A stretch of 64,000 bases of DNA from Streptomyces sp. NBC_00425 (GTDB taxonomy: Bacteria; Actinomycetota; Actinomycetes; Streptomycetales; Streptomycetaceae): assembly GCF_036030735.1 (NCBI RefSeq), contig NZ_CP107928.1:5456001-5520000 (forward strand), read 5' to 3'. This document shows positions 1-64,000 of the stretch, in pieces. The notes under the pieces are model-generated. The model was not told the DNA's origin. It ran no database searches and was given only the letters and a program-made list of their open reading frames with translations. A program made the translations under genes and the position numbers. Within the stretch, counting starts at the first letter, position 1, and the number at the start of each line of letters is the position of its first letter.

Positions 1-788
1 CCGTGCGCGGACAGGTCGGGGATGCTCGCCTTCGCCATCACCCGGGAGATCCGGTCGACGAGGGCGACGGGGAGCCGGCGGATCATGATGCCGCTGTACT
101 GGGCGGCCCACCCGGCGGTCGAGCGGCGCACGATGTGCGGGACCGTGCGCACCGCCAGCCGCACCCGCCCCGCGCCGTTCTCCACCAGGTCGACGGCGAT
201 CTCCGCGCCCGTGTTGCCCACGCCGACGACGAGGACGTCCCGGCCGGCGTACTCCTTGCCGCTGCGGTAGTCGGCGGCGTGCGTCAGGTCGCCCGTGAAC
301 GCCTCGCGGCCGGGCCACCGGGGCAGGTGCGGGGTGTGGTTGTAGCCGGTGGCGACGACGACCGCCGAGCCGACGAGCTCGCGCCCGCCGGTGGCGCGCA
401 GCAGCCAGCCGGTGCCGTCGGGGGTGCGCTCGACGCGGGAGACCTCGACGCCGGTGACGATCTCCAGCTCATGGACCTCGGCGTACTTCTCGAGGTAGCG
501 CACCAGGTCGTCGCGCGCCACCCACCGCCCGAAACGTCGCGGTATCGCCAGGCCGGGCAGGGCCGAAAGGCGCCGGGTGGTGTGCAGATGCAGCCGGTCG
601 TAATGGCGTCGCCAGGACGCGCCCACCGTGTCGGCCTTCTCCACGACGACCGCCCGTATGCCCTGGGCACGCAGCGCGTACGCGGTGGCGAGTCCGCCTG
701 GGCCGCCGCCGATGACGTAGACGGGGCGGTCGGCCGGGTTCGCGGCAGTGATCGCCTGGGGGGCCGGGCGCGGTGCGGAGTCTTCCAT
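1..788 (-). CDS. Flavin-containing monooxygenase-like FAD oxidoreductase (3' end outside window)
   Basis: About 262 residues from the ATG at 788 are visible before the gene leaves the left edge. The N-terminus has an FAD-binding Rossmann motif (VIGGGPGGLATAYAL, about residues 24-38). A second dinucleotide-binding motif (VVGVGNTGAEIAVDL, near residue 185) would bind NADPH. Two nucleotide-binding motifs in this order are typical of class B flavoprotein monooxygenases and YUCCA-like enzymes, which oxygenate organic substrates in the cytoplasm. Substrate cannot be inferred. A thioredoxin-reductase-like oxidoreductase is the main alternative, but no CxxC motif is visible. Confidence 0.85.
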   Translation of the reverse strand, partial: MEDSAPRPAPQAITAANPADRPVYVIGGGPGGLATAYALRAQGIRAVVVEKADTVGASWRRHYDRLHLHTTRRLSALPGLAIPRRFGRWVARDDLVRYLEKYAEVHELEIVTGVEVSRVERTPDGTGWLLRATGGRELVGSAVVVATGYNHTPHLPRWPGREAFTGDLTHAADYRSGKEYAGRDVLVVGVGNTGAEIAVDLVENGAGRVRLAVRTVPHIVRRSTAGWAAQYSGIMIRRLPVALVDRISRVMAKASIPDLSAH

Positions 789-1115
789 AAGCGCGAGCGT
801 ATTCACGCGTGACGTTGATGGGTCTCGGTCAAGACCGGAATTGGTTGCGGATCGATCACGGGTGGGGGAGAGGTGGGTGGAACTTGTGACGTAGGCCACT
901 TGCTTGTGTGTAGACGGAAAAGGAGGGGCGCGACATCGAGAGTCCGGGCCGACGTGCTCTTCGAGCTGACCGAAGCGGTGCGGTGCGCTGAGAACAAGCT
1001 CAAGGCGCCGGTCGCGCTCCCCCTCGCGCATGAGACAGGGCGCGGACGCGGCACCCTGCGCGGGGCGCCGAACAAGGTCTGGTGCGCTCGAGTTGAGCAC
1101 TGCTTGAATGTAACA
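789..1115. other. Intergenic region with no supported gene
   Basis: The region lies between the leftward monooxygenase and the rightward small membrane protein. Open frames here are extensions of shadow frames with unnatural composition. No clear promoter was identified. The segment presumably holds the divergent promoters. Confidence 0.4.
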
Positions 1116-1523
1116 GTGATCGAATTAGCGGCGATGCTGATCGTGGCCGGACTGACAGCTCGGTTGCTCTGGAGGAAGGTCAAGCAGCGTGAGGATGCTG
1201 CTGCTCGGGGAGTTGTGATCAAGGTTCCCTGTCTGCTCCGGCATCCCGCGTTCGAGGGCCGGTGGCTCCGTGGGCGGATAGTGATCGGCCCCACCTCGAT
1301 GGCCTGGGAGAACCGCGGCAGGGGTGGCGCGGCAGTGTTGCTTCCGGCAGGGTTGCGCCAGGTCGGCGTACGTTCTCCTTCGCTGCGTGAAGCAGCTTGG
1401 AAGATGAACGGCAGGTCCAGGATCGTCGAGTGCGCCTCCTCTGAAGGCGCCGTTCTGGTCGCGGTGATGCCGAACGAGTTGGACCACGTCCTCACCGCCC
1501 TGAGCAGGAACGGCACCGCGTAG
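1116..1523 (+). CDS. Small membrane-anchored protein, DUF2550-like
   Basis: The 135-residue product begins with one hydrophobic helix (ELAAMLIVAGLTARLLW). A basic stop-transfer segment (RKVKQR) follows, then a soluble domain of about 100 residues rich in short beta strands (GRWLRGRIVIGPTSMAWEN, VLVAVMPNELDHVLTAL). This layout resembles the actinobacterial DUF2550 membrane-anchored proteins of unknown function; the similarity is by eye only. The GTG at 1116 was chosen because it directly precedes the membrane helix and the upstream in-frame sequence looks non-coding. No strong ribosome-binding site is visible, so the start could be off by a few codons. A strong hairpin follows 66 bases after the stop. 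Confidence 0.5.
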   Translation: MIELAAMLIVAGLTARLLWRKVKQREDAAARGVVIKVPCLLRHPAFEGRWLRGRIVIGPTSMAWENRGRGGAAVLLPAGLRQVGVRSPSLREAAWKMNGRSRIVECASSEGAVLVAVMPNELDHVLTALSRNGTA

Positions 1524-1588
1524 ACAGCGGCTTTCCACGGCTCGGCACCCGAGGCCTCTTCGCCGCCACACCAGCGCCGGGCGGCTGA

Positions 1589-1636
1589 CTGACAGGGCCT
1601 TCCTCGACTGTGAAAGTGTCGGGAAGGCCCTGTCAG
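1589..1636. terminator. 15-bp perfect hairpin between convergent genes
   Basis: CTGACAGGGCCTTCC (1589-1603) and GGAAGGCCCTGTCAG (1622-1636) are perfect inverted repeats with an 18-base loop. The hairpin lies between the stops of the convergent genes ending at 1523 and 1665, as expected for a bidirectional terminator. Confidence 0.75.
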
Positions 1637-1664
1637 TCCGCTGATGGTGCTGGTCGTATGTCGG

Positions 1665-2777
1665 CTAACTGATGGTCTGGTAGTCGGTGAAGGCTTCGGA
1701 TGCCACGGTGACCTGTTGTGTGCCGCTGGTGGTTATGTCACAGAATGCACGGACTCGACTGGAGTTTGGTGTTGTTGCCCAGAGGTTGAGTTTGCCGTCG
1801 TTGTCGGCGTCGGGTGCTGCAGTGAAGGTGGGCACAGTGCTGGTGCTCCAGTTGGAGCCGATTCCTGTGCGGTTGGTGACGCCGATGTCATAACCGTTGT
1901 CGCCTTGCTCGCCGTGGAAGACCCAGAGTCCTCCGACGTCAGGGCGGTCGTAGCGGACGACGAGGTCGGCTCGTCCGTCGTTGTTCCAGTCTCCGGGAGC
2001 GGCCAGGGTGATCTCATTGATTTTTGAGTCTCCGTTGGCGAGGGGGTCGTCGGGGCCGCCCAGGAGGACCGGGTCGCGGTCGCTGTCGAGGCGGTCGTCG
2101 CTGTTGCCGTAGTAGAGCCAGACAAAGGTGCCGTCGTTGACTATGAGGTCGGGGTAGCCGGGGGTGTCCGGGGTGTCGTCTGCATCGACGTCCAGAGGGC
2201 CGTCGACGTCGCCTACGGCGAGGATCTGCTTGACGCCGTTGCTCCAGTGGTTGTTGGCATCGTCGTAGACGGTGAGTTCGCGTTCGTCGTTGTCGGTGCC
2301 GGGGCAGTCGGTGCAGGCGAAGCCGGAGCCGTCGTTGGGGTGGATCCGCAGGCGGTTGGTGTCTGCGGTGGCGTCGTGTTCGAGGGAGATGAGGTCCTCG
2401 TAGCCGTCGCCGGTCCAGTCGCCGCGCCGGGTGATTTTGGTGCCGGTCCAGTTCCCGATGGCGGCGGCCTCGGCTCCTTGTGTCAGGGTTCCGTTCCCAG
2501 CCCCGTAGAAGCGGTTGAGAGTGCCGTCCTTGCTTATCCCGTACACGTCGGTGTTGCCGTCGCCGTTGATGTCTCCGGCCTTGTCGGCTGTCTTGAGTCC
2601 GTTGGCGTAGAAGGGGTAGTCGGTGGTGTCCGACTTGTTGCCGGCCCTGTCCAGGCTGCGGGCGTAGAGGTGGTTGGTCCCGGCATTGGTCGGAGTGAAC
2701 GTGACGTTGACGCTGCCGCCTGCGGTACCGGGTGTCGCGGTGCGCACAATGGGGTCGGTGTCCGTCCAGTACTCGTA
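1665..2777 (-). pseudogene. 5'-truncated FG-GAP/VCBS repeat protein
   Basis: The frame encodes about 370 residues with at least five Asp-rich FG-GAP-type loops (GDINGDGNTDV, GDWTGDGYEDL, GDVDG, GDWNNDGRADL, APDADNDGKLNL). These are calcium-binding blades of a beta-propeller. They are preceded by an Ig-like segment (GSVNVTFTPTNAGTNHLYARS). Such proteins are normally secreted and much longer, with a signal peptide and further domains. Here the homologous-looking reading begins immediately after an in-frame TGA (2778-2780), with no signal peptide and no convincing start. Initiation at the GTG at 2747 is possible but would give a cytoplasmic fragment. I read it as the C-terminal remnant of a cell-surface protein. 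Confidence 0.65.
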
Positions 2778-2918
2778 TCAAGTCGGTAGAACCCTCAAGG
2801 ACTGGCTTTTCTGACGGTTTCTGCACTTTGCACTCTCTGGTGGGCATCAGGAAGTGCGGTCTCGTAAAATTCCCTCAGGTGAGATAAATTCCGGCAAGAT
2901 CGAAGAGTTGAGGGTGGA

Positions 2919-3206
2919 ATGCCTGAACGTTCATACCCGCGCGTGATGAAGGGGTGGAGTAATCCTCCGATCTCATGCCCGGATGAGAAGTGGGCATCTC
3001 AACATGACGCTGCTCGGCTCCTGGAAATCTCCGCGGCCCGGGTAGGGTGGAGAATTGTTTGCGGCTATTTGACCCCTGCTCGTAACAGTCGGGGTGAGGC
3101 CGGAGTGACGCGGTCGAGCGTTGATAGGGATCGAGAGTGGCTCGCGTCGGCCTCGCTGGGAGCCAAGGTTCTAAGGGTATTCAAAGGGCTAGTGCGCTGG
3201 TTCTGA
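2919..3206 (+). CDS. Small helix-turn-helix (excisionase/MerR-like) protein
   Basis: The 95-residue protein has a helix-turn-helix-like core (KWASQHDAARLLEISAARVG, residues about 24-43) and a short wing (GYLTPARNSRGEAGVTRSSV). An alpha-helical tail (LGAKVLRVFKGLVRWF) follows. The pattern 'AARLLxxSxxRVGxxIxxGxLxPA' resembles the single winged-helix domain of excisionase-type DNA-binding proteins. The ATG at 2919 is preceded by GAGGGTGGA. No integrase or other phage gene is nearby, so a role in excision is not supported. The surrounding DNA is visibly less GC-rich than the rest of the window. Confidence 0.55.
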   Translation: MPERSYPRVMKGWSNPPISCPDEKWASQHDAARLLEISAARVGWRIVCGYLTPARNSRGEAGVTRSSVDRDREWLASASLGAKVLRVFKGLVRWF

Positions 3207-3328
3207 GGCCCAGGTGGTCGAGCCGTGAGGAACGGTGGCCGGCCATGTCTGGGTTCCGCCCTTGCCGTAGTTGATGGAGCCGGAGACCGTGGTCGCGGGC
3301 GCAGCAAGGGGCTGGTTCTGCGCCCACC

Positions 3329-3360
3329 TGCGAAGGCGTTCATGGCGGAACGCCTTCGCA
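3329..3360. terminator. 12-bp perfect hairpin
   Basis: TGCGAAGGCGTT (3329-3340) and AACGCCTTCGCA (3349-3360) pair perfectly around an 8-base loop. The hairpin lies just beyond the stop of the leftward HATPase gene and after the rightward HTH gene, so it can serve both. Confidence 0.6.
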
Positions 3361-3375
3361 GGCCGGCCTTGCGGT

Positions 3376-3894
3376 TCACGCGGTCATCTGCGCGGGGGTG
3401 TGCGGGACGTGTGTGCCGTATGTTGCTGCGCTCGCCCTCGGCAGCCTCGCCCACATTCGCGTCCCGCCGCCGGGTTCGTGGGCCTCGCCGAAGCCCCAGC
3501 TGCCGTCGCAGGAGCGGCAGACGCAGGCGAGGACTCGCAGGGCCGCACGGCGGCGGGTGTCGCACGCTGCGGTGAGGTGGGGCTGTGTGTGGCGGGGGTG
3601 GCTGTCATAGACGATCACGCGCAAGGTGTCGGCCCGGTAGCGGAGCGAGACGTAGAAGTTCGGAGACTCCGTGAACTGGGCGGCCACTGCGGTCAGTTCG
3701 CCCACCGCCTGGAGCGCCGGGTCCAGCATGTCTTGCAGTCCGTGCGCCTTGAGCAGCTCACGTGTGGTCGTCCTCGCCAGGGCAGGGCTCGCCAAGGCCG
3801 CGGGGAGCGTGAGGCTGTAGGCAAGGGTTTCGGGGACGGGGGCGCTGAAGTCCGCAGGGAAGGTGGGGGCGATGGGACAGCGTGAGGTGGGCAT
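3376..3894 (-). CDS. Degenerate anti-sigma/HATPase-like regulatory protein
   Basis: The 172-residue protein has the layout of the small ATP-binding (SpoIIAB/RsbW-like) proteins abundant in Streptomyces. A helix DPALQAVGELTAVAAQF corresponds to the N-box region, followed by strands NFYVSLRYRADTLRVIVYDS and a C-terminal GGTRMWARLPR. The usual ELVTNAVRH signature is replaced by ELTAVAAQF, so the asparagine expected to coordinate magnesium is absent. It may therefore bind partners without ATP. The ATG at 3894 has AAGGA upstream. It is divergent from the XRE regulator at 4155. Such HATPase/XRE/DUF397 clusters are known from whiJ- and abaA-like loci, where they influence development or antibiotic production. 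Confidence 0.6.
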   Translation of the reverse strand: MPTSRCPIAPTFPADFSAPVPETLAYSLTLPAALASPALARTTTRELLKAHGLQDMLDPALQAVGELTAVAAQFTESPNFYVSLRYRADTLRVIVYDSHPRHTQPHLTAACDTRRRAALRVLACVCRSCDGSWGFGEAHEPGGGTRMWARLPRASAATYGTHVPHTPAQMTA

Positions 3895-4022
3895 GGGGGT
3901 TCCTTGTCGTTCGTGATCGTGTTCCGGCCGCAGTCGGTGGCTCGTCTCCCTGGCGCGGGCCCGCCCCTCCCAGGGGAGGAGCGTGCGGGCAGGCTCGCGC
4001 GGTGCACTGCCGACTGCCATCT

Positions 4023-4038
4023 GTAGTGGACGCACTAC
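4023..4038. promoter_or_regulatory. Palindrome GTAGTG-GACG-CACTAC
   Basis: Six-base perfect arms around four bases lie in the divergent region between the HATPase and XRE genes. It is a candidate operator for the XRE protein encoded at 4155. Function is inferred from position only. Confidence 0.35.
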
Positions 4039-4105
4039 CCAATGTACTGGCTGTGGGGCCAATTTTGTTCCCCAGCAGGGAAACTTCACCCCCCAGTGGC
4101 TACGC

Positions 4106-4126
4106 AGTGTGCGTAGACGGCACACT
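4106..4126. promoter_or_regulatory. Palindrome AGTGTGC-N7-GCACACT
   Basis: Seven-base perfect arms with a seven-base spacer lie 28 bases before the XRE start. The symmetric site and its closeness to the start suggest autoregulation by the XRE protein. This is inference. Confidence 0.35.
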
Positions 4127-4154
4127 TCTTGTGACCACACGCGGAGGGAACTGC

Positions 4155-5006
4155 ATGGCAGCCAGGACGTCACCGACGGAGCGTCAGAGGCGAGTCGGGG
4201 TCGAGGTGCGGAAGATGCGCACCTCGGCAGGAATCTCTGCGGAGAAGGCCGCCGGGTTGCTCGGCGTCGACCGGGCCAAGATCTCCAACATCGAGACGGG
4301 TATTCGCGCCATCAGCCCCGAACGTGTGCGCACGCTCGCCCGCAACTGCGACTGCCGCGACGAGAAGTACGTCGACGCGCTGGCGGAGATGGCGCGCCCC
4401 GGGCAGCGGGGCTGGTGGGACAGGTACCGTGGCTCACTCCCCCAAGGGATGCTCGACATCGCCGAGCTGGAAGGCCACGCCGTACGGATGCGCGCCGCCT
4501 ATTCCATGCATGTCCCGGGGCTGTTGCAGACCTCCGACCACGCGCTCGCCGTCTTTCGGGTCGTGGTCCCGCAGTTGCCGGACCATGAGGTCGCCTTGCG
4601 GCTCGCCCACCGCGTGGAGCGTCAACGGGTGCTGGACGGCGACCGTCCGCCGGTGTTCGTCGCCATCGTGCATGAGGCCGCGCTCCGGATGCGCTTCGGG
4701 GGTCGGGAGGTCGCGAGGGGCCAACTGGAGCATCTGCTGAAGAAGTCCGAGCAGGACAACGTGACGCTTCTGGTTATCCCGTTCGACGCGGGTGGGTTCC
4801 CCGGGGCGGGGCAGACCGTGTTGTACGCGGAGGGACACGTACCGCAGCTCGACACCGTGCAGCTCGACAGCTCCCACGGGCCTGAGTTCCTCCATGCGGA
4901 AACCCAGTTGGCGAAGTACCGTGCCCACCTGGACTGGATGGAGCGCATCGCTCTTTCGCCCTCGGCGTCGTGCGAACTCATCCGCAGCATCGCCAACGAT
5001 CTGTGA
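4155..5006 (+). CDS. XRE-family regulator with DUF5753-type C-terminal domain
   Basis: The 283-residue protein has an N-terminal XRE helix-turn-helix (VRKMRTSAGISAEKAAGLLG to DRAKISNIETGIRAISPERV, about residues 18-56). The Scr1/DUF5753-type domain follows, with the family hallmarks GWWDRY, VPGLLQTSDHA, RVERQRVLDG and VTLLVIPFDAGGFPG. Proteins of this type pair with a small DUF397 protein, and several such pairs modulate sporulation or secondary metabolism in Streptomyces. The ATG at 4155 follows GGAGGG (4143-4148). The downstream DUF397 gene begins 11 bases after its stop, and an HATPase-like gene is divergent. Confidence 0.88.
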   Translation: MAARTSPTERQRRVGVEVRKMRTSAGISAEKAAGLLGVDRAKISNIETGIRAISPERVRTLARNCDCRDEKYVDALAEMARPGQRGWWDRYRGSLPQGMLDIAELEGHAVRMRAAYSMHVPGLLQTSDHALAVFRVVVPQLPDHEVALRLAHRVERQRVLDGDRPPVFVAIVHEAALRMRFGGREVARGQLEHLLKKSEQDNVTLLVIPFDAGGFPGAGQTVLYAEGHVPQLDTVQLDSSHGPEFLHAETQLAKYRAHLDWMERIALSPSASCELIRSIANDL

Positions 5007-5017
5007 GGAGAACCCCC

Positions 5018-5209
5018 ATGAGCGAGATCACCTGGGATGAGCCGTTCTGCGGTGAGGGAAACTCCTGCTTCCGCCTCGGTACCGACCCCGACGGCAACGC
5101 CTACATCGCCATAGCCGGCGCCGAGGACGTCTACCTCGTCGATTCCCGTGAGGCGCTCCGGACGATGATCCTCGACATCAAGGCGGGGAAGGCCGATCAC
5201 CTGCTCTGA
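5018..5209 (+). CDS. DUF397-like small partner protein
   Basis: The 63-residue acidic protein (MSEITWDEPFCGEGNSC start, YLVDSREALRTMI in the middle) follows the XRE gene directly. Its ribosome-binding site TGAGGAG overlaps that gene's stop codon. The pattern of a Trp near the N-terminus, a Cys-containing strand, a [VL]xDS motif and a C-terminal helix is that of DUF397 proteins. In characterised pairs these bind and modulate the XRE regulator. The sequence is a divergent member, lacking the usual KSSYS and CVEVA blocks seen in the second copy at 53371. Confidence 0.7.
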   Translation: MSEITWDEPFCGEGNSCFRLGTDPDGNAYIAIAGAEDVYLVDSREALRTMILDIKAGKADHLL

Positions 5210-5301
5210 GGCGGCTCTCCGTCCTGTCGGATGTAGTGGCTCATGCGTGTGCGACGTCCGGGACCTCGCGGGGTTTCCGTGGGGTTCCCGGGCAACGCCA
5301 T

Positions 5302-5316
5302 CTGACGTACCGTCAG
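5302..5316. promoter_or_regulatory. Operator CTGACG-TAC-CGTCAG (regulon site 1)
   Basis: Perfect 6+3+6 palindrome, extended to TCTGACG/CGTCAGA, ending four bases before the ATG of the DoxX gene. A -10-like TACCGT lies inside it (5308-5313), seven bases before that ATG. Occupancy should therefore block RNA polymerase. The same site recurs in five other promoter regions of the window. Confidence 0.75.
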
Positions 5317-5320
5317 ATTC

Positions 5321-5773
5321 ATGGATGCGATCTGGCTCGACGGGGCTGAGTGGCTGGCGGTGCTGCGGATCGGGCTCGGGCTGTGGTGGCTGGAGAGCTG
5401 GCGGCACAAGGACAAGAAGGCCTGGTTCGAAGACGGCGCCGGCATCGGCTGGGCGGCGGACGTGGCGGCGAAGCACCGCTGGAACGCCGTCCGCTCCGGG
5501 TTCGCCGTGGTGGTGCAGCCGCGCCCGCGCGTCATGGCGTACGTCGTCGTCTACGCGGAGCTGGCGCTCGGCCTCGGCCTGGTCCTCGGCTTCCTCACCC
5601 CGGTCGCCCTGGCCGCGGGCCTGCTGCTCAACCTGCTCTACCTCGTCCTCATGATCCATGACTGGGCCGAGCAGGGGCAGAACTCCATGATGGCGCTGAT
5701 CTCCGCGGTGGCGCTGGGCGGGATGGCCTGGCAGACGTGGTCACTGGACAGCGCGCTGGGGTGGTTCCGATGA
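5321..5773 (+). CDS. DoxX-like integral membrane protein
   Basis: The 150-residue protein has about four hydrophobic segments: AEWLAVLRIGLGLWWLESW, AYVVVYAELALGLGLVLGFL, ALAAGLLLNLLYLVLMI and a C-terminal helix. The spacing is typical of DoxX/DoxD-type membrane proteins. Members are linked to quinone-coupled oxidation or redox homeostasis, but no catalytic role can be assigned here. The gene has no ribosome-binding site, and TACCGT sits seven bases before the ATG, so a leaderless transcript is likely. Its stop overlaps the start of the DUF35 gene at 5770 (ATGA), so the two are co-translated. Confidence 0.65.
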   Translation: MDAIWLDGAEWLAVLRIGLGLWWLESWRHKDKKAWFEDGAGIGWAADVAAKHRWNAVRSGFAVVVQPRPRVMAYVVVYAELALGLGLVLGFLTPVALAAGLLLNLLYLVLMIHDWAEQGQNSMMALISAVALGGMAWQTWSLDSALGWFR

Positions 5774-6198
5774 GTGCGGCCGCCCGGTACGACCTGCCCG
5801 AGGCCGACGCCTTCACCCGCGTCTACTGGGACGCCGCCGCCGAGGGCCGGCTGCTGATCCGGCGGTGCGGCGCCTGCGCGCGGGCCCACCACTACCCCCG
5901 GGAGTTCTGTCCGTACTGCTGGAGCGAGGACGTCACCTGGGAGGACGCGAGCGGCCGGGCCACCCTCTACACCTGGTCCGTCGTCCACCGAAACGACCTG
6001 CCGCCCTTCGGGGAGCGCACGCCGTACGTCGCCGCGATGGTCGATCTCGCCGAGGGACCGCGCATGTCGACGGAGCTGGTGGGCGGAGCCGAGCCGCGCG
6101 CCGGCATGGCGCTGACGGTGGTCTTCCGGGACGGGGCGCCGGTGTTCCGGGCGGTGGCCGAGGGGCCGCCCGCGTCGGGCCGGACAGGTGTTCAATGA
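5770..6198 (+). CDS. DUF35 zinc-ribbon/OB-fold acyl-CoA-associated protein
   Basis: The 142-residue protein has the two-part DUF35 architecture. An N-terminal rubredoxin-like zinc ribbon has cysteine pairs CGAC and CPYC (about residues 33-52). A C-terminal OB-fold follows (ATLYTWSVVHRNDLPPFGERTPYVAAMVDLAEGPRM). DUF35 proteins partner with thiolase-like lipid-transfer proteins or hydratases. In mycobacterial steroid side-chain degradation, a DUF35 module with Ltp2 forms an aldolase. No thiolase lies in this operon; one at 10523-11695 carries the same operator and is a possible partner. The start overlaps the DoxX stop. Confidence 0.85.
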   Translation: MSAAARYDLPEADAFTRVYWDAAAEGRLLIRRCGACARAHHYPREFCPYCWSEDVTWEDASGRATLYTWSVVHRNDLPPFGERTPYVAAMVDLAEGPRMSTELVGGAEPRAGMALTVVFRDGAPVFRAVAEGPPASGRTGVQ

Positions 6199-6202
6199 GC
6201 GG

Positions 6203-6865
6203 ATGACCGAGATCCGTGAGCCCTCCTCAGCGCCCGCCACGCCCTTCGTGTCACCCGGCGGCCCCTCTCGGCCGTCCGCGCCGCCCGCTCTGCCGGCGGC
6301 GCCCGTCGTCGACGGCCACGGGCTCCGGCTGCGGGTCTGGGACCCGGAGTCCGCAGCCGACGTGGACGCCTGGCTGCGCGGGCTCACCGATCCGGAGTTC
6401 CTGCGCTGGAACACGCCGCTGCGGATGGTTTCGGACGCCGCCAGTGCGCGGGAGTCACTGGAGAGCAAGACGGCGGACGCCGCCGCCGGACGCTCGATGA
6501 CGTTCTGCGTCACGGACGCGGCCGACGGGGCGATCCTCGGGCAGGTCGGCGTCAGCGCGATCGAACGCGTGCCGAGCCACGCCAGCGTCGGCTACTGGGT
6601 GCTTCCAAAGGCGCGGGGCCGGCACGTCGCCACCCGCTCGCTGCTGCTCGCGGCCCGGTGGGCGTTCGCCGAGATCGGTCTGCACCGGCTGGAGCTGGGT
6701 CACGCCCTCGGCCACGACGCCTCCTGCCGGATCGCCGAGCGCTGCGGCTTCCGGTACGAGGGGACGCTGCGCGGGGCGATGTGGGAGGCCGGACGCACGG
6801 ACGCCTTCCGGGACGTCCACGCGCACGGCCGGCTGTCGACCGACCCCGAGCCGGAGTCCCCCTGA
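6203..6865 (+). CDS. GNAT acetyltransferase, RimJ/RimL type
   Basis: The product of about 220 residues opens with a Pro/Ala-rich stretch, then a RimJ/RimL-like GNAT fold. It has RLRVWDPESAADVDAWLRG at the start of the domain, VGYWVLPKARGRHVATRSLL carrying the acetyl-CoA pyrophosphate-binding loop (RGRHVA), and LGHALGHDASCRIAERCGFR near the end. Such enzymes acetylate protein N-termini or small amines; the substrate is unknown. The ATG at 6203 lies just after the stop of the DUF35 gene, so it may belong to that operon. A GTG at 6188 is an alternative start. Confidence 0.8.
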   Translation: MTEIREPSSAPATPFVSPGGPSRPSAPPALPAAPVVDGHGLRLRVWDPESAADVDAWLRGLTDPEFLRWNTPLRMVSDAASARESLESKTADAAAGRSMTFCVTDAADGAILGQVGVSAIERVPSHASVGYWVLPKARGRHVATRSLLLAARWAFAEIGLHRLELGHALGHDASCRIAERCGFRYEGTLRGAMWEAGRTDAFRDVHAHGRLSTDPEPESP

Positions 6866-6916
6866 CGGCACGGTAATTGGCAGGCGGGGAGCGGCCCTCT
6901 CGCGTCACGATGGGCC

Positions 6917-7774
6917 ATGCGCCCTGACGACTGGCATCTCACCCACGACCTCGACGCGTTCCTCGAGCGCGCCGGCGATTTCCTGCGCTCCCGCCCCGCG
7001 CTGCACACGGTCCCGCTGACCGTCGTCGACAGTCTGCGCCGCAGGGGCCCGCACGTGTACGGCACGGAAGACCCCCTCTTCGGCGCGCTCGACACGGGCG
7101 ACGGCGTCACGGGGGTGTTCTTCCGCACGCCCCCGCACCGGCTCAACCTCACGTCTCTGACCGAGGAGGGGGCCGAGGCCCTCGCCGAGCGGCTGGCCGC
7201 CGACGGACACGACTTCCCCGGGGTGTCCTCGGACCGTGACACCGCCGCCCTCTTCGCGGCCGCCTGGAGCCGGAGGACCGGCCTCGAGTCGCGGCAGGTC
7301 GAGCGGCAACGCCTCTACCGGCTGGGTGAGTTGACGTCCCCCGGACCGGTTCCGGAAGGCCGGGCGCGGGTCGCCGTCGCGGCCGACCGCGACCTGCTGA
7401 TCCGCTGGCACGACGCCTTCCTGGACGACACGGGCGCACACACCGGCCAGGACGCCGGCGCCTGGGCCGACTCCCGGATCGCCTACGGCGGGATCACCCT
7501 CTGGGAGACGCCGGACGGCACCCCCGTCGCCATGTCCGGCGCCACCCCGCAGGTCGCCGGCCAGGTGCGGGTCGCCCCCGTGTACACCCCGCCCGCGCTG
7601 CGCGGCCGCGGCTATGCGGGCGCGGCGACCGTCGAGGTGAGCCGCGCGGCGCAGGCCTCCGGCGCGGCGGAGGTCCTCCTCTTCACCGACCTCGCCAACC
7701 CGACGAGCAACGGCCTCTACCAGCGCATCGGCTACCGCCCGGTGACGGACTTCGCGGTGCACGCGTTCGGGTGA
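6917..7774 (+). CDS. GNAT-family N-acetyltransferase (two-domain)
   Basis: The 285-residue protein has its GNAT signature in the C-terminal half: VRVAPVYTPPALRGRGYAGA, with the RGRGYA acetyl-CoA loop. The segment LFTDLANPTSNGLYQRIGYR, usual at the end of the fold, follows. The N-terminal half (about 130 residues) is a divergent domain common in Streptomyces proteins of this kind. No substrate can be assigned. It is separated from the upstream acetyltransferase by 51 bases. Confidence 0.8.
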   Translation: MRPDDWHLTHDLDAFLERAGDFLRSRPALHTVPLTVVDSLRRRGPHVYGTEDPLFGALDTGDGVTGVFFRTPPHRLNLTSLTEEGAEALAERLAADGHDFPGVSSDRDTAALFAAAWSRRTGLESRQVERQRLYRLGELTSPGPVPEGRARVAVAADRDLLIRWHDAFLDDTGAHTGQDAGAWADSRIAYGGITLWETPDGTPVAMSGATPQVAGQVRVAPVYTPPALRGRGYAGAATVEVSRAAQASGAAEVLLFTDLANPTSNGLYQRIGYRPVTDFAVHAFG

Positions 7775-7852
7775 GGAAGCCGCTGGTCCCGTTCGGGTGA
7801 GGGCGGAGGCTATGCCTGGCGGGACCAAGGCCTCCTCAGTACGTTCGCACGT

Positions 7853-8173
7853 ATGGCCACGGAAAACACCGCTGAAGTGAACGTCTCGTCGGCTTGTCGG
7901 GAGCCCGGCAGCAGGGAACTTCTCGACATGCTGCCGGACGCCTTCCCCTGGGTCCGCTTCCTGCCGGAGGCCGACGTGTACGCGTTCGGTGCCGAACCGG
8001 TCGACACCATGCGGGCCGCGGACTCCGTCGGCAACAGCGCCTCCGTCGCCCAACTGGTCATCGCCTGGGAGCACACGGCCGAAGTTCCCGCGGCCCCGGA
8101 ACTGCTGGCCGCGCTGACCAGGAACCACACCGGGGACTATGGCCCCGCCGCGGCTCCCCGGGAGGACCTGTGA
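7853..8173 (+). CDS. Uncharacterised 106-residue protein, paired with an XRE protein
   Basis: This is a short acidic protein with no signal peptide or membrane segment. Recognisable features are AACREPG-like polar residues at the start, VYAFGAEPVDTMRAADSVGN in the middle, and a C-terminal part (SVAQLVIAWEHTAEV, ELLAALTRNHTGDYGP) like that of small Streptomyces proteins encoded beside toxin or HTH genes. I do not recognise the family with certainty. Its stop overlaps the GTG start of the downstream XRE gene by four bases, with GGAGG at the junction. The two are certainly co-translated, and a toxin-antitoxin or regulator-partner pair is possible. Confidence 0.55.
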   Translation: MATENTAEVNVSSACREPGSRELLDMLPDAFPWVRFLPEADVYAFGAEPVDTMRAADSVGNSASVAQLVIAWEHTAEVPAAPELLAALTRNHTGDYGPAAAPREDL

Positions 8174-8508
8174 GTCATACCCGCTGGAAGCTGTCGCGGG
8201 CACGCCGAGCGGCCGAGGGATATGTCGAGCCGCCGGAGGTCGTCGCCGAGCGGGAGCAGATCCGGTTGGCACTCGCGCTGGGCCAGTTGGCGCACGATCG
8301 TCGGGTGGCCCTCGGACTGTCCCGAGGAGTCCTGGGCGAGCGGCTCGGGATGACAGATGAGGACGTGGAGACCATCGAGCTCGGCGGACTGCTGCCTCTC
8401 ACCGCGGATCTGCTGGTCAGGCTGGCCGCGGCGCTGGACGTCACCGTGGATCTGCATGTGGCCTCCGAGGGGTACAACACGGTGGTCTTCGAAGAACGCG
8501 CTGCCTGA
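8170..8508 (+). CDS. XRE-family transcriptional regulator (small)
   Basis: The 112-residue protein has an XRE-type helix-turn-helix in its second half: ALGQLAHDRRVALGLSRGVL, GERLGMTDEDVETIELGG, LTADLLVRLAAALDVTVDL. The N-terminal 35 residues are basic and unstructured-looking. The GTG at 8170 overlaps the upstream stop as GTGA and has GGGAGGACC before it. Size and context fit an antitoxin-like repressor acting with the 106-residue partner. No toxin fold is recognised in that partner, so a two-gene regulatory unit is equally likely. Confidence 0.7.
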   Translation: MSHTRWKLSRARRAAEGYVEPPEVVAEREQIRLALALGQLAHDRRVALGLSRGVLGERLGMTDEDVETIELGGLLPLTADLLVRLAAALDVTVDLHVASEGYNTVVFEERAA

Positions 8509-8561
8509 TCGTTCGTGTCGCCCCGCTCCCCGCATGCCACCGACCGATCCTGAGGGCGGGC

Positions 8562-9227
8562 TCAGGGCCACAGCAGGTCTGTGGACCAGGTCCCGTCCGT
8601 GCGGCGGTAGCGCAGGCGGGTGTGGCGGCGGGCGGCGTCGCCCTGGAAGAACTCCGCCTCGTCCGGGCGCAGCCGGTACAGCGTCCAGGTCGGGGACTTT
8701 GCCGTCGGGTGCTGCCGGGCGTGCTCCCAGGCGGCCTCCGACGCCTCCGTCAGCTCCTCCGCCGACGCCAGGACGTCGCTCTGCCGTCCGGTCAGGGCGG
8801 CGGCCAGCGCGCCGGTCGAGCGGGCGTGCAGATCGGCCTGGGCCTCCTCGGAGGGCGCGGAGGTGACCGGGCCGCGGACGCGGACCTGGCGGCCCAGCAC
8901 CGGCCAGTAGAAGGTGAGGGCCGCGTACGGGCGGGCGGCGAGCTGGCGTCCCTTGCCGCTGGTGGCGTGGGTGGCGAAGGACCAGCCGGTCGCGTCCGCG
9001 CCGTGCAGCATGACGATCCGGGCGTCGGGCAGGCCCGCCTCGTCCGACGTCGACAACGTCATCGTGTGCGGTTCCCGCTCGCCCGCCGCGACCGCCTGCG
9101 CGAACCACTGCGTGAAGAGGGACAGCGGGTCGTCGGGGGCCGACGACGCGTCGAACGGCGGCAGTTCCGTCACCTCCGGGTCCCACACCCGCAGCGTCCT
9201 CAGCAGTTCATGAAGGTCCTTGGCCAT
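8562..9227 (-). CDS. Pyridoxamine 5'-phosphate oxidase (PdxH-like)
   Basis: The 221-residue protein has the FMN-binding split barrel of the PdxH family. Visible blocks are SLFTQWFAQAVAAGEREPHT, ARIVMLHGADATGWSFATHA, SGKGRQLAARPYAALTFYWP and the C-terminal RLRPDEAEFFQG with RLRYRRT and a terminal LLWP. In PdxH the C-terminal Arg-x-His-Asp-Arg region binds the substrate. Here it reads ARRHTRLRYRR, a divergent form, so an FMN- or F420-binding paralogue is possible. The expected reaction is oxidation of pyridoxamine/pyridoxine phosphate to PLP in the cytoplasm. It stands alone, ending convergently with the XRE gene. Confidence 0.72.
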   Translation of the reverse strand: MAKDLHELLRTLRVWDPEVTELPPFDASSAPDDPLSLFTQWFAQAVAAGEREPHTMTLSTSDEAGLPDARIVMLHGADATGWSFATHATSGKGRQLAARPYAALTFYWPVLGRQVRVRGPVTSAPSEEAQADLHARSTGALAAALTGRQSDVLASAEELTEASEAAWEHARQHPTAKSPTWTLYRLRPDEAEFFQGDAARRHTRLRYRRTDGTWSTDLLWP

Positions 9228-9242
9228 GCACCGAGTATCCGG

Positions 9243-10229
9243 TCAGTGGCGGGCGAACTGGACCCGGGTCGACTGCACCGCGTCCGGCCGGACGGCGATC
9301 CCCTCGACGGTCAGCCGATCCCCGTAGATGTCGGTCAGCCGGATCGCGCCGCCGCAGCCGGCGCCGTGCTCGGAGAGGAAGTAGTTGTAGCCGGTGCGCG
9401 CCAGCCTGACCCAGGAGCCGCCGCTGCGGACCTCGAGCCGGGCCAGCGGGTTGCGGTGGCCGATCGCCTGGATGCCGCACCAGTACTGACTGGAGCCGAT
9501 CTTGTAGCGGATCGCGATGGTGTCCGACGTGGCCGGGCTCAGCAGGCTCCACGTGATCGCGATGCGGCCCGTCGAGAGGGGGGCGAGCTTGGCGAACGCC
9601 TGCCGGCTGAGGTCGAGCTGACCGGGCGCGCAGGGCGCCGGGCACTCGTTGGTGATCCGGACCGTGATGGACGCCCCGCCCGCCGCGCGGACGGCCACAT
9701 ACGCGCCGCACGCCTTGGACGTCTCGTAGTCGGCGGTGTTCATCGCCGCGGTCATCACGTCGGAGGTCGGGCCGAAGGAGCAGGCGCCGCTTCCGTCGCC
9801 GGCGTCGTAGGCGGTGGCGACGCCGTCGTAGGAGGCGCCGGGCCGGATCCGTCCGGCGAGCAGCCCCGCGCCGGAGGCCGCCCGGGCGGCGGGCGCGGCG
9901 GCCTTCGCCGAGGCTCGTTTGGACGGGGTGGCGGAGGCAGTCGTCGTCCCGCTCGCGGTCGGGCTCGGGCTCGCGGACGCCGAGGACGACGTGGACGGCG
10001 ACGGCGAGGCGGACGTCCCCGCCGGCGACGGCGTCGCCGACCCGCTCACCTGGGCGCCGGCGACGGGCGCGGCCGCCTCCCGTACGTCGTCGCTGCCGCC
10101 GCCGGGACGGAAGGCCACGGCCAGGGACACGACGAGCGCGACGGCGGCCACGGCCACCACGGTGATCACGGGGACGCGGGCCTTGCGCCGTTCGGGGCGG
10201 TGGGAACGGCGGTGCGGGGAAGCTGCCAC
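9243..10229 (-). CDS. Secreted or membrane-anchored bacterial expansin-like protein
   Basis: The 328-residue protein has an N-terminal basic segment and one hydrophobic helix (VPVITVVAVAAVALVVSLAVAF). A Ser/Thr/Pro/Ala-rich linker of about 80 residues follows, then a double-psi beta-barrel domain with the expansin pattern (YDGVATAYDAGDGSGACSFG, ITVRITNECPAPC, LDLSRQAFAKLA). The C-terminal beta-sandwich is carbohydrate-binding-like (SSQYWCGIQAIGHRNPLARL). Bacterial expansins loosen cellulose or bind peptidoglycan without hydrolysis. Six cysteines suggest an extracytoplasmic protein. GTG start at 10229 with AAGGAC before it. It is a monocistronic gene. Confidence 0.8.
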   Translation of the reverse strand: MAASPHRRSHRPERRKARVPVITVVAVAAVALVVSLAVAFRPGGGSDDVREAAAPVAGAQVSGSATPSPAGTSASPSPSTSSSASASPSPTASGTTTASATPSKRASAKAAAPAARAASGAGLLAGRIRPGASYDGVATAYDAGDGSGACSFGPTSDVMTAAMNTADYETSKACGAYVAVRAAGGASITVRITNECPAPCAPGQLDLSRQAFAKLAPLSTGRIAITWSLLSPATSDTIAIRYKIGSSQYWCGIQAIGHRNPLARLEVRSGGSWVRLARTGYNYFLSEHGAGCGGAIRLTDIYGDRLTVEGIAVRPDAVQSTRVQFARH

Positions 10230-10522
10230 GGGAGAAGTCCTTACGCGTTTCGGCGGAGCCCGTCCGGCAGACGACCCTCCCGGACGCGGAGACCCCCGAA
10301 CACGAAGGCCTCCGTCCCCTCAGTGGCCGCCGCCCCACGAAAGGTTGCCGCCCCTCCCGAAAAAGATCGCCGCCCCCGACTCGCCCCGGCCCGCGCCCCC
10401 GATTCGTCCCCCGGCCCGCGCTCCCGCCCCGGCCGCGGGTTCCCGCGCCGCCGTCAGCCTCGGCGTTCCGGCCGTCCCGGACGGCGGCCGCAGTTGCGCT
10501 TCTGCGCGGTCTCGCCGCACGG

Positions 10523-11695
10523 TCACTCCCGGCCCAGCACCACCGTGCCCGAGGAGCAGAACCAGCCACCGGTGCCGCAGGCCACGCCGAGGCGGGGCAG
10601 ACCGCCGTCACGGGCGTGCACCTGGCGCGGGCCGGCCTCGCCCCGCAACTGCCGTACCGCTTCCACCAGCAGGAACAGGCCGCGCATCCCCGGGTGTTGG
10701 GCCGACAGGCCGCCCCCGTCCGTGTTGACCGGCAGGGCGCCGCCCTCGACCCGCAGCCGGCCCTTCTCCACGAACGGGCCGCCCTCGCCCTTCGCGCAGA
10801 AGCCCAGATCCTCGAGGGTCACCAACGTCATGTAGGTGAACGCGTCGTAGATCTGGGCGAAGTCCATCTCGTCCGGGCGCAGTCCGGAGCGGGCGAAGGC
10901 CAGCCGGCCCGAGGTCGCCGCCGGGGAGACCGTGAAGTCCTCCCACTCGGACATCGCGGCGTGCGAGACGTGCTCTCCCGTCCCCAGGATCCACACCGGC
11001 GCCGTGCGGCAGTCCCGCACGTACTCCTCGGCCGCCAGCAGCACCGCCGCGCCCCCGTCGGAGCGGACGCAGCAGTGCAGCTTGGTGAAGGGGTCCGCGA
11101 TCATCGGCCCGGACAGCACCTCGTCGACCGTGACCGGCGTGCGGAACATCGCCTCCGGGTTCAGCGCCGCGTTCGCCCTCGCCTGGACGGCGACCTCCGC
11201 CAGCTGCTCGATCGTGGTGCCGTACTCGTGCATGTGACGGCGGGCGGCCATCGCGTACTTGGCGATCAGGGTGTGCCCGTAGGGCGCCTCGAACTGGAGG
11301 GGGCCGCGTGCCCCGAAGGCGAAGGTGCCGGCGCGGCGGCCCGCCCTGATGTCGGCCCGGGGTGTCGCGCCGTACGCCAGCAGGACGGCGTTCGCGTGGC
11401 CGGCGGCGATCGCGTCGGCGGCGTGCGCCGCCATCACCTCCCAGGTCGCGCCGCCGACCGAGGTGGAGTCGACCCAGGTGGGGCGCAGGCCGAGGTAGTC
11501 GGCCAGCTCGACCGGGGCGAGCGTGCCCAGGCCGGCGGAGGCGAAGCCGTCCACCGTCTCCCGCCCCAGTCCCGCGTCGGCCAGGGCCCGGCGGGATGCC
11601 TGGGCGTGCAGGGCGTGCGGAGTCGCCTCGTCGACCCGGCCGCAGTCGGAGAGCGCGACGCCGACGACGGCCACGTTCCGGGTCCGCACTGTCAT
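10523..11695 (-). CDS. Thiolase-like lipid-transfer protein (SCP-x/Ltp type)
   Basis: The 390-residue protein has the non-condensing thiolase fold of actinobacterial lipid-transfer proteins. Visible blocks are TRNVAVVGVALSDCGR, the helix DEATPHALHAQASRRALADA, RRHMHEYGTTIEQLAEVAV, and the signature AQIYDAFTYMTLVTLEDLGF. The GLSAQHPG and LVEAVRQLRGEA blocks end the fold. Members with DUF35 partners catalyse retro-aldol cleavage of 17-hydroxy steroid-type acyl-CoAs. The ATG at 11695 has GGAAGGTGG upstream. It is divergent from the acyl-CoA dehydrogenase, and the shared region holds one regulon operator. The DUF35 partner could be the protein at 5770. Confidence 0.85.
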   Translation of the reverse strand: MTVRTRNVAVVGVALSDCGRVDEATPHALHAQASRRALADAGLGRETVDGFASAGLGTLAPVELADYLGLRPTWVDSTSVGGATWEVMAAHAADAIAAGHANAVLLAYGATPRADIRAGRRAGTFAFGARGPLQFEAPYGHTLIAKYAMAARRHMHEYGTTIEQLAEVAVQARANAALNPEAMFRTPVTVDEVLSGPMIADPFTKLHCCVRSDGGAAVLLAAEEYVRDCRTAPVWILGTGEHVSHAAMSEWEDFTVSPAATSGRLAFARSGLRPDEMDFAQIYDAFTYMTLVTLEDLGFCAKGEGGPFVEKGRLRVEGGALPVNTDGGGLSAQHPGMRGLFLLVEAVRQLRGEAGPRQVHARDGGLPRLGVACGTGGWFCSSGTVVLGRE

Positions 11696-11739
11696 GAAGG
11701 GCCACCTTCCTCTGGGCAACTCGCTGCCGAGCTCCTAAT

Positions 11740-11754
11740 ATGACGGACCGTCAG
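11740..11754. promoter_or_regulatory. Operator ATGACG-GAC-CGTCAG (regulon site 2)
   Basis: A 6+3+6 palindrome with one mismatch, in the 79-base divergent region between the thiolase and acyl-CoA dehydrogenase genes. A -10-like TAATAT (11736-11741) for the rightward gene overlaps its left edge. Confidence 0.7.
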
Positions 11755-11774
11755 ATCCGTTGGAAGGGGCGGCC

Positions 11775-12989
11775 ATGGACCCCGGCTTCACCGCCGAGCA
11801 GGACGAGATCCGCCGCACACTGCGCGAACTGCTCCACAAACGCTGCGGCCCCGCGGAACTCCGGGCCGCCCTCGACGCCCCGGCCGGGCACGACCCCGCG
11901 CTGTGGGCCGCCCTCGCCGAACAGCTCGGGCTGCCCGGGCTCGCGCTCCCCGAGACGCACGGCGGCGTCGGCTGCCCCCGCACCGACCTCGCCCTCGCCG
12001 CCGAGGAGACCGGCCGGGCCCTCGCGCCGAGCCCGCTGCTCGCCACCTCCGTGCTCGTCGCGCCCCTGATCCTCGCCCTCGGCGCCGACGCCCAGCGGAG
12101 CGGCCTGCTGCCCCGGATCGCCGACGGCACGCTCACCGCCGCGCTCGCCGTGCCCGCGTCCGCCCTCGCCACGGCCCTCGGGCTGACCGGGCCGGGCGGC
12201 GGCGCCTGGTCCGGCGGCGGGCGGGCGGGCGGTGTGCAGGCCCGCCGGTCGGGGGACGGCTGGCGGCTGTACGGGGAGGCCGCGCAGGTGCTCGACGGGC
12301 ACAGCGCCGGACTGCTGCTCGTCGCCGCGCACACCGGGGGCTTCGTACGGTCGCGGACCCTGCTGTTCCTGGTTCCCGGGGACTCCGCCGGCGTCGTCCG
12401 GACGCGGCAGACGGCCCTCGACGCCACCCGGCCGCAGGCACGGGTGCAACTGAGGGACGTGTCGGCCGAGTTGCTGGGAACGGAGGAGGTCGACGTGTCC
12501 GGGGCGCTCGCCGACGCGGGGGACTTCGCCGCCGCCTTCCTCGCCTGCGAGGCCGTCGGGACGGCCGGACGGGCGCTGGAGCGGACCGTCGAGTACCTCG
12601 GGCAGCGGGAGCAGTTCGGGCGGCCGATCGGCTCCTTCCAGGCCGTGCAGCACCGGCTCGCCGATGTGTACGTGCAGGTCCAGGCGGCCCGCTCCGCCGC
12701 GTACTACGCCGCCTGGGCGGCCGGCGGGGACGGCGGCGACGGGCGTGGGTCCGGCCCACGGGAGCGGGTCGGCGGGCTCGCGCTCGCCCAGGCGTTGGAG
12801 GCGCTGCGCCGGGCCGCCGCCGAGGGCGTCCAGCTGCACGGCGGCATCGGTTTCACCTGGGAGCACCAGGCGCATCTGTACTTCAAGCGGGCCGCCGGGG
12901 ACGAGCTGCTGTTCGGGCCCGTGCACCGGCTGCGCGCCCACGCGGCGGATCGGGCCGGACTGTTCGCACAGACGGAGGTGACCGTGTGA
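11775..12989 (+). CDS. Acyl-CoA dehydrogenase (FadE-like)
   Basis: The 404-residue protein has the complete acyl-CoA dehydrogenase layout: an N-terminal helical domain (FTAEQDEIRRTLRELLHKRC), a central beta domain, and the C-terminal helical block with the family signature EYLGQREQFGRPIGSFQAVQ and GGIGFTWEHQAHLYFKRA. It catalyses alpha,beta-dehydrogenation of an acyl-CoA using FAD, passing electrons to ETF. The form is that of mycobacterial FadE subunits, many of which act as alpha2-beta2 complexes on steroid CoA esters; a second subunit gene is not seen here. The ATG at 11775 has GGAAGGGG upstream. Its stop overlaps the F420-type nitroreductase gene (GTGA), so they are co-translated. Confidence 0.9.
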   Translation: MDPGFTAEQDEIRRTLRELLHKRCGPAELRAALDAPAGHDPALWAALAEQLGLPGLALPETHGGVGCPRTDLALAAEETGRALAPSPLLATSVLVAPLILALGADAQRSGLLPRIADGTLTAALAVPASALATALGLTGPGGGAWSGGGRAGGVQARRSGDGWRLYGEAAQVLDGHSAGLLLVAAHTGGFVRSRTLLFLVPGDSAGVVRTRQTALDATRPQARVQLRDVSAELLGTEEVDVSGALADAGDFAAAFLACEAVGTAGRALERTVEYLGQREQFGRPIGSFQAVQHRLADVYVQVQAARSAAYYAAWAAGGDGGDGRGSGPRERVGGLALAQALEALRRAAAEGVQLHGGIGFTWEHQAHLYFKRAAGDELLFGPVHRLRAHAADRAGLFAQTEVTV

Positions 12990-13465
12990 TCGGCGTCAGA
13001 GCGGTGCAGAAGGTGTCCTCGACACGGGCGTTCGCGAAGGTGGCCCCGCACGTCATCCCCGCCCTCGACCGGGCCGTGCACCGCCTCACCCGGGGAAAGG
13101 TGCTGCTCAGCGCCCAGTTGCTGCCGGGCGTGATCCTGACGGCCACCGGCGCGCGGAGCGGACGGCCGCGGCGGACGCCGCTCGCCTGCATGCCCGAGAA
13201 GGGCGGCGGGAGCTGGATCCTGGTGGGCTCCAACTTCGGCCGCACCGGGCATCCGGCCTGGACCGCCAACCTGCTCGCCCATCCCGACGCCGAGATCAGC
13301 TGGAAGGGCACGGACATACCGGTCACGGCCGTGCTGCTGGCGGGGGAGGAGCGGGCCGCGGTCTGGAAGACACTGCTGACGTTCTGGCCGCCGTACGCCG
13401 CCTACCAGGAGCGGGTGGAGCGGGAGATCCGGCTGTTCCGGATCACGCCCCGGCCGTCGGCCTGA
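12986..13465 (+). CDS. Deazaflavin (F420)-dependent nitroreductase family protein
   Basis: The 159-residue protein resembles the DDN/Rv3547 family of F420-binding split-barrel reductases. Visible blocks are PGVILTATGARSGRPRRTPL, GGSWILVGSNFGRTGHPAWT, ANLLAHPDAEISWKG and the C-terminal YQERVEREIRLFRITP. Such enzymes bind F420H2 and reduce enones, quinones or nitro compounds. The GTG at 12986 overlaps the acyl-CoA dehydrogenase stop. The last codons run into a 24-base tandem repeat, so the C-terminal PRPSA may have been altered by repeat expansion. F420 would come from FbiC (38224) and other genes elsewhere. Confidence 0.85.
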   Translation: MIGVRAVQKVSSTRAFAKVAPHVIPALDRAVHRLTRGKVLLSAQLLPGVILTATGARSGRPRRTPLACMPEKGGGSWILVGSNFGRTGHPAWTANLLAHPDAEISWKGTDIPVTAVLLAGEERAAVWKTLLTFWPPYAAYQERVEREIRLFRITPRPSA

Positions 13466-13610
13466 TCCACGCCCCGGCCGTCGGCCTGATCCACGCCCCG
13501 GCCGTCGGCCTGATCCACGCCCCGGCCGTCGGCCTGATCCACGCCCCGGCCGTCGGCCTGATCCACGTTCCGGTTGCGGTCTGATCCACGCCCCGGCCGT
13601 CGCCCCGATC
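13444..13610. repeat. 24-bp tandem repeat, five perfect and two degenerate copies
   Basis: The unit begins CACGCCCCGGCCGTCGGCC and is followed by TGATC. Copies start at 13444, 13468, 13492, 13516 and 13540 without mismatch. Degenerate copies follow at 13564 (23 bp) and 13587. The first copy spans the last sense codons and stop of the nitroreductase gene; the rest fill the gap to the LysE gene. Confidence 0.95.
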
Positions 13611-13633
13611 CGTGTGTCGTCCACGGGCTCCGG

Positions 13634-14254
13634 TCACAGGGTGGCCAGGCGCTGGAGCAGCAGGAACGCGCCGATCCCGAGCATCGCGGCCCCCGAGGTG
13701 CGGGTCACCGCGCGGGCCGCCGCCGGGCGGGCGCCCAGCAGCCTGCGGGCCAGGACGCCCACCGTGAGGTAGACGGCCGCGCAAGCCGCCATGTGCAGCA
13801 GCCCGAGGAGGGTCGTCTGCGCGGCCACCGGCAGGCGTCCGGCGCCGGGGCTGAGGAACTGCGGCAGGACCGACAGGTAGAGCAGCAGCCCCTTGGGGTT
13901 CAGGCCGCTGATCGTCGCCCCGCGCAGGAACACGCGCGGTCCGGCCGCCGCGAGCTCCTCTCCGGCGCCCGGTGTGCCCGGCCGTCGCAGCACGCTCCAG
14001 CCCAGCCAGACCAGATAGGCGGCCCCCGCCGCCGTCAGCCCGGTCAGCACCGCGGGCGAGCCCGCGACCAGGACCGCCAGGCCCGCCGCGGCCAGCGCCG
14101 TGTGCAGCGCGTAGCCGCTCACCAGCCCGCCCACCGCCGCGCCCACCGAGCGGCCGCGCAGCCCGGCGGAGATCACATACGCCCAGTCGGCGCCCGGCAC
14201 GCACACCAGCAGCAGGTCCACGGCGAGGAAAGAGAGGAGGGTTCCCGAGTCCAT
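13634..14254 (-). CDS. LysE/RhtB-family amino-acid exporter
   Basis: The 206-residue integral membrane protein has about six hydrophobic segments. It carries the family's N-terminal pattern LLSFLAVDLLLVCVPGADWAYVI and the conserved GATISGLNPKGLLLYLSVLPQFL. RhtB/LysE proteins export amino acids or related metabolites using the proton gradient. The ATG at 14254 fits the membrane topology. It is divergent from an Lrp/AsnC-type regulator gene, a common arrangement in which the regulator senses an amino acid and controls the exporter. Confidence 0.88.
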   Translation of the reverse strand: MDSGTLLSFLAVDLLLVCVPGADWAYVISAGLRGRSVGAAVGGLVSGYALHTALAAAGLAVLVAGSPAVLTGLTAAGAAYLVWLGWSVLRRPGTPGAGEELAAAGPRVFLRGATISGLNPKGLLLYLSVLPQFLSPGAGRLPVAAQTTLLGLLHMAACAAVYLTVGVLARRLLGARPAAARAVTRTSGAAMLGIGAFLLLQRLATL

Positions 14255-14336
14255 GGTGGGGACATTAGGCGCGATGCGGCCGAAAGTGTTCCCGATGTTT
14301 TCGCGGTCTCTCGCACTGTGGGGGAAGATCTGCCTC

Positions 14337-14789
14337 ATGGACGACGTGGATCGGAAGATTCTTGCGGAGCTGCAGCAGGACGGGCGGCTGACCGTGACCG
14401 AGCTGGCCGCACGGGTGCGGCTGAGCGTCTCGCCGTGTCACCGGCGGCTGCGGGAGCTGGAGCGGTCCGGGGCGATCAGCGGCTACCGGGCCGTGGTGGA
14501 GCCGTCCGCCGTGGGACTGACCTTCGAGGCGCTGGTCTTCGTGTCGATGCGGCAGGAGGACCGGGACACGGTCGCCGAGTTCGAGCGGGCGGTGGGCGAG
14601 GTGGAGCACGTCCTGGACGCGCAGCGGCTGTTCGGGGAGCCGGACTACCTGCTGCGGGTGGCCACCGCCGACCTCGCGGCTTTCCAGCGGCTCTACGACG
14701 AGCGGCTCGCGACGCTGCCGGGTGTGCAGCGGCTGACGTCGACGCTGGTGATGAAGCACGTGGTGAAGGGACGGGCGCTGCCCGCCTAG
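14337..14789 (+). CDS. Lrp/AsnC-family transcriptional regulator
   Basis: The 150-residue protein has an N-terminal helix-turn-helix (DDVDRKILAELQQDGRLTVT, ELAARVRLSVSPCHRRLREL) and a C-terminal ligand-sensing RAM domain (VGLTFEALVFVSMRQ, VLDAQRLFGEPDYLLRVAT). The ATG at 14337 has GGGGAAG upstream. Its divergent position next to the LysE exporter suggests amino-acid-responsive control of export. The effector cannot be inferred. Confidence 0.9.
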   Translation: MDDVDRKILAELQQDGRLTVTELAARVRLSVSPCHRRLRELERSGAISGYRAVVEPSAVGLTFEALVFVSMRQEDRDTVAEFERAVGEVEHVLDAQRLFGEPDYLLRVATADLAAFQRLYDERLATLPGVQRLTSTLVMKHVVKGRALPA

Positions 14790-14920
14790 GGCTTCCTCGC
14801 GCACGTCCGGCCGGGTGCCGCGGGCCGGAGGGCGCCGGGGAGTGCGGCAGGCGGCAGCTCACCTGGGTGAACCGCCGCCCGGCAGACAGGACGTGACGTG
14901 GAGAAGCGGGGCCCGGCCGG

Positions 14921-15568
14921 CTACTTCGTCGGCTTCTTGCCGGTGATGCCGAGGTGTACCAACAGCGCCAGGTTCGGCTTGAGTTCGGCCTGCTTGACGC
15001 CCCAGGTCTGGAAGCCCTTCTGGTGCGAGGCGACCGCCGCGAGCATCGCGACGAGCGCGCCGGCGACCGCGGCCGGGTTCACGTCCTTGTCGACCCTGCC
15101 CTTGGACTGGAGTTCGGCGACCGCGTCCGACAGGGAGTTGTTCACCGAGTTGAGGATCTTCATCCGGAGTTTGTAGAAACGCTTGTCGCCTTCGGCCGCG
15201 CCGAGGTCGACGACCCTGAGGATCGCGTCGTTCTTCCGCCAGAACTCCAGGAAGCCGTCGACGAGTTCCTGGGCCGTCTGCCAGCCCGCCTTGCCGACCC
15301 AGGAGCGCCCCTCGACCAGGGCGGTCAACTCGGCCCCCTCGGCGGCCATTTGCTCGGCGATCTCCAGGACGGCGCCCTCGACGTCGGGGAAGTACTGGTA
15401 GAACGTCGCGGGCGAAGTGCCTGCCTTCCGGGCGACATCGATGACCTTGACGTCCCGGTAGGGAGAGGAGCTGAGCATCTCGCTGAGGCAGTCGAGCAGC
15501 TTCTGCCGCGTCGCCTGCCCGCGTCGACCGGCCACGCGGCCGTCGACGGTACGCACTTGTCCTGTCAT
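14921..15568 (-). CDS. TetR-family regulator; candidate repressor of the CTGACG regulon
   Basis: The 215-residue protein has a TetR helix-turn-helix (RQKLLDCLSEMLSSSPYRDV, VIDVARKAGTSPATFYQYFP, about residues 20-60). A helical ligand-binding domain follows (VDGFLEFWRKNDAILRVVDL, FYKLRMKILNSVNNSLSDAV). TetR proteins of this form commonly sense acyl-CoA or steroid-like ligands in actinobacteria, but I cannot name the ligand. It is monocistronic. The ATG at 15568 lies within CTGTCA-TGC-CGTCAG, a two-mismatch version of the operator found in front of the window's catabolic operons. That fits weak autoregulation and makes it the best local candidate for their repressor. Confidence 0.85.
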   Translation of the reverse strand: MTGQVRTVDGRVAGRRGQATRQKLLDCLSEMLSSSPYRDVKVIDVARKAGTSPATFYQYFPDVEGAVLEIAEQMAAEGAELTALVEGRSWVGKAGWQTAQELVDGFLEFWRKNDAILRVVDLGAAEGDKRFYKLRMKILNSVNNSLSDAVAELQSKGRVDKDVNPAAVAGALVAMLAAVASHQKGFQTWGVKQAELKPNLALLVHLGITGKKPTK

Positions 15569-15576
15569 GCCGTCAG
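15562..15576. promoter_or_regulatory. Degenerate CTGACG-type site over the TetR start codon
   Basis: CTGTCA-TGC-CGTCAG matches the palindrome seen upstream of the catabolic operons at 10 of 12 arm positions, with the right half perfect. The TetR ATG (15566-15568 on the minus strand) is inside it. Confidence 0.4.
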
Positions 15577-15678
15577 CTTACCGAGGGGTGATCGGAGCGC
15601 GATTCGGCCGACTGCAAATGGGGTGCACGGGGGTGCGGAGGCGGCTGTGCCTGGTCTGCGGCTTGCGTGAAGCGCCGT

Positions 15679-15684
15679 TAGTTT
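15679..15684 (+). promoter_or_regulatory. Leaderless -10 element TAGTTT
   Basis: TAGTTT followed by six bases and then the ATG of the VOC gene. There is no ribosome-binding site, so transcription probably starts at or near the A of the start codon. The same spacing occurs at 19162. Confidence 0.45.
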
Positions 15685-15690
15685 GGCTGC

Positions 15691-16413
15691 ATGGCCGAAA
15701 ACAGGGCATCGGTGTACGCGGAGGGCGTCCCCTGCTGGGTGGACGCGCAGCTCCCCGATGTGGACGCGGGCAAGCGGTTCTACGGTGAACTTTTCGGATG
15801 GGACTTCGAGGAGGCCTACGGCTCCTCGGTGTGGGCCCGGCTGGACGGCGCCCGGGTCGCCGGGCTCGCCCACAAGACGGACGGGCGGATGCCCACCGTC
15901 TGGACGGTCTATTTCGCCACCCCGGACGCGGAGGCGACCGCCCGTCGCATCCAGCGGGCCGGCGGCCAGGTCGTGACGGCGCCGCTCCCGGTCGACGGGG
16001 CGGGCTCCGCCGCGCTGGCCGCCGACCCCGAGGGCGCGGTCTTCGGCCTGTGGCAGGCGGCCGGCCACCCCGGCTTCGGCGTGCGGCACCGACCCGGCGC
16101 GTTCGCGTGGGCGCAGCTCTACGCCCGTGACACCGAGGCCGCCAACACCTTCTACGGGCACCTCTTCCACGAGGCGCTGTTCGGCCCGCAGGCCGAGCCC
16201 GACTTCGGGCGGGCGCCGGTCGGCGACGTCTTCCCGGAGATCATGCCGGCGCATTTCCTCGTCCACTTCGGCGTCACGGACTGCGAGGCCGCTCTGGGCG
16301 CGGTGAGCCGGCTCGGCGGGCGGGTGCAGGCGGGTCCGTTCACCGCTTCGTACGGAATCGTGGCCGTCGTCACAGACAATCAAGGGGCGTCGTTCGCGCT
16401 TCTGCAGCGCTGA
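15691..16413 (+). CDS. Double VOC (glyoxalase/bleomycin resistance-fold) protein
   Basis: The 240-residue protein contains two VOC domains. The first starts at GVPCWVDAQLPDVDAGKRFY with YGELFGWDF. The second starts at GAFAWAQLYARDTEAANTFY with YGHLFHEALFG. Each ends in a DPEGA/DNQGA-FxLxQ strand typical of the fold. Proteins of this form (for example mycobacterial CFP32-like proteins) bind small hydrophobic molecules or metal, and a specific reaction is not established. The start has no ribosome-binding site, and a -10-like TAGTTT is six bases before the ATG, so leaderless translation is likely. Confidence 0.82.
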   Translation: MAENRASVYAEGVPCWVDAQLPDVDAGKRFYGELFGWDFEEAYGSSVWARLDGARVAGLAHKTDGRMPTVWTVYFATPDAEATARRIQRAGGQVVTAPLPVDGAGSAALAADPEGAVFGLWQAAGHPGFGVRHRPGAFAWAQLYARDTEAANTFYGHLFHEALFGPQAEPDFGRAPVGDVFPEIMPAHFLVHFGVTDCEAALGAVSRLGGRVQAGPFTASYGIVAVVTDNQGASFALLQR

Positions 16414-16590
16414 GCCGTGTTTTTTGCTCGGATATGGAATGAGACACCCCGATTGCCCCCGGGTTCGCAACCGGCCGCCCGGCCAGGAAGAATCAGGGTG
16501 CGTGCCGCCATGGCGGTGCGGTGGTGAGACGCTGCACGGGGCCGTGCACACACGTGGGTGGCGCGGCTCGTACGGGGAGGTGGCAGGCAA

Positions 16591-18963
16591 GTGGTGGATC
16601 AGCTGACGCAGCACGATCCTCGGCGGATCGGGCCGTTCGAGGTGCTGGGACGGCTGGGTGCCGGCGGCATGGGGCTGGTCTATCTGGCACGTTCGGCCTC
16701 GGGCCGGCGCGTGGCGATCAAGACGGTCCGCACGGAGCTCGCCGAGGACCAGCTCTTCCGCGTGCGCTTCACGCGCGAGGTGGAGGCGGCCCGGGCGGTC
16801 TCCGGCTTCTACACGGCCGCGGTCGTCGACGCCGATCCGCGTGCCGCCGTGCCCTGGCTGGCCACCGCGTACGTGCCCGCGCCCTCCCTCGAGGAGATAG
16901 TGAACGACTGCGGCCCGATGCCGGCCCAGGCGGTGCGCTGGCTGGCGGCGGGCGTCGCCGAGGCGCTCCAGTCGATCCACGGCGCGGGGCTGGTCCACCG
17001 CGACCTGAAACCGTCCAACGTGCTGGTGGTCGAGGACGGTCCGCGGGTGATCGACTTCGGCATCGCGTCCGGCGTCTCGAACACGCGCCTGACGATGACG
17101 AACGTGGCCGTCGGCACCCCCGCCTACATGTCGCCCGAGCAGGCCAAGGACTCGCGGAGCGTGACCGGCGCGAGCGACGTCTTCTCGCTCGGCTCGATGC
17201 TCGTCTTCGCCGCCACCGGCCACCCGCCCTTCCACGGCGCCAACCCGGTCGAGACCGTCTTCATGCTGCTGCGCGAGGGCCCCGACCTGGAAGGCCTGCC
17301 CGACGAGCTGCGCCCTCTCATCGAGTCCTGTATGCAGATGGAGGCGACGGCCCGCCCCAACCCGGCCGACCTCCAGGCCCAGCTCGCCCCCCACCTCTTC
17401 GGCTCCGGCTCGGACGACAGCGGTACGGCGTCGGCGTGGCTGCCCGAGAAGGCCGTCACCCTCATCGAGACGCGCCGCGGCGGCCGTCCCCCGGTGAAGG
17501 CCGCACCCCCGAGCCCTCGCAGCGGCGGAGGCGTCGGGATGGCACGGCCGGTCGGCCCGCCCGTGCCGCCCCCGCCCTCCCACGACCCCGTGGTCCTCTC
17601 CCGTCCGGCGCCCGCACCCGTCGGGGCCCCCGACACCGGCCCGGTCCGGCTGGCAGGCGCGGCGGTGCCGATCGGCCCCGGTCCCCGGGTCGCCGACGTC
17701 CGCGCCACGGCCGCGGTGAAGGCGCCGGTCGCGGAGCCCGGCCTGGTCGCCGGCTGGTCCCGCCCGCGACCCGGCGTCAACGGCGCCGACACCACCGTGC
17801 CCGCCCCGCAGAACGCGCCCGCGGAGACCCCGGCGGGCTGGCGGCCCTGGCGGTTCCGCATGTCGAACGACGTGTGGGGCACGCCGTCCGTCGCCGGGGA
17901 CCTCGTCTACGTCACCTCCTTCGAGGTGCACGCCCTGGACGTGGCGACCGGCCGCCGCCGCTTCAAGACGCGCGACGTGGCCTGGTCGATGGCGGTCGCC
18001 GACGGCAGGGTGCACGCCTCCGACGGCCCCACCCTGTTCGCGCTGGACGCCCGAGAGGGCGGCGATCTGTGGCGGCTGTCGACGGACGCCTGGGTGTACT
18101 CGCTCAAGGCCGACCGGGGGACGCTCGTCACGGGCACCCGCGGCGGCGGCGTCCAGGCCTGGGAGGCGTCCAGCGGTCGCAAGCTCTGGGAGATCACCGG
18201 CTGCCAGACCGACTTCGAGTCCCCGGAGGCCGGCCCGGCGCTGCACGACGGCACGGTCTACGTGTGGCAGGACGCCCGGCTCAGAGCCCTGGACGCCCGC
18301 ACCGGCGAGGAGCGCTGGTCCTACCCGATCGGCGACACCGCCTCCTGTGGCGGCGTCCCGGTCCGCGTCACCCCCGCCCCCGACGGTCACGTCTACCTCT
18401 CCGCCGGCACCCGGGTGCTCGCCGTCGACGTCGCGAGCGGCATGGTGCGCTGGCACTTCGAGGCCCCGGCGGTGTTCCTCTCCGCGCCGACCTTCGTGCC
18501 CGGGCCGGCGGTCACCGGCGGCGGCGTCTACCTCGCCGACTATCTGGGCACGGTGTACGCGATCGACGCCGCCGACGGCCGCGACCGCTGGCGCATCGCC
18601 ACCGAGGCCCGCTCCTCCGTCGACCCCGTGCTGGTGGCCGCCGGCCATGTCCACGTCGGCAGCGGCAAGGGCCTCTACACCCTGGACGCGGTGACGGGCA
18701 CCCCCAAGTGGCGCTTCCAGGCGGGCGGCGACATCGTGGGCGCCCCGGCGGTCGCGGAGGGCCGTATCCACTTCGGCTCCACCGACCACCTGCTGTACAC
18801 CCTGAAGGCCGACGACGGACGGCTGCGCTGGAAGCTGGCGACCGGCGGCGAGATCACCGGCTCCCCGGTGGTCCGCGACGGCGTCGTGTACGCGTGCAGC
18901 AAGGACCGCTGCGTGTACGCGCTGGACGCCGAGAAGGGCACGGGCACCGCCCGCACGGCCTGA
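16591..18963 (+). CDS. afsK: AfsK-type Ser/Thr protein kinase with PQQ beta-propeller
   Basis: The 790-residue protein (GTG start, GGGGAGG upstream) has an N-terminal Hanks-type kinase domain at residues 14 to about 275. It shows the glycine loop LGRLGAGGMGLVYLA, VAIK lysine 44, catalytic HRDLKPSN with Asp138, DFG at 155-157 and GTPAYMSPEQA. A Pro/Ala-rich linker follows. About 380 residues of PQQ-type propeller repeats close the protein (DVWGTPSVAGDLVYVTSFEV, VHALDVATGRRRFKT, GKGLYTLDAVTGTPKWRF). No transmembrane helix is visible, in line with the loosely membrane-associated AfsK of S. coelicolor. AfsK phosphorylates AfsR, which activates afsS and antibiotic production. AfsR and AfsS are encoded nearby on the opposite strand. 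The sequence matches what I remember of S. coelicolor AfsK almost throughout. Confidence 0.96.
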   Translation: MVDQLTQHDPRRIGPFEVLGRLGAGGMGLVYLARSASGRRVAIKTVRTELAEDQLFRVRFTREVEAARAVSGFYTAAVVDADPRAAVPWLATAYVPAPSLEEIVNDCGPMPAQAVRWLAAGVAEALQSIHGAGLVHRDLKPSNVLVVEDGPRVIDFGIASGVSNTRLTMTNVAVGTPAYMSPEQAKDSRSVTGASDVFSLGSMLVFAATGHPPFHGANPVETVFMLLREGPDLEGLPDELRPLIESCMQMEATARPNPADLQAQLAPHLFGSGSDDSGTASAWLPEKAVTLIETRRGGRPPVKAAPPSPRSGGGVGMARPVGPPVPPPPSHDPVVLSRPAPAPVGAPDTGPVRLAGAAVPIGPGPRVADVRATAAVKAPVAEPGLVAGWSRPRPGVNGADTTVPAPQNAPAETPAGWRPWRFRMSNDVWGTPSVAGDLVYVTSFEVHALDVATGRRRFKTRDVAWSMAVADGRVHASDGPTLFALDAREGGDLWRLSTDAWVYSLKADRGTLVTGTRGGGVQAWEASSGRKLWEITGCQTDFESPEAGPALHDGTVYVWQDARLRALDARTGEERWSYPIGDTASCGGVPVRVTPAPDGHVYLSAGTRVLAVDVASGMVRWHFEAPAVFLSAPTFVPGPAVTGGGVYLADYLGTVYAIDAADGRDRWRIATEARSSVDPVLVAAGHVHVGSGKGLYTLDAVTGTPKWRFQAGGDIVGAPAVAEGRIHFGSTDHLLYTLKADDGRLRWKLATGGEITGSPVVRDGVVYACSKDRCVYALDAEKGTGTARTA

Positions 18964-19161
18964 CCACGGCGCCCCGCCCGGCCCCGGCCCCGGCAGGCCG
19001 GTTCGACCCGCGTCCGGGACGGCCGTCGTGCCGGGGGTGCGGAAGGGGTCCGGACGGCGGCCGTCGCTGCGGGGAGCGGCCCGCCGGTCGCTCTCACCCC
19101 GGACGCTACGCCGGAGACCGGCCGGTCGCCATGCGGTGACATGACCGTGACAGCGTCCCCC

Positions 19162-19167
19162 TAGGCT
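19162..19167 (+). promoter_or_regulatory. Leaderless -10 element TAGGCT
   Basis: TAGGCT, then six bases, then ATG at 19174, the same geometry as at 15679. A -35-like TGACAT lies about 19 bases upstream. No ribosome-binding site is present. Confidence 0.45.
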
Positions 19168-19173
19168 GGCGGG

Positions 19174-19737
19174 ATGGATCGACGGGGGCGCAAACTCAGG
19201 TTCACAGCGGTCGCGGTGCTGGTGGTGCTGGCGCTGACCGGCTTCTCCACCAGCCGGGGTCACGGGCACGGGCACAGCAGCGGTCACGGCAGCGGCGGCG
19301 GATGCAGCAGCTCCGGCCAGGACCACGACAGCTCGTCCTCGTCGTCGAGCGGCGGCACCTCGGGCTCGCGCTACCGCGACTACGACGATGACGACGACTA
19401 CACGTCCGGCACGTCCGGCACGTCCGGCACGTCCGGCGGCTCCGGCTCCTCCAGCCCGTCCACGACGCTGCACGAGGCCACCGTGAAGCTGCTGAGCTGC
19501 GCCTCGCCGAGCCGGCCCTACGCCACGGTCGAGATGACCAACCCGCGCGCGGCCGGCGCCCGCTTCACCGTGACGGTCGTCTTCTTCGACGCCGATTCCG
19601 CACGGCTGGAGAGGCAGAGCGCGCAGCAGTACGTGGCGGGCTACGAAACGACGACCGTACGGGTGGACCTGTCAGGCGCCGACACAGCCGCCCGGGTCCA
19701 CCACTGCATCCCGGACCCGTACGCGCCGGCCACGTGA
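19174..19737 (+). CDS. Secreted low-complexity protein next to afsK
   Basis: The 187-residue protein has an N-terminal signal-like segment (LRFTAVAVLVVLALTGFSTS). A His/Gly/Ser run (GHGHGHSSGHGSGGG) follows, then an acidic stretch (YRDYDDDDDY) and four TSG triplets. The compact C-terminal domain of about 90 residues (HEATVKLLSCASPSRPYATV, FTVTVVFFDADSARLERQ) may be stabilised by a disulfide between its two cysteines. The C-terminal domain looks like an immunoglobulin-type extracellular module. The low-complexity region could bind metal. No function is known to me. It ends seven bases before the convergent enoyl-CoA hydratase gene. Confidence 0.75.
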   Translation: MDRRGRKLRFTAVAVLVVLALTGFSTSRGHGHGHSSGHGSGGGCSSSGQDHDSSSSSSSGGTSGSRYRDYDDDDDYTSGTSGTSGTSGGSGSSSPSTTLHEATVKLLSCASPSRPYATVEMTNPRAAGARFTVTVVFFDADSARLERQSAQQYVAGYETTTVRVDLSGADTAARVHHCIPDPYAPAT

Positions 19738-19743
19738 CGCCGC

Positions 19744-20565
19744 TCACCGCACCCGGAACCCCGCAGCCCGCCGGCCGGCGAACAGCTCCGCCTGCCGCCC
19801 GGCGGGCAGGTTGCCCAGCGCGATGAGATGCGGGGCCTGCGCGAACGCCGTCGCGCGGGCCGCCTCCCTCGCCGACCACAGCGCCCGCACGGTGCCCTGG
19901 ACGCCGCCCGGCGGATACCCGGCGACGATCGCGGCGCAGGCCACGGCGGCCGGCAGCGCACCTCCTGCCTCGGTGAGTTCGGAGACGAGGCCGACCTCGT
20001 ACGCGCGCCGGGCGGAGATCCGTTCCGCGTTGCCCATCAGCATCATCCGGGCGACCTCCCCGTACGGCATCCGCTGCGCGAGCAGCACCGACTCGTACGC
20101 GCTGACCATCCCGTAGGTGGTGTGCGGGTCGAAGAACGCGGCGTCGGCGCCCGCGACGACGAACTCGCACTCCCCGAGCAGGTAGTAGGCGCCCCCGCAG
20201 GCCATCCCCTCGACCGCGGCGACGACCGGTTTCCACAGGTCGTTCGCCTTGGGGCCGACGGTGAGCAGGGGATCGTCCTGCATGAAGGGCGAGCCGGGCT
20301 GCGGCACCACGGCGTCCCGGTCGATCCCGGTGGAGAACGCCCGGCCGCCGGCCCCGGTGAGGACGACGGCCCGCACGGAGTCGTCGAAGCGCAGCTCGCG
20401 CCAGATCCGCCGGAACGCGTCGGCCGTCTCGAGATCGACGGCGTTCAGTCGTTCCGGCCGGTCGAGGGTGACGACGGCGACCGCGGTCTTCTCGTCGACG
20501 TCCAGCCGCACGCTCACGGGCTCACTCACGGGCTCACTCACGGGCTCGCTCCCGGGCTCGTTCAC
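19744..20565 (-). CDS. Enoyl-CoA hydratase/isomerase family protein
   Basis: The product of about 273 residues has the crotonase fold: VAVVTLDRPERLNAVDLETA, AVVLTGAGGRAFSTGIDRDA with the oxyanion-hole region, VAAVEGMACGGAYYLLGECE, and the ADAAFFDPHTTYGMVSAYES segment. It would hydrate, isomerise or hydrolyse an unsaturated acyl-CoA. Its N-terminus contains SEPV repeats from a 12-base tandem repeat, so the exact GTG start is uncertain; the one chosen overlaps the stop of the upstream DUF35 gene. It is the last gene of the leftward operon thiolase-DUF35-hydratase, under the paired operators at 22180 and 22207. Confidence 0.88.
   Translation of the reverse strand: MNEPGSEPVSEPVSEPVSVRLDVDEKTAVAVVTLDRPERLNAVDLETADAFRRIWRELRFDDSVRAVVLTGAGGRAFSTGIDRDAVVPQPGSPFMQDDPLLTVGPKANDLWKPVVAAVEGMACGGAYYLLGECEFVVAGADAAFFDPHTTYGMVSAYESVLLAQRMPYGEVARMMLMGNAERISARRAYEVGLVSELTEAGGALPAAVACAAIVAGYPPGGVQGTVRALWSAREAARATAFAQAPHLIALGNLPAGRQAELFAGRRAAGFRVR
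20513..20560. repeat. 12-bp tandem repeat coding for SEPV
   Basis: The unit CTCACGGGCTCA occurs at 20513, 20525 and (last base changed) 20537, followed by CTCCCGGGCTCG at 20549. On the minus strand it encodes the EPGSEPVSEPVSEPVS start of the enoyl-CoA hydratase and offers several alternative GTG starts. Confidence 0.9.
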
Positions 20566-20978
20566 GGGCGCTCCAGGACCCACTGCGGAAGTCCGTCCGC
20601 GTCGAAGACGGCCTGTACCCGGGCGCCGATGCGCACGCGGTCCGGCGGGACGGAGCCGAGGGCCGCCCCGGGCTCGCTCACCAGGTTGCCGACCAGCCGG
20701 ATCCGTGGCGCCTCGGTCAGTTCGACGAGGAGCACGACGTAGGGGGCGTGCGCGGCGTAGTCGGGCAGCAGGGGCGGATGCGGGACGACGTAGGACCAGA
20801 TCCGCCCGCGTCCGGAGGTCTCCCGCCACTCGCTCGCGAACGACCGGCAGTGCGGACAGCAGGGGCGGGGCGGGAACCGGGGCTCGCCGCAGTCGGCGCA
20901 GGTCTGGACCCGCAGTTCGCCTCGGGCGGCGTACTCCCAGAAGGGGGCGCCGTCGGCGTCGGGGACGGGGGTGAGCAT
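20562..20978 (-). CDS. DUF35 zinc-ribbon/OB-fold protein, partner of the adjacent thiolase
   Basis: The 138-residue protein carries an N-terminal zinc ribbon with CADC and CPHC (about residues 27-44) and an OB-fold (GRIWSYVVPHPPLLPDYAAH, PYVVLLVELTEAP). It is encoded between the lipid-transfer thiolase (23 bases upstream) and the enoyl-CoA hydratase (four-base overlap downstream). In mycobacterial cholesterol side-chain degradation, a DUF35 domain and Ltp2 form an aldolase that releases propionyl-CoA. This pair has that layout, so a retro-aldol role is a reasonable inference. Confidence 0.87.
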   Translation of the reverse strand: MLTPVPDADGAPFWEYAARGELRVQTCADCGEPRFPPRPCCPHCRSFASEWRETSGRGRIWSYVVPHPPLLPDYAAHAPYVVLLVELTEAPRIRLVGNLVSEPGAALGSVPPDRVRIGARVQAVFDADGLPQWVLERP

Positions 20979-21001
20979 CGTGGGTCGCCTCCTCGGCGCG
21001 T

Positions 21002-22147
21002 TCAGTTGCGGAGCAGCAGGGCGGACGTCGGGACGCCCTCGCCGGCGGTGACGAGGCAGGTGGCGGCGCCGGGGACCTGGGAGGTGCTGGTCCCGCGCAG
21101 CTGCTTGACGCCTTCGTTGATGAGGTTGAAGCCGTGGACGTAGGCCTCGCTGAGTCCGCCGCCGCCGGTGTTCAGGGGCAGCCGTCCGCCGGTCTCCAGG
21201 GCGCCGCCCTCGGTGAACGCGCCGCCCTCGCCCCGACCGCAGAACCCGTAGCCCTCAAGGGAGAGCGGGACCAGCGGGGTGAACGCGTCGTAGATCTGGG
21301 CGACGTCGACGTCGGAGGGGGTGAAGTCGGCGTGTTTCCACAGGTGTCGGGCTGCCGCCCAGGCGGGCCCGGTGAGCGGGTCGTCGTTCCAGTAGTTGAC
21401 CATGCCGTGGTGCTGGGCGGGCAGGCCCTGGGCGGCGGAGTGGACGTAGACCGGTGTGCTGCGGCAGTCCCGCGCACGTTCCCGGCCGACGATCACGCAG
21501 GCCAGCGCGCCGTCGGTCTCCAGGCAGTTGTCGTAGAGGCAGAGCGGCTCGCTGATCCACCGGGCGGTCATGTACATCTCGCGGGTGAGCGGCCTGTCGT
21601 ACATGATCGCGGCCGGGTTGCGGTTGGCCCGGTTGCGGCAGGCGAGCGCGACGTTGAACAGGTGGTCGCGGGTGGCGCCGTACTCGTGCAGGTAGCGGCG
21701 GGCCAGCATGGCTATCTCGTCGGCCGGCCGCAGCAGGCCGAAGGGGCGCGTCCACTGGGCCGGGGTGGGCAGTTGGACGGATGTGTTGGTCCACGGGCGC
21801 GGCCCGCTGCCCCGCTTGCGCGAGCGCCAGGCGACGCCCACGGTGGCCTGTCCGGCGGCGATGGCGCCGGCGAGGTGCGCGACGGTGGCGCAGGAACCGC
21901 CGCCGCCGAAGCCGACCTTGCTGAAGTAGGTCAGGTCCCCGAAGCCGACGGCCTTCGCCAGCTCGACCTCGTCGGTCTCCTCCATGGTGTAGGAGGCGAG
22001 GGCGTCGACCTCGCCCGGGTCGATCCCGGCGTCGTCGAGGGCGGCGAGGACCGCCCGGCAGGCGAGGGCCCGCTCCGACTCGGGGAGGTGCTTGGCGAAC
22101 GCGGTCTGGCCGATGCCGACGATGGCGGTGGCGTCCTTGAGGGTCAC
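21002..22147 (-). CDS. Thiolase-like lipid-transfer protein (Ltp2-type aldolase candidate)
   Basis: The 381-residue protein (GTG start at 22147) shows the lipid-transfer thiolase pattern: DATAIVGIGQTAFAKHLPES, GFGGGGSCATVAHLAGAIAA, LARRYLHEYGATRDHLFNVA, and the signature AQIYDAFTPLVPLSLEGYGF with GLSEAYVHGFNLINEGVKQL. It is first in an operon with a DUF35 protein and an enoyl-CoA hydratase. This is the arrangement of Ltp2/DUF35 aldolases, which cleave a beta-hydroxyacyl-CoA side chain. It is divergent from a FadD3-like ligase, with two regulon operators between them. Confidence 0.88.
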   Translation of the reverse strand: MTLKDATAIVGIGQTAFAKHLPESERALACRAVLAALDDAGIDPGEVDALASYTMEETDEVELAKAVGFGDLTYFSKVGFGGGGSCATVAHLAGAIAAGQATVGVAWRSRKRGSGPRPWTNTSVQLPTPAQWTRPFGLLRPADEIAMLARRYLHEYGATRDHLFNVALACRNRANRNPAAIMYDRPLTREMYMTARWISEPLCLYDNCLETDGALACVIVGRERARDCRSTPVYVHSAAQGLPAQHHGMVNYWNDDPLTGPAWAAARHLWKHADFTPSDVDVAQIYDAFTPLVPLSLEGYGFCGRGEGGAFTEGGALETGGRLPLNTGGGGLSEAYVHGFNLINEGVKQLRGTSTSQVPGAATCLVTAGEGVPTSALLLRN

Positions 22148-22179
22148 GCTGCACGCACCTCCGCAATGCGAAATGGCGG

Positions 22180-22194
22180 CTGACAGGCCGTCAG
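22180..22194. promoter_or_regulatory. Operator CTGACA-GGC-CGTCAG (regulon site 3)
   Basis: A 6+3+6 palindrome with one mismatch, 33 bases upstream of the thiolase start on the leftward side of the divergent region. Confidence 0.65.
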
Positions 22195-22206
22195 GCTACC
22201 GCTAAT

Positions 22207-22221
22207 CTGACGGGTAGTCAG
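22207..22221. promoter_or_regulatory. Operator CTGACG-GGT-AGTCAG (regulon site 4)
   Basis: A 6+3+6 palindrome with one mismatch, 21 bases upstream of the ligase start. A -10-like TAATCT (22203-22208) for the rightward gene overlaps its first bases, as at site 2. The centres of sites 3 and 4 are 27 bases apart. Confidence 0.68.
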
Positions 22222-22241
22222 CTAATGGCGGGGAGGCCGTG

Positions 22242-23870
22242 ATGCGCGAAGACGCGGACGTGATGCGCGCAGACGTGAAATGGGGCAGCATCCCGGGCCT
22301 GGTGCGCGCGGCGGCCGAGCGGTACGCCGACGCCGAGGCGGTGGTGGAGGGCCGCACCCGGATCGGCTACGCGGAGCTCGGCGCCCGGATCGAGCGTGCG
22401 GCGGCGGCCTGCATGGCGAACGGGGTCCAGGCGGGCGACCGGGTCGGCATCTGGGCGCCGAACTCGCTGGACTGGATCGTCGCGGCGCTGGGCGCGGTGT
22501 CGGCGGGGGCCGTGCTGGTCCCGGTCAACACCCGCTTCAAGGGCGTCGAGGCGGTGGACGTGCTGCGCCGGAGCGGGGCGCGGCTGCTGTTCGTGACGGG
22601 CGCCTTCCTCGGCACCTCGTACGTGGCGTCGCTGCGCCGGGCGGCGGGCGAGGGGGCGCCCACCGGGCCCGGCCCGCTGCCCGCACTGCCCGCCCTGGAA
22701 CAGGTCGTCGTCCTCTCCGACGACGCCCCGGCCGACTTCCGGGCCTGGAAGGACTTCCTGGCGAGCGGGGAGGGGGTCGGGCGGGCGCAGGTGCGGGAGC
22801 GGGCGGACGCGGTGCGCGGGGAGGATCCGTCGGACATCGTCTTCACCTCGGGCACCACGGGCCGTCCCAAGGGCGCGGTGATCACGCACGCGCAGACCCT
22901 GCGGGCGTACGGGATCTGGACCGACCTGGCCGGGCTGCGGCACGGCGACCGCTACCTGATCGTGAACCCCTTCTTCCACACCTTCGGCTACAAGGCCGGC
23001 GTGATCGCCAGCCTGATGCGGGGCGCGACGATGATCCCGCAGCCCGTGTTCGACGTGGACACGGTGCTGGCGAACGTGGCCGCGGAACGGGTGTCGGTGC
23101 TGCCCGGGCCGCCGACCCTGCACCAGTCGCTCCTGGACCACGCCTCCCGCGACAAGCACGACCTCTCGGCGCTGCGGCTGGTGGTGACGGGTGCGGCGGT
23201 GGTGCCGCTGCGGCTCGTCGAACGGCTGCGGGGCGAGCTGGGCGTGGAGACGGTCCTCACCGCGTACGGCCTTTCGGAGGCGAGCGGCGTCGTCACGATG
23301 TGCCGCCGCGGCGACGACCCCACGGTCGTCGCCGCCACCTCGGGCCGTGCGATCCCGGGCACCGAGGTACGCGTGGACGCGGCCCCGGGGATGCCCGGCG
23401 AGGTGCTGGTCCGGGGCTTCCACGTCATGCGCGGCTACTACGAGGACCCGGCGGCGACGGCTCAGACGCTGACCCCCGACGGCTGGCTGCGCACCGGGGA
23501 CGTGGGCGTCCTGGACGCGGCGGGCAACCTGCGCATCACCGACCGGATCAAGGACATGTTCATCGTCGGCGGCTTCAACGCCTACCCGGCGGAGATAGAG
23601 CAACTCCTCGGCCTGCACCCGGACGTGGCCGACGTCGCCGTGATCGGCGTGCCCGACGCCCGCCTGGGCGAGGTGGGCAGGGCCTATGTCGTGCGGCGGC
23701 CGGGCGCGGTGTCCACGTCCGACGACCTGATCGCCTGGTCCCGGCGGGAGATGGCGAACTACAAGGTGCCGAGGTCGGTGGAGTTCGTGAGCGCGCTCCC
23801 GCGCAACGCCGGCGGCAAGGTGCTGAAGGGCGAACTGCGGGGGCTGCGCCGGCGTCCCCCGCAGGAGTGA
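22242..23870 (+). CDS. FadD3-like acyl-CoA ligase
   Basis: The 542-residue ANL-family enzyme has the AMP-binding P-loop FTSGTTGRPKGAVITHAQTL, the A5 motif TAYGLSEASG, the A7/A8 hinge DGWLRTGDVGVLDAAGNLRI and TDRIKDMFIVGGFNAYPAEI, and the catalytic lysine region PRNAGGKVLKGEL. It would adenylate a carboxylic acid and form its CoA thioester. The segments NPFFHTFGYKAGVIASLMRG and VLPGPPTLHQSLLDH closely resemble mycobacterial FadD3, which activates the steroid C/D-ring propanoate. Substrate identity here is inference. The ATG at 22242 follows GGGGAGG. It is the only gene on the rightward side of the operator pair before a toxin-antitoxin locus. Confidence 0.88.
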   Translation: MREDADVMRADVKWGSIPGLVRAAAERYADAEAVVEGRTRIGYAELGARIERAAAACMANGVQAGDRVGIWAPNSLDWIVAALGAVSAGAVLVPVNTRFKGVEAVDVLRRSGARLLFVTGAFLGTSYVASLRRAAGEGAPTGPGPLPALPALEQVVVLSDDAPADFRAWKDFLASGEGVGRAQVRERADAVRGEDPSDIVFTSGTTGRPKGAVITHAQTLRAYGIWTDLAGLRHGDRYLIVNPFFHTFGYKAGVIASLMRGATMIPQPVFDVDTVLANVAAERVSVLPGPPTLHQSLLDHASRDKHDLSALRLVVTGAAVVPLRLVERLRGELGVETVLTAYGLSEASGVVTMCRRGDDPTVVAATSGRAIPGTEVRVDAAPGMPGEVLVRGFHVMRGYYEDPAATAQTLTPDGWLRTGDVGVLDAAGNLRITDRIKDMFIVGGFNAYPAEIEQLLGLHPDVADVAVIGVPDARLGEVGRAYVVRRPGAVSTSDDLIAWSRREMANYKVPRSVEFVSALPRNAGGKVLKGELRGLRRRPPQE

Positions 23871-23896
23871 ACAGACCCGGAACCCGCCCGGCGGAG

Positions 23897-23912
23897 TTAA
23901 TGCTTGCATTAA
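23897..23912. promoter_or_regulatory. AT-rich operator TTAATGC-TT-GCATTAA
   Basis: Perfect seven-base arms around two bases lie 10 bases before the start of the toxin-antitoxin pair. The AT-rich sequence is unusual in this genome. Position and symmetry fit an autoregulatory site for the downstream XRE antitoxin. Confidence 0.65.
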
Positions 23913-23922
23913 TTTCCGTGGC

Positions 23923-24299
23923 ATGGCTCGATGGGAAGTGGTTCTGGTCGCCGAAGTGGCGGCGTGGTTCGACGGACTGGTGCGGGCCGACGACGGCAGC
24001 GCCCATCAGGTGGAGGACGCCATCGACGCGCTCTCGTACTTCGGACCTGCGCTTGCCGGCCTCTCGTCGACCGGATCAAAGGTGCGGAACAGCGCCATCT
24101 GAAGGAGTTGCGGCCCGGGTCCGGTGGGAACACCGAGATCCGCATTCTGTTCGCCTTCGACCCGGCACGCCGGGCGGTCCTTCTGGTCGCCGGTGACAAA
24201 GCAGGACGGCGGAACGGTTGGTACGAGTCCAACATCCCGATCGCCGAGAAGCGCTACGGCGAGCACATCGCCGAGCTGGAAACGAGGGAGTACGAATGA
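23923..24299 (+). pseudogene. RelE/HigB-type toxin, frameshifted by one base near 24055
   Basis: From ATG 23923 the frame reads MARWEVVLVAEVAAWF, then VEDAIDALSYFGPAL, the N-terminal half of a RelE/HigB-like toxin. At about 24055 it leaves the family pattern and stops. The second half continues in another frame: RPLVDRIKGAEQRHLKELRP, then EIRILFAFDPARRAVLLVAG and NGWYESNIPIAEKRY, ending at 24299. The expected join ALGRPLVD would need one extra G in the run GCGCTTGCCGG, so a single-base deletion explains it. Intact homologues of about 125 residues cleave mRNA on the ribosome. The antitoxin start overlaps the toxin stop. Sequencing error is the main alternative. Confidence 0.75.
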
Positions 24300-24634
24300 G
24301 CACCGTCGGCTGGGAGGAAGTGAAGCGGCGGGCGGACGAGAGTCGACGGGCCGCAGGGCTGCCCGTTCGGTCCCCGGAAGAGAAGCGGGCCGACATGGAC
24401 CGCCTGCTCGCCGAGGTCCGGGCCTACAAGCTCGCCGAGCTCCGCCGGGAGCAGGATCTCACCCAGCGTGACATCGCCGACTCGATGGGGGTGTCCGCCC
24501 CCCGGATCTCGGCGATCGAGCACGGGGAGATCGATCGTACGGAGGTCGCCACCCTGCGCTCCTATGTGCGGGCCCTGGGCGGCGAACTCAGGATCGTCGC
24601 GGACTTCGGGGACACGCATTACACGGTGGCGTGA
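24296..24634 (+). CDS. XRE/HigA-type antitoxin
   Basis: The 112-residue protein has a central XRE helix-turn-helix (ELRREQDLTQRDIADSMGVS, PRISAIEHGEIDRTEVATLR) followed by YVRALGGELRIVADFGD, the typical C-terminal strand of HigA-like antitoxins. The ATG at 24296 overlaps the toxin stop (ATGA). It should neutralise the RelE/HigB toxin and repress the operon through the palindrome at 23897. Because the toxin frame is broken, this gene may persist as a solitary repressor or antitoxin. It ends upstream of a strong hairpin. Confidence 0.85.
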   Translation: MSTVGWEEVKRRADESRRAAGLPVRSPEEKRADMDRLLAEVRAYKLAELRREQDLTQRDIADSMGVSAPRISAIEHGEIDRTEVATLRSYVRALGGELRIVADFGDTHYTVA

Positions 24635-24669
24635 CCTGCCGCGGGCAGCCGGCCGGCTCCGGACACGCC

Positions 24670-24707
24670 TCGGCCGCGGCGGCTCCCCTCCGCGCCGCCG
24701 CGGCCGA
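24670..24707. terminator. 14-bp perfect GC-rich hairpin between antitoxin and afsS
   Basis: TCGGCCGCGGCGGC (24670-24683) and GCCGCCGCGGCCGA (24694-24707) pair perfectly around a 10-base loop, between the stops of two convergent genes. It is a bidirectional terminator candidate. Confidence 0.8.
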
Positions 24708-24730
24708 TCCCCGTGCGATGTGGCTCTGTG

Positions 24731-24928
24731 TCAGGCCGTCTCGCCGGTCGCGTGGAAGTCGGCCGGCTTGTTCAGCGGCTCGGTCGTGGCGTGGAAGTCC
24801 TTGGTGGTGATCTCCTCGCCGGCGGCCTCCGCGGCCGGCTTCGACTCGGTGACGACCGCCGGGGCCTCGGCCTTCTCGCTCGTCGCGTGGAAGTCGGCGG
24901 GCTTGACGGTGCCGGTGTTGTCGGCCAT
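24731..24928 (-). CDS. afsS: AfsS, small repeat-containing activator of secondary metabolism
   Basis: The 65-residue protein contains three copies of the K-x-A/K-D-F-H-A-T repeat (VKPADFHATSEKAEA, ITTKDFHATTEPL, NKPADFHATGETA), the hallmark of AfsS. AfsS is a pleiotropic activator of antibiotic production whose gene is the main known target of phosphorylated AfsR in S. coelicolor. The ATG at 24928 has AGGAGTCACCTC directly upstream. The gene follows afsR in the same direction with a 404-base gap, as in S. coelicolor. How AfsS acts at the molecular level is not established. Confidence 0.95.
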   Translation of the reverse strand: MADNTGTVKPADFHATSEKAEAPAVVTESKPAAEAAGEEITTKDFHATTEPLNKPADFHATGETA

Positions 24929-25332
24929 GAGGTGACTCCTAGGAACGTGAAGCGGGATGGAACGGAGTGGGGCGGGACTCACCCGGCAGTTCCCCCGTGG
25001 ATTGCCGGGTGGGTCCCGCAAGGCCGTTCACCCTAGGGGGTGTCCCGTGGCCTGATTCACAGGACCCCCGCCCACTGGCGCGGCCGTCGTACCGAGCCGT
25101 CTGCCCCCCGACACGACGGTCCGGCGCAACTGACAGTGCCGGACGGCGATAAACAAACGATGAACGCGTTTCGGGACCGCCGGACGGACGAACCGGACCG
25201 CCGCACGAGCCCCCGGGACCGTCGGATGCGGACGACCCCCGGACCGCCGGACGGGCGCCCCGAGGCGGCCGGACGGGCACTCCCGAGGCGGGACGGACCG
25301 CCCCCGCAGGACGGGCGCCGCCCTGTGGTCCG
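24929..25332 (-). promoter_or_regulatory. afsR-afsS intergenic region: expected afsS promoter and AfsR/PhoP target
   Basis: No gene is supported here. ACCCGGCA (24981-24988) and TGCCGGGT (25003-25010) form a perfect eight-base hairpin 53 bases before afsS. GTTCACCC (25026-25033) resembles one unit of a PHO box. In S. coelicolor, AfsR and PhoP compete at overlapping direct repeats in this promoter, so this is where to look. The part near afsR is rich in GGACCG-type short repeats. Confidence 0.5.
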
Positions 25333-28317
25333 TCACCCCACCGGCGCCGAGGCCAGCAGCGTGCGGACGTCCGCCGCCTCCGGGGACCTCAGCGTCTCGA
25401 ACACCGACAGCGCCTCCTGCCAGCACACCCTCGCCCGGTCGAGCTGGCCGACGCCGTGCAGGCCGCGGCCGAGGGCCGTGAGGACGTTGGCGCGCCGCCA
25501 GTCCCCGCCGATGCCGTGCAGGACGGCGAGGGCCTGTTCGGCACAGGCCGCGGCGCGGGCCGGGCCGTGGTCGGCGAGATGCAGCTCGGCGAGCCGGAAC
25601 AGGGTCATGCCGTGCCACAGCTGCTGGCGGGCGTCCTGGAACATGCCGAGCGCGTCGGTGAGCGCGCGGAGCGCCGGCGTGATCTCGCCGGCGCTGGTCA
25701 GGGCCAGCCCCAGCGCGTACTTCCCGTTCGCCAGGCGCAGCGCCATGCCGGTGTCGTCGCGCTCGTAGATGGTGACGCCCTGCCGGGCCAGGGACACGGC
25801 GCTCTCGGTGCGGCCGGTCGCCAGGTGGACCCGGGACAGGTTGCACAGGGCGCTGGCCTCGCCCGGGGTGTTCCGGTCGGCGCGGAAGGCGGCCAGCGCC
25901 TTCGTGAGGTGCTGCTCGGCCTCGTCGTGCCGCCCGTTGTAGAGGGCGATGATGCCCTGCTGGTTGGGCGCCTGGGCGCAGACCACGGGGTCCTGGGCGG
26001 CGAGGCCCAGCGTCAGCGCCGCGCCCGCCTCGCGGTCCGACTCCGCGAACTGGCCGGAAACACCGAGAATGTGACTGTGCATCAGGCGCGCCCGGCCCTC
26101 CGCGTAGGGGTCCCGGGTCCGCTGGGCGGCCGCGACCACCGCCGTGGCGGCCAGCACGTACTGGCGTGAGCTGATCCCCGACTCTCCGAGGTCGACGGCC
26201 GCGAGGAGCAGATCGGCCGCCCGGCGCAGCATGCCCGCCGTTCCGGTCTGCTGCACCGCCGCGAGCAGTCCGCTCGCCTCGGTGAACAGCCAGTCCAGGG
26301 CCTGGCCCCGGTCGGCGAAGGACAGACCCGGGTAGCTGCCGCGGCTCAGGTGTTCCAGCACCCGTTCTCCGGGCCGCTCGATCGCGTAGACGCCCGTCGC
26401 GGTCGCGAGATAGAAGTCCAGCAGCCGCGACATCGCCACCCCCCGCTCGCCGGCCGCCTGCTCGTCCCGTTCCGCGCACGACCGGGCGTACAGCCGGACC
26501 AGGTCGTGGTATCGGTAGCGGCCGGGCGCCGCCGACTCCAGCAGGGAGGTGTCCACCAGGGACTCCAGCAGGTCCTCGGCCTCCTCCGGCGGCAGGTCGA
26601 GGACCGCCGCGGCCGCCCGCAGGGAGATGTCCGGGCCGTCCGCGAGGCCCAGCAGACGGAACGCGCGGGCCTGGGCCGGCTCCAGCGCCCCGTAGCCGAG
26701 CTCGAACGTCGCCTTCACCGCGAGGTCGCCCGCCTGGAGCTCGTCCAGCCGCCGCCGTTCGTCGGCCAGCTTGGCGGCGAGCACCGAGACCGTCCAGGTG
26801 CGCCGGGACGCCAGCCGGGACGCCGCGATGCGGATCGCCAGCGGCAGGAAGCCGCAGGCGGCGACCACGTCCAGGGCCGCCTCCCGCTCCGACGCCACCC
26901 GCTCCTCGCCCACGATCCGGGTGAACAGGGACAGCGCCTCGTCCGGGGACATCACGTCCAGGTCGACCAGGTGGGCGCCGGCCAGGTCCACCATCCGCAC
27001 CCGGGAGGTGACCAGCGCCGCGCAGCCCTCCGTGCCCGGCAGCAGGGGACGCACCTGGGCGGCGTCCCGCGCGTTGTCCAGCAGCACCAGGATGCGACGC
27101 CCGTCCAGGAGCGAGCGGTACAGCGCGGCCCGTTCCTCCAGGGAGTCCGGGATCGCCGACTCCGCGGTGCCGAGGGCGCGCAGGAAGGCGCCGAGGACCG
27201 TTTCCGGCTCCGCCGCCCGCGCTCCGGCGCCCTGCAGGTCGACGTACAGCTGCCCGTCGGGGAAGACCGGGCGGGCCCGGTGCGCCACGTGCACCGCGAG
27301 GGTCGTCTTGCCCACGCCGCCGATGCCCGCCAGAGCCGACACGGCCATCACTCCGCCGGCGCCGTCGCCGCCGGCCGCCGCCAGTACCTCGGTCAGCTCC
27401 GCCACGAAGGCCGCCCGGCCGGTGAAGTCCGGCACGGTCGCCGGGAGTTGCGCGGGACGTACCCGCACCACCGCCGGTTCCGCGGCGGGCGCCGACGGCT
27501 CCGCCAGCTCCGGGTCGGCCTGGAGGATGCGGCGCTGCAGCTCCCGCAGCCCCGCCCGCGGGTCCACGCCCAGTTCCTCGGCCAGCAGCCGCCGGGTGTC
27601 CGCGTACACCGCCAGCGCCTCCGCCTGCCGGCCGCTGCGGTACAGCGCCAGCATCAGCAGTTCGCGCAGCCGCTCGCGCAGCGGGTAGGCCGCCGTCAGC
27701 GCGGTCAGCTCCGACACGGCGTCCGCGTGGCAGCCCTGCTCCAGGTCCATGTCCAGGCGGGATTCCAGCAGCCCCAGTCGCCACTCCTCCAGCCGGACGC
27801 GCTGCGCCTCCGCATAGGGTCCGGGGACGCCGGCCAGCGCCTCGCCGTCCCACAGGCCGAGCGCCCGGTTCAACGTCTGCCGGGCCCGGCCCAGGTCGCC
27901 GGCCGCCCTCGCCTTGTCCGCCTCCGCCGCGAACTCCTGCGCCACCGCCAGGTCCAGGGCGCCCTCGCCCAGTCCGCGTACGGCGTATCCGCCGGACTCG
28001 GTCACCAGGACGCCCGGGTCAAGGGCCTTGCGCAGCCGGGAGGCGTACGTCCGCACCGCCGCCAGCGCCTGCGAGGGCGGATCCTCGCCCCACAGCGCGT
28101 CGATCAGCTCGCCGGCCGTCGCGGTACGGCCCTCGCGCAGCAACAGGGCGGCCAGCAGCGCGCGTTGCTGGGGACTGCCGGTGGTCAGCTGTTGCTCGCC
28201 GCGGCGGGCGCGCACCGGGCCGAGCACATCGAAGCGCAGCGCGGCCGGCTCCCCGGCCGCGCCGGAGCGCCTCTGCTGCGGCACACGCGGGCCGCCGTGC
28301 TCTGCGCGGTCGTCCAT
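25333..28317 (-). CDS. afsR: AfsR, SARP-type global regulator with NB-ARC ATPase and TPR domains
   Basis: The 994-residue protein has three parts. An OmpR-like winged helix and bacterial activator domain form the SARP half (LRFDVLGPVRARRGEQQLTT, LIDALWGEDPPSQALAAVRT, residues about 28-270). An NB-ARC ATPase follows, with Walker A GIGGVGKTTLAVHVAH near residue 330 and RILVLLDNARDAAQVRPLLP. A C-terminal region of TPR-like repeats (NQQGIIALYNGRHDEAEQHL) ends it. AfsR is phosphorylated by AfsK and related kinases and switches on afsS. Its length (993 in S. coelicolor) and position support orthology. The ATG at 28317 has GGGGAG upstream. Confidence 0.96.
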   Translation of the reverse strand: MDDRAEHGGPRVPQQRRSGAAGEPAALRFDVLGPVRARRGEQQLTTGSPQQRALLAALLLREGRTATAGELIDALWGEDPPSQALAAVRTYASRLRKALDPGVLVTESGGYAVRGLGEGALDLAVAQEFAAEADKARAAGDLGRARQTLNRALGLWDGEALAGVPGPYAEAQRVRLEEWRLGLLESRLDMDLEQGCHADAVSELTALTAAYPLRERLRELLMLALYRSGRQAEALAVYADTRRLLAEELGVDPRAGLRELQRRILQADPELAEPSAPAAEPAVVRVRPAQLPATVPDFTGRAAFVAELTEVLAAAGGDGAGGVMAVSALAGIGGVGKTTLAVHVAHRARPVFPDGQLYVDLQGAGARAAEPETVLGAFLRALGTAESAIPDSLEERAALYRSLLDGRRILVLLDNARDAAQVRPLLPGTEGCAALVTSRVRMVDLAGAHLVDLDVMSPDEALSLFTRIVGEERVASEREAALDVVAACGFLPLAIRIAASRLASRRTWTVSVLAAKLADERRRLDELQAGDLAVKATFELGYGALEPAQARAFRLLGLADGPDISLRAAAAVLDLPPEEAEDLLESLVDTSLLESAAPGRYRYHDLVRLYARSCAERDEQAAGERGVAMSRLLDFYLATATGVYAIERPGERVLEHLSRGSYPGLSFADRGQALDWLFTEASGLLAAVQQTGTAGMLRRAADLLLAAVDLGESGISSRQYVLAATAVVAAAQRTRDPYAEGRARLMHSHILGVSGQFAESDREAGAALTLGLAAQDPVVCAQAPNQQGIIALYNGRHDEAEQHLTKALAAFRADRNTPGEASALCNLSRVHLATGRTESAVSLARQGVTIYERDDTGMALRLANGKYALGLALTSAGEITPALRALTDALGMFQDARQQLWHGMTLFRLAELHLADHGPARAAACAEQALAVLHGIGGDWRRANVLTALGRGLHGVGQLDRARVCWQEALSVFETLRSPEAADVRTLLASAPVG

Positions 28318-28492
28318 CAGGGCTCCCCTTAGGCATCCGAAGTACCGAGGCCCAGTTTGCCCTGTCCATGCCGGAACCGTCAGTCGCGCGAGACGCCGAT
28401 CACAGTGCGGCGCACGGGAGTCCACCGGCCGGGCGCGGTCCGCGCGCACACATCCGGCCACCGTCGGCAGGCAGGCGGCGGCCGCAGGCTAG

Positions 28493-28507
28493 CTGACGCA
28501 CCGTCAG
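28493..28507. promoter_or_regulatory. Operator CTGACG-CAC-CGTCAG (regulon site 5)
   Basis: Perfect 6+3+6 palindrome. TACCGT (28516-28521) follows, seven bases before the ATG at 28529, repeating the TACCGT-N7-ATG geometry of site 1. The operator covers the -35 to spacer region of this apparent leaderless promoter. Confidence 0.75.
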
Positions 28508-28528
28508 ATCGGCGCTACCGTGCCTTCC

Positions 28529-29803
28529 ATGGACACCTCATCCGCCGTCTCGCCCGCCGTCCGGTCCGGCGCCTCGCCCGCCGCCACGCCGCTCCCGCCG
28601 ATCATCTCCGTCGACGACCACACCGTGGAGCCGAGCACCGTCTGGCAGGACCGCCTGCCGAAGAGGTACCTCGACACCGGACCCCGTGTCGTCCGGGCCC
28701 CGCTGAAGGAGATGACCTTCCTCGGCGGCCGCTTCAAGCCCGTCATGGGCGAGCCCGGCGACGACGGACCGATCGGCGACTGGTGGGTCTACGAGGACCT
28801 GCACCGCCCGCTCACCCGCCTCGACACCGCCGTCGGCTTCAGCCGGGACGAGATCAAGCTGGAGGTCATCACCTACGAGCAGATGCGCCCGGGCTCGTAC
28901 GACGTCCCCTCCCGGCTCGCCGACATGGACGTCAACCACGTCCAGTCCGCCCTCTGCTTCCCCACCTTCCCGCGCTTCTGCGGACAGACCTTCACCGAGG
29001 CCGCCGACCGTGAGCTGGGCCTGCTGTGCGTGCGCGCCTACAACGACTGGACGGTGGAGGAGTGGTGCGGCCCCCGGGCCGGGGGGCGGCTGATCCCGCT
29101 CACCCTCGTCCCGCTGTGGGACGCGGAGCTGGCGGCCGCCGAGGTCCGGCGCAACGCGGCCCGCGGGGTGCGCGCGGTCGCCTTCTCCGAGATACCCCCG
29201 CACCTCGGCCTGCCCTCCGTGCACACCGACTACTGGGACCCCTTCCTCGCCGCCTGCGACGAGACGGGCACGGTCGTCGCCATGCACATCGGCTCCAGCA
29301 GCCGTATGCCGTCCACGTCGGAGGACGCCCCGCCCGCCGTCGGCTCCACCATCACCTTCGCCAACTGCTGCTTCTCGATGGTCGACTGGCTGATGAGCGG
29401 CAAGTTCGAGCGCTTCCCGAACCTGAAGGTGATGTACGCGGAGGGCCAGATCGGCTGGATCCCGTACATCCTGGAGCGCGCGGACGTGGTGTGGGAGGAG
29501 AACCGCGGCTGGGGCGGGGTCGCCGACAAGGTCCACCGGCCGCCGTCCGAGCTGTTCGCCGACCACGTCTTCGGCTGCTTCTTCGACGACGCCTTCGGGC
29601 TGCGCAACCTCGACTCCGTCGGCGCCGGAAACGTCCTCTACGAGACCGACTACCCGCACTCCGACTCCACCTGGCCCAAGTCGCGGGAGGTCGGCGAGGC
29701 GCAGATGGGACACCTGGCCCCGGACGTGGTGGAGCGGATCGTGCGGGGCAACGCGATCAAGCTGCTGGGGCTGACAGAGGACGGCCTGTGGAGCCCCCGG
29801 TGA
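28529..29803 (+). CDS. Amidohydrolase family 2 (ACMSD-like) metal-dependent hydrolase
   Basis: The 424-residue protein carries the TIM-barrel metal sites of the ACMSD-like amidohydrolases: IISVDDHTVEP at the N-terminus, VVAMHIGSSSRMP in the middle and LYETDYPHSDSTWP near the end. Such enzymes decarboxylate or hydrate cyclic or aromatic acids using zinc. Large relatives occur in actinobacterial steroid and terpenoid degradation clusters. It has no ribosome-binding site, in line with a leaderless start under site 5. Its stop overlaps the GTG of the F420-type oxidoreductase gene, and an SDR follows, forming a three-gene operon. Confidence 0.85.
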   Translation: MDTSSAVSPAVRSGASPAATPLPPIISVDDHTVEPSTVWQDRLPKRYLDTGPRVVRAPLKEMTFLGGRFKPVMGEPGDDGPIGDWWVYEDLHRPLTRLDTAVGFSRDEIKLEVITYEQMRPGSYDVPSRLADMDVNHVQSALCFPTFPRFCGQTFTEAADRELGLLCVRAYNDWTVEEWCGPRAGGRLIPLTLVPLWDAELAAAEVRRNAARGVRAVAFSEIPPHLGLPSVHTDYWDPFLAACDETGTVVAMHIGSSSRMPSTSEDAPPAVGSTITFANCCFSMVDWLMSGKFERFPNLKVMYAEGQIGWIPYILERADVVWEENRGWGGVADKVHRPPSELFADHVFGCFFDDAFGLRNLDSVGAGNVLYETDYPHSDSTWPKSREVGEAQMGHLAPDVVERIVRGNAIKLLGLTEDGLWSPR

Positions 29804-30720
29804 GCCCCGCCTACGGCATCCAGCTCCCGGTCCAGTCCCAGTCGACGATGTTCGCCGAACCGTGGGAGGCCGACGCCGGCCCCGCCGACCTCGTCGAGAT
29901 CGCCCGGGCCGCCGACCGGTCCGGCTTCGCCTACGTCGCCGCCTGCGACCACGTGGCGATCCCGCGCCGGCTGGCCGAGGCCATGAGCACGGTCTGGTAC
30001 GACCCCGTGGCCACCCTCGCCCACCTCGCGGCCGTGACGACCCGCGTCCGGCTGCTCAGCCACGTCGCCGTCGTCGGCCTGCGCCACCCCCTCGTCACCG
30101 CCAAGCAGTATGCGACCCTCGACCACCTCAGCGGGGGCCGTCTGGTCCTCGGGGTCGGCGCGGGACACGTGCGGGAGGAGTTCGAGGCGCTGGGCGCCGA
30201 CTTCGAGCGGCGCGGCACGGTCCTGGACGAGACGATCGACGCCCTGCGCGCCGCCCTCGGGCCGGACGAGTTCCCCTCCCACCACGGGAAGGCGTACGAC
30301 TTCGAGGGGCTCGGGCAGCGGCCCCGGCCCGCCCAGGACCGTGTCCCCGTGTGGGTCGGCGGCTCCTCCCCGGCCGCCGTGCGCCGCGCCGCGCTCAAGG
30401 GCGACGGCTGGCTGCCCCAGGGCGACCCGCGCGACCGGCTCCCCGCGCAGATCGAGCGGATCGGGCGGCTGCGCGCCGAGGCCGGCGTCGAGGGGCCCTT
30501 CACCGTCGGCGCCATCACCGAGCCCCTGTACGTCGGCACGCCTTCCTGGAACGTCGGCCGCCGCACCCTCACCGGGCCCCCGCAGGCCCTCGCCGCGTCG
30601 CTGCGCGCCTACCCGGCGATGGGCGTCGACCAGATCCAGGTCCGGTTCCGCTGCCGCGACCGATCCGAACTCATCGACCAGATCACCGCGTTCGGGGCCG
30701 AGGTCGCCCCGCACCTGTGA
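29800..30720 (+). CDS. LLM-class (probably F420-dependent) oxidoreductase
   Basis: The 306-residue protein is a luciferase-like TIM barrel: SPAYGIQLPVQSQSTMFAEP, LVEIARAADRSGFAYVAACD, QYATLDHLSGGRLVLGVGAG, and VPVWVGGSSPAAVRRAALKG. In actinobacteria this clade commonly uses F420 for hydride transfer, though FMN cannot be excluded. The start overlaps the amidohydrolase stop (GTGA), so they are co-translated. The next gene is an SDR. Confidence 0.85.
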   Translation: MSPAYGIQLPVQSQSTMFAEPWEADAGPADLVEIARAADRSGFAYVAACDHVAIPRRLAEAMSTVWYDPVATLAHLAAVTTRVRLLSHVAVVGLRHPLVTAKQYATLDHLSGGRLVLGVGAGHVREEFEALGADFERRGTVLDETIDALRAALGPDEFPSHHGKAYDFEGLGQRPRPAQDRVPVWVGGSSPAAVRRAALKGDGWLPQGDPRDRLPAQIERIGRLRAEAGVEGPFTVGAITEPLYVGTPSWNVGRRTLTGPPQALAASLRAYPAMGVDQIQVRFRCRDRSELIDQITAFGAEVAPHL

Positions 30721-30743
30721 ACCCGACGGCACGGAGGACAGTC

Positions 30744-31520
30744 ATGGGCAAGGGCAAGCTGGACGGTCGCGTCGTCATCGTCACCGGAGCCGCACGCGGC
30801 CAGGGCGAACAGGAGGCGCGGCTCTTCACCGAGGAGGGCGCGCGGGTGGTCGTCGCCGACGTCCTCGAGGAGCAGGGCCGGGCGCTCGCCGAGGAGATCG
30901 GCGCCCTGTTCCTCCCGCTCGACGTGGGCAGCGAGGAGGCCTGGCAGTCGACCGTGCGGGCCGTGCAGCAGGCGTACGGGCGCGTCGACGGCCTGGTCAA
31001 CAATGCCGGCATCCTGCGCTTCAACGCGCTCACCGACACCCCCCTCGACGAGTTCATGCAGGTCGTGAGGGTCAACCAGGTCGGCTGCTTCCTGGGCGTC
31101 AAGACGGTCGCGCCGGTGATGTCCGACGGGGGCACGATCGTCAACACGGCCTCGTACACCGCGGTGACGGGGATGGCGGCGGTGGGCGCGTACGCGGCGA
31201 CCAAGCACGCGATCCTCGGGCTCACCAGGGTCGCCGCGCTGGAGCTCGCGCCGCGTGGCATCCGGGTCAACGCCGTGTGCCCGGGCGCGGTCGACACCGC
31301 GATGTCCAACCCCTCGATGCTGGACCCGGACGCCGACCTGGAGGAGACCGCGAAGGCCATCGACGGGCTGTACCGCAAGCTCGTCCCGCTGGGCCGGATC
31401 GGCCGCCCGGAGGAGGTGGCCCGCCTCGCGCTGTTCCTCACCTCGCAGGACTCCTCCTACATCACCGGGCAGCCGTTCGTGATCGACGGGGGATGGCTCG
31501 CGGGAGTCGCCGTCATCTGA
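30744..31520 (+). CDS. Short-chain dehydrogenase/reductase (hydroxysteroid-dehydrogenase-like)
   Basis: The 258-residue classical SDR shows the cofactor motif TGAARGQG near residue 14, NNAG, and the catalytic Ser-Tyr-Lys set in NTASYTAVTG and GAYAATKHA. It ends in the usual DGGW strand. It would oxidise or reduce a hydroxyl/keto group with NAD(P)H. The pattern is close to 3-alpha/20-beta-hydroxysteroid dehydrogenases, but substrate cannot be fixed by eye. RBS GGAGGA precedes ATG 30744. It is third in the operon starting at 28529. A regulon operator overlaps its stop codon. Confidence 0.88.
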   Translation: MGKGKLDGRVVIVTGAARGQGEQEARLFTEEGARVVVADVLEEQGRALAEEIGALFLPLDVGSEEAWQSTVRAVQQAYGRVDGLVNNAGILRFNALTDTPLDEFMQVVRVNQVGCFLGVKTVAPVMSDGGTIVNTASYTAVTGMAAVGAYAATKHAILGLTRVAALELAPRGIRVNAVCPGAVDTAMSNPSMLDPDADLEETAKAIDGLYRKLVPLGRIGRPEEVARLALFLTSQDSSYITGQPFVIDGGWLAGVAVI

Positions 31521-31531
31521 CTGTACGTCAG
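31517..31531. promoter_or_regulatory. Operator CTGACT-GTA-CGTCAG (regulon site 6)
   Basis: A 6+3+6 palindrome with one mismatch, overlapping the TGA stop of the SDR gene. It is one of a pair with the site at 31578 (61 bases apart), flanking a -35-like TTGACC (31535-31540) with GACAGT 17 bases on. Confidence 0.6.
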
Positions 31532-31577
31532 CTATTGACCCTCCTTGCGGGTGGTGCGACAGTCGGGGCCAGCTGAT

Positions 31578-31592
31578 CTGACGGACCGTCAG
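31578..31592. promoter_or_regulatory. Operator CTGACG-GAC-CGTCAG (regulon site 7)
   Basis: A perfect 6+3+6 palindrome, 42 bases upstream of the LLM gene at 31635. With site 6 it brackets the probable promoter, a geometry suited to cooperative repression. Confidence 0.75.
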
Positions 31593-31634
31593 ACTCAGAT
31601 CCGTGGACTTCAGAACCGGGGACGGTGAACCTCC

Positions 31635-32753
31635 TTGGAATTCGGGCTCTTTGTACAGGGATACGTGGGCAAGCGCGCCGAGACCGATCCGCTCGCCGAG
31701 CACAAGGCGCTGATGGAGGAGACCGAGTACGTCATCCAGGCGGACCGGTCCGGGTTCAAGTACGCCTGGGCGTCCGAGCACCACTTCCTGGAGGAGTACT
31801 CGCACCTCTCCGCCAACGACGTCTTCCTCGGCTACCTCGCCCACGCGACCGACCGCATCCACCTCGGCTCGGGCATCTTCAACCCACTGGCCCAGGTCAA
31901 CCACCCGGTGAAGGTCGCCGAGAAGGTCGCCATGCTCGACCACCTCACCGGCAACCGCTTCGAGTTCGGCTCAGGCCGCGGCGCCGGCTCCCACGAGATC
32001 CTCGGCTTCCTCCCCGGCATCACCGACATGAACCACACGAAGGAGATCTGGGAGGAGGCCATCGCCGAGTTCCCGAAGATGTGGCTCCAGGACGAGTACG
32101 TCGGCTTCCAGGGCAAGCACTGGCAGCTCCCGCCGCGCAAGATCCTGCCGAAGCCGTACGGGAAGTCGCACCCGGCGATGTGGTACGCGGCCGGTTCGCC
32201 GCCCTCGTACGCGATGGCCGCCCGCAAGGGCCTCGGCGTGCTGGGCTTCAGCATCCAGAAGGTCTCCGACATGGAATGGGTGCTGGAGCAGTACAAGACG
32301 GCCGTCGTGAACGCCGAGCCGATCGGCGACTTCGTCAACGACAACGTGATGGTGACGACGACGGCGATCTGCGCGCCCACCCACGACGAGGCGATCCGGA
32401 TCGCCGTCGAGGGCGAACTGCACTACCTGCCCTCGCTGGTGTTCCGCTACCACGACACCTTCCCGCGGCCCGAGGGCTTCCCGGTCTGGCCGGAGACCCT
32501 GCCCGAGTACAACGCCGAGTTCGTCGAACTGCTCATCGAGGAGGAGCTGCTGATCTGCGGCGACCCCGACGAGGTGACGCGGCAGTGCAAGCGGTGGGAA
32601 CAGGCGGGCGCCGACCAGCTGTCCTTCGGGCTGCCGGTGGGGGTGCCGAAGGAGGAGACGCTGCAGACGATCCGGCTGATCGGGGAGCACGTGATCCCGA
32701 AGATCGACACGGATCCCGTGCACCGCACCACACGGTTCCGGCAGGGCGCGTAG
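31635..32753 (+). CDS. LLM-class flavin/F420-dependent oxidoreductase
   Basis: The 372-residue luciferase-like protein starts MEFGLFVQGYVGKRAETDPL. It contains FKYAWASEHHFLEEYSHLSA, AEKVAMLDHLTGNRFEFGSG and MWYAAGSPPSYAMAARKGLG. The TTG at 31635 was chosen because it starts exactly at the conserved N-terminal strand and no in-frame ATG or GTG lies nearby upstream. Many members are monooxygenases or F420-dependent dehydrogenases. It leads a probable operon with an amidohydrolase and an aldehyde dehydrogenase under sites 6 and 7. Confidence 0.85.
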   Translation: MEFGLFVQGYVGKRAETDPLAEHKALMEETEYVIQADRSGFKYAWASEHHFLEEYSHLSANDVFLGYLAHATDRIHLGSGIFNPLAQVNHPVKVAEKVAMLDHLTGNRFEFGSGRGAGSHEILGFLPGITDMNHTKEIWEEAIAEFPKMWLQDEYVGFQGKHWQLPPRKILPKPYGKSHPAMWYAAGSPPSYAMAARKGLGVLGFSIQKVSDMEWVLEQYKTAVVNAEPIGDFVNDNVMVTTTAICAPTHDEAIRIAVEGELHYLPSLVFRYHDTFPRPEGFPVWPETLPEYNAEFVELLIEEELLICGDPDEVTRQCKRWEQAGADQLSFGLPVGVPKEETLQTIRLIGEHVIPKIDTDPVHRTTRFRQGA

Positions 32754-32921
32754 CCGCTGTCGCGGACCGGCCGGGGCGTGTACGCGCCGTAGGCGTGCGG
32801 GCCGTTCGGCGGTCGCGAGCCCGTCGCGGCCGGTCGCGCCCGCGCGGCGGAGCCGCACATCGATACAGTCCCGCGCCCCCCTGAGCGGTGCTGCCCGCAA
32901 CGGAGTTGAGGAGGAGCTCTC

Positions 32922-34652
32922 ATGCTCGATCACGTCATCAAGGGGGCGACCGTCGTGGACGGGACCGGTGCGCCCGCCTTCACGGCCGACGTCGGCATCC
33001 GGGACGGGCGGATCGCCGTCGTCGGCACGGTCACCGAGGATTCCCGTACCGCCGAGGACGCCGCCGGCCTCGTCCTCGCGCCCGGGTTCGTCGATCCGCA
33101 CACGCACTACGACGCCCAGCTGTTCTGGGACCCGTACGCCACCCCGTCCCTGAACCACGGGGTGACCACGGTCGCGGCCGGGAACTGCGGCTTCACACTC
33201 GCGCCGCTCCACCCGGACCGCCCCGAGGACGCCGACTACACCCGCCGCATGATGTCCAAGGTGGAGGGCATGTCGCTGGTCGCCCTCGAGGAGGGCGCGC
33301 CCTGGAACTGGAGCGGCTTCGGGGAGTACCTGGACGCCCTGGAGGGGCGGATCGCCGTCAACGCCGGCTTCATGGTGGGGCACTGCGCGCTGCGCCGGTA
33401 CGTGATGGGCCCTGACGCGGTGGGCGGGCAGCCCAGCGAGGAGCAACTGCGGCAGATCGTGCAGCTGTTGCACGAGGCGATGGAGGCGGGCGCCTGGGGG
33501 TTCTCCACCACCCAGTCCTCTACCCATTCCGACGGGGACGGACAGCCCGTCGCCTCCCGTCACGCCCGGCCCGAGGAGCTGCTGGCGATGTCCCGTGCGG
33601 TGGGCGAGCACGAGGGCACGCAGATCGAGGCGATCGTGGCGGGCTGTCTCGACCAGTTCAGCGACGCCGAGATCGATCTCTTCGCGGAGATGAGCGCCGC
33701 CGCCGGACGCCCCCTGAACTGGAACGTCCTCACCGTCGACGCGGCCGTGCCGGAGCGGGTGCCCCGGCAGCTCACGGCGAGCGAACGGGCACGCAAGGCG
33801 GGCGGCCGGGTCGTGGCGCTGACCATGCCGATCCTCACGCCGATGAACATGTCCCTGGGCACGTTCTGCGCGCTGAACCTGATCCCGGGCTGGGGGCCGG
33901 TCCTCGCCCTGCCGGTCCCGCAGCGCATCGAGCAGCTGCGCGACCCGGCCGTCCGGGCGGAGCTGCTGCGGAGGGCGGACTCGAAGGAGGCGGGGGTCTT
34001 CCGCCGGCTGACCGACTTCGGGCGGTACGTCATCGGCGACACCTACAGCGAGGCCAACGCGGGCCTCACCGGACGGGTGGTACGGGACGTCGCCGCCGAA
34101 CGCGGCCTGGACCCCTTCGCGTGTCTGGTCGAGATCTGCGCCGCCGACGCGCTGCGCACCGTCCTGTGGCCGATGCCCACGGACAACGACCCCGCCTCGT
34201 GGGCCCTGCGGGCGGAGACCTGGAACCACGAGGACGTCCTGCTCGGCGGGTCCGACGCGGGCGCGCACCTGGACCGCATGTGCGGGGCGCCCTACACCAC
34301 CCGCTTCCTCGGCGACTGTCTGCGCGGCCGGAGGCTGGCCGGCCTGGAGCAGGCGGTGAAGATGCTGACGGACGACCCGGCGAGGCTGTTCGGGCTGCGG
34401 GAACGGGGCCGGATCCAGGAGGGCTTCCATGCCGACCTCGTCCTGTTCGACCCGGAACGGATCGACGCGGGCAAGGCCACCCTGGTGCACGACCTGCCGG
34501 GTGACAGTCCGCGGCTGGACTCCAAGGCCCTCGGGGTGCGCGCGGTGTGGGTGAACGGCGTGGCCGCCATCCGCGACGACGTGGTGACGGGCGCCGTGCC
34601 CGGACGGGTGCTGCGCTCGGGGCGGGACACCAGGACGGTGAGCACGAGGTGA
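32922..34652 (+). CDS. Amidohydrolase, N-acyl-D-amino-acid deacylase-like
   Basis: The 576-residue protein has the composite-domain amidohydrolase layout: an N-terminal beta-sandwich (DHVIKGATVVDGTGAPAF), metal-binding HxH in FVDPHTHYDAQ, TTVAAGNCGFTLAPLHP, and a catalytic Asp in GGSDAGAHLD. C-terminal strands complete the sandwich. This is the D-aminoacylase/N-acyl-D-amino-acid deacylase family, which hydrolyses amides using zinc. In Actinobacteria many members act on unknown amides. It lies 168 bases after the LLM gene and overlaps the aldehyde dehydrogenase start, so a common pathway is likely. Confidence 0.85.
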   Translation: MLDHVIKGATVVDGTGAPAFTADVGIRDGRIAVVGTVTEDSRTAEDAAGLVLAPGFVDPHTHYDAQLFWDPYATPSLNHGVTTVAAGNCGFTLAPLHPDRPEDADYTRRMMSKVEGMSLVALEEGAPWNWSGFGEYLDALEGRIAVNAGFMVGHCALRRYVMGPDAVGGQPSEEQLRQIVQLLHEAMEAGAWGFSTTQSSTHSDGDGQPVASRHARPEELLAMSRAVGEHEGTQIEAIVAGCLDQFSDAEIDLFAEMSAAAGRPLNWNVLTVDAAVPERVPRQLTASERARKAGGRVVALTMPILTPMNMSLGTFCALNLIPGWGPVLALPVPQRIEQLRDPAVRAELLRRADSKEAGVFRRLTDFGRYVIGDTYSEANAGLTGRVVRDVAAERGLDPFACLVEICAADALRTVLWPMPTDNDPASWALRAETWNHEDVLLGGSDAGAHLDRMCGAPYTTRFLGDCLRGRRLAGLEQAVKMLTDDPARLFGLRERGRIQEGFHADLVLFDPERIDAGKATLVHDLPGDSPRLDSKALGVRAVWVNGVAAIRDDVVTGAVPGRVLRSGRDTRTVSTR

Positions 34653-36124
34653 ACGACGCGCAGAGGCCGGTCGCCGGCGCAGCGCAGCGACTGTTCGTCG
34701 GCGGGGACTGGATCGAGCCCGACGGCGGACACTACGAGGTCGTCGACCCGGCGACCGAGGGGACCGTCGGCCTGGCGCCGGAGGCCTCGCCCGATCAGGT
34801 GCGCGAGGCCTGCGCGGCGGCCCGCGAGGCCCTCGGCCCGTGGTCGCGCACCCCGCCGGAGGAGCGGGCGGCCGTGCTGGCCCGGGCGGCCGACCTCATC
34901 CGGGCCCGGCTGCTGCCCTACGCGGGACTCGCGCAGGCGGAGTCCGGCGCCACCACCGGGACGGCGCGCGCGATGCAGGTCGGGGTGGCCGCGGCCCGCT
35001 TCCGCCGGTACGCGCGCGTGGAGCCCTCCGAGTGGCCGATCGCCCCGCAGATCAACGAGGCGGGACCGATGGGGAAGGCGGGCGTGATGGGCGCGCTCGC
35101 CGTGCGCCAGCCGGTCGGCGTCGTCGCCTGCGTCACCTCGTACAACAACCCGTGGGCCAACCCGGCGGGGAAGGTCGCGCCCGCCCTGGCCATGGGCAAC
35201 ACGGTTGTCGTGAAGCCGGCCCCGCAGGACCCCCTGTCCGTCTACCGGATGGCGGAGGCGCTGGAGGAGGCGGGCGTCCCGCGCGGCGTGGTCAACGTCG
35301 TCTCCGGACGCGCGGTCGCGGTCGGCGAGACGGCGGTGTCCTCGCCGGACGTCGACATGGTCAGCTTCACCGGTTCGACGGCCGTCGGACAGCGCATCGC
35401 CGAGGTGTGCGGCCGGGACATGCGGCGTCAGCTGATGGAGCTGGGCGGGAAGGGCGCCGCGATCGTCCTCGACGACGCGGACCTCGCGTCGGCGGTGGCC
35501 GGCATCGGCACCACGTTCTCCTTCTACAGCGGCCAGATCTGCACGGCCCCGACGCGGGTGCTGGCGCAGCGCGGGGTGTACGACCGGCTGGTGGAGCAAC
35601 TCACGCTCTACGCACGCCGGTTGAAGGTCGGTGACCCCAGGGAGGCGGACACGGTGGTCGGCCCGGTGATCTCGGCCGCGCACCGGGACCGGGTGGAGTC
35701 CTACGTCGAACTGGGGCGCAAGGAGGGCGCGGTGGTCGTCGTGGGCGGAGAACGCCCGGCGTCGGAAGGCGGGTTCTACGTCGCCCCGACCGTCCTCGCC
35801 GACTGCACGAACGACATGCGGGCGGTGCGGGAGGAGATCTTCGGCCCCGTCGTGACGGTCGTGCCCTTCGACGACGAGGAGGAGGGCGTCGCCCTCGCCA
35901 ACGACAGCGACTACGGCCTCATCGACTACGTCTGGTCGGCCGACGTGGCCCGCGCCTTCCGCGTGGCCCGCCGGCTGCGGGCTGGCGGCGTCGGCGTCAA
36001 CACCGTGGGCCGCAACATGGAGGCCCCGTTCGGCGGGTTCAAGAAGAGCGGCGTGGGCCGCGATGTCGGCTCGTACGCGCTGCACGCCTACAGCGAGGTG
36101 CAGGCCGTCGTCTGGCCGGGCTGA
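34649..36124 (+). CDS. Aldehyde dehydrogenase family protein
   Basis: The 491-residue NAD(P)-dependent aldehyde dehydrogenase has the catalytic Asn region TSYNNPWANPAGKVAPALAM, cofactor motif FTGSTAVGQRIAEVCG, the Glu in MELGGKGAAIVLDDADL, the nucleophilic Cys in SFYSGQICTAPTRV, and EEIFGPVV. It would oxidise an aldehyde to an acid or CoA ester. The GTG at 34649 overlaps the stop of the amidohydrolase gene (GTGA). It is the last gene of the operon from 31635. Confidence 0.9.
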   Translation: MNDAQRPVAGAAQRLFVGGDWIEPDGGHYEVVDPATEGTVGLAPEASPDQVREACAAAREALGPWSRTPPEERAAVLARAADLIRARLLPYAGLAQAESGATTGTARAMQVGVAAARFRRYARVEPSEWPIAPQINEAGPMGKAGVMGALAVRQPVGVVACVTSYNNPWANPAGKVAPALAMGNTVVVKPAPQDPLSVYRMAEALEEAGVPRGVVNVVSGRAVAVGETAVSSPDVDMVSFTGSTAVGQRIAEVCGRDMRRQLMELGGKGAAIVLDDADLASAVAGIGTTFSFYSGQICTAPTRVLAQRGVYDRLVEQLTLYARRLKVGDPREADTVVGPVISAAHRDRVESYVELGRKEGAVVVVGGERPASEGGFYVAPTVLADCTNDMRAVREEIFGPVVTVVPFDDEEEGVALANDSDYGLIDYVWSADVARAFRVARRLRAGGVGVNTVGRNMEAPFGGFKKSGVGRDVGSYALHAYSEVQAVVWPG

Positions 36125-36337
36125 GCCGCGCCCCGGTCACCCCCCCCGGCCGGCCGCGGCCCGTCGTGGGTAACCCCGCTGTGGCCAAAGGGAGTTGAGA
36201 TTCCCTCCGGGCGGTTCGATGATGTGCGAACACGGCATCGAAAGCCGACGGGGACTGCCGGTTTCCGGCAGTGCATCACGTGGCGAACGGGGGCGAGGAT
36301 TCTCGCAGCGACCGCCACCTCACGGAGGAACACACTC

Positions 36338-37090
36338 ATGCGACAGCACCGCGTTGCCCTGCTCGTCACGGCCACCGCCCTGGCCCCGGCCCTGCTCCTC
36401 GCCACCCCGGCGTTCGCCACCGGCGCGGCGGCGACGACGGCGACCGCGACGACCGCTGCGGCGGCGACCGACACGCCTGTCGACGACATGTCGTTGGACG
36501 ACCTCCGCGTCGCGGTCGCGCGCATCCTCGGGGACAAGGCCTCCGGCAAGGCCGTCGTACGCGAGGCCAACAAGGCGCTGGACGCCGGCACGGCGGACGC
36601 CCTGCGCGCGTTCCTGAAGACCGGGTTCCGTCTCGCGCAGGCCGAGGACGACCGGGTCGCCGTCTTCCGCATCCTGGGGGACAAGACCTCCGGCAAGGCG
36701 GTGGTCCGGGAGGCCAACAAGGCGCTGGACGCCAATACCCCTGAGGCGCTGCGCGCGTTCCTGGAGACCGGCTTCCGTCTCGCGCGGGCCGAGGACGACC
36801 GGGTCGCGATCGCGCGCATCCTCGGCGACAAGACCTCCGGCAAGGCGGTGGTCCGGGAGGCCAACAAGGCGCTGGACGCCAATACCCCTGAGGCGCTGCG
36901 CACGTTCCTGGAGACCGGGTTCCGTCTCGCGAGGGCCGAGGACGACCGGGTCGCCGTCGCGCGCATCCTGGCCGACCCGAAGATCAGCAAGACCCTGCGC
37001 GCCGCGGCCCAGAAGGCCATCAACGGCACGCCGGAGGAACTGCGCTACTTCCTGGAGGTCGGCCAGTACGAGGCCAAGGTCAAGCGCTGA
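36338..37090 (+). CDS. Secreted ALF-repeat protein
   Basis: The 250-residue protein has a signal peptide (RQHRVALLVTATALAPALLL, cleavage after AFA). An Ala/Thr-rich linker follows, then four tandem helical repeats of about 49 residues built on DDRVAVARILGDK, GKAVVREANKALDA and ALRAFLETGFRLA. These are the short ALF repeats common in secreted Streptomyces proteins of unknown function. At DNA level repeats two and three are almost identical, with a 147-base period, pointing to recent duplication. GGAGGA precedes the ATG at 36338. It stands alone between catabolic genes. Confidence 0.85.
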   Translation: MRQHRVALLVTATALAPALLLATPAFATGAAATTATATTAAAATDTPVDDMSLDDLRVAVARILGDKASGKAVVREANKALDAGTADALRAFLKTGFRLAQAEDDRVAVFRILGDKTSGKAVVREANKALDANTPEALRAFLETGFRLARAEDDRVAIARILGDKTSGKAVVREANKALDANTPEALRTFLETGFRLARAEDDRVAVARILADPKISKTLRAAAQKAINGTPEELRYFLEVGQYEAKVKR

Positions 37091-37164
37091 CGTCCGAGCC
37101 CGCGCCCGCCCGAGGCTCCCTGGGCCTCGGGCGCGCACGGCGCTGTGGGGCCGCAGCGGTAATG

Positions 37165-37176
37165 CCGACCAGTCGG
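37165..37176. promoter_or_regulatory. Palindrome CCGAC-CA-GTCGG
   Basis: Five-base perfect arms, extended by ATG/TAT flanks, about 114 bases upstream of the LLM gene at 37290. The form is typical of a TetR-type operator and differs from the CTGACG sites. Binding partner unknown. Confidence 0.4.
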
Positions 37177-37289
37177 TATGGACAGTTGTCGTGTCGCCCG
37201 GTACAGATGGGGATCGCACCCGCACACCCGGGGGTCGCCACCCCGCGACGACGCCGTCGACAGAGCCGCACGCAGCGAAAGGCCCGCCC

Positions 37290-38159
37290 ATGCGCATCGC
37301 CGTCACGATCTTCCTCACCGACGAGACGATCACGCCCGTCCGCCTCGCCCGTGAGCTGGAGCAGCGCGGGTTCGCCGGGCTCTATCTTCCCGAGCACACG
37401 CACATCCCCGTCGAGCGCACCAGCCCCTATCCCGCCGGCGGCGACCTGCCCCGCGAGTACGGCCGCACCCTCGATCCGTTCGTCGCGCTCGGGCAGGCGG
37501 CGGCGGTGACGCAGACGCTGGGCCTCGGCACCGGCATCACGCTCGTCGCCCAGCACGACCCGATCGACCTGGCCAAGCAGATCGCCACCGTCGACCACCT
37601 CTCCGGCGGCCGGTTCACCCTGGGTCTCGGCTACGGCTGGAACGTCGAGGAGGCCGCCGACCACGGGGTGGAGTGGCGGACGCGGCGCGAGCTGGTCCGG
37701 GACCGGATGCGGCTGATGCAGGCGCTGTGGGCGGACGAGCCGACGGCGTACGAGGGCGAGTACGGCAGTGTGCGGGCCAGCTCGGCGTACCCCAAGCCCG
37801 TGCAGAAGCCGCGCGGACCGGTCGCCGGCCCGCGCACGCTCGTCGGCGGGGCCGCCGGGCCGAAGCTGTTCTCCCACATCTGCGAGTACGCCGACGGCTG
37901 GCTGCCGATCGGCGGCCGCGGCCTCTCCGAGTCCCTGCCCGTCCTGCGGGCCGCCTGGGCGGACGCGGGCCGCGAGCCGGCCGCGCTCCAGGTCGTGCCG
38001 TACGCCGTCCACCCGTCCCCGGGCAAGCTCGCCCACTACGCGGAGCTCGGCATCGACGAGGTCGTGGTCCAGCTTCCGCCCGCCGGCGAGGCGGAGGTGC
38101 TCGGCCTCCTCGACGGGTACAGCGCGTACCTGTCCGACGCCAGTGACACCGTGCAATGA
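37290..38159 (+). CDS. LLM-class F420-dependent oxidoreductase
   Basis: The 289-residue protein is a luciferase-like TIM barrel of the Rv2161c/MSMEG-type F420-dependent family: RIAVTIFLTDETITPVRLAR, GFAGLYLPEHTHIPVERTSP, IATVDHLSGGRFTLGLGYGW and PLVGGAAGP-like RTLVGGAAGPKLFSHICEYA. The region GYGWNVEEAADHG fits F420 binders. ATG 37290 was chosen at the conserved first strand. It ends 64 bases before fbiC, the gene for its probable cofactor's chromophore, and is transcribed in the same direction. Confidence 0.87.
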   Translation: MRIAVTIFLTDETITPVRLARELEQRGFAGLYLPEHTHIPVERTSPYPAGGDLPREYGRTLDPFVALGQAAAVTQTLGLGTGITLVAQHDPIDLAKQIATVDHLSGGRFTLGLGYGWNVEEAADHGVEWRTRRELVRDRMRLMQALWADEPTAYEGEYGSVRASSAYPKPVQKPRGPVAGPRTLVGGAAGPKLFSHICEYADGWLPIGGRGLSESLPVLRAAWADAGREPAALQVVPYAVHPSPGKLAHYAELGIDEVVVQLPPAGEAEVLGLLDGYSAYLSDASDTVQ

Positions 38160-38223
38160 CCTCGCGCGAGGGACGGACCGGGCGTCCCGTCGGCTCTGAT
38201 CAGCCCGAACGTATGCTCAAAGG

Positions 38224-40839
38224 ATGACGACTCCCGAGAGCTCCGGTACCGGCCCCGGCTCCATTCCTGGTACGCACACCGGCCCCACCGAGAACTCCCT
38301 GCGTCGCGCCCTCAAACGCGCCCGGGACGGCGTCGCCCTCGACGTCGGTGAGGCGGCCGTCCTGCTCCAGGCGCGCGGCGAGGCCCTCGACGACCTCGCC
38401 GCGTCGGCCGCCCGGGTGCGGGACGCCGGCCTGGAGGCGGCCGGCCGGCCCGGGGTCATCACGTACTCGAAGAGCGTCTTCATCCCCCTGACCCGGCTGT
38501 GCCGGGACAAGTGCCACTACTGCACGTTCGTCACCGTCCCCGGCAAGCTCCGCCGCGCCGGGCACGGCATGTTCATGTCCCCCGACGAGGTGCTCGACAT
38601 CGCCCGCAAGGGCGCGGCCCTCGGCTGCAAGGAAGCCCTCATCACCCTCGGGGACAAGCCGGAGGAGCGGTGGCCCGAGGCCCGGGAATGGCTCGACGCC
38701 CACGGCTACGACGACACCATCGCCTACGTGCGCGCCGTCTCCATCCGCATCCTCGAGGAGACGGGACTGCTCCCGCACCTCAACCCGGGCGTGATGTCCT
38801 GGACCGACTTCCAGCGGCTCAAGCCCGTCGCGCCCTCCATGGGCATGATGCTGGAGACCACCGCCACCCGGCTGTGGTCCGAGCCCGGCGGCCCGCACCA
38901 CGGCTCCCCTGACAAGGAACCGGCCGTCCGCCTGCGCGTGCTGGAGGACGCGGGCCGTTCGTCCGTCCCCTTCACGTCCGGGATCCTGATCGGCATCGGC
39001 GAGACCTACGAGGAGCGGGCCGAGTCGCTGTTCGCGCTGCGCAAGGTCTCCCGCGCCTACCACGGCATCCAGGAACTGATCATCCAGAACTTCCGCGCCA
39101 AGCCGGACACCGCGATGCGCGGCATGCCGGACGCGGAACTCGACGAGCTGGTCGCCACCGTGGCCGTGGCCCGGCACATCATGGGCCCGTCCGCCTGCCT
39201 CCAGGCCCCGCCCAACCTCGTCGACAGCGAGTACGGGCGGCTGATCGGCGCGGGCATCGACGACTGGGGCGGGGTCTCGCCGCTCACCATCGACCACGTC
39301 AACCCCGAGCGGCCCTGGCCGCAGATCGAGGAACTGGCCGCGCAGTCCGCGGCGGCCGGCTTCACCCTGCGCGAACGCCTCTGCGCCTACCCGGAGTTCG
39401 TGCGGCGCGGCGAGCCCTGGCTGGACCCGCGGCTGCTTCCGCACGTACGCGCGCTGGCCGACCCGCAGACCGGGCTCGCCCTGCCGGACGCCGTCGTCGA
39501 AGGACACCCGTGGCAGGAGCCGGAGGAGGTGTTCGTGTCGTCGGGGCGTACGGATCTGCACGCCTCGATCGACACCGAAGGCCGCACCTCGGACCGCCGC
39601 GACGACTTCGACGAGGTGTACGGCGACTGGGGCGCGCTGCGCGAGGCCGCCGCCCCCGGCATGGCCCCGCAGCGCATCGACACCGACGTGCGCGAGGCCC
39701 TGCGCACCGCCGCCGACGACCCGACGAAGCTCACCGACGACGAGGCGCTCGCCCTGCTGCACGCGGACGGCCCGGCCCTGGACGCCGTCTGCCGCATCGC
39801 GGACGCCGTCCGCCGCTCGGCGGTCGGCGACGACGTCACCTACATCGTCACGCGGAACATCAACTTCACCAACGTCTGCTACACCGGCTGCCGTTTCTGC
39901 GCGTTCGCCCAGCGCCGCACCGACGCCGACGCGTACACGCTCTCCCTCGACCAGGTCGCGGACCGGGCTCAACAGGCCTGGGAGCTGGGCGCGGTGGAGG
40001 TCTGCATGCAGGGCGGCATCCACCCGGACCTGCCCGGCACGGCGTACTTCGACATCGCGAAGGCGGTCAAGTCCCGGGTCCCCGGCATGCATGTGCACGC
40101 CTTCTCGCCGATGGAGGTGGTCAACGGCGCGACCCGCACCGGTCTGTCGGTCCGCGAGTGGCTGACGGCGGCGAAGGAGGCGGGCCTCGACTCGATCCCC
40201 GGCACGGCGGCGGAGATCCTCGACGACGAGGTCCGCTGGGTCCTGACCAAGGGCAAGCTGCCGGCGGCGACCTGGATCGACGTCGTCACGACGGCCCACG
40301 AGCTCGGCATCCGGTCCTCGTCCACGATGATGTACGGCCATGTCGACCAGCCCCGGCACTGGCTGGGGCACCTGCGGACCCTCGCCGGCATCCAGCAACG
40401 CACCGGCGGTTTCACGGAGTTCGTCACGCTGCCGTTCATCCACACCAACGCGCCGGTCTACCTGGCGGGCATCTCCCGTCCCGGCCCGACCATGCGGGAC
40501 AACCGGGCGGTCACCGCGATGGCCCGGCTGCTGCTGCACCCGCACATCCCCAACATCCAGACCAGCTGGGTGAAGCTGGGCACGGAGGGTGCGGCGGAGA
40601 TGCTGCGCTCGGGGGCGAACGACCTGGGCGGCACGCTGATGGAAGAGACGATCTCGCGGATGGCGGGCTCGTCCTACGGCTCGTACAAGTCCGTCAAGGA
40701 CCTGATCGCCGTCGCGGAGGCGGCGGGCCGTCCGGCGAAGCCGCGCACGACGCTGTACGGCGAGGTGTCCGAGGAGCGGCAGCGGGCCGCGGCGGCGTCG
40801 GACGGGCACCTGCCGGAACTGCTGCCCGTGCTCGACTGA
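38224..40839 (+). CDS. fbiC: FO synthase (7,8-didemethyl-8-hydroxy-5-deazariboflavin synthase)
   Basis: The 871-residue protein fuses the CofG and CofH radical-SAM enzymes. The N-terminal half has CRDKCHYC (Cys93, 97, 100). The C-terminal half has a second CxxxCxxC in [10 protein letters not shown] (about residues 553-560). Together they make FO, the deazaflavin chromophore of coenzyme F420, from tyrosine and an aminouracil ribityl intermediate. This length and two-cluster arrangement are standard for actinobacterial FbiC. Remaining F420 genes (fbiA, fbiB, cofC) are not in the window. The start ATG follows AAAGG. Adjacent F420-type enzymes make the context coherent. Confidence 0.97.
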
Positions 40840-40916
40840 GGGACGGTCCTACAGGATCCCCACAGTACGATGATCGGACCCCTCGTGGTCGGGGGGTCCC
40901 GTAGCTGAGGAGATGC

Positions 40917-41504
40917 GTGCCCGTGCCTGCCCGACGGCTTCCCTCCTGGGCCTGGGTCACCGGCCTGACCGCCGGTGCGATCGCCGCGGTCGTCGTGCTG
41001 ACGGCACAGGCCGAGAACGGCCCGCACCCGACGGCGTCGGCGGCGAAGCGGCCGAACGCCTCGGCGTCCGCGTCCGCGAAACCGCCGGCCTCGCCGAAGC
41101 CGTCCGCCTCGCCGCAGGCGGCCGGGGTGCCCGCGAAGTCGGGCGCGGGCCGCCGGGTCGTCTACTCCCTGGGGCAGCACCGCGTCTGGCTGGTCGACGC
41201 GGACGACACGGCCCGGCGCAGTTTCACGGTCTGGCCCGGCACGGTGAACCCGGCCGTCGGCACCTACACGGTCTCGCTCCGCAAGGACGCCCTCAAGGGG
41301 TCCGACGGCGTGCAGATCGAGCACGTCATGTACTTCTCCGTCGCGTCGGGCGTCAACATCGCCTTCTCCAACGCCGTCGACGGCTCCTCCCCGCCCCCGG
41401 CCGCCGCCGGCGCGCGGACAGGCGGCATCCGGATGGCCAAGGCGGACGGGACGGCGCTGTGGGCGTTCGGCGAGACGGGCACGAAGGTCAGGGTCGTCGA
41501 GTAG
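40917..41504 (+). CDS. Membrane-anchored YkuD-like (L,D-transpeptidase-fold) protein lacking the catalytic Cys
   Basis: The 195-residue protein starts with one hydrophobic helix (WAWVTGLTAGAIAAVVVLTA) and an Ala/Ser/Pro/Lys linker. A domain with the order of an L,D-transpeptidase follows: VVYSLGQHRVWLVDADDTAR, TVWPGTVNPAVGTYTVSLRK, HVMYFSVASGVNIAFS, TGGIRMAKADGTALWAF. Active YkuD enzymes have a HxxxxxxSHGCxRM motif. Here the last part reads TGGIRM, with no Cys or His in the expected positions. The domain may bind cell wall without cross-linking it. GTG start; the family call rests on the conserved strands. Confidence 0.65.
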   Translation: MPVPARRLPSWAWVTGLTAGAIAAVVVLTAQAENGPHPTASAAKRPNASASASAKPPASPKPSASPQAAGVPAKSGAGRRVVYSLGQHRVWLVDADDTARRSFTVWPGTVNPAVGTYTVSLRKDALKGSDGVQIEHVMYFSVASGVNIAFSNAVDGSSPPPAAAGARTGGIRMAKADGTALWAFGETGTKVRVVE

Positions 41505-41595
41505 GACGGGTCCCGCAGCCCACGGTCACTCGGTTCACAACCCCTCCACCCGTCAGCCGTCGCACCGGCCGGGAATCGGGCGGCGTTCGATTACA

Positions 41596-42762
41596 GTGAC
41601 GGACGTCGTACGTACGGACGGTGGCCGGGAGGACTTGGTGGGTGCGACTGCCGGGCCCGTCTGGGGCCGCGCCGAACAACAGGACTTTCGCAGCAGGGTG
41701 CGCGGCACGCTGCTGGGCGCGGCCGTAGGCGACGCGCTCGGCGCGCCCGTCGACGGACTGGGACTCGAGGAGATCCGGCAGGGACACGGGCCCGAGGGCG
41801 TGGTGGACCTGGTGTCCGCCTACGGGCGGCGCGGCGCGGTCACTCATCTCACCCAGCTCACCCTCTTCACGGTGGACGGCCTGATCCGTGCCCAGGTGCG
41901 GCGGGACACCGGCGCCTGGCATCCGCCGACCGATCTGCACCGGGCGTATCTGCGATGGGCGGCCACCCAGCGCGACTGGGGGCCCGACCTGCGGCGCAAG
42001 GACGACGGCTGGCTCGCCCGCGAGGAGTGGCTGTACGCCCGCCGTGATCCGACCCGCACCCTGCTGCTCGGGCTGGGCGACGACGTGATGGGCACCCTCG
42101 AATCGCCCAAGAGCCCCGGCGCGGCCGGTCCGGAGGTCGTGCCCCGCTCGGTGCCGTTCGGGCTGCTCGTCGGCTGGGAGCCGCAGCTCGTCGTGCAGCT
42201 CGCCGTGGAGTGCGCGGCCCAGACCCACGGCCATCCCACGGCGTATCTCGCGGCGGGCGCGTACGCCGTCACCGTGCACGCGCTGGCGCGCGGCGAGAGC
42301 CTGGACGGCGCGGTGCAGCACGCGCTCGCGCTGCTGGCGGCACGGCCCGGGCACGAGCCGGTGTCGGAGGCGCTGCAACGCGCGCTGGGCGCCGTGCGGC
42401 AGGGGCTGCCGGGTCCGGCGCGGGTGGAGGAGCTGGCGGGGGCGGGGACCGCGGAGGCGGTGCTCTCCGGAGCGGTCTACTGCGCGCTGGTCGCCGAGGA
42501 CGTCCGGCACGGGCTGCGGCTCGCCGTGAACCACGGCGCGCCCTCGGGCCCGACCGCGGCCCTCGCCGGCGGTCTGCTCGGCGCCCTGCACGGCGAGACG
42601 GCCCTCCCGCCGGCCTGGCTGGCCGAGCTGGAGGGCCGTCCCACGATCCTGGAACTCGCCGACGACTTCGCCATGGAGATGACCCAGGGCCCCGCCCTGC
42701 ACGGCCCCGCGGGGGCTTCGCCGGGATGGCTGGCCAGGTATCCGAGGGGCGGGCCGAGCTGA
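41596..42762 (+). CDS. ADP-ribosylglycohydrolase family protein
   Basis: The 388-residue protein has the N-terminal signature VRGTLLGAAVGDALGAPVDG. It continues with THLTQLTLFTVDGLIRAQVR, where the DraG-family TDDTxM motif appears altered to THLTQL. Blocks QLAVECAAQTHGHPTAYLAA and VNHGAPSGPTAALAGGLLGA follow, resembling the helical core with its late Asp/Ser metal ligands. The family removes ADP-ribose from proteins or small molecules using two magnesium ions. The replaced Asp residues make activity uncertain. GTG at 41596 is used; GTG 41638 is possible. Confidence 0.75.
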   Translation: MTDVVRTDGGREDLVGATAGPVWGRAEQQDFRSRVRGTLLGAAVGDALGAPVDGLGLEEIRQGHGPEGVVDLVSAYGRRGAVTHLTQLTLFTVDGLIRAQVRRDTGAWHPPTDLHRAYLRWAATQRDWGPDLRRKDDGWLAREEWLYARRDPTRTLLLGLGDDVMGTLESPKSPGAAGPEVVPRSVPFGLLVGWEPQLVVQLAVECAAQTHGHPTAYLAAGAYAVTVHALARGESLDGAVQHALALLAARPGHEPVSEALQRALGAVRQGLPGPARVEELAGAGTAEAVLSGAVYCALVAEDVRHGLRLAVNHGAPSGPTAALAGGLLGALHGETALPPAWLAELEGRPTILELADDFAMEMTQGPALHGPAGASPGWLARYPRGGPS

Positions 42763-42824
42763 GGGCGGGGCCGGCTCGGGGTACGGGCCGGCTCGGGGTA
42801 CGGGCGCGTGGGGGTGCGGGTTCG

Positions 42825-44429
42825 TCAGGCTCCGCCGGAGGGGGCGCCCCCGGACGGGCTGATGAGTTTCCCTTCCACGGTGTCCCGCGGCTCCGGCGCC
42901 GCGGCCGCTCCCGCCGAGCCCCCGTCTCCGTCCCCGTCGGTGTTGATGGTCTCGATGATCGCGAGGCGCTCCGGGGTGTCCTCGGGCTTGACGAACCCGA
43001 TGACGATGTAGAGGACCAGTGACACGGCCAGCGGGATCGACACCTGGTACTGGAGCGGCACGCCGCCGTCGACGTTCCAGTTGATCGGGTAGTTGACCAG
43101 CCAGAAGGCCAGCAGGCCCATCGACCAGCTGCCGAGCGCCGCCGTCGGACCGGAGCGGCGGAACGGGCGCAGCAGACCCAGCATCATCGGGATCGCCATC
43201 GGGCCCATCAGGCCGGCGACCCACTTGATGACGACCGTGATGATGTCCTTGAAGGCGGGGGAGTTGACCTGGGTGGCCGCCGCCATGGACAGGCCGAGGA
43301 ACACGACGGTCGTCACGCGCGCCGCGATCAGTCCCGACCGCTGGTTCCACTCCCTGGCCCTGGCCCAGATGACGGGCGCGCAGTCCCGGGTGAAGACCGC
43401 GGCGATGGCGTTCGCGTCGGAGGAGCACATCGCCATCGTGTGGGAGAAGAAGCCGACGACGACGAGCCCCAGCAGGCCGTGCGGCAACAGCTGTTCGGTC
43501 ATCAGGGCGTAGGAGTCGGAGCCGTCCGGCTTGTTCGACGTCACCAGCAGCGGGGACATCCACATCGGGAAGAACAGCACCAGCGGCCACACCAGCCACA
43601 GCGCGGCCGACAGCCGAGCGGAGCGCTCGGCCTCCTTCGGGCCGGACGTGGCCATGTACCGCTGGGCCTGGTTCAGCATGCCGCCGTTGTACTCGAAGAG
43701 CTTGATGAACAGGAACGCGAGCAGGAACACCGTGCCGTACTGGGCGACGAGCGGCTTGTCGTGGCCCTGGAGCGCCGGCTGGTCCCAGGCGTCCAGGAAC
43801 CCGATGCCCTTGTCGTTCAGCTTCAGCACGACGGCCACGAACATCGCGATGCCGGCCAGCAACTGGATCACGAACTGGCCGAGTTCGGTCAGCGCGTCCG
43901 CCCACAGGCCGCCGATGGTGCAGTAGACGGCGGTGATCGCGCCCGTGATGAGGATGCCCTGGTTGAGGGAGATGCCGGTGAAGACGGACAACAGGGTCGC
44001 GATGGCAGCCCACTTGGCGCCCACGTCCACGATCTTCAGCATCATCCCGGACCAGGCGAGCGCCTGCTGGGTCTTCAGGTCGTACCGGTTCTTCAGGTAC
44101 TCCAGCGGGGACGCCACGTGGAGCCGCGACCGCAGCCGGTTGATGCGCGGCGCGAACAGCTTCGAGCCGATCGCGATGCCCAGTGCGATGGGGAAGGACC
44201 AGGTGACGAAGGAGGTGACGCCGTAGGTGTAGGCGATGCCCGCGTACCCGGTGAACATCACCGCGCTGTAGCCCGACATGTGGTGCGAGATGCCGGACAG
44301 CCACCAGGGCATCTTGCCGCCGGCGGTGAAGAAGTCGCTCACGTCGTCGACGCGTTTGTGCGACCAGACGCCGATCGCGACCATCACGCCGAAATAGCCG
44401 ATGAGCACGGCCCAGTCGAGACCGTTCAT
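42825..44429 (-). CDS. Sodium:solute symporter (SSS family)
   Basis: The 534-residue integral membrane protein has about 13 hydrophobic segments beginning LDWAVLIGYFGVMVAIGVWS. It carries the SSS features DFFTAGGKMPWWLSGISHHM, GYSAVMFTGYAGIAYTYG and CSSDANAIAAVFTRD. The family imports sugars, nucleobases or carboxylates with sodium. The C-terminus is a hydrophilic Asp/Gly/Ala tail. The ATG at 44429 has GGAGGG upstream. No adjacent enzyme indicates the substrate. Confidence 0.9.
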   Translation of the reverse strand: MNGLDWAVLIGYFGVMVAIGVWSHKRVDDVSDFFTAGGKMPWWLSGISHHMSGYSAVMFTGYAGIAYTYGVTSFVTWSFPIALGIAIGSKLFAPRINRLRSRLHVASPLEYLKNRYDLKTQQALAWSGMMLKIVDVGAKWAAIATLLSVFTGISLNQGILITGAITAVYCTIGGLWADALTELGQFVIQLLAGIAMFVAVVLKLNDKGIGFLDAWDQPALQGHDKPLVAQYGTVFLLAFLFIKLFEYNGGMLNQAQRYMATSGPKEAERSARLSAALWLVWPLVLFFPMWMSPLLVTSNKPDGSDSYALMTEQLLPHGLLGLVVVGFFSHTMAMCSSDANAIAAVFTRDCAPVIWARAREWNQRSGLIAARVTTVVFLGLSMAAATQVNSPAFKDIITVVIKWVAGLMGPMAIPMMLGLLRPFRRSGPTAALGSWSMGLLAFWLVNYPINWNVDGGVPLQYQVSIPLAVSLVLYIVIGFVKPEDTPERLAIIETINTDGDGDGGSAGAAAAPEPRDTVEGKLISPSGGAPSGGA

Positions 44430-44555
44430 GTGCGCCCTCCCAGGGATCAGCCCGGCGCTCATCGTGGGCGCTCATGCGTGGACACGACAAGTAACCGCGA
44501 GGTCAAAGGGAGGTAAAAGAATTCGGTATGATGTCTTGTGTTCACTCATATGAAC

Positions 44556-45341
44556 TCAGCGCATCAGCTCCCCGGCGTTGACCAGCAACGACTGCCCGGT
44601 GATCGCCCGTGCCCGGTCCGACGCCAGGAACACCGCCGCATCCGCCACGTCCCCGTCCGTGGCGAGCTCCGGCAACGCCATCCGTCCCGTGAGCCTCCCC
44701 AGCACCTCCTCCTCGGGCACCCCCTCGGTCTGTGCGGTGAACTGCACATAGGCCTGCACCGGCGGCCCCCACATCCATCCCGGCAGCACCGTGTTGACCC
44801 GGATGCGGTGCGGCCCGAGCTCCCGCGCGAGCGAGTACATCGCGCTCGTCAGCGCCCCCTTGGAGGCCGCGTACGCCGCCTGCCGCACCTGTGAGGGCGC
44901 CGCCACGGCCGACTGCGTCCCGATGAAGACGACCGACCCGCCCCGCTCCTTCAGCGCGGGCAGACAGGCCCGCGTCATCCGCAACGTGCCCAGCAGGTTG
45001 ACGTCCAGCACCGACTGCCATGTGGTGAAGTCGGCGTCCTCGACCCCGCCGAAGTACGAGTCCCAGGCCGCCACGTGCACCACCGCGTCGATCCCCCCGA
45101 ACCGCTCCCGCGCCAGTGCGGCCAGCGCCTCGCAGCTCTGCTCGTCGGTGATGTCGGCGGCCCGGTACGCGGTGCGCGCCCCCGCCGGGTCGATCTCGGC
45201 GGCGCTCTTCGCGAGGTTCGCCTCGGTCCGCGCCCCGAGCACGGCGTTCCCGCCGTCCCGCACGACCGCGGCGGCGACCTGGTGACCGAGCCCGGCGCCG
45301 ACCCCCGACACGACCACGGTCCTGCCCTCGAGCGATGACAT
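44556..45341 (-). CDS. Short-chain dehydrogenase/reductase
   Basis: The 261-residue SDR starts SLEGRTVVVSGVGAGLGHQV, with the glycine-rich cofactor loop SGVGAGLG. DIT, then HVAAWDSYFGG follow, with VHVAAW replacing the usual NNAG. The catalytic block GTQSAVAAPSQVRQAAYAAS is followed by KG (Ser, Tyr, Lys). RVNTVLPGWMWGPPVQAYV follows. It is divergent from the 287-residue protein at 45417 across one perfect regulon operator, so both are probably in the same pathway. GGGAGG precedes ATG 45341. Confidence 0.87.
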   Translation of the reverse strand: MSSLEGRTVVVSGVGAGLGHQVAAAVVRDGGNAVLGARTEANLAKSAAEIDPAGARTAYRAADITDEQSCEALAALARERFGGIDAVVHVAAWDSYFGGVEDADFTTWQSVLDVNLLGTLRMTRACLPALKERGGSVVFIGTQSAVAAPSQVRQAAYAASKGALTSAMYSLARELGPHRIRVNTVLPGWMWGPPVQAYVQFTAQTEGVPEEEVLGRLTGRMALPELATDGDVADAAVFLASDRARAITGQSLLVNAGELMR

Positions 45342-45368
45342 AGGGCCTCCCTGCCTCTTCCGCTCTAT

Positions 45369-45383
45369 CTGACGGAGCGTCAG
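45369..45383. promoter_or_regulatory. Operator CTGACG-GAG-CGTCAG (regulon site 8)
   Basis: A perfect 6+3+6 palindrome, 27 bases upstream of the leftward SDR start and 33 bases upstream of the rightward ATG at 45417. One site can control both genes. It is more than 13 kb from the other copies. Confidence 0.75.
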
Positions 45384-45416
45384 AGTATGGGCCAGTCACC
45401 GAGGATGGGGAAGAGC

Positions 45417-46280
45417 ATGAGCGAGGAGACGCACCGCGACAAGCACGGCGGCACGCACAGCGAGACGTACGCCGAACTGGCCGCCGTCGGCCCCTACGGG
45501 GTCCACCCCGGGCACGCCCTGATCACCATGGTCGAACCGCACCCCGGCCACGAGTACGCCTACAACCGCTGGTACGAGGACGACCACTACTACGCCGGCG
45601 CGATGGCCATGCCGTGGATGTACGCCGGCCGCAGATGGGTGGCCACCCGCGACCTGCAACTGCTCCGCTACCCCGAGAAGTCGGCGGTCGCCCAGCCCGT
45701 CACCGCCGGCTGCTACCTCTCCACCTACTGGATCACCGACGGACGCCACGGCGACCACATGAAGTGGACGGTCGCCATCAACAAACGCCTCAACCGCGAC
45801 GCCCGCGTCTACCACGACCGCACCCACGTGTTCACCGCGTTCCAGGACCACGCGACTACGGTCTACCGGGACGGCGCGGCGGGCCCGAGGGACTTCCACG
45901 CCCTCGACCACCCCTACGCGGGCCTCGTCGTCGAGGTGATCGACGCCGACTCGGCGCAGCAGCGCGCCGAACTCCTGCACTGGCTGCGCGCCCGCCACCT
46001 CCCGCGCCGGCTGGCCGGCTCCCCGGCCGCCATGGTCACCGTCTTTCGCCCCACCCCGCTCCCCGGCGACCGCATGACCTACGTCAAGCAGGTCGAGGGC
46101 GTCGACACCCGGCTGACCCTGCTGTGGTTCCTGGAGACGGCCCCCGGCGACTGCTGGGACCCGTACTTCACCGGTCTGGAGGAGGCGGTCGCGGAGTCGG
46201 GCCTCGGGCGCGTGGAACTGGTCGCGCCGTTCATCCCCACGGTGCCGGGCACCGACCGGCACGTGGACCGGCTGCGCTGA
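45417..46280 (+). CDS. Uncharacterised 287-residue protein, possible dimeric alpha/beta-barrel fold
   Basis: There is no signal peptide or membrane helix. The N-terminal half contains ITMVEPHPGHEYAYNRWYED and DHYYAGAMAMPWMYAGRRWV, reminiscent of ferredoxin-like dimeric barrels of the EthD/NIPSNAP type, where YNxWYxxxH is common. The second half (VEVIDADSAQQRAELLHWLR, RLTLLWFLETAPGDCWDPYF) has similar strand-helix order and may be a second copy. I know no function. The ATG at 45417 follows GGGGAAG and is preferred over ATGs at 45387 and 45405. Control by site 8 links it to the catabolic regulon. Confidence 0.7.
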   Translation: MSEETHRDKHGGTHSETYAELAAVGPYGVHPGHALITMVEPHPGHEYAYNRWYEDDHYYAGAMAMPWMYAGRRWVATRDLQLLRYPEKSAVAQPVTAGCYLSTYWITDGRHGDHMKWTVAINKRLNRDARVYHDRTHVFTAFQDHATTVYRDGAAGPRDFHALDHPYAGLVVEVIDADSAQQRAELLHWLRARHLPRRLAGSPAAMVTVFRPTPLPGDRMTYVKQVEGVDTRLTLLWFLETAPGDCWDPYFTGLEEAVAESGLGRVELVAPFIPTVPGTDRHVDRLR

Positions 46281-48215
46281 TCACCGCCGGTCCTTCAGCT
46301 CGTCCGGGCACGGCGTCCCCCGGGGCAGCTGGTAGGGCGCCGCCAGCCGGTACGTGCCCGCCTTCGGCGCGAGCAGCACCGTCCACTTGTCGCCGTCCGC
46401 GTCCTCCGCCGTCTCGAACAGGCATCCGTTGACGTTGTCGAACGTCTTCGGCTCGCCGTCGGAACGGTCCTTGGACTCCTGCGTCTCCTGCGGCGGCTTC
46501 AGGCTCTTGCCCTGCGCGTCCACCACGCTCAGCCACGGCGAGTACGGGATCCGGATCAGGATCCGCCCCGCCTTCTTCACGTCGATCGTCATCTCGCCCT
46601 GCTCGGCCCGCTGCACCACCGCGTTCGGCTCGGCGAGCGGGGCCGGATCGACGACCTTGAACAGCTGCCAGTTGGCGTCGCCCCAGATCTGCTCCAGATA
46701 GGGCAGCCCCCGCTGCACCAGCTGCCGCTCCCGCTCGCCGCCGTCCCCGTCCAGCGCCTCCTTGGGGACGACGACGAAGTGCACGGCCCACCGCTTCAGC
46801 CAGTCGTGGTAGTTCGCGGAGTTGAGGGTGTCGTCGTAGAAGAGCGGGTTGCGCTCCATGTCGGCCTGCCGGTTCCAGCCGCGGGCGAGGTTGACGTACG
46901 GCGCGAGCGCGGACGCCTCGCGGTGCGAACGGGCCGGCACGACCTCCACCCGTCCCTTCTCCGCGCCGACCCCCTGCAGTTCGTTGACGAGCGGCGCCAG
47001 CTCGCGCGCCCAGGAGGCCGCCGGGGTCGTCCGCACCACGTCGTCGACCGACTTGAAGCCGATCCAGCCCACGAACGTCAGCGACGACAGGACGATCACG
47101 TACCACTTGCGGCTGCGCGGCACGGCGAACGGCAGCGCCGCCATCAGCACCACACCCGTGAACATCATCGCGAGCCGGGTGATGTTGGACCCGATCTGCG
47201 AGCTGATCAGCCACACCAGCAGCACCCCGAGCCCGTACACCGCCGCCGTGATCCGCACCGTCCTCCAGTCGCGCGGGACGACGGCGAAGACGACGATCGC
47301 CGACAGCAGCGGCAGGAACGCCGAGCCGAAGGACATCGGCTGGGTGCCGGAGAACGGGAACAGCCAGGCGGAGAGGGCGACCACCACCGTCGGGGCGAGC
47401 CCGAGCGCCCACGCGCCAGGCCGCCGCTTCTGCAGGAACATCGCGACGGCGACTATGCCCACGAAGAGCCCGGCCACCGGCGAGCCCATGGTGGCGAGCG
47501 CGGCGAGCGGCGCCGCGCACAGCGCCTTCGCCCACCGTTTGTAGCGCCAGCGGTGCGGCCAGCAGAACACGACGGCGACCGCGCCCAGCGCGAACATGTT
47601 GCCGAGGCCGAACGTCACCCGGCCCGAGGCGGCGTTGCACAGCAGGGCGAAGATCCCCGCGAGCGCGGGCCACACGGGGTTCTTCACCGGCCTGCAGCGC
47701 AGCAGGATCAGGGTGAGCAGCCCCGCCGAGAGCGTCCCGGCGATCATCATCGTCGTGCGGACGCCGAGCAGGGACATCAGATACGGCGACACCATGCTGT
47801 ACGACACCGGGTGCATGCCGCCGTACCAGGCGAGGTTGTACGCCGAGTCGGGATGCCGGCCGACGAACTCGGCCCAGGCGTCCTGCGCCGCGAGGTCGCC
47901 GCCACTGTTCGCGAACGTGAAGAACCAGACGAGGTGCAGGACGCCGGACAGCGCCGTCATGGAGAGGACGAGATGGCGGCCGAGAGGCGCGCCGAGGCGG
48001 CCGAGGGCGCCGCGTATCCGGGACGTCCCGCGCGCGGGCCCGGTACGGTCCTCCCGCACGCTGTCCGGGACCCGGTCCTGGCCGAGGTCTACCATCGCGC
48101 CGCCCGCCGGGTCACGGTCGTGCTCGCCCGACTGGGGTGCGGGCACCCTGGCGCGCGAGCCGGCGTCCCGGTCCGGACCGGCGTCGTCGGCGCGTGTCGG
48201 TTCCGCAGTGGCCAC
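46281..48215 (-). CDS. Polytopic membrane protein with large extracytoplasmic C-terminal domain
   Basis: The product of about 644 residues has a hydrophilic N-terminus. Roughly 11 transmembrane segments follow between about residues 75 and 400 (HLVLSMTALSGVLHLVWFFT, GIFALLCNAASGRVTFGLGN, FLPLLSAIVVFAVVP). A soluble C-terminal domain of about 240 residues ends it, with KRWAVHFVVVPKEALDG and AGTYRLAAPYQLPRGTPCP. Order and domain type recall membrane glycosyltransferase-like or cell-envelope proteins, but no catalytic motif is recognised. Databases often label such Streptomyces proteins MFS transporters, which I cannot support. GTG 48215 was chosen from the GGGGAG upstream. Confidence 0.7.
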   Translation of the reverse strand: MATAEPTRADDAGPDRDAGSRARVPAPQSGEHDRDPAGGAMVDLGQDRVPDSVREDRTGPARGTSRIRGALGRLGAPLGRHLVLSMTALSGVLHLVWFFTFANSGGDLAAQDAWAEFVGRHPDSAYNLAWYGGMHPVSYSMVSPYLMSLLGVRTTMMIAGTLSAGLLTLILLRCRPVKNPVWPALAGIFALLCNAASGRVTFGLGNMFALGAVAVVFCWPHRWRYKRWAKALCAAPLAALATMGSPVAGLFVGIVAVAMFLQKRRPGAWALGLAPTVVVALSAWLFPFSGTQPMSFGSAFLPLLSAIVVFAVVPRDWRTVRITAAVYGLGVLLVWLISSQIGSNITRLAMMFTGVVLMAALPFAVPRSRKWYVIVLSSLTFVGWIGFKSVDDVVRTTPAASWARELAPLVNELQGVGAEKGRVEVVPARSHREASALAPYVNLARGWNRQADMERNPLFYDDTLNSANYHDWLKRWAVHFVVVPKEALDGDGGERERQLVQRGLPYLEQIWGDANWQLFKVVDPAPLAEPNAVVQRAEQGEMTIDVKKAGRILIRIPYSPWLSVVDAQGKSLKPPQETQESKDRSDGEPKTFDNVNGCLFETAEDADGDKWTVLLAPKAGTYRLAAPYQLPRGTPCPDELKDRR

Positions 48216-48386
48216 CTGAAGGCACTCCCCGTGTCCCGTCTTCTGTTCTCGGCCGCGTACCGTTCGCGTCCGCTTCACGGCTACGCCCTTGCGACCGGCG
48301 GCCTGTCCCGTTTCGCGACGCTAGCACGCACCCCGTCGGGCGGCTGCCCGACGGGGTGCGGAAGGCGTGCGGACGGGCGTCGCGGG

Positions 48387-51092
48387 TCAGCCGACGCGGG
48401 TCAGCTTGTCCGAGAAGCCCGGCTCGGCCAGGTCCGTCTGCAGGGCGACCGGCACCTTCACCGCGCTGCTGGAGCCGTCGCCGACGGTGAGCGTGCCCAC
48501 CTGGGTGCCGGCCTTGGCCGTGTGCGGCACCTCGCCGGCGGTGAACGAGAGCTTCACCGTCAGACCGGCCCAGCCGGCCGCCGAGACGTCCTTGGTGATG
48601 ACGACGGGCGTGTGGCCGCCGAGCTTGTCGTCCACGTACCCGACGACGTCGCCCTTCTTCAGGATCTTCGCCGAGGTGAGCGCGTCCTCGGCGGCGAGCA
48701 GCGCCGCCTGGCTGACCACGTTGGCCGTCTTGAGGATCTCGCGCTTGTGCTGGCCGAGGATCGCGCCGACGAGGGTCACCGACTTCCCGTCGACCTTCTT
48801 GCGGGAGGCGAACAGCAGGTTGCCGCCGGCCGCGCTGGTGCTGCCGGTCTTGATGCCGATCGCGCCGATCCTGAACGGCAGCTCGTTGTAGTTGGGCCAG
48901 TTCTTGCCGGACGGGTCGTCCCAGCTGGCCGCGCTGGAGATGGCGACGAGGGCCGGGACCTCCACGAACGCGCGGCCGAGCTTCACCTGGTCCTCAGCCG
49001 TGGAGACGGTGGTCTCCTTCAGGCCCGAGGGGTCGGTGTACGTCGTCTTCGTCATCCCGAGCTCCTTGGCGGTGGCGTTCATCTTCTTCACGAACGCCTC
49101 CACCGAGCCCGCGTCCCAGCGAGCGAGCAGCCGCGCGATGTTGTTGGCGGAGGGGATGATGACGGCGGACAGGGCCTGCTTCTCGGTGAGCTTGTCGCCG
49201 GCCTTGACGGTGTTGAGCGTCGACTCGCCGGACGTGACGTCGTAGCCGCCCTCCTTCTCCGCCAACGCGTCGACCTCGATCTCCGGGCCTTCCTCCCCGG
49301 CCTTCATCGGGTGGTCCTTGAGGATGATGTACGCGGTCATGGTCTTGGCGACGGAGCCGATGGCCACGGGCGTCTGCTTGCCGAAGGTGCCCATCGTCCC
49401 GACGCCGTCGGCGTCGATCCGGCCCTGCCCCTCGTTCGGCCAGGGCAGCTGCGTCCTGCCGCCCTCGAAGGTGTACGAGCTCTTCGCGGTCAGCGTGAGC
49501 GCGGTCGCCGGCAGCGGCCGCACGGCCTGCACGATCGCAAACACGACGACCAGCAGGAGGACCAGCGGCGTCCAGATCTTGAGCCGCCGTCCGAGGGTGC
49601 GCAGCGGGGTCGGCGGGGGCGGCGGGGTGTTCGTCAGCTCGGCCAGCAGGTCCAGCGGCGGCTTCGGCGGCAGCGGCTGCTGCGTGGTCCGCTCGGGGCC
49701 GACCTGCGGGACGAAAGCGGTGACGTCGGCGGCCGGCTGGGCAGCGGACTTCGGCGGACGGGGCTCGTCGAGCGGCTTGAGCGCGACGAACTTGCTCGTC
49801 CGCTCGGCCGGCGCCGCGGGCTTCTCGTCGGCCCGGGCGGTCTTCCCGGCGGTGCCGGCCTCGTCCGTCGCGTCGGCCGTGCCGGTCGCGTCGGTCGCGT
49901 CGGCCTTCTCCTCGCTCGGCCGGGGCTTGACGTCGCCGAGCTTCAGCATGGTGGTCGGCTGGTCGACGGCGGGCTTGGGCCGGGGGGTCTTGAAGACGGC
50001 GGTCGGCTGGTCGACGGGGGTGCGGTCGGCCTTGGCGTCCTCGGGCCCGGCGTCGGGCTCGGCGTCGGCCTTCTCGGGCTCGCCGGCGTCCGACGCCCAC
50101 TTCGGCGCGCGTTTGGCGGCCTGCCCGGCCTCGGCGTCTACCTCGGCCTTGTCCTGCGACCCGGCGACCTCGGCGGACGCGTCGGCCTCGTCGGGCTCGT
50201 CGGCGTTCTCGGGCCGCGTGTCCTCGGGCTCGTCGGTGGCGTCGGCGTCGGTGTCGGGGCGCTCACCGGCCTTCGCGGTGCTCTTCGGACGCGCGTCGGC
50301 GTCGTCCGGGTCCGTGGCGTCCGGGTCGGCGTCGTCCGGGTCGGCGTCCGCGTCGGCGCCGGGGGCGTCGTCCGGGGCGGTGTCCGGGACCGCGTCCGCG
50401 ATCTCGTCCGCGGGCTCTTGCTTCTCGCCGCCGGCCGGACCGGCCGCGGGGCCGTCCTCGGGGCTCTTGTCGTCCGCCGTGGCGACCCACTGGGCCACGG
50501 CCGCCCGCAGACGGTCCTCGCCGCCCGCGGGAGCCTTCCCGGCGGTCCCTGCGACGCCTCCGGCCTCGGCGGCGCCCTCAGGGCCGTCCCCGGCCCCGTC
50601 GTCGGCGGTCTGCGCGGCCGCTGGGGCCGTCTCGGCGTCCTTCGCGTCCCCGGAGTCGTCCGACCCGCCCGACGTCTCCGCAGGGGTCTCCTCGGCGTCC
50701 TCCGGCTCCCCGGCCGGCTCGGTCCGCGCGGACCCGGTCCCGGCGGCCTCGGCTTCGCTCCCGGGGGCGTCGGCGTCGGTCTCCGCGGCTTCGGCCTTCG
50801 CGGCCCCGGACTCCTCGGGCTCCGACTCCCCGGCCCCGGACTCCCCGGCCCCGGACTCCCCGGCCCCGGACTCCTCGGCGTCCTCGGTCTTCAGATCCCG
50901 TACCGAGAACACCCGCGTCGCCGTGTCCACGCCGCCGCGGGCCGACGAGGGCTCGCTGTCCCGCGCCACCGCGACCCGCGGATCGCGGATCTCGCGGGAT
51001 TCCCGTGCCTCGGGAACCGTGCCCGCGCTCCCCGACGTCGGTTCTGCCGACGACTCGCGCTGCTTCGACCTGTCGGGGGACTCGCCCGCCAC
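48387..51092 (-). CDS. D-alanyl-D-alanine carboxypeptidase (S11/PBP5-type) with very long acidic cytoplasmic region
   Basis: The 901-residue protein has about 510 residues rich in Ala, Asp, Glu and Pro, including four ESGAGE-type repeats. A single transmembrane helix (IWTPLVLLLVVVFAIVQAV) leads into an external S11 peptidase domain. The domain has active-site SVAK (in AIGSVAKTMTAY, near residue 575), SAN (in IIPSANNIARLL) and KTGST (in AIGIKTGSTSAAG). It would trim the terminal D-Ala of peptidoglycan stem peptides. Usual length is about 400 residues, so the N-terminal half is the unusual part, probably a disordered cytoplasmic interaction region. The S. coelicolor counterpart lies in the same gene order. 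Confidence 0.92.
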   Translation of the reverse strand: MAGESPDRSKQRESSAEPTSGSAGTVPEARESREIRDPRVAVARDSEPSSARGGVDTATRVFSVRDLKTEDAEESGAGESGAGESGAGESEPEESGAAKAEAAETDADAPGSEAEAAGTGSARTEPAGEPEDAEETPAETSGGSDDSGDAKDAETAPAAAQTADDGAGDGPEGAAEAGGVAGTAGKAPAGGEDRLRAAVAQWVATADDKSPEDGPAAGPAGGEKQEPADEIADAVPDTAPDDAPGADADADPDDADPDATDPDDADARPKSTAKAGERPDTDADATDEPEDTRPENADEPDEADASAEVAGSQDKAEVDAEAGQAAKRAPKWASDAGEPEKADAEPDAGPEDAKADRTPVDQPTAVFKTPRPKPAVDQPTTMLKLGDVKPRPSEEKADATDATGTADATDEAGTAGKTARADEKPAAPAERTSKFVALKPLDEPRPPKSAAQPAADVTAFVPQVGPERTTQQPLPPKPPLDLLAELTNTPPPPPTPLRTLGRRLKIWTPLVLLLVVVFAIVQAVRPLPATALTLTAKSSYTFEGGRTQLPWPNEGQGRIDADGVGTMGTFGKQTPVAIGSVAKTMTAYIILKDHPMKAGEEGPEIEVDALAEKEGGYDVTSGESTLNTVKAGDKLTEKQALSAVIIPSANNIARLLARWDAGSVEAFVKKMNATAKELGMTKTTYTDPSGLKETTVSTAEDQVKLGRAFVEVPALVAISSAASWDDPSGKNWPNYNELPFRIGAIGIKTGSTSAAGGNLLFASRKKVDGKSVTLVGAILGQHKREILKTANVVSQAALLAAEDALTSAKILKKGDVVGYVDDKLGGHTPVVITKDVSAAGWAGLTVKLSFTAGEVPHTAKAGTQVGTLTVGDGSSSAVKVPVALQTDLAEPGFSDKLTRVG

Positions 51093-51329
51093 CGATGCCT
51101 CCTCGTGTGCCGCACGCCGTCAGCGCGCCTGCCGAACCGTGAACAGCCCGCCCCGGACCCGCCTCGCGGCGTTGTCCGAACCATGTACCAGTGTCCTGTG
51201 TAGAGGGCTTGGCTCCTGCGGTAGACGAGAACGACATACCTACTGGTTCCACTACAAACAGGTCACGCACCCTCGACAGATGAATGTGAGAGGGGTCACC
51301 CTGTCATTCATCCACGCGGGGAGGCATGG

Positions 51330-52085
51330 ATGGGCAGGAGCCGCAGAACGATTCCGGAAGAGCTTCTTCTGCTGGCGTTGGACCCGACCACGGGTACCAC
51401 CGCACAGCCGCAGTCGCTCGACCTTGGTCTGGCCGGAGCACAGCTAGTGGAGCTGGCGCTGGCCGGGCGGATAGCCCCTGACGGGGATCGTATCGCCGTG
51501 GTGTCCCCACGGCCGACTGGAGACCCAACGCTGGACTGCGCGTTGGAGTTGCTGCGAAGGCGTGGCGCTCCCGTACGGGCTGTCCACTGGATCGGCGGGC
51601 CGCGTCTCGGGCTGCGCCAGATCTACCTCTCGCATCTGGAGCGGTGCGGCATGGTGCATGCCGTGGCGGGCCAGATGTGCGGAGTGCTGCCGACGACTCG
51701 CTACCAGGCGACGGACACCGACATCAGCCGGGAGATCAAGGCCCGGCTGGACTCCGCGATCCGCACCGGCGTTCCGCCGGACCCGCGGACCGCGGCGCTC
51801 GCCGCCCTGGCGCATGCGGTCGGCCTCGGCAAACACCTGTACCCGGGTAACGAGGGACGCTCGTCCCGATCCCGGTTGCGGGACCTGATCAGGCACGACC
51901 CCATGGGCGGCCTCGTGGCGCACGCCGTGATGGACGTCCAGAACGGCGCGGCGGCACAGCCGCGCCGCAACCAGGCGCCCCCCGGCCGGCAGGCCGGACC
52001 GGGAGCCAGGCCCGCTCCGGAACCCGCCCGTGGCGTTCCGGCGCAGCCGCACCGCAACCCCATGGCGCGTGTGGTGGCCCTCTGA
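51330..52085 (+). CDS. GPP34 (Golgi phosphoprotein 3-like) family protein
   Basis: The 251-residue protein has the GPP34 core. It starts TIPEELLLLALDPTTGTTAQ and continues with LAGAQLVELALAGRIAPDGD. DCALELLRRRGAPVRAVHWI and LAALAHAVGLGKHLYPGNEG follow. Eukaryotic GOLPH3 binds phosphatidylinositol-4-phosphate. Streptomyces GPP34 proteins lie near developmental regulators and their role is unresolved. The C-terminus is a Pro/Arg/Ala-rich tail (from about residue 205). ATG 51330 follows GGGGAGG. Confidence 0.88.
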   Translation: MGRSRRTIPEELLLLALDPTTGTTAQPQSLDLGLAGAQLVELALAGRIAPDGDRIAVVSPRPTGDPTLDCALELLRRRGAPVRAVHWIGGPRLGLRQIYLSHLERCGMVHAVAGQMCGVLPTTRYQATDTDISREIKARLDSAIRTGVPPDPRTAALAALAHAVGLGKHLYPGNEGRSSRSRLRDLIRHDPMGGLVAHAVMDVQNGAAAQPRRNQAPPGRQAGPGARPAPEPARGVPAQPHRNPMARVVAL

Positions 52086-52123
52086 GCCGTCAGACCTGAG
52101 ACCTGTTCGGGAGCCGACGCGGC

Positions 52124-52157
52124 CCGCGCGGGGCGGTGCATCTGCCGCCCCGCGCGG
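52124..52157. terminator. 13-bp perfect hairpin after the GPP34 gene
   Basis: CCGCGCGGGGCGG (52124-52136) and CCGCCCCGCGCGG (52145-52157) with an eight-base loop, 39 bases after the stop at 52085. Confidence 0.8.
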
Positions 52158-52325
52158 ACGTGTGTCGGGAGCCGTCGGGAACCCTTGGGGGGTCCCGCCC
52201 GAACTGGCGCGCAGCAGCCGCATATCCACCGTTTTCTAGCGGTGCGAAGCGCCTTGGTGGCAGTCTGCTGAACAGCAGATACGCAAAGTGTTTGAGACAG
52301 ACACGCAGCCGGAGGTGCACGTCCC

Positions 52326-53183
52326 GTGGCGTCCAATGTCAATCCCACCGTCAGACGACGCCGGTTGGGCCAGGAGCTGCGCCGGCTCCGTGAGCTCAAG
52401 GGCATGACGGCCGAAGAGGTGGCCGAGCGCCTGCTGGTGTCCCAGTCGAAGATCAGCCGGCTGGAGAACGGCCGGCGCAGCATCAGCCAGCGCGACGTCC
52501 GCGACCTGTGCGGGGTGTACGAGGTCGAGGACCAGCGGATGGTCGACTCGCTGATGGAGATGGCCAAGGACTCCCGACAGCAGGGCTGGTGGCACGCCTT
52601 CGGCGATGTCCCGTACAGCGTCTACATCGGCCTGGAGACGGACGCGGCGAGCCTGCGCGTGTACGACCCGCAGGTGGTGCCCGGGCTGCTGCAGACCCGT
52701 CAGTACGCGGAGGCGCTGATCTCGGGCGCGCTGCCGGAGACCGCGCAGACGGAGATCGACAAGCGGGTGCAGGTGCGCATGCGCCGGCAGGAGCGGGTCT
52801 CGTCGGGCGAGAACCCGCTGCGGCTGTGGAGCGTCATGGACGAGTCGGCGCTCCGGCGCGTCGTCGGCGGCCGTGAGTTGATGCGGGCCCAGCTGGAACA
52901 CCTCGTCGAGCAGTCCCAGTTGCCGCATGTGACGGTCCAGGTGATCCCGTTCGAGATGGGCGCGCATCCGGGCCTCAACGGCCAGTACGCGATCCTCGAG
53001 TTCCCGGACACGGCCGACTCCAGCGTCGTCTACATCGAGGGCGTCACCAGCGACCTCTATCTGGAGAAGCCGAACGACGTGCAGAAGTACAGCGTGATGT
53101 ACGAGCACCTGCGCGCCCAGGCCCTGAACGTGGAACAGTCCCGCCAGTTCATCGCCGACATCGCCAAGGGCTATGTGCGATGA
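52326..53183 (+). CDS. XRE-family regulator with DUF5753-type domain
   Basis: The 285-residue protein begins with an XRE helix-turn-helix (RLRELKGMTAEEVAERLLVS, QSKISRLENGRRSISQRDV, about residues 18-56). The Scr1-type domain follows: QGWWHAFGDVPY, VPGLLQTRQYAEALI, RQERVSSGENPLRLW, VTVQVIPFEMGAHPG and a C-terminal YIEGVTSDLYLE. A GTG start follows GGAGGTGCAC. The DUF397 gene begins 187 bases downstream in the same direction. It corresponds in position to a conserved S. coelicolor pair (SCO4441/4442, from memory). Confidence 0.92.
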   Translation: MASNVNPTVRRRRLGQELRRLRELKGMTAEEVAERLLVSQSKISRLENGRRSISQRDVRDLCGVYEVEDQRMVDSLMEMAKDSRQQGWWHAFGDVPYSVYIGLETDAASLRVYDPQVVPGLLQTRQYAEALISGALPETAQTEIDKRVQVRMRRQERVSSGENPLRLWSVMDESALRRVVGGRELMRAQLEHLVEQSQLPHVTVQVIPFEMGAHPGLNGQYAILEFPDTADSSVVYIEGVTSDLYLEKPNDVQKYSVMYEHLRAQALNVEQSRQFIADIAKGYVR

Positions 53184-53370
53184 GGTCCGGCGGGAAGTGG
53201 CGCATGATACGCGTTAACCCCACCGGTATGGAAGTTTCCACTGGAATATGTCATCCGGTCGAGTGAATAGTCGCTTCGTCAGTCGATGTTGGCGAGTAGC
53301 GTCGATCACGCCATCAAGCAACAAGGTTGGCGTGAAGACAGCAACTCAACAACTGCACTCCGGAGCAAAA

Positions 53371-53562
53371 ATGGCAATTCGTCAGGGCAGCGCGCACACG
53401 TGGACCAAGTCCTCCTACTCCACGGGCAACGGTGCGTGCGTCGAGGTCAAGTCGCCGGCCGTACAGGCCCTGCTCGTCCGTGACTCCAAGGTCCAGGACG
53501 GTCCGACCCTGGTCTTCCCCGCCGACGCGTGGAGCGACTTCGTGGCGTCGGTCAAGGCGTAG
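53371..53562 (+). CDS. DUF397 protein
   Basis: The 63-residue protein fits the DUF397 consensus closely: TWTKSSYSTGNGACVEVKSP, LLVRDSKVQDGPTLVFPADA, WSDFVASVKA. Partners of XRE/DUF5753 regulators; some modulate their DNA binding. The ATG at 53371 has CGGAG upstream. It follows the XRE gene at 52326 after a 187-base gap that probably holds its own promoter, so the pair need not be one transcript. Confidence 0.92.
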   Translation: MAIRQGSAHTWTKSSYSTGNGACVEVKSPAVQALLVRDSKVQDGPTLVFPADAWSDFVASVKA

Positions 53563-53620
53563 GGCGGAGGACTTCCTGACCCTCAGCCGGATACCGAACA
53601 CAACTGCAGAAGAACCACCC

Positions 53621-53690
53621 ACGGGCCCTCTCGTCCAGATCGCCGTCCTAGCCGAGGGGGCCCGTCGCGTGCCCGGGCGGCGCCGCCCGG
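53621..53690. terminator. Two stacked hairpins between convergent genes
   Basis: ACGGGCCCTCTCG (53621-53633) pairs with CGAGGGGGCCCGT (53653-53665) with one mismatch. Just after it, CCGGGCGGCGCCGCCCGG (53673-53690) is a perfect 18-base palindrome. Both lie between the stops of the DUF397 and glutathione peroxidase genes. Confidence 0.7.
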
Positions 53691-53706
53691 CCGCCCAGCC
53701 GCCTGC

Positions 53707-54210
53707 TCAGCCCAGGCGGCTCTCGATCGCCGCGACCACCTCGGGGGCCTCCGGCTCGGTCTGCGGGGAGAAACGGGCGACGACGGAGCCGTCCCGGCCG
53801 ATCAGGAACTTCTCGAAGTTCCAGCGGACGTCGCCGGTGTGGCCCTCGCCGTCCGCGAACCCGACCAGCCGCTCGTACAGCGGGTGCCGGCCGTCCCCGT
53901 TGACCTCGACCTTCTCGGTCAGCGGGAAGCTCACGCCGTAGGTCGCCGAGCAGAACTCCGCGATCTCCTCGGCGCTGCCGGGCTCCTGCCCGAGGAACTG
54001 GTTGCAGGGCACGCCGAGGACGGTGAAGCCCTGCCCGGCGTACCGCTCCTGCAGCCGCTCCAGGCCGGTGTACTGCGGGGTGAGACCGCACTTGGAGGCC
54101 ACGTTCACCACCAGCACGACCTGGCCCGTGTACTGCGAGAGCTCCGCGGAGCCGCCCTTGAGGGCGTCGATCTGGACGTCGAGGGGAGAGGTATTGGCAT
54201 CAGTAGTCAT
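53707..54210 (-). CDS. Glutathione peroxidase-family thiol peroxidase (Cys type)
   Basis: The 167-residue thioredoxin-fold protein has the family blocks VVLVVNVASKCGLTPQYTGL (peroxidatic Cys replacing selenocysteine), FTVLGVPCNQFLGQEPGS and VRWNFEKFLIGRDGSVVARF (with WNF). It reduces hydroperoxides; Cys-type members usually use thioredoxin rather than glutathione, fitting an organism that uses mycothiol. ATG 54210 was chosen at the conserved start. It is transcribed leftwards and convergent with DUF397. Confidence 0.93.
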   Translation of the reverse strand: MTTDANTSPLDVQIDALKGGSAELSQYTGQVVLVVNVASKCGLTPQYTGLERLQERYAGQGFTVLGVPCNQFLGQEPGSAEEIAEFCSATYGVSFPLTEKVEVNGDGRHPLYERLVGFADGEGHTGDVRWNFEKFLIGRDGSVVARFSPQTEPEAPEVVAAIESRLG

Positions 54211-54220
54211 GCTCCGGATG

Positions 54221-55219
54221 CTAACTCCGGGCACCGCCGTCGGCCCCGGTCGCCCCGGCCGCCTCCGCCAGGGCGTCTCCGGCCGCCGTCCGCGAGTACA
54301 GCACCGACCGCCCCGCGCGCCGCCGCCGCACCAGGCCCGCGTCCAGCAGCACCCGCAGATGGCGGCCCACGGAACCGAGGCCCTGGCCGGTCAGGGCGAC
54401 CAGCTGGGTGGTGCTCAGCGGGCCGGCGAGCAGCACCAGCACCGCGGCGCGGCCCGGACCCAGCAGCGCACCGAGCGCGGCGGGCGCCGCACGCGCGCGG
54501 CCGCGGCGGTCCTCGGCGAGCACGCCGGTGCACGGGTAGACGACGGCGTACCGCTCCCGTCCCTCCCACGACACCCAGCCGGCCTTCGGCGTGACCGGCA
54601 CGAACAGCAGCTCCGCCCCGGAGATCTCCCGGGGCGGATACTCGTGCAGGTTCACCTGGAAGCGGCTCTCGCCGAGCCAGCGCGTCCCCGGCCGCAACGA
54701 GTCCAGCACGGCCGCCCAGCCGCCCCGGCTGACCTGCGCCGTCCGCGCGACGACGTCCGCCTCCAGGACGCGCCGACGGCGCTCCCAGTCCGGCCGCACG
54801 TCCGTCTCCCACACGTGTTCCAGCAGCGTGGCCGCCCGCTCGGGCAGGTCGTCCCGGTCCAGGGCGGCGGGCAGCGGCCCGCCCAGCGACGTCCGCAGAT
54901 GGGCCCGGGCCTCCGCCGGGCCGGCCGACCGCACCCGGGCCACGCCCTCCTCGAAGCTCTCGCCGTCCCTCGGCGTCGGCGTGAGGAAGTCGGCGATCCA
55001 GCTCCTCCCGAGCCCCGTCCGCACCAGCAGCGCCGTCACCGGGTCGGCGGCCAGCGCGGCCCGGTAGCCGGGGAGGTGGGCGCGCAGCCACTCCCGCTCA
55101 CCGGGATGGTCCCCCACCCCCGCGTGCAGCAGCTTCAGACTCGCGAAGGTCTCGGTGAGCGGCGAGATCACGAACCGGCTGCCCGCCAGGGTGTCCGCGT
55201 TCACCTGCCACCAGCCCAC
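54221..55219 (-). CDS. ArsR-like winged-helix regulator with N-terminal DUF5937-type domain
   Basis: The 332-residue protein has an N-terminal domain of about 240 residues (FVISPLTETFASLKLLHAGV, LDRDDLPERAATLLEHVWET, RFQVNLHEYPPREISGAELL). A C-terminal ArsR-type winged helix follows (GPLSTTQLVALTGQGLGSVG, RHLRVLLDAGLVRRRRAGRS, VLYSRT). The GTG at 55219 follows GGAGGGG. It is divergent from the MFS exporter at 55313, a common repressor-transporter arrangement. Its effector is unknown. Confidence 0.85.
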   Translation of the reverse strand: MGWWQVNADTLAGSRFVISPLTETFASLKLLHAGVGDHPGEREWLRAHLPGYRAALAADPVTALLVRTGLGRSWIADFLTPTPRDGESFEEGVARVRSAGPAEARAHLRTSLGGPLPAALDRDDLPERAATLLEHVWETDVRPDWERRRRVLEADVVARTAQVSRGGWAAVLDSLRPGTRWLGESRFQVNLHEYPPREISGAELLFVPVTPKAGWVSWEGRERYAVVYPCTGVLAEDRRGRARAAPAALGALLGPGRAAVLVLLAGPLSTTQLVALTGQGLGSVGRHLRVLLDAGLVRRRRAGRSVLYSRTAAGDALAEAAGATGADGGARS

Positions 55220-55312
55220 GTGACCCCTCCGTCCTGGACGACCCTGCGCACGACCTTTCGCACGACCGCGAAACAATAACCGGCCCGCCGGGCGCCGTCC
55301 GAGACTCCGCGC

Positions 55313-56506
55313 ATGCCTCGCTACCGACCGCTGTTCCACACCCCCGAGTTCACGCCCCTCTTCCTCTCCTCCGCCGCGCACACCGCCGCCTCGACGGTGG
55401 GCGGGCCGGCGCTCGGCACGCTGGTCTACCGGGCCACCGACTCACCGCTGCTCTCGGCGATGAGCATGTTCGGACCCTCGCTCGTCCAGGTGCTGGGCGC
55501 GACCCTGCTCCTCTCCGGCTCCGACCGGCTGCCCCCGAGGGCGGCGCTGACGGGGATCTCACTCGGCTTCGCCGTCACCACGGTCGTCCTGGCCGCCCCG
55601 GGCCTGCCCGTCCACGGCGTCTTCGCGGTCGTCCTGCTGCAGGGACTGATCGCCTCGCTCGGCGGCGGGGTCCGCTGGGGACTGCTGAACGAGATCCTCA
55701 CCAAGGACGGCTATCTGCCCGGGCGTTCGCTGTTCAACATCGCGCACGGGCTGATGCAGATCGCCGGATACGCGGCCGGCGGCGTCCTGGTGGCGGTCCT
55801 CTCCGCACGCCGGACCCTGCTGCTCGCCGCCCTGCTCTACGCCGTCGCCGCCGCGGTCGCCCGGCTGGGGCTGACCGCCCGCCCACCGCGCGCCGCCGGC
55901 CGCCCCTCCGCCGCCGTGACCCGGCGCACCAACGCCGTCCTGTGGTCCTCCCGCCCCCGCCGCCTCACCTACCTCGGGCTGTGGGTGCCCAACGGTCTGG
56001 TCGTCGGCTGCGAGGCCCTGTTCGTGCCGTACGCCCCCGGCGCGGCGGGCACCCTGTTCGCCTGCGCGGCGCTGGGGATGCTGGTGGGCGACGTGGCGAT
56101 CGGCAGGCTCGTCCCGCCGGCGGTGCGCACCCGGCTGGCGACCCCGCTGCTGCTCCTGCTGGCCGCGCCCTACGCCCTGTTCGCCCTGCATCCCGCGCTT
56201 CCCCTCGCCGGCGCCTGCGCCGCCCTCGCCTCCGTCGGCTTCGGCGCGAGCCTGGTCCAGCAGGAACGGCTGATGGCGCTCACCCCGCCCGAACTCAGCG
56301 GCCACGCCCTGGGGCTGCACTCGTCCGGGATGCTCACCATGCAGGGCGTGGGCGCGGCCCTGGCCGGCACGGCGGCCCAACTCACCTCACCGGCCACGGC
56401 GATGACGGCGACGGCGCTGACGTCGATCGCGGTGACCCTGGCGCTGCACTCCGCGGGACGAGCCGGCGAACGGCTCACGGCACGCACGGGCCCCGCCGAG
56501 CGATGA
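55313..56506 (+). CDS. MFS transporter
   Basis: The 397-residue protein has about 11 to 12 hydrophobic segments. It begins YRPLFHTPEFTPLFLSSAAH. LLQGLIASLGGGVRWGLLNE lies mid-length, and PAVRTRLATPLLLLLAAPYA in the second half. The pattern suits a small-molecule exporter. It lies divergent from an ArsR-type regulator, probably its repressor. It ends eight bases from the convergent DUF4396 gene. Confidence 0.85.
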   Translation: MPRYRPLFHTPEFTPLFLSSAAHTAASTVGGPALGTLVYRATDSPLLSAMSMFGPSLVQVLGATLLLSGSDRLPPRAALTGISLGFAVTTVVLAAPGLPVHGVFAVVLLQGLIASLGGGVRWGLLNEILTKDGYLPGRSLFNIAHGLMQIAGYAAGGVLVAVLSARRTLLLAALLYAVAAAVARLGLTARPPRAAGRPSAAVTRRTNAVLWSSRPRRLTYLGLWVPNGLVVGCEALFVPYAPGAAGTLFACAALGMLVGDVAIGRLVPPAVRTRLATPLLLLLAAPYALFALHPALPLAGACAALASVGFGASLVQQERLMALTPPELSGHALGLHSSGMLTMQGVGAALAGTAAQLTSPATAMTATALTSIAVTLALHSAGRAGERLTARTGPAER

Positions 56507-56513
56507 TCGCGCC

Positions 56514-57050
56514 TCAGCCGTGGGCGTGGGTGTGGGCGACGGCGTGGCCCTTGCCGCGGGCGATCATCCACCTGTTCACCGGCGTCGTGATCAGGAAGGC
56601 CACCGCGAAGCCGCCGAGGAGGGTCGCCCAGAACAGCCCGTCCGACAGCTGGGCGTCCATCGCGCCCGGAGTGAAGGCGACGATGGCGTTGTCGACCAGC
56701 TCCATCACGGCGATCGAGACGGTGTCGGCGGCCAGGGCCACCTTGACGGCGGCCCGGAGGTCCAGGCCCGCCCTGCGCACCGAGAGCAGGGTGAGGGAGT
56801 AGCCGAACAGGAACGCGAGCAGGATCGCGACGACCATGGTCGGCACGTTGCCCCAGCCGAGGGCGGTGCCGATGACCATGCCGAGGATCTCGCCGACGGC
56901 GCACCCGGTCAGGCAGTGCAGCGTCGCCGTCACGGCCATGGCCCAGGAGGCGTGGCCGCGGTGCTGCTCGGACCGGGGCGAGTGGTCGGGTCGGTGGTGT
57001 TGATCGGGCCGGTGGTGCTGGTCGTGCTCGGCGCGCTTGTCCTGAGGCAT
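56514..57050 (-). CDS. DUF4396 membrane protein with His-rich termini
   Basis: The 178-residue protein has a cytoplasmic N-terminus rich in His, Asp and Gln (HDQHHRPDQHHRPDHS) and about four hydrophobic segments (AMAVTATLHCLTGCAVGEIL, VVAILLAFLFGYSLTLLSV, DGLFWATLLGGFAVAFLITT). The short C-terminus ends HAVAHTHAHG. DUF4396 has no established function. About a dozen histidines in the tails suggest metal binding. A CsoR-like palindrome sits ten bases upstream of the ATG at 57050, with AGGAG between. Confidence 0.8.
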   Translation of the reverse strand: MPQDKRAEHDQHHRPDQHHRPDHSPRSEQHRGHASWAMAVTATLHCLTGCAVGEILGMVIGTALGWGNVPTMVVAILLAFLFGYSLTLLSVRRAGLDLRAAVKVALAADTVSIAVMELVDNAIVAFTPGAMDAQLSDGLFWATLLGGFAVAFLITTPVNRWMIARGKGHAVAHTHAHG

Positions 57051-57059
57051 GACTCCTGT

Positions 57060-57076
57060 ATACCCCTGGGGGGTAT
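57060..57076. promoter_or_regulatory. CsoR-like operator ATACCCC-TGG-GGGGTAT
   Basis: Perfect seven-base arms around three bases. GC-rich ACCCC/GGGGT centres with AT flanks are typical of sites bound by copper- or sulfur-responsive CsoR-family repressors. It lies just upstream of the DUF4396 start. No CsoR gene is in the window. Confidence 0.6.
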
Positions 57077-57114
57077 CTCGGGCAAGCCGTGGCGCGCACT
57101 CGTGTCGCGGTGCT

Positions 57115-57156
57115 CGACGTCCGACCGACGTCCGACCCGACGTCCGACCGACGTCT
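57115..57156. repeat. 11-bp tandem repeat CGACGTCCGAC
   Basis: Copies at 57115, 57126 and 57138, with a partial fourth at 57149. It lies just upstream of the DUF4396 promoter region. Confidence 0.85.
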
Positions 57157-57182
57157 GCTCGGGGTCTGCACCATGGTTGCGG

Positions 57183-57238
57183 GTGACCGGGTGACCGGGT
57201 GACCGGGTGACCGGGTGACCGGGTGACCGGGTGACCGG
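57183..57238. repeat. 8-bp tandem repeat GTGACCGG, seven perfect copies
   Basis: The unit GTGACCGG repeats exactly seven times from 57183 to 57238, then breaks to TT. The period is not a multiple of three, so copy-number change would shift any reading frame running through it. Confidence 0.95.
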
Positions 57239-57409
57239 TTCCCGGTCCACCGGCCGCTCGGCCTCCTCCTCGTCACCCTCGTTGCGGCTGTGACCGTGAC
57301 ACTGCTGTGCACCCGGCCCGGGCGACGGGCCCTGCGCCGGGCGATGGAACCGAGGGCGGACTGGGCCTTCCGGCGCGACGGCGCCGCCCAGGACCGCGCG
57401 GCGGCCTGA
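57227..57409 (+). pseudogene. Possible remnant of a small membrane protein
   Basis: A frame open from 57227 to the TGA at 57409 encodes one strong hydrophobic helix (LGLLLVTLVAAVTVTLLC) and a basic, then acidic tail ending DWAFRRDGAAQDRAAA. Codon use is typical Streptomyces. No start lies in frame before the stop within the 8-bp repeat. It may be the 3' part of a small membrane gene whose start was lost when the repeat formed, or a chance frame. Confidence 0.3.
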
Positions 57410-58305
57410 CGGGACCGCTCCCGGTCAGGGCGGGGGCATCGCCCTTCGTCCCCGGAATGCCATCTTCCGGCAGCTCTACGGGCGACCGAAAGCGATTTTA
57501 AACACCTTCAGAAAACGGTTTCGTTCGTCCCGTTGACACCTTGCGCACCCCCTTTTAAGGTCGCGCCAGCATTCTGACCAGGTGACGAGATTTCGAACGG
57601 CTGAGAGGCAAGTGCCCTGCGCATCACCGGAGTCAGCACACCCGTGACCGGAAACCGGTGGCCCAGCCTGATGTATTTACAGGTGCGTATCGGCAAACCG
57701 GTGACTGGAGTGGGCGAAATCCGCGTGCGGGGCCGCGCCGGGACACCTTTCGGCGAACTGCGGGCCACCGGGGCGTCCGAAATTCGACTCCCGCGACCCG
57801 CCGGGCGATCCGCCCCTCGCGCTCCCCTCCCCGTTCGTGCCCCTCGCGCACGTCAGGCCCCTGACGCACCTCTCGCTCCTCATGCCCCGCATGCCCTTCG
57901 GTCGACTTCTGCGCAATCCGCCGACCGTTCACGGCTGGGGGATCCGACGCACCGCGAACCCCGACGACCTCGGCGGCGGCGTGCGTCCGCGAGGACGGCG
58001 ATCACCCCGCCCGCGCCGCACCGCGCCACCGGAAGTCCCTCCGCCCGCCGCCCCGGCCGGGCCGGGCGCGCGCCCGGCGCCCGCCCGTGCCGCGCCCCCG
58101 CCGTGCAACCCGTTCCCGCACACCCCCCGGACCGGGGGCGCGTGGACCGGGTGCGGGATCGGGACCGGGTGCGGCGCGTGCGACCCGTGCGCGACCCGCT
58201 CGCCGACCGTTCTCCGGCCCCACCGCCGCCCCACCGCTTGTTCCCCACCGACGGCTGACACTCCGTCACCCACCCCCCTCAACGACGAGAAACTAGGAAC
58301 GATCC
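57410..58305 (+). promoter_or_regulatory. Long upstream region with strong promoter, no supported gene
   Basis: TTGACA (57533-57538), a 17-base spacer and TAAGGT (57556-57561) form a near-consensus rightward promoter about 745 bases before the sugar-binding lipoprotein. AAAACGGTTTCGTT lies upstream. The following 700 bases contain low-complexity frames without family features, so I call none of them. It may be a long leader, or the promoter may belong to a small gene I could not recognise. Confidence 0.5.
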
Positions 58306-59397
58306 ATGCGCAACCGAAGAGCCTTCCTCGCCGCCCTCACGGGAGTCGCCTCCCTGTCCCTCACCCTGTCCGCCTGTGGCGAGACCAGCAGCAGCGGGGA
58401 GAAGTCCAAGGGCGGCACCATCGGCATCGCGATGCCGACCCAGGCCTCCGAGCGCTGGCTGACCGACGGCAAGAGCGTCGTCAAGGACCTGAAGGGCTAC
58501 GGGTACCAGACCCAGCTGGTCTACGGGCAGGACAACCCCAAGACGCAGGTCTCCCAGATCGAGGCCCTGATCAAGCAGGGCGTGGACGCACTGATCATCG
58601 CGGCCATCGACAACAAGTCGCTGAACGGCGTGCTCGAACAGGCCGCCGCCGCGAAAATACCGGTGATCTCCTACGACCGGCTCATCCTCGGCACCGCCAA
58701 CGTCGACTACTACGTCTCCTTCGACAACGAGCAGGTCGGCCGGCTGCAGGCGCTTTACATCATCGACAAGCTCGGCCTGGAGGACGGAAAGGGACCGTTC
58801 AACATCGAGCTTTTCGCCGGTTCTCCCGACGACAACAACACCCAGTACTTCTTCGAGGGTGCGATGCACCTTCTGCAGCCGTACCTGGACAACAAGCAGT
58901 TGATCGTCCGGTCCGGCCAGACCGCGCTCAAGGAGGTCACCACCCTGCGCTGGGACGGCCCCACCGCGCAGAAGCGCATGAACGGCATCCTCTCCGACTC
59001 CTACGGGGGCAAGAAGGTCGACGCGGTCCTGTCGCCGTACGACGGCATCTCCATCGGCGTCCTGAACGCGCTGAAGACGGACGGTTACGGCTCCAACAGC
59101 AAGCCCCTGCCGATCATCACCGGCCAGGACGCCGAGCTGGCGTCGGTCAAGTCGATCATCGCGGGCGAGCAGTCGCAGACCGTGTACAAGGACGTCCGCC
59201 AACTCGCCTCCGCGGCAGCCGACATGGCCAACGACATCCTCACCGGCAAGACGCCGAAGGTGAACAACCGCCTGGGCTACAAGAACGGCGTCAAGGCCGT
59301 GTCCGCCTACCTGCTGCAGCCGACCAGCGTGGACAAGGACAACTACAACTACGTGCTGGTCGCGGGCGGTTACTACACCGCCGCCGAACTCAAGTAG
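58306..59397 (+). CDS. Sugar ABC transporter substrate-binding lipoprotein (ChvE/XylF-like)
   Basis: The 363-residue protein has a lipoprotein signal with lipobox LSAC (TGVASLSLTLSACGETSSSG). A periplasmic-binding fold of the D-xylose/ChvE type follows: GIAMPTQASERWLTDGKSVV, ALIIAAIDNKSLNGVLEQAA, VISYDRLILGTANVDYYVSF, LPIITGQDAELASVKSIIAG. It would bind a monosaccharide outside the membrane. No ATPase or permease gene follows; the downstream DNA is repetitive and decayed, so it is an orphan component or uses a distant transporter. The ATG at 58306 is 28 bases before the lipobox region. Confidence 0.9.
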   Translation: MRNRRAFLAALTGVASLSLTLSACGETSSSGEKSKGGTIGIAMPTQASERWLTDGKSVVKDLKGYGYQTQLVYGQDNPKTQVSQIEALIKQGVDALIIAAIDNKSLNGVLEQAAAAKIPVISYDRLILGTANVDYYVSFDNEQVGRLQALYIIDKLGLEDGKGPFNIELFAGSPDDNNTQYFFEGAMHLLQPYLDNKQLIVRSGQTALKEVTTLRWDGPTAQKRMNGILSDSYGGKKVDAVLSPYDGISIGVLNALKTDGYGSNSKPLPIITGQDAELASVKSIIAGEQSQTVYKDVRQLASAAADMANDILTGKTPKVNNRLGYKNGVKAVSAYLLQPTSVDKDNYNYVLVAGGYYTAAELK

Positions 59398-59462
59398 CGG
59401 TACGGGGCGGACGTCCTGCCGGCCCGGGCGCGAGCCGGCAGCCCCCTTCCGGCCCACCTGGT

Positions 59463-59504
59463 GGTCGGCGGTCGGCGGTCGGTGGTCGGTGGTCGGTGGT
59501 CGGG
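59463..59504. repeat. 7-bp tandem repeat GGTCGGY, six copies
   Basis: Six consecutive copies (two GGTCGGC, three GGTCGGT, one GGTCGGG) between the sugar-binding protein gene and the broken diacylglycerol-kinase-like gene. Confidence 0.9.
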
Positions 59505-59527
59505 TCGTCGACGACCGGCGGCCGAAG

Positions 59528-60177
59528 TCAGCGGCTGTCGTCGAACGGGCCGGCGGGGGACGAGCCAGGGGGACGGGCGTGACGGGCCGCGAGAGACCGG
59601 GGACGGGCACGACCGAGCGCCAGGCGGGCCGCGCGCGGCCAGTTCACCGACGCGGCGGTCGTGCCGGCCCCGCCGGGGCGACGGCGTGGCACGCGGACCC
59701 GCAGCGATCCCGGCGCGCTGCGGCACACGACGGGTGACGTCAGCACCGTGTGCTCCCCGTCGATGCCGACCGGCAGGGTCGCCGAGTCGCCTTCGACGAC
59801 GACTTCCTTCGCACTCAGCCGCATGAATCCCGGCGCGCGTGCGGACCGCGCACCAGGCTCGCCGCGTCGGCGGCGTTGTCGACCCGCACGCCCACCACGC
59901 CCAGCTCGCCCGAGTCCAGCCGCTGTCTGCGCCGGTGTGCGCCAGCGCCCACCACACGCCGACGACGGGCGAGCGCCAGCCCGGCGAGGCCGACCAGGAA
60001 CCAGAGGGCGCTCCGCAGACCGGCGGCGACGAGCGGCACCAGGATGCTGCCCAGCAGGGCCAGCAGGGCCAGCAGGGCGAGGCGGGCCCATCCGGCGCCG
60101 CCTCCGGGACCGCCCGCGCGTACGCTCCCGGACCCTGCCGCTCCGGGCCCGTCGGTGTGCCCGACGTGTCGTCCCAC
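59528..60177 (-). pseudogene. Degraded diacylglycerol-kinase-like gene with frameshifts and internal deletion
   Basis: From ATG 60177 the frame gives an N-terminal membrane part (ARLALLALLALLGSILVPLV, WFLVGLAGLALA). VWWALAHTGADSG then appears in a second frame. Frame one resumes with ELGVVGVRVDNAADAASLVR. Near 59845 the reading moves to a third frame, APGFMRLSAKEVVVEGDSAT, LPVGIDGEHTVLTSPVVCRS, PGSLRVRVPRRRPG. The last blocks match the C-terminal strand domain of YegS/diacylglycerol-kinase enzymes. The whole kinase core is missing, so the gene is not functional. At least three frame changes are needed. A chance overlap of frames is the alternative but less likely given the conserved C-terminus. 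Confidence 0.55.
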
Positions 60178-60285
60178 CTGCCGCCCTTTCGTCGTCCCGC
60201 TCGCCGGCCCTTCTCTCGCGCTCCCAGAACGCGTCCGCGTCCGCCCCCGGTGTCGCCCGCGTCGGCAGCGTCGTCGGCCCGACGC

Positions 60286-60771
60286 TCAGCGGCCGGAGGC
60301 GGGGAGGGTGGCGGAGCCCGGGTGCTCCGCCGGTCCGTGACCGCTCAGGACCAGTTCCTTGGCCCTGCGGAACTCCTCGTCCGTGATGTCGCCGCGGGCG
60401 CGGATCTCGGACAGCCGGGCGAGCTCGTCGACGCTGCCGGACCCGCCGCCGGCCGCGGCCTGCCTGACGTAGGCGTTGAAGTCCTCCTGCTGCGCACGCG
60501 CCTGCGCGATCTCCCGGCGGCCCATGTTCCTGCCGCGGGCCATCACGTAGACGAACACGCCCAGGAAGGGCAGGACGATACAGAGCGCCAGCCAGCCGGC
60601 TTTCGCCCAGCCGCCCAGGTCGTCGTCGCGGAAGATGTCGCCGATGATCCGGAAGAGCAGGACGAACCACATGACCCACAGGGAGAGCCAGAGCACACTC
60701 CAGAAGACGCTCAGCAGGGGAAAGTCGTACGCGAGATAGTTCTGCGCGCTGTGCTGACCGATGTCGCTCAT
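60286..60771 (-). CDS. Membrane protein with PLDc-N-type segment and SHOCT domain
   Basis: The 161-residue protein has two hydrophobic helices (LLSVFWSVLWLSLWVMWFVL, GWLALCIVLPFLGVFVYVMA) in the arrangement of the phospholipase D nuclease N-terminal domain. A coiled, hydrophilic stretch follows, and a C-terminal SHOCT motif (VDELARLSEIRARGDITDEE, FRRAKELVL). SHOCT domains mediate oligomerisation. No enzymatic domain is present. ATG 60771 with GAGGGC before it fits the helix start. Confidence 0.82.
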   Translation of the reverse strand: MSDIGQHSAQNYLAYDFPLLSVFWSVLWLSLWVMWFVLLFRIIGDIFRDDDLGGWAKAGWLALCIVLPFLGVFVYVMARGRNMGRREIAQARAQQEDFNAYVRQAAAGGGSGSVDELARLSEIRARGDITDEEFRRAKELVLSGHGPAEHPGSATLPASGR

Positions 60772-61190
60772 GTCGCCCTCCGTTCCGGGCGTCCGCCCGG
60801 CGGCCCGGGCATCCGGTCCGGTGCCCGCCTCCAGCGTGCGCACGCCGAAGGCGCCGCGGCCTCACCCGACGCGGGTGATCCTGCCCCCCCCGACACCGGG
60901 GGCCCACGGCCCGAAGCCCGACGTCCGAAATCCGAAATCCGAAATCCGAAGTGCGGACGTCGGATGCTGGGCGAACATCGTTCTCGGCTGATGCATGACG
61001 ATGCTGCTTCCGAACGCCATGTAGCGCCCGCTCCGGACACTTGTCCCGGAACAGACGGCAATCATGCCCGCAGGACGTAGCACCGAATCGCACGGACGCA
61101 CACCTGTGCGGCACGAGCCCGGCCGAGGTCGTCCCGTGTGATTCGGTGTCGATCGGAGGTGTACGCGGTTGTCGGTGTCAGGCGTCGGCG
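60772..61190. other. Gene-free region with 7-bp TCCGAAA repeats
   Basis: No supported gene. TCCGAAA is repeated at 60924, 60931 and 60938 with TCCGAAG at 60945. The remainder contains only shadow frames. Promoters for the leftward SHOCT gene are expected near 60780. Confidence 0.7.
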
Positions 61191-61637
61191 TCAGACACTC
61201 GGGGTGTTCTTGACGGACAGCACGGCTCCACCAGCCCGGCGATCACCAGCCCGTGTCTGTTCGCCTGGAACAGGAGTGGCCTGGTGGTAGTACATCCGCC
61301 AACCAGAAGCGTCATCCAACTTCCGCCAGATCGAACTTCTCCGCGCTCGCCGTCCATCGAGCGTGGTTTCGAACGTGAGATGCACCAACCCGGGTGCCAG
61401 GACGGTGCCGGTCATGCCCGTGGGTTCATAAGTCGGACCATCCTCGTCCGCACCCTGCATCTCCGGCATCGCAGAGAGCATCGCCTCACGGCTCCACCTG
61501 CGCCCCGAGGCACCCACCTCGACGAATTCCGGATCGAGAAACTGATCCGCGAGTGCCCTCGATGTCCGGACGCCGGGACTCATCAGTTGCAACTCGCGCG
61601 CGATCGCCTCAGCCACGCCGTCCGTGTCCATGCTCAT
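61191..61637 (-). CDS. DUF4440/NTF2-like fold small protein
   Basis: The 148-residue protein resembles the SnoaL-like/DUF4440 family: VAEAIARELQLMSPGVRTSR, ALADQFLDPEFVEVGASGRR, VLAPGLVHLTFETTLDGRRA and SSIWRKLDDASGWRMYYHQA. These cone-shaped alpha+beta proteins bind small hydrophobic ligands, and members range from isomerases to binding proteins. ATG 61637 was chosen as the first Met before the conserved helix. Nothing adjacent suggests a substrate. Confidence 0.78.
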   Translation of the reverse strand: MSMDTDGVAEAIARELQLMSPGVRTSRALADQFLDPEFVEVGASGRRWSREAMLSAMPEMQGADEDGPTYEPTGMTGTVLAPGLVHLTFETTLDGRRARRSSIWRKLDDASGWRMYYHQATPVPGEQTRAGDRRAGGAVLSVKNTPSV

Positions 61638-61811
61638 CGGATCATCATGACCCAGCTGTCCTCGGCACTCTCGCCTGCCCGCCGACGACCGACTCCGCTG
61701 CTGCCCGGTTGAACGGGCACGGGATCGGCACGTGCGTTGTGGGCTGCGTGCGGTCGGCTGGGCAACTCGCAGGGAGTGTGCCAGGATCCCGCTCCGAAGT
61801 GGAGGCCGATC

Positions 61812-62102
61812 ATGTTTTGGCAGTGTGTTGAGGTGGTCGCCGCGACGGTCTTGCTCGTCGGGGGAATCGCCACACTTGGTGGGGGCTGGCTGCCGACCTG
61901 GTACCGCAGCAGCGTCCGCCGTCCGGTCACGTTCGGTTGGGCACAGCTGACCGTGGCTGCCGGACTCGTCATCCAGCTGGTTGGCGATTCCGTGTCCAGC
62001 ACGCCGCACCTCGGCTCGGCGGTGAAAGTGTGCGGCGTTGTCGTGATGCTGTTCGGCTTCTGGTTGTCCGACGTGGCCGACTGGGAACCGCGGCAGGGCT
62101 GA
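61812..62102 (+). CDS. Small integral membrane protein
   Basis: The 96-residue protein has three hydrophobic segments (VEVVAATVLLVGGIATLGGG, LTVAAGLVIQLVGDSV, VCGVVVMLFGFWLSDV). GGAGG lies six bases before the ATG at 61812. I do not recognise a family. The start codon, ribosome-binding site and composition support it being real. It stands alone, divergent from the DUF4440-like gene. Confidence 0.65.
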   Translation: MFWQCVEVVAATVLLVGGIATLGGGWLPTWYRSSVRRPVTFGWAQLTVAAGLVIQLVGDSVSSTPHLGSAVKVCGVVVMLFGFWLSDVADWEPRQG

Positions 62103-62503
62103 TCCTCTCCCTCACCCACCACTCACCCCGGCTCCCGTTCCGCCTGCCGCCGACCGACACACCTGGAGCGGGGGTGGTTTGAGCTCGCTTCCCCGGGAGC
62201 GGGGGCATGCCTGAAGCCCGATGTGTGCGGCGGCAGTTGGACGCTCCGGCGGTGCTCCTCCACCCGTGTCGCCGAGTCCGCCGGCCCCCGTCATCCGGCT
62301 GCACGATGCACGATGCAAGGCACGGCACGGCACGGCCACCCTCCTCACGGCGGCCGGAGTCGCACCCCGCGTCGTGACGGAGATCCGTCGTGGCTGACCG
62401 CCCGCGGTGATGGCAGAAGTGGATGTCAAAGGCCCCGGGAATTCGCCATGCTGTTCCGCCGTCCGCTCACGCATGCGGGGCCTTGACGCCTTGGCGGGCG
62501 CGG
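62103..62503. other. Gene-free region between the small membrane protein and TetR genes
   Basis: No supported gene. It contains short direct repeats (GCACGATGCACGATGCA, then GGCACGGCACGGCAC near 62305-62335). Frames across it are shadow-like. A terminator for the leftward TetR gene would be expected near 62490, but no strong hairpin was seen. Confidence 0.55.
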
Positions 62504-63208
62504 TCACGCCGGTATCCCGAACTCCTCGCGGTCGGCGTCGACGAGGCCGTCAAGCAGGGCGACGGTCGCGGAGGCGACCTCGCCCATCACGGACTCCTCG
62601 GGACGCTCCTGCCTCACCAGCGAGCGCTCGACGACGCAGGCCAGCAGGTCCGCGCGCGATTCACGGCCGTCGGCGCCGTCCTCTGCACGCAGGAACCCTT
62701 CGAAGGTGGCCTGGTAGGCGTAGCCGACCTCCTCGACGCTCATGCCCTCGCGCAGCAGGCCGTGCCGGGCGAGCAGCTCGAAGTAGCCGAGTGCCACGCC
62801 GGCGTGCCGCTCGTCCCGGGCGGTGTCCGGTGCGCTGGTCAGCTTGCCGAGCAGATCGGGGTCGGTCAGAAGGAAGCCACGCAGCAAGGGGCGGTCGATG
62901 ACGGCCAGGAAGTACGTGCGGGCGAAGCGATGGAGCAGGCAAGTCGACGGATCCCGCGCCAGCGCGTCGCGCAGTTCGCCGGTCGCCGCGAGGACCTCGC
63001 GTGCGAAGACAGCGGAGAACAGCTGCTCGCGGGTCTTCCAGTGCAGGTAGACGGTGCCCTTGCCGATCCCGGCGCCGGCGGCCACGTCGTCGATGGACAC
63101 CTTGCGGTAGCCGTGGCGGAGCAGGAGGTCGGCGGCGGTGTCGAGGATCCGGGCGGCGCGCTCGGCGCGCTGCTGCGGGTCGCGGAGTCGTCCGGTGGAT
63201 GTGGTCAC
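62504..63208 (-). CDS. TetR-family regulator, likely repressor of the divergent monooxygenase
   Basis: The 234-residue protein has an N-terminal TetR helix-turn-helix (RAARILDTAADLLLRHGYRK, SIDDVAAGAGIGKGTVYLHW, about residues 15-55) and a helical C-terminal ligand domain. GTG 63208 (VTTSTGRLRD) is preferred because the upstream in-frame codons overlap the probable operator region. It is divergent from the FAD-dependent monooxygenase gene at 63336, with a perfect palindrome between them, so it probably controls that gene and itself. Confidence 0.88.
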   Translation of the reverse strand: MTTSTGRLRDPQQRAERAARILDTAADLLLRHGYRKVSIDDVAAGAGIGKGTVYLHWKTREQLFSAVFAREVLAATGELRDALARDPSTCLLHRFARTYFLAVIDRPLLRGFLLTDPDLLGKLTSAPDTARDERHAGVALGYFELLARHGLLREGMSVEEVGYAYQATFEGFLRAEDGADGRESRADLLACVVERSLVRQERPEESVMGEVASATVALLDGLVDADREEFGIPA

Positions 63209-63243
63209 GAGGCAAGCATATGACCAGATCTGCAATTCAGTCA

Positions 63244-63262
63244 CAAAGTTGTTGACCAACTT
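63244..63262. promoter_or_regulatory. TetR-type operator AAAGTTG-N5-CAACTTT
   Basis: Perfect seven-base arms with a five-base spacer, 35 bases upstream of the TetR start and 73 bases upstream of the monooxygenase start. It is unlike the CTGACG sites, so it belongs to a separate circuit. Confidence 0.7.
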
Positions 63263-63335
63263 TCGAAATTCGTCATATGGTCACGCCGTCAGCCGCCGGA
63301 CCCCCCCGGCGGACGGCCTGTGACGGGAGTGAACG

Positions 63336-64000
63336 ATGAGTAGCGCGCCCCACCCGACGGTTCTGATCTCCGGCGCTGGGATCGCCGGGACGACGCTGGC
63401 CTTCTGGCTGGCCCGGCACGGGTTCCGGCCCACGATCGTCGAGCGCACGGACGCCCTGCGCTCCAGCGGCAACCCGGTGGATGTACGCGGACCGGCCGTC
63501 AAGGTGGCCGAACTCATGGGCGTCATGCCGCGGTTGCGCGAGGTCGCCACCCACGTCACCGCGCTCAGCTTCGTCAGCGACTCGGGCCGCCAGCTGGGCC
63601 GGGTGAACACGCGGGCCCTGCAGCGGGCCGCGGACAGCGGCGAGGTGGAGGTGACCCGCAGCGATCTCGCGCGCATCCTCCTGGAGGCGAGCAGCGACTC
63701 CGCCGAGATCCTGTTCGGTGACACGGTCACCGCGCTCCACCAGGACGGCGGCGGCGTGGACGTCACGATCGCCGACGCCGCACCGCGCCGCTTCGACCTG
63801 GTCATCGGCGCGGACGGACTGCACTCGACGACCCGCCGCCTCGCCTTCGGCCCGGAGGTCGACTTCGTCCAGCACATGGGCCTGTACGTGGCGACCATGT
63901 CGCTGGACGGCCCGGCCGACAGCCCCACGGACGTCGTCCTCCATAACGCACCCGGCCGGATGGCCTCCCTGCATCCCGTGCACGGCCGCGCGCTGGCCGC
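63336..64000 (+). CDS. FAD-dependent aromatic monooxygenase (PHBH/TetX-like), partial
   Basis: The first 221 residues are visible before the right edge. The N-terminus has the FAD Rossmann motif TVLISGAGIAGTTLAFWLAR. Later comes RSDLARILLEAS, then VIGADGLHSTTRRLAF, the conserved DG motif of class A flavin monooxygenases. Such enzymes hydroxylate aromatic or polyketide substrates, or inactivate drugs. GGGAG precedes ATG 63336. The divergent TetR gene probably controls it. Confidence 0.88.
   Translation, partial: MSSAPHPTVLISGAGIAGTTLAFWLARHGFRPTIVERTDALRSSGNPVDVRGPAVKVAELMGVMPRLREVATHVTALSFVSDSGRQLGRVNTRALQRAADSGEVEVTRSDLARILLEASSDSAEILFGDTVTALHQDGGGVDVTIADAAPRRFDLVIGADGLHSTTRRLAFGPEVDFVQHMGLYVATMSLDGPADSPTDVVLHNAPGRMASLHPVHGRALA

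Follow-up and report, generated by a model that had tools for sequence, protein, structure and literature searches.

The palindromes dispersed through a 64,000-nucleotide stretch of the Streptomyces sp. NBC_00425 chromosome (NZ_CP107928.1, positions 5,456,001 to 5,520,000; hereafter the window) are probably the operators of a single TetR-repressed regulon for sterol or steroid side-chain catabolism, in parallel to the mycobacterial KstR system. The likely regulator is the TetR protein encoded at 14921-15568 of the window. As proposed here, a dimer of this protein would bind the extended operator ATCTGACG-N3-CGTCAGAT adjoining start codons and block transcription of the acyl-CoA, thiolase/DUF35, LLM, SDR and amidohydrolase operons, as well as that of the cholesterol oxidase and CYP125/thiolase genes located elsewhere. 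Sterol side-chain catabolism would be switched on once the repressor is released by a ligand derived from a sterol or steroid, most probably in the form of an acid or CoA thioester.

A pattern search of the window recovers all eight palindromes of the initial annotation, each where it had been placed, and with the same division into four exact copies of the core (5302, 28493, 31578 and 45369) and four with one mismatch (11740, 22180, 22207 and 31517). A ninth one-mismatch copy at 4173, absent from that list, scores poorly (10.1) against the extended matrix. The conserved element is longer than the 12-base core palindrome, comprising the 16 specified positions of the extended operator. The sites and the genes around them, in window coordinates, are as follows:

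5300-5318: operator ATCTGACGTACCGTCAGAT, 2 nt before the DoxX start
5321-5773, plus strand: DoxX-family gene, operon head (Pfam PF07681)
5770-6198, plus strand: ChsH2-type DUF35 gene (zinc ribbon and OB fold) of the DoxX operon (Pfam PF01796/PF12172)
10523-11695, minus strand: thiolase-like/lipid-transfer type gene (thiolase1), operon head (Pfam PF22691; NCBIfam subfamily models below cut-off)
11738-11756: operator between the thiolase (minus) and acyl-CoA dehydrogenase (plus) genes, from site searches, conservation and footprint
11775-12989, plus strand: acyl-CoA dehydrogenase (ACAD), closest among NCBIfam models to IpdE2 (198 bits, under its cut-off of 450)
12986-13465, plus strand: deazaflavin-dependent nitroreductase family (DDN), downstream in the ACAD operon (TIGR00026 over cut-off; own site in 0/64)
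14921-15568, minus strand: putative TetR regulator (TetR_C_38) and proposed repressor, probable SCO4421 orthologue by synteny, with its start at a conserved ATG
15560-15578: weak operator-like site with two core mismatches, overlapping the TetR start codon
19744-20565, minus strand: crotonase family, thiolase2 operon (NCBIfam matches below cut-off; own site in 0/45)
20562-20978, minus strand: DUF35-like protein (DUF35b), thiolase2 operon, so labelled from sequence reading (no NCBIfam match; own site in 0/43)
21002-22147, minus strand: lipid-transfer/thiolase protein (thiolase2), operon head (NF005892, 571 bits, cut-off 469)
22178-22196: operator, weaker member of a tandem pair
22205-22223: operator, stronger member of the pair, in the thiolase2/FadD3 divergent promoter (39/39 and 38/40 orthologues)
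22239-23870, plus strand: FadD3-family acyl-CoA ligase (NF005801, 794 bits, cut-off 657)
28491-28509: operator, 19 nt before the amidohydrolase start and 173 nt from the afsR start
28529-29803, plus strand: amidohydrolase (Amidohydro_2), operon head
29788-30720, plus strand: F420-dependent LLM oxidoreductase (TIGR03619 over cut-off)
30744-31520, plus strand: SDR oxidoreductase
31515-31533: operator-like site over the SDR stop codon, 101 nt before the LLM start
31576-31594: operator, 40 nt before the LLM start
31635-32753, plus strand: LLM oxidoreductase, operon head
32922-34652, plus strand: amidohydrolase (Amidohydro_3)
34649-36124, plus strand: aldehyde dehydrogenase
44556-45341, minus strand: SDR oxidoreductase
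45367-45385: operator in the divergent promoter of the SDR gene and a gene of unassigned family
45405-46280, plus strand: protein without a Pfam or NCBIfam match

In 200 dinucleotide shuffles of the window the four exact cores compare with a mean of 0.03, the nine cores with at most one mismatch with 0.61, and the five copies of the 16-position motif with at most one mismatch with 0.00; at up to two core mismatches the window is not enriched (13 against 8.85 expected, a count reached by 9 of 100 shuffles). Six further copies close by to the left bring the total to 14 in 65 kb. All of these, including the eight that had been assigned to promoter regions, lie 2-101 nt upstream of the nearest start predicted by a codon-usage caller. 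The accompanying statement that none precedes afsR needs qualification, the site at 28493 being situated in the divergent afsR/amidohydrolase region.

Across the whole genome, the 16-position motif is found 24 times with at most two mismatches and 87 times with at most three, as against 0 and 4 for the reversed control, and 11 of the 24 fall within positions 5436439-5501385. The 12-base core taken alone overstates the regulon (161 copies with at most one mismatch against 26 for its reversed form, genome-wide) and was therefore set aside as a measure in favor of the 16-position motif and the matrix; 40 of 41 relatives contain exact cores, low-site genomes among them, and some copies are located within genes or at their ends. 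Ten sites of this genome served to build the matrix and hence score high by construction; the matrix yields only four hits of at least 14 in twenty 20-kb stretches spread over the genome. Among the 13 off-cluster sites with at most two mismatches, six are placed as expected for promoters of catabolic genes (loosely so in the case of L183), three are inside predicted genes and four adjoin other genes or the ends of genes. The site was not met equally often inside genes and before unrelated genes, some copies nonetheless being so placed.

Conservation of the site was assessed in 91 loci, 80 from one set and 11 of the 12 from another, using genes with at least 55% identity to the reference and a full -250 to +30 region, and is reported for families of at least 15 members. 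Upstream of six cluster genes, representing four intergenic regions, the site is kept in 95-100% of loci: DoxX (26/26), thiolase2 and the FadD3-like ligase sharing one region (39/39 and 38/40), thiolase1 and the acyl-CoA dehydrogenase sharing another (61/62 and 56/58), and an NDP-forming acyl-CoA synthetase (24/25). It is absent upstream of genes lying within an operon (DUF35b, 0/43; crotonase, 0/45; DDN, 0/64). Of 40 orthologues of the DUF35 gene at 5770-6198, 10 have it within 250 nt. It is likewise absent from the orthologous promoters of the housekeeping neighbors, the kinase (0/83), PNPOx (0/57) and glyoxalase (0/36) genes. In the footprint, the 16 specified positions are 87-99% conserved and the flanks 44-80%, in an alignment anchored on matrix hits, which favors the core. 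Catenulispora-like, Frankia and Frankiales genomes also contain the site, and in two Frankia-family loci (L065 and L070) it is common to the orthologues of the gene at 45405-46280 and an LLM gene.

The site is also found at distant places in the genome, before a gene for a cholesterol oxidase, before CYP125 together with a steroid thiolase gene, and before a gene resembling that of a steroid-CoA synthetase. The cholesterol oxidase is assigned by a PDB match (E 1.5e-234); it matches a single NCBIfam cholesterol oxidase model, and falls far short of its cut-off (110 vs 850 bits); CYP125 is assigned at E 8e-151 and the steroid 3-ketoacyl-CoA thiolase at 686 bits (cut-off 515). In counts covering 30 loci of 37 matches per protein, the site is present in 29 of 30 CYP125 orthologous loci and in all 14 same-genus cholesterol oxidase orthologues of at least 71.9% identity, and in none of 12 relatives within the genus at 53-69% identity. 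Eight of 37 genomes of the genus are without CYP125, and in three of these eight 10-19 sites remain. The conserved orthologous promoters and the agreeing unlinked genes support the earlier proposal that the dispersed operons form one regulon. This regulon is larger than first described, extending 20 kb beyond the left edge of the window and to loci more than 1 Mb away. The initial annotation named TetR proteins as candidates for binding; neither the particular regulator nor the link to sterols was part of it.

A rather unlikely alternative is that the same regulator and operator serve a non-sterol substrate, such as another branched or cyclic isoprenoid or a fatty acid, with CYP125 and cholesterol oxidase as side members. 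Consistent with this, this genome has no HsaC-type ring dioxygenase that exceeds its family cut-off, many cluster enzymes (amidohydrolases, LLM oxidoreductases, a cyclase) are not given a role in steroid breakdown here, and according to a survey very few Streptomyces are predicted to have the complete cholesterol pathway (PMC4810484). However, the site is common to cholesterol oxidase, CYP125, the steroid thiolase, the FadD3-like ligase and the ChsH2-type DUF35 gene, and a locus of this genome carries both an ipdA-like gene and KstR2, which argues for a sterol or steroid substrate.

As regards the regulator, the TetR gene is probably the orthologue of SCO4421 of S. coelicolor, given its synteny near afsK (SCO4423), and 19 of 19 orthologues match both PF00440 (the TetR_N helix-turn-helix) and PF19352 (the C-terminal domain). 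Outside the genus, 10 genomes have both the TetR and at least two sites, six have the TetR with fewer sites, two have sites without it and 245 have neither (P 1.4e-12, uncorrected for relatedness and with family f15, discussed below, removed). The Frankiales TetR gene belongs to an operon that diverges from echA20-ipdABC-like genes, and the promoter region between them contains the site; in one further genome (G026) the TetR gene is located within the cluster. It is somewhat more doubtful still that the regulon and operator are real but answer to a cognate regulator encoded elsewhere in the genome, with the adjacent TetR controlling something else. Such a reading draws on the retention of the TetR in Streptomyces lacking the neighboring catabolic genes or most sites: it is kept in 73 of 73 same-genus genomes examined, 15 of them with only 2-7 sites, and in the five of these 15 genomes whose TetR loci were read (G010, G045, G047, G053 and G059) the neighboring catabolic genes are gone, so that the TetR there either serves some other function or is orphaned. 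It also draws on the TetR promoter, which has a weak site only; this site covers the start codon, in a leader that hardly varies among 82 loci of the genus, and a strong site is found in the promoter of none of 85 orthologues. Autoregulation is common among TetR-family repressors, but not universal. Against a regulator encoded elsewhere are the co-occurrence across families, the positions in the Frankiales operon and the G026 cluster, and the fit of a 19-bp palindrome to a TetR dimer. Further, a reading of protein starts in the window and its left neighbor noticed only one other TetR-like protein, at 62504-63208, outside the cluster.

The proposed control of this regulon by the SCO4421-type TetR can be compared with several known systems. 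CYP125, cholesterol oxidase and side-chain thiolase genes are targets of KstR. As described for mycobacteria and rhodococci, KstR is likewise a TetR repressor that acts through a short palindrome on dispersed lipid and cholesterol genes (PMC1995591). Its operator, however, is TnnAACnnGTTnnA as opposed to ATCTGACG-N3-CGTCAGAT, and the KstR box is found in none of 21 promoters. The possible S. coelicolor KstR, SCO2319 (PMC1995591), is at a different locus from the SCO4421-type TetR. No chain named KstR is among the best 60 of 134 PDB matches to the latter. The KstR2 regulon covers the C/D-ring (HIP) pathway through the box AAGCAA-N1-2-CTTGCTT, which is again found in none of the 21 promoters. 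In Frankiales the new TetR occupies the position of KstR2 beside echA20-ipdABC-like genes, whereas the ipd locus of the present genome has a separate KstR2 (E 1.9e-56 to 4w97) and a different conserved block. BLASTP finds no significant similarity between the new TetR and this KstR2 (best E 1.6); KstR2 was rejected as the regulator on account of this lack of similarity, the lack of its box in the promoters and its presence at the ipd locus. The nearest solved structure by sequence is that of EthR, which is distant (profile E 2.5e-11) and has different targets. SRTF1 of Pimelobacter simplex is also a steroid-responsive TetR protein with a palindromic site (PMC7062782), in a different host, and is likened here by description rather than by site letters. 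SCO4421 has the same neighborhood as the present TetR, and the available part of the report on it gives no regulon or motif (PMC3878966). A search of the open-access literature found no description of this operator or regulon, in line with the initial annotation, which knew of no published regulator with the site.

SCO4421 has been described as lowered in a whiA mutant, expressed in spores and without an overt phenotype on deletion (PMC3878966). We tentatively suggest, as a possibility more doubtful than the regulon itself, that in Streptomyces and several other actinobacterial lineages sterol side-chain catabolism is under an SCO4421-type regulator that is unrelated to KstR and independently evolved, that, through this dependence on WhiA and expression in spores, the switch would tie sporulation to the sensing of fungal, plant or animal sterols, and that the TetR copies of strains without the pathway would retain the developmental role alone. 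The proposal offers a testable function for a very conserved Streptomyces regulator previously without one, and places many unassigned enzymes (amidohydrolases, F420-type LLM oxidoreductases and DUF35/thiolase pairs) in a common circuit with cholesterol oxidase and CYP125. Were a sterol confirmed as the ligand, the regulator would provide a new sterol-responsive biosensor part and a route to derepress sterol conversion in Streptomyces, and would point to more than one origin of steroid regulation among Actinobacteria.

The genomes of family f15 (G099, G121, G138, G153 and G169) include the highest site counts (81 with at most two mismatches in G099; 40 with at most one in G169), and their half-sites pair 17 times at a spacing of 3, where other spacings average 0.73. 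Yet 12 of the 23 copies whose positions were read lie inside genes, and nine of the other 11 are no more than 20 bp from the 3' end of a gene; family f15 was therefore removed from the co-occurrence test. On the same positional evidence, its interpretation as a large regulon and as a palindrome bound by a dispersed, chromosome-organizing SlmA-like protein were both dropped. That the palindromes in general are terminator-like gene-end hairpins instead of operators would accord with the abundance and placement of the f15 copies and with two of the four matrix hits in the spread DNA of this genome being at gene ends, but is very improbable for the cluster sites, which precede start codons, in many cases between divergent genes, are conserved there and overlap a predicted stop codon only at 31517. 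Since the stop codon in question is that of the SDR gene at 30744-31520, this one copy could be a gene-end hairpin in place of an operator.

All eight CTGACG-N3-CGTCAG palindromes of the initial annotation are present where it had placed them, and the signal in the window resides in the strong copies, not in the two-mismatch ones: against the means of 200 shuffles, the core occurs four times exactly (0.03) and nine times with at most one mismatch (0.61), and its 13 copies with at most two mismatches are unremarkable (8.85 expected). Flanking bases lengthen the site to ATCTGACG-N3-CGTCAGAT, a 16-position motif with five copies in the window at up to one mismatch (shuffle mean 0.00). A matrix built from ten sites of the same genome detects six further strong copies in the 20 kb left of the window (G000:C1:5456001-5520000 of a single-contig, 9.8 Mb genome), and no match above 13.7 in the next 60 kb leftwards or the 40 kb to the right. 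The 14 cluster sites have their nearest predicted start 2-101 nt downstream, with second, divergent starts up to 173 nt off, and stand in front of the following genes:

Genes behind the cluster sites (left-hand labels read from protein starts, not from a family search)
Window: DoxX-DUF35 operon
Window: thiolase1 (10523-11695) and acyl-CoA dehydrogenase
Window: thiolase2 (21002-22147) and FadD3-like ligase
Window: amidohydrolase-LLM-SDR
Window: LLM-amidohydrolase-aldehyde dehydrogenase
Window: SDR and a gene without assigned family
Left: acyl-CoA synthetase-like gene
Left: amidohydrolase-like gene, then dehydrogenases
Left: cyclase-family gene
Left: SDR
Left: flavin-reductase-like gene
Left: NDP-forming acyl-CoA synthetase

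The view that no copy precedes afsR needs amending, as the site at 28493 stands 173 nt upstream of it. The divergent region at 28318-28528, common to this global regulator and the amidohydrolase operon, holds one operator, a possible link of catabolism to antibiotic regulation.

Conservation before orthologues, expected of a single regulon of catabolic operons, was found in 91 loci around the cluster's TetR gene (74 Streptomyces, six Frankiales/Frankia, 11 further), where six operon-head genes keep the site in proportions from 38/40 to 39/39: DoxX 26/26, thiolase2 39/39, thiolase1 61/62, acyl-CoA dehydrogenase 56/58, the NDP-forming synthetase 24/25 and the FadD3-like gene 38/40. DUF35, second in the DoxX operon, has it in 10/40. 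In the same loci it is absent before PNPOx (0/57), GNAT (0/18), kinase (0/83), glyoxalase (0/36), DUF35b (0/43), crotonase (0/45), DDN (0/64), l19601 (0/24) and the TetR gene itself (0/85). In a site-anchored alignment of four promoters, conservation is 87-99% at the specified positions and 44-80% in the flanks. Further, the site occurs in the unlinked promoters of CYP125 (29/30) and cholesterol oxidase (18/30), the latter comprising 14/14 same-genus genes with an identity of 71.9% or more, 4/4 in family f3 (130-157 nt before the gene), 0/3 at 66-69% identity and 0/9 at 53-57%.

Across the genome, the proposed regulon is supported by the 16-position motif at up to two mismatches (24 sites against none for the reversed control; 87 against four at up to three), and qualified by copies lying in genes or at gene ends. 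The cluster holds 11 of the 24; the other 13 comprise six before fitting genes, three in predicted genes and four others:

Off-cluster sites with at most two mismatches
L175: before LLM-like gene (label from sequence)
L177: before MaoC-like gene (label from sequence; no NCBIfam match)
L178: before steroid-22-oyl-CoA-synthetase-like gene (600 bits, cut-off 900)
L180: in CYP125/steroid thiolase divergent promoter
L181: before cholesterol oxidase
L183: 296-436 nt from thiolase-like gene with DUF35-like fragment (loose fit, own gene calls)
L173, L174, L182: inside predicted genes
L023, L027, L176, L179: beside other genes or gene ends

The L183 site has an unrelated-looking start 146 nt away on its opposite side; at L059 a resembling thiolase-DUF35 pair has a site 50 nt upstream. 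Twenty 20-kb stretches across the genome gave four matrix matches of at least 14 (one in a gene, two at gene 3' ends); the window and its left neighbour, 84 kb together, have 14 of at least 15.

The TetR gene in the cluster (14921-15568, minus strand; TetR_C_38) is the candidate regulator. Among 296 genomes sampled class-wide, counted outside the genus and with family f15 removed, ten have TetR with at least two sites, six TetR with fewer, two sites without TetR (one genome 68% complete) and 245 neither (Fisher P 1.4e-12, treating genomes as independent despite kinship); with f15 kept the counts are 15, 6, 2 and 245. The recognition stretch AGTS-x-ATFYQYF is invariant but for x in 19 orthologues, and the ~55 bp before the ATG (15569-15623) hardly vary among 82 same-genus loci and run into a two-mismatch site that overlaps the start codon. 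Counting against this regulator, TetR is kept in 73/73 same-genus genomes, including 15 with 2-7 sites; in five low-site genomes inspected (L052-L056) the neighbouring catabolic genes are gone and TetR is still there. On account of its position near afsK, the gene is probably the orthologue of SCO4421, for which the available text of PMC3878966 reports reduced levels in a whiA mutant, expression in spores and no overt phenotype on deletion.

The presence of cholesterol oxidase, CYP125, the steroid thiolase, the FadD3-like ligase and the ChsH2-type DUF35 suggests the breakdown of sterol side chains as the function. In the proposed mechanism a TetR dimer would occupy sites beside start codons and repress, and a sterol-derived acid or CoA ester might release it. 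CYP125 (E <= 1e-150) is missing from 8/37 same-genus genomes, namely the low-site G010, G017, G043, G045 and G047 and, with 10-19 sites, G003, G008 and G044. In the genome of the window, an ipdA-like gene (60% identity) shares a locus with a KstR2 gene (PDB 4w97, E 1.9e-56) and has no cluster-type site there scoring at least 15; four same-genus ipd promoters have another common block, like ACCAAACGTTTGTTAGGT, probably the local KstR2 box:

L260:13940-14005 (KstR2 gene adjoins)
L263:12155-12210
L264:8800-8890
L265:8930-9000

The mycobacterial KstR2 consensus is unlike this block, and the KstR2 box is absent from each of 21 site-bearing promoters here. So is the KstR operator TnnAACnnGTTnnA (given in passages of PMC1995591), and the site also differs from Lcin1, a Nocardioides simplex motif whose sequence appears in the available text of PMC7593942. 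The corresponding text of PMC7807495 gives no motif letters, and that of PMC7062782, PMC9782250 and PMC3599690 mentions no motif of the cluster type; searches of an open-access library (subscription papers and preprints being outside the scope) listed no account of the operator or a SCO4421 regulon. No HsaC-type dioxygenase exceeds the family cut-off in the genome, which leaves ring degradation hypothetical, in line with the rarity of the cholesterol pathway, put at one in over 50 Streptomyces in survey text from PMC4810484.

Beyond the genus, G026 (family f3) has relatives of window and left-hand genes with sites in matching promoters. Frankiales MAGs (f16) and Frankia-type genomes (f20) have sites before LLM genes, and f16 also before FadD3-operon, amidohydrolase and acyl-CoA dehydrogenase genes. 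Additionally, in f16 a site lies in the promoter region shared by an SDR-TetR operon and the divergent genes that we take, by resemblance to HIP genes, to be echA20-ipdABC-like, an arrangement likewise seen in G098 (f14). In f15 genomes (L269-L288, L044, L060-L063) the spacing-3 palindrome is strongly over-represented: 420 kb of G099 contain 17 half-site pairs at this spacing, where other spacings average 0.73. Of 23 f15 palindromes, 12 lie in genes; among the remaining 11, nine are no more than 20 bp from a gene 3' end, those outside genes likely being gene-end hairpins.
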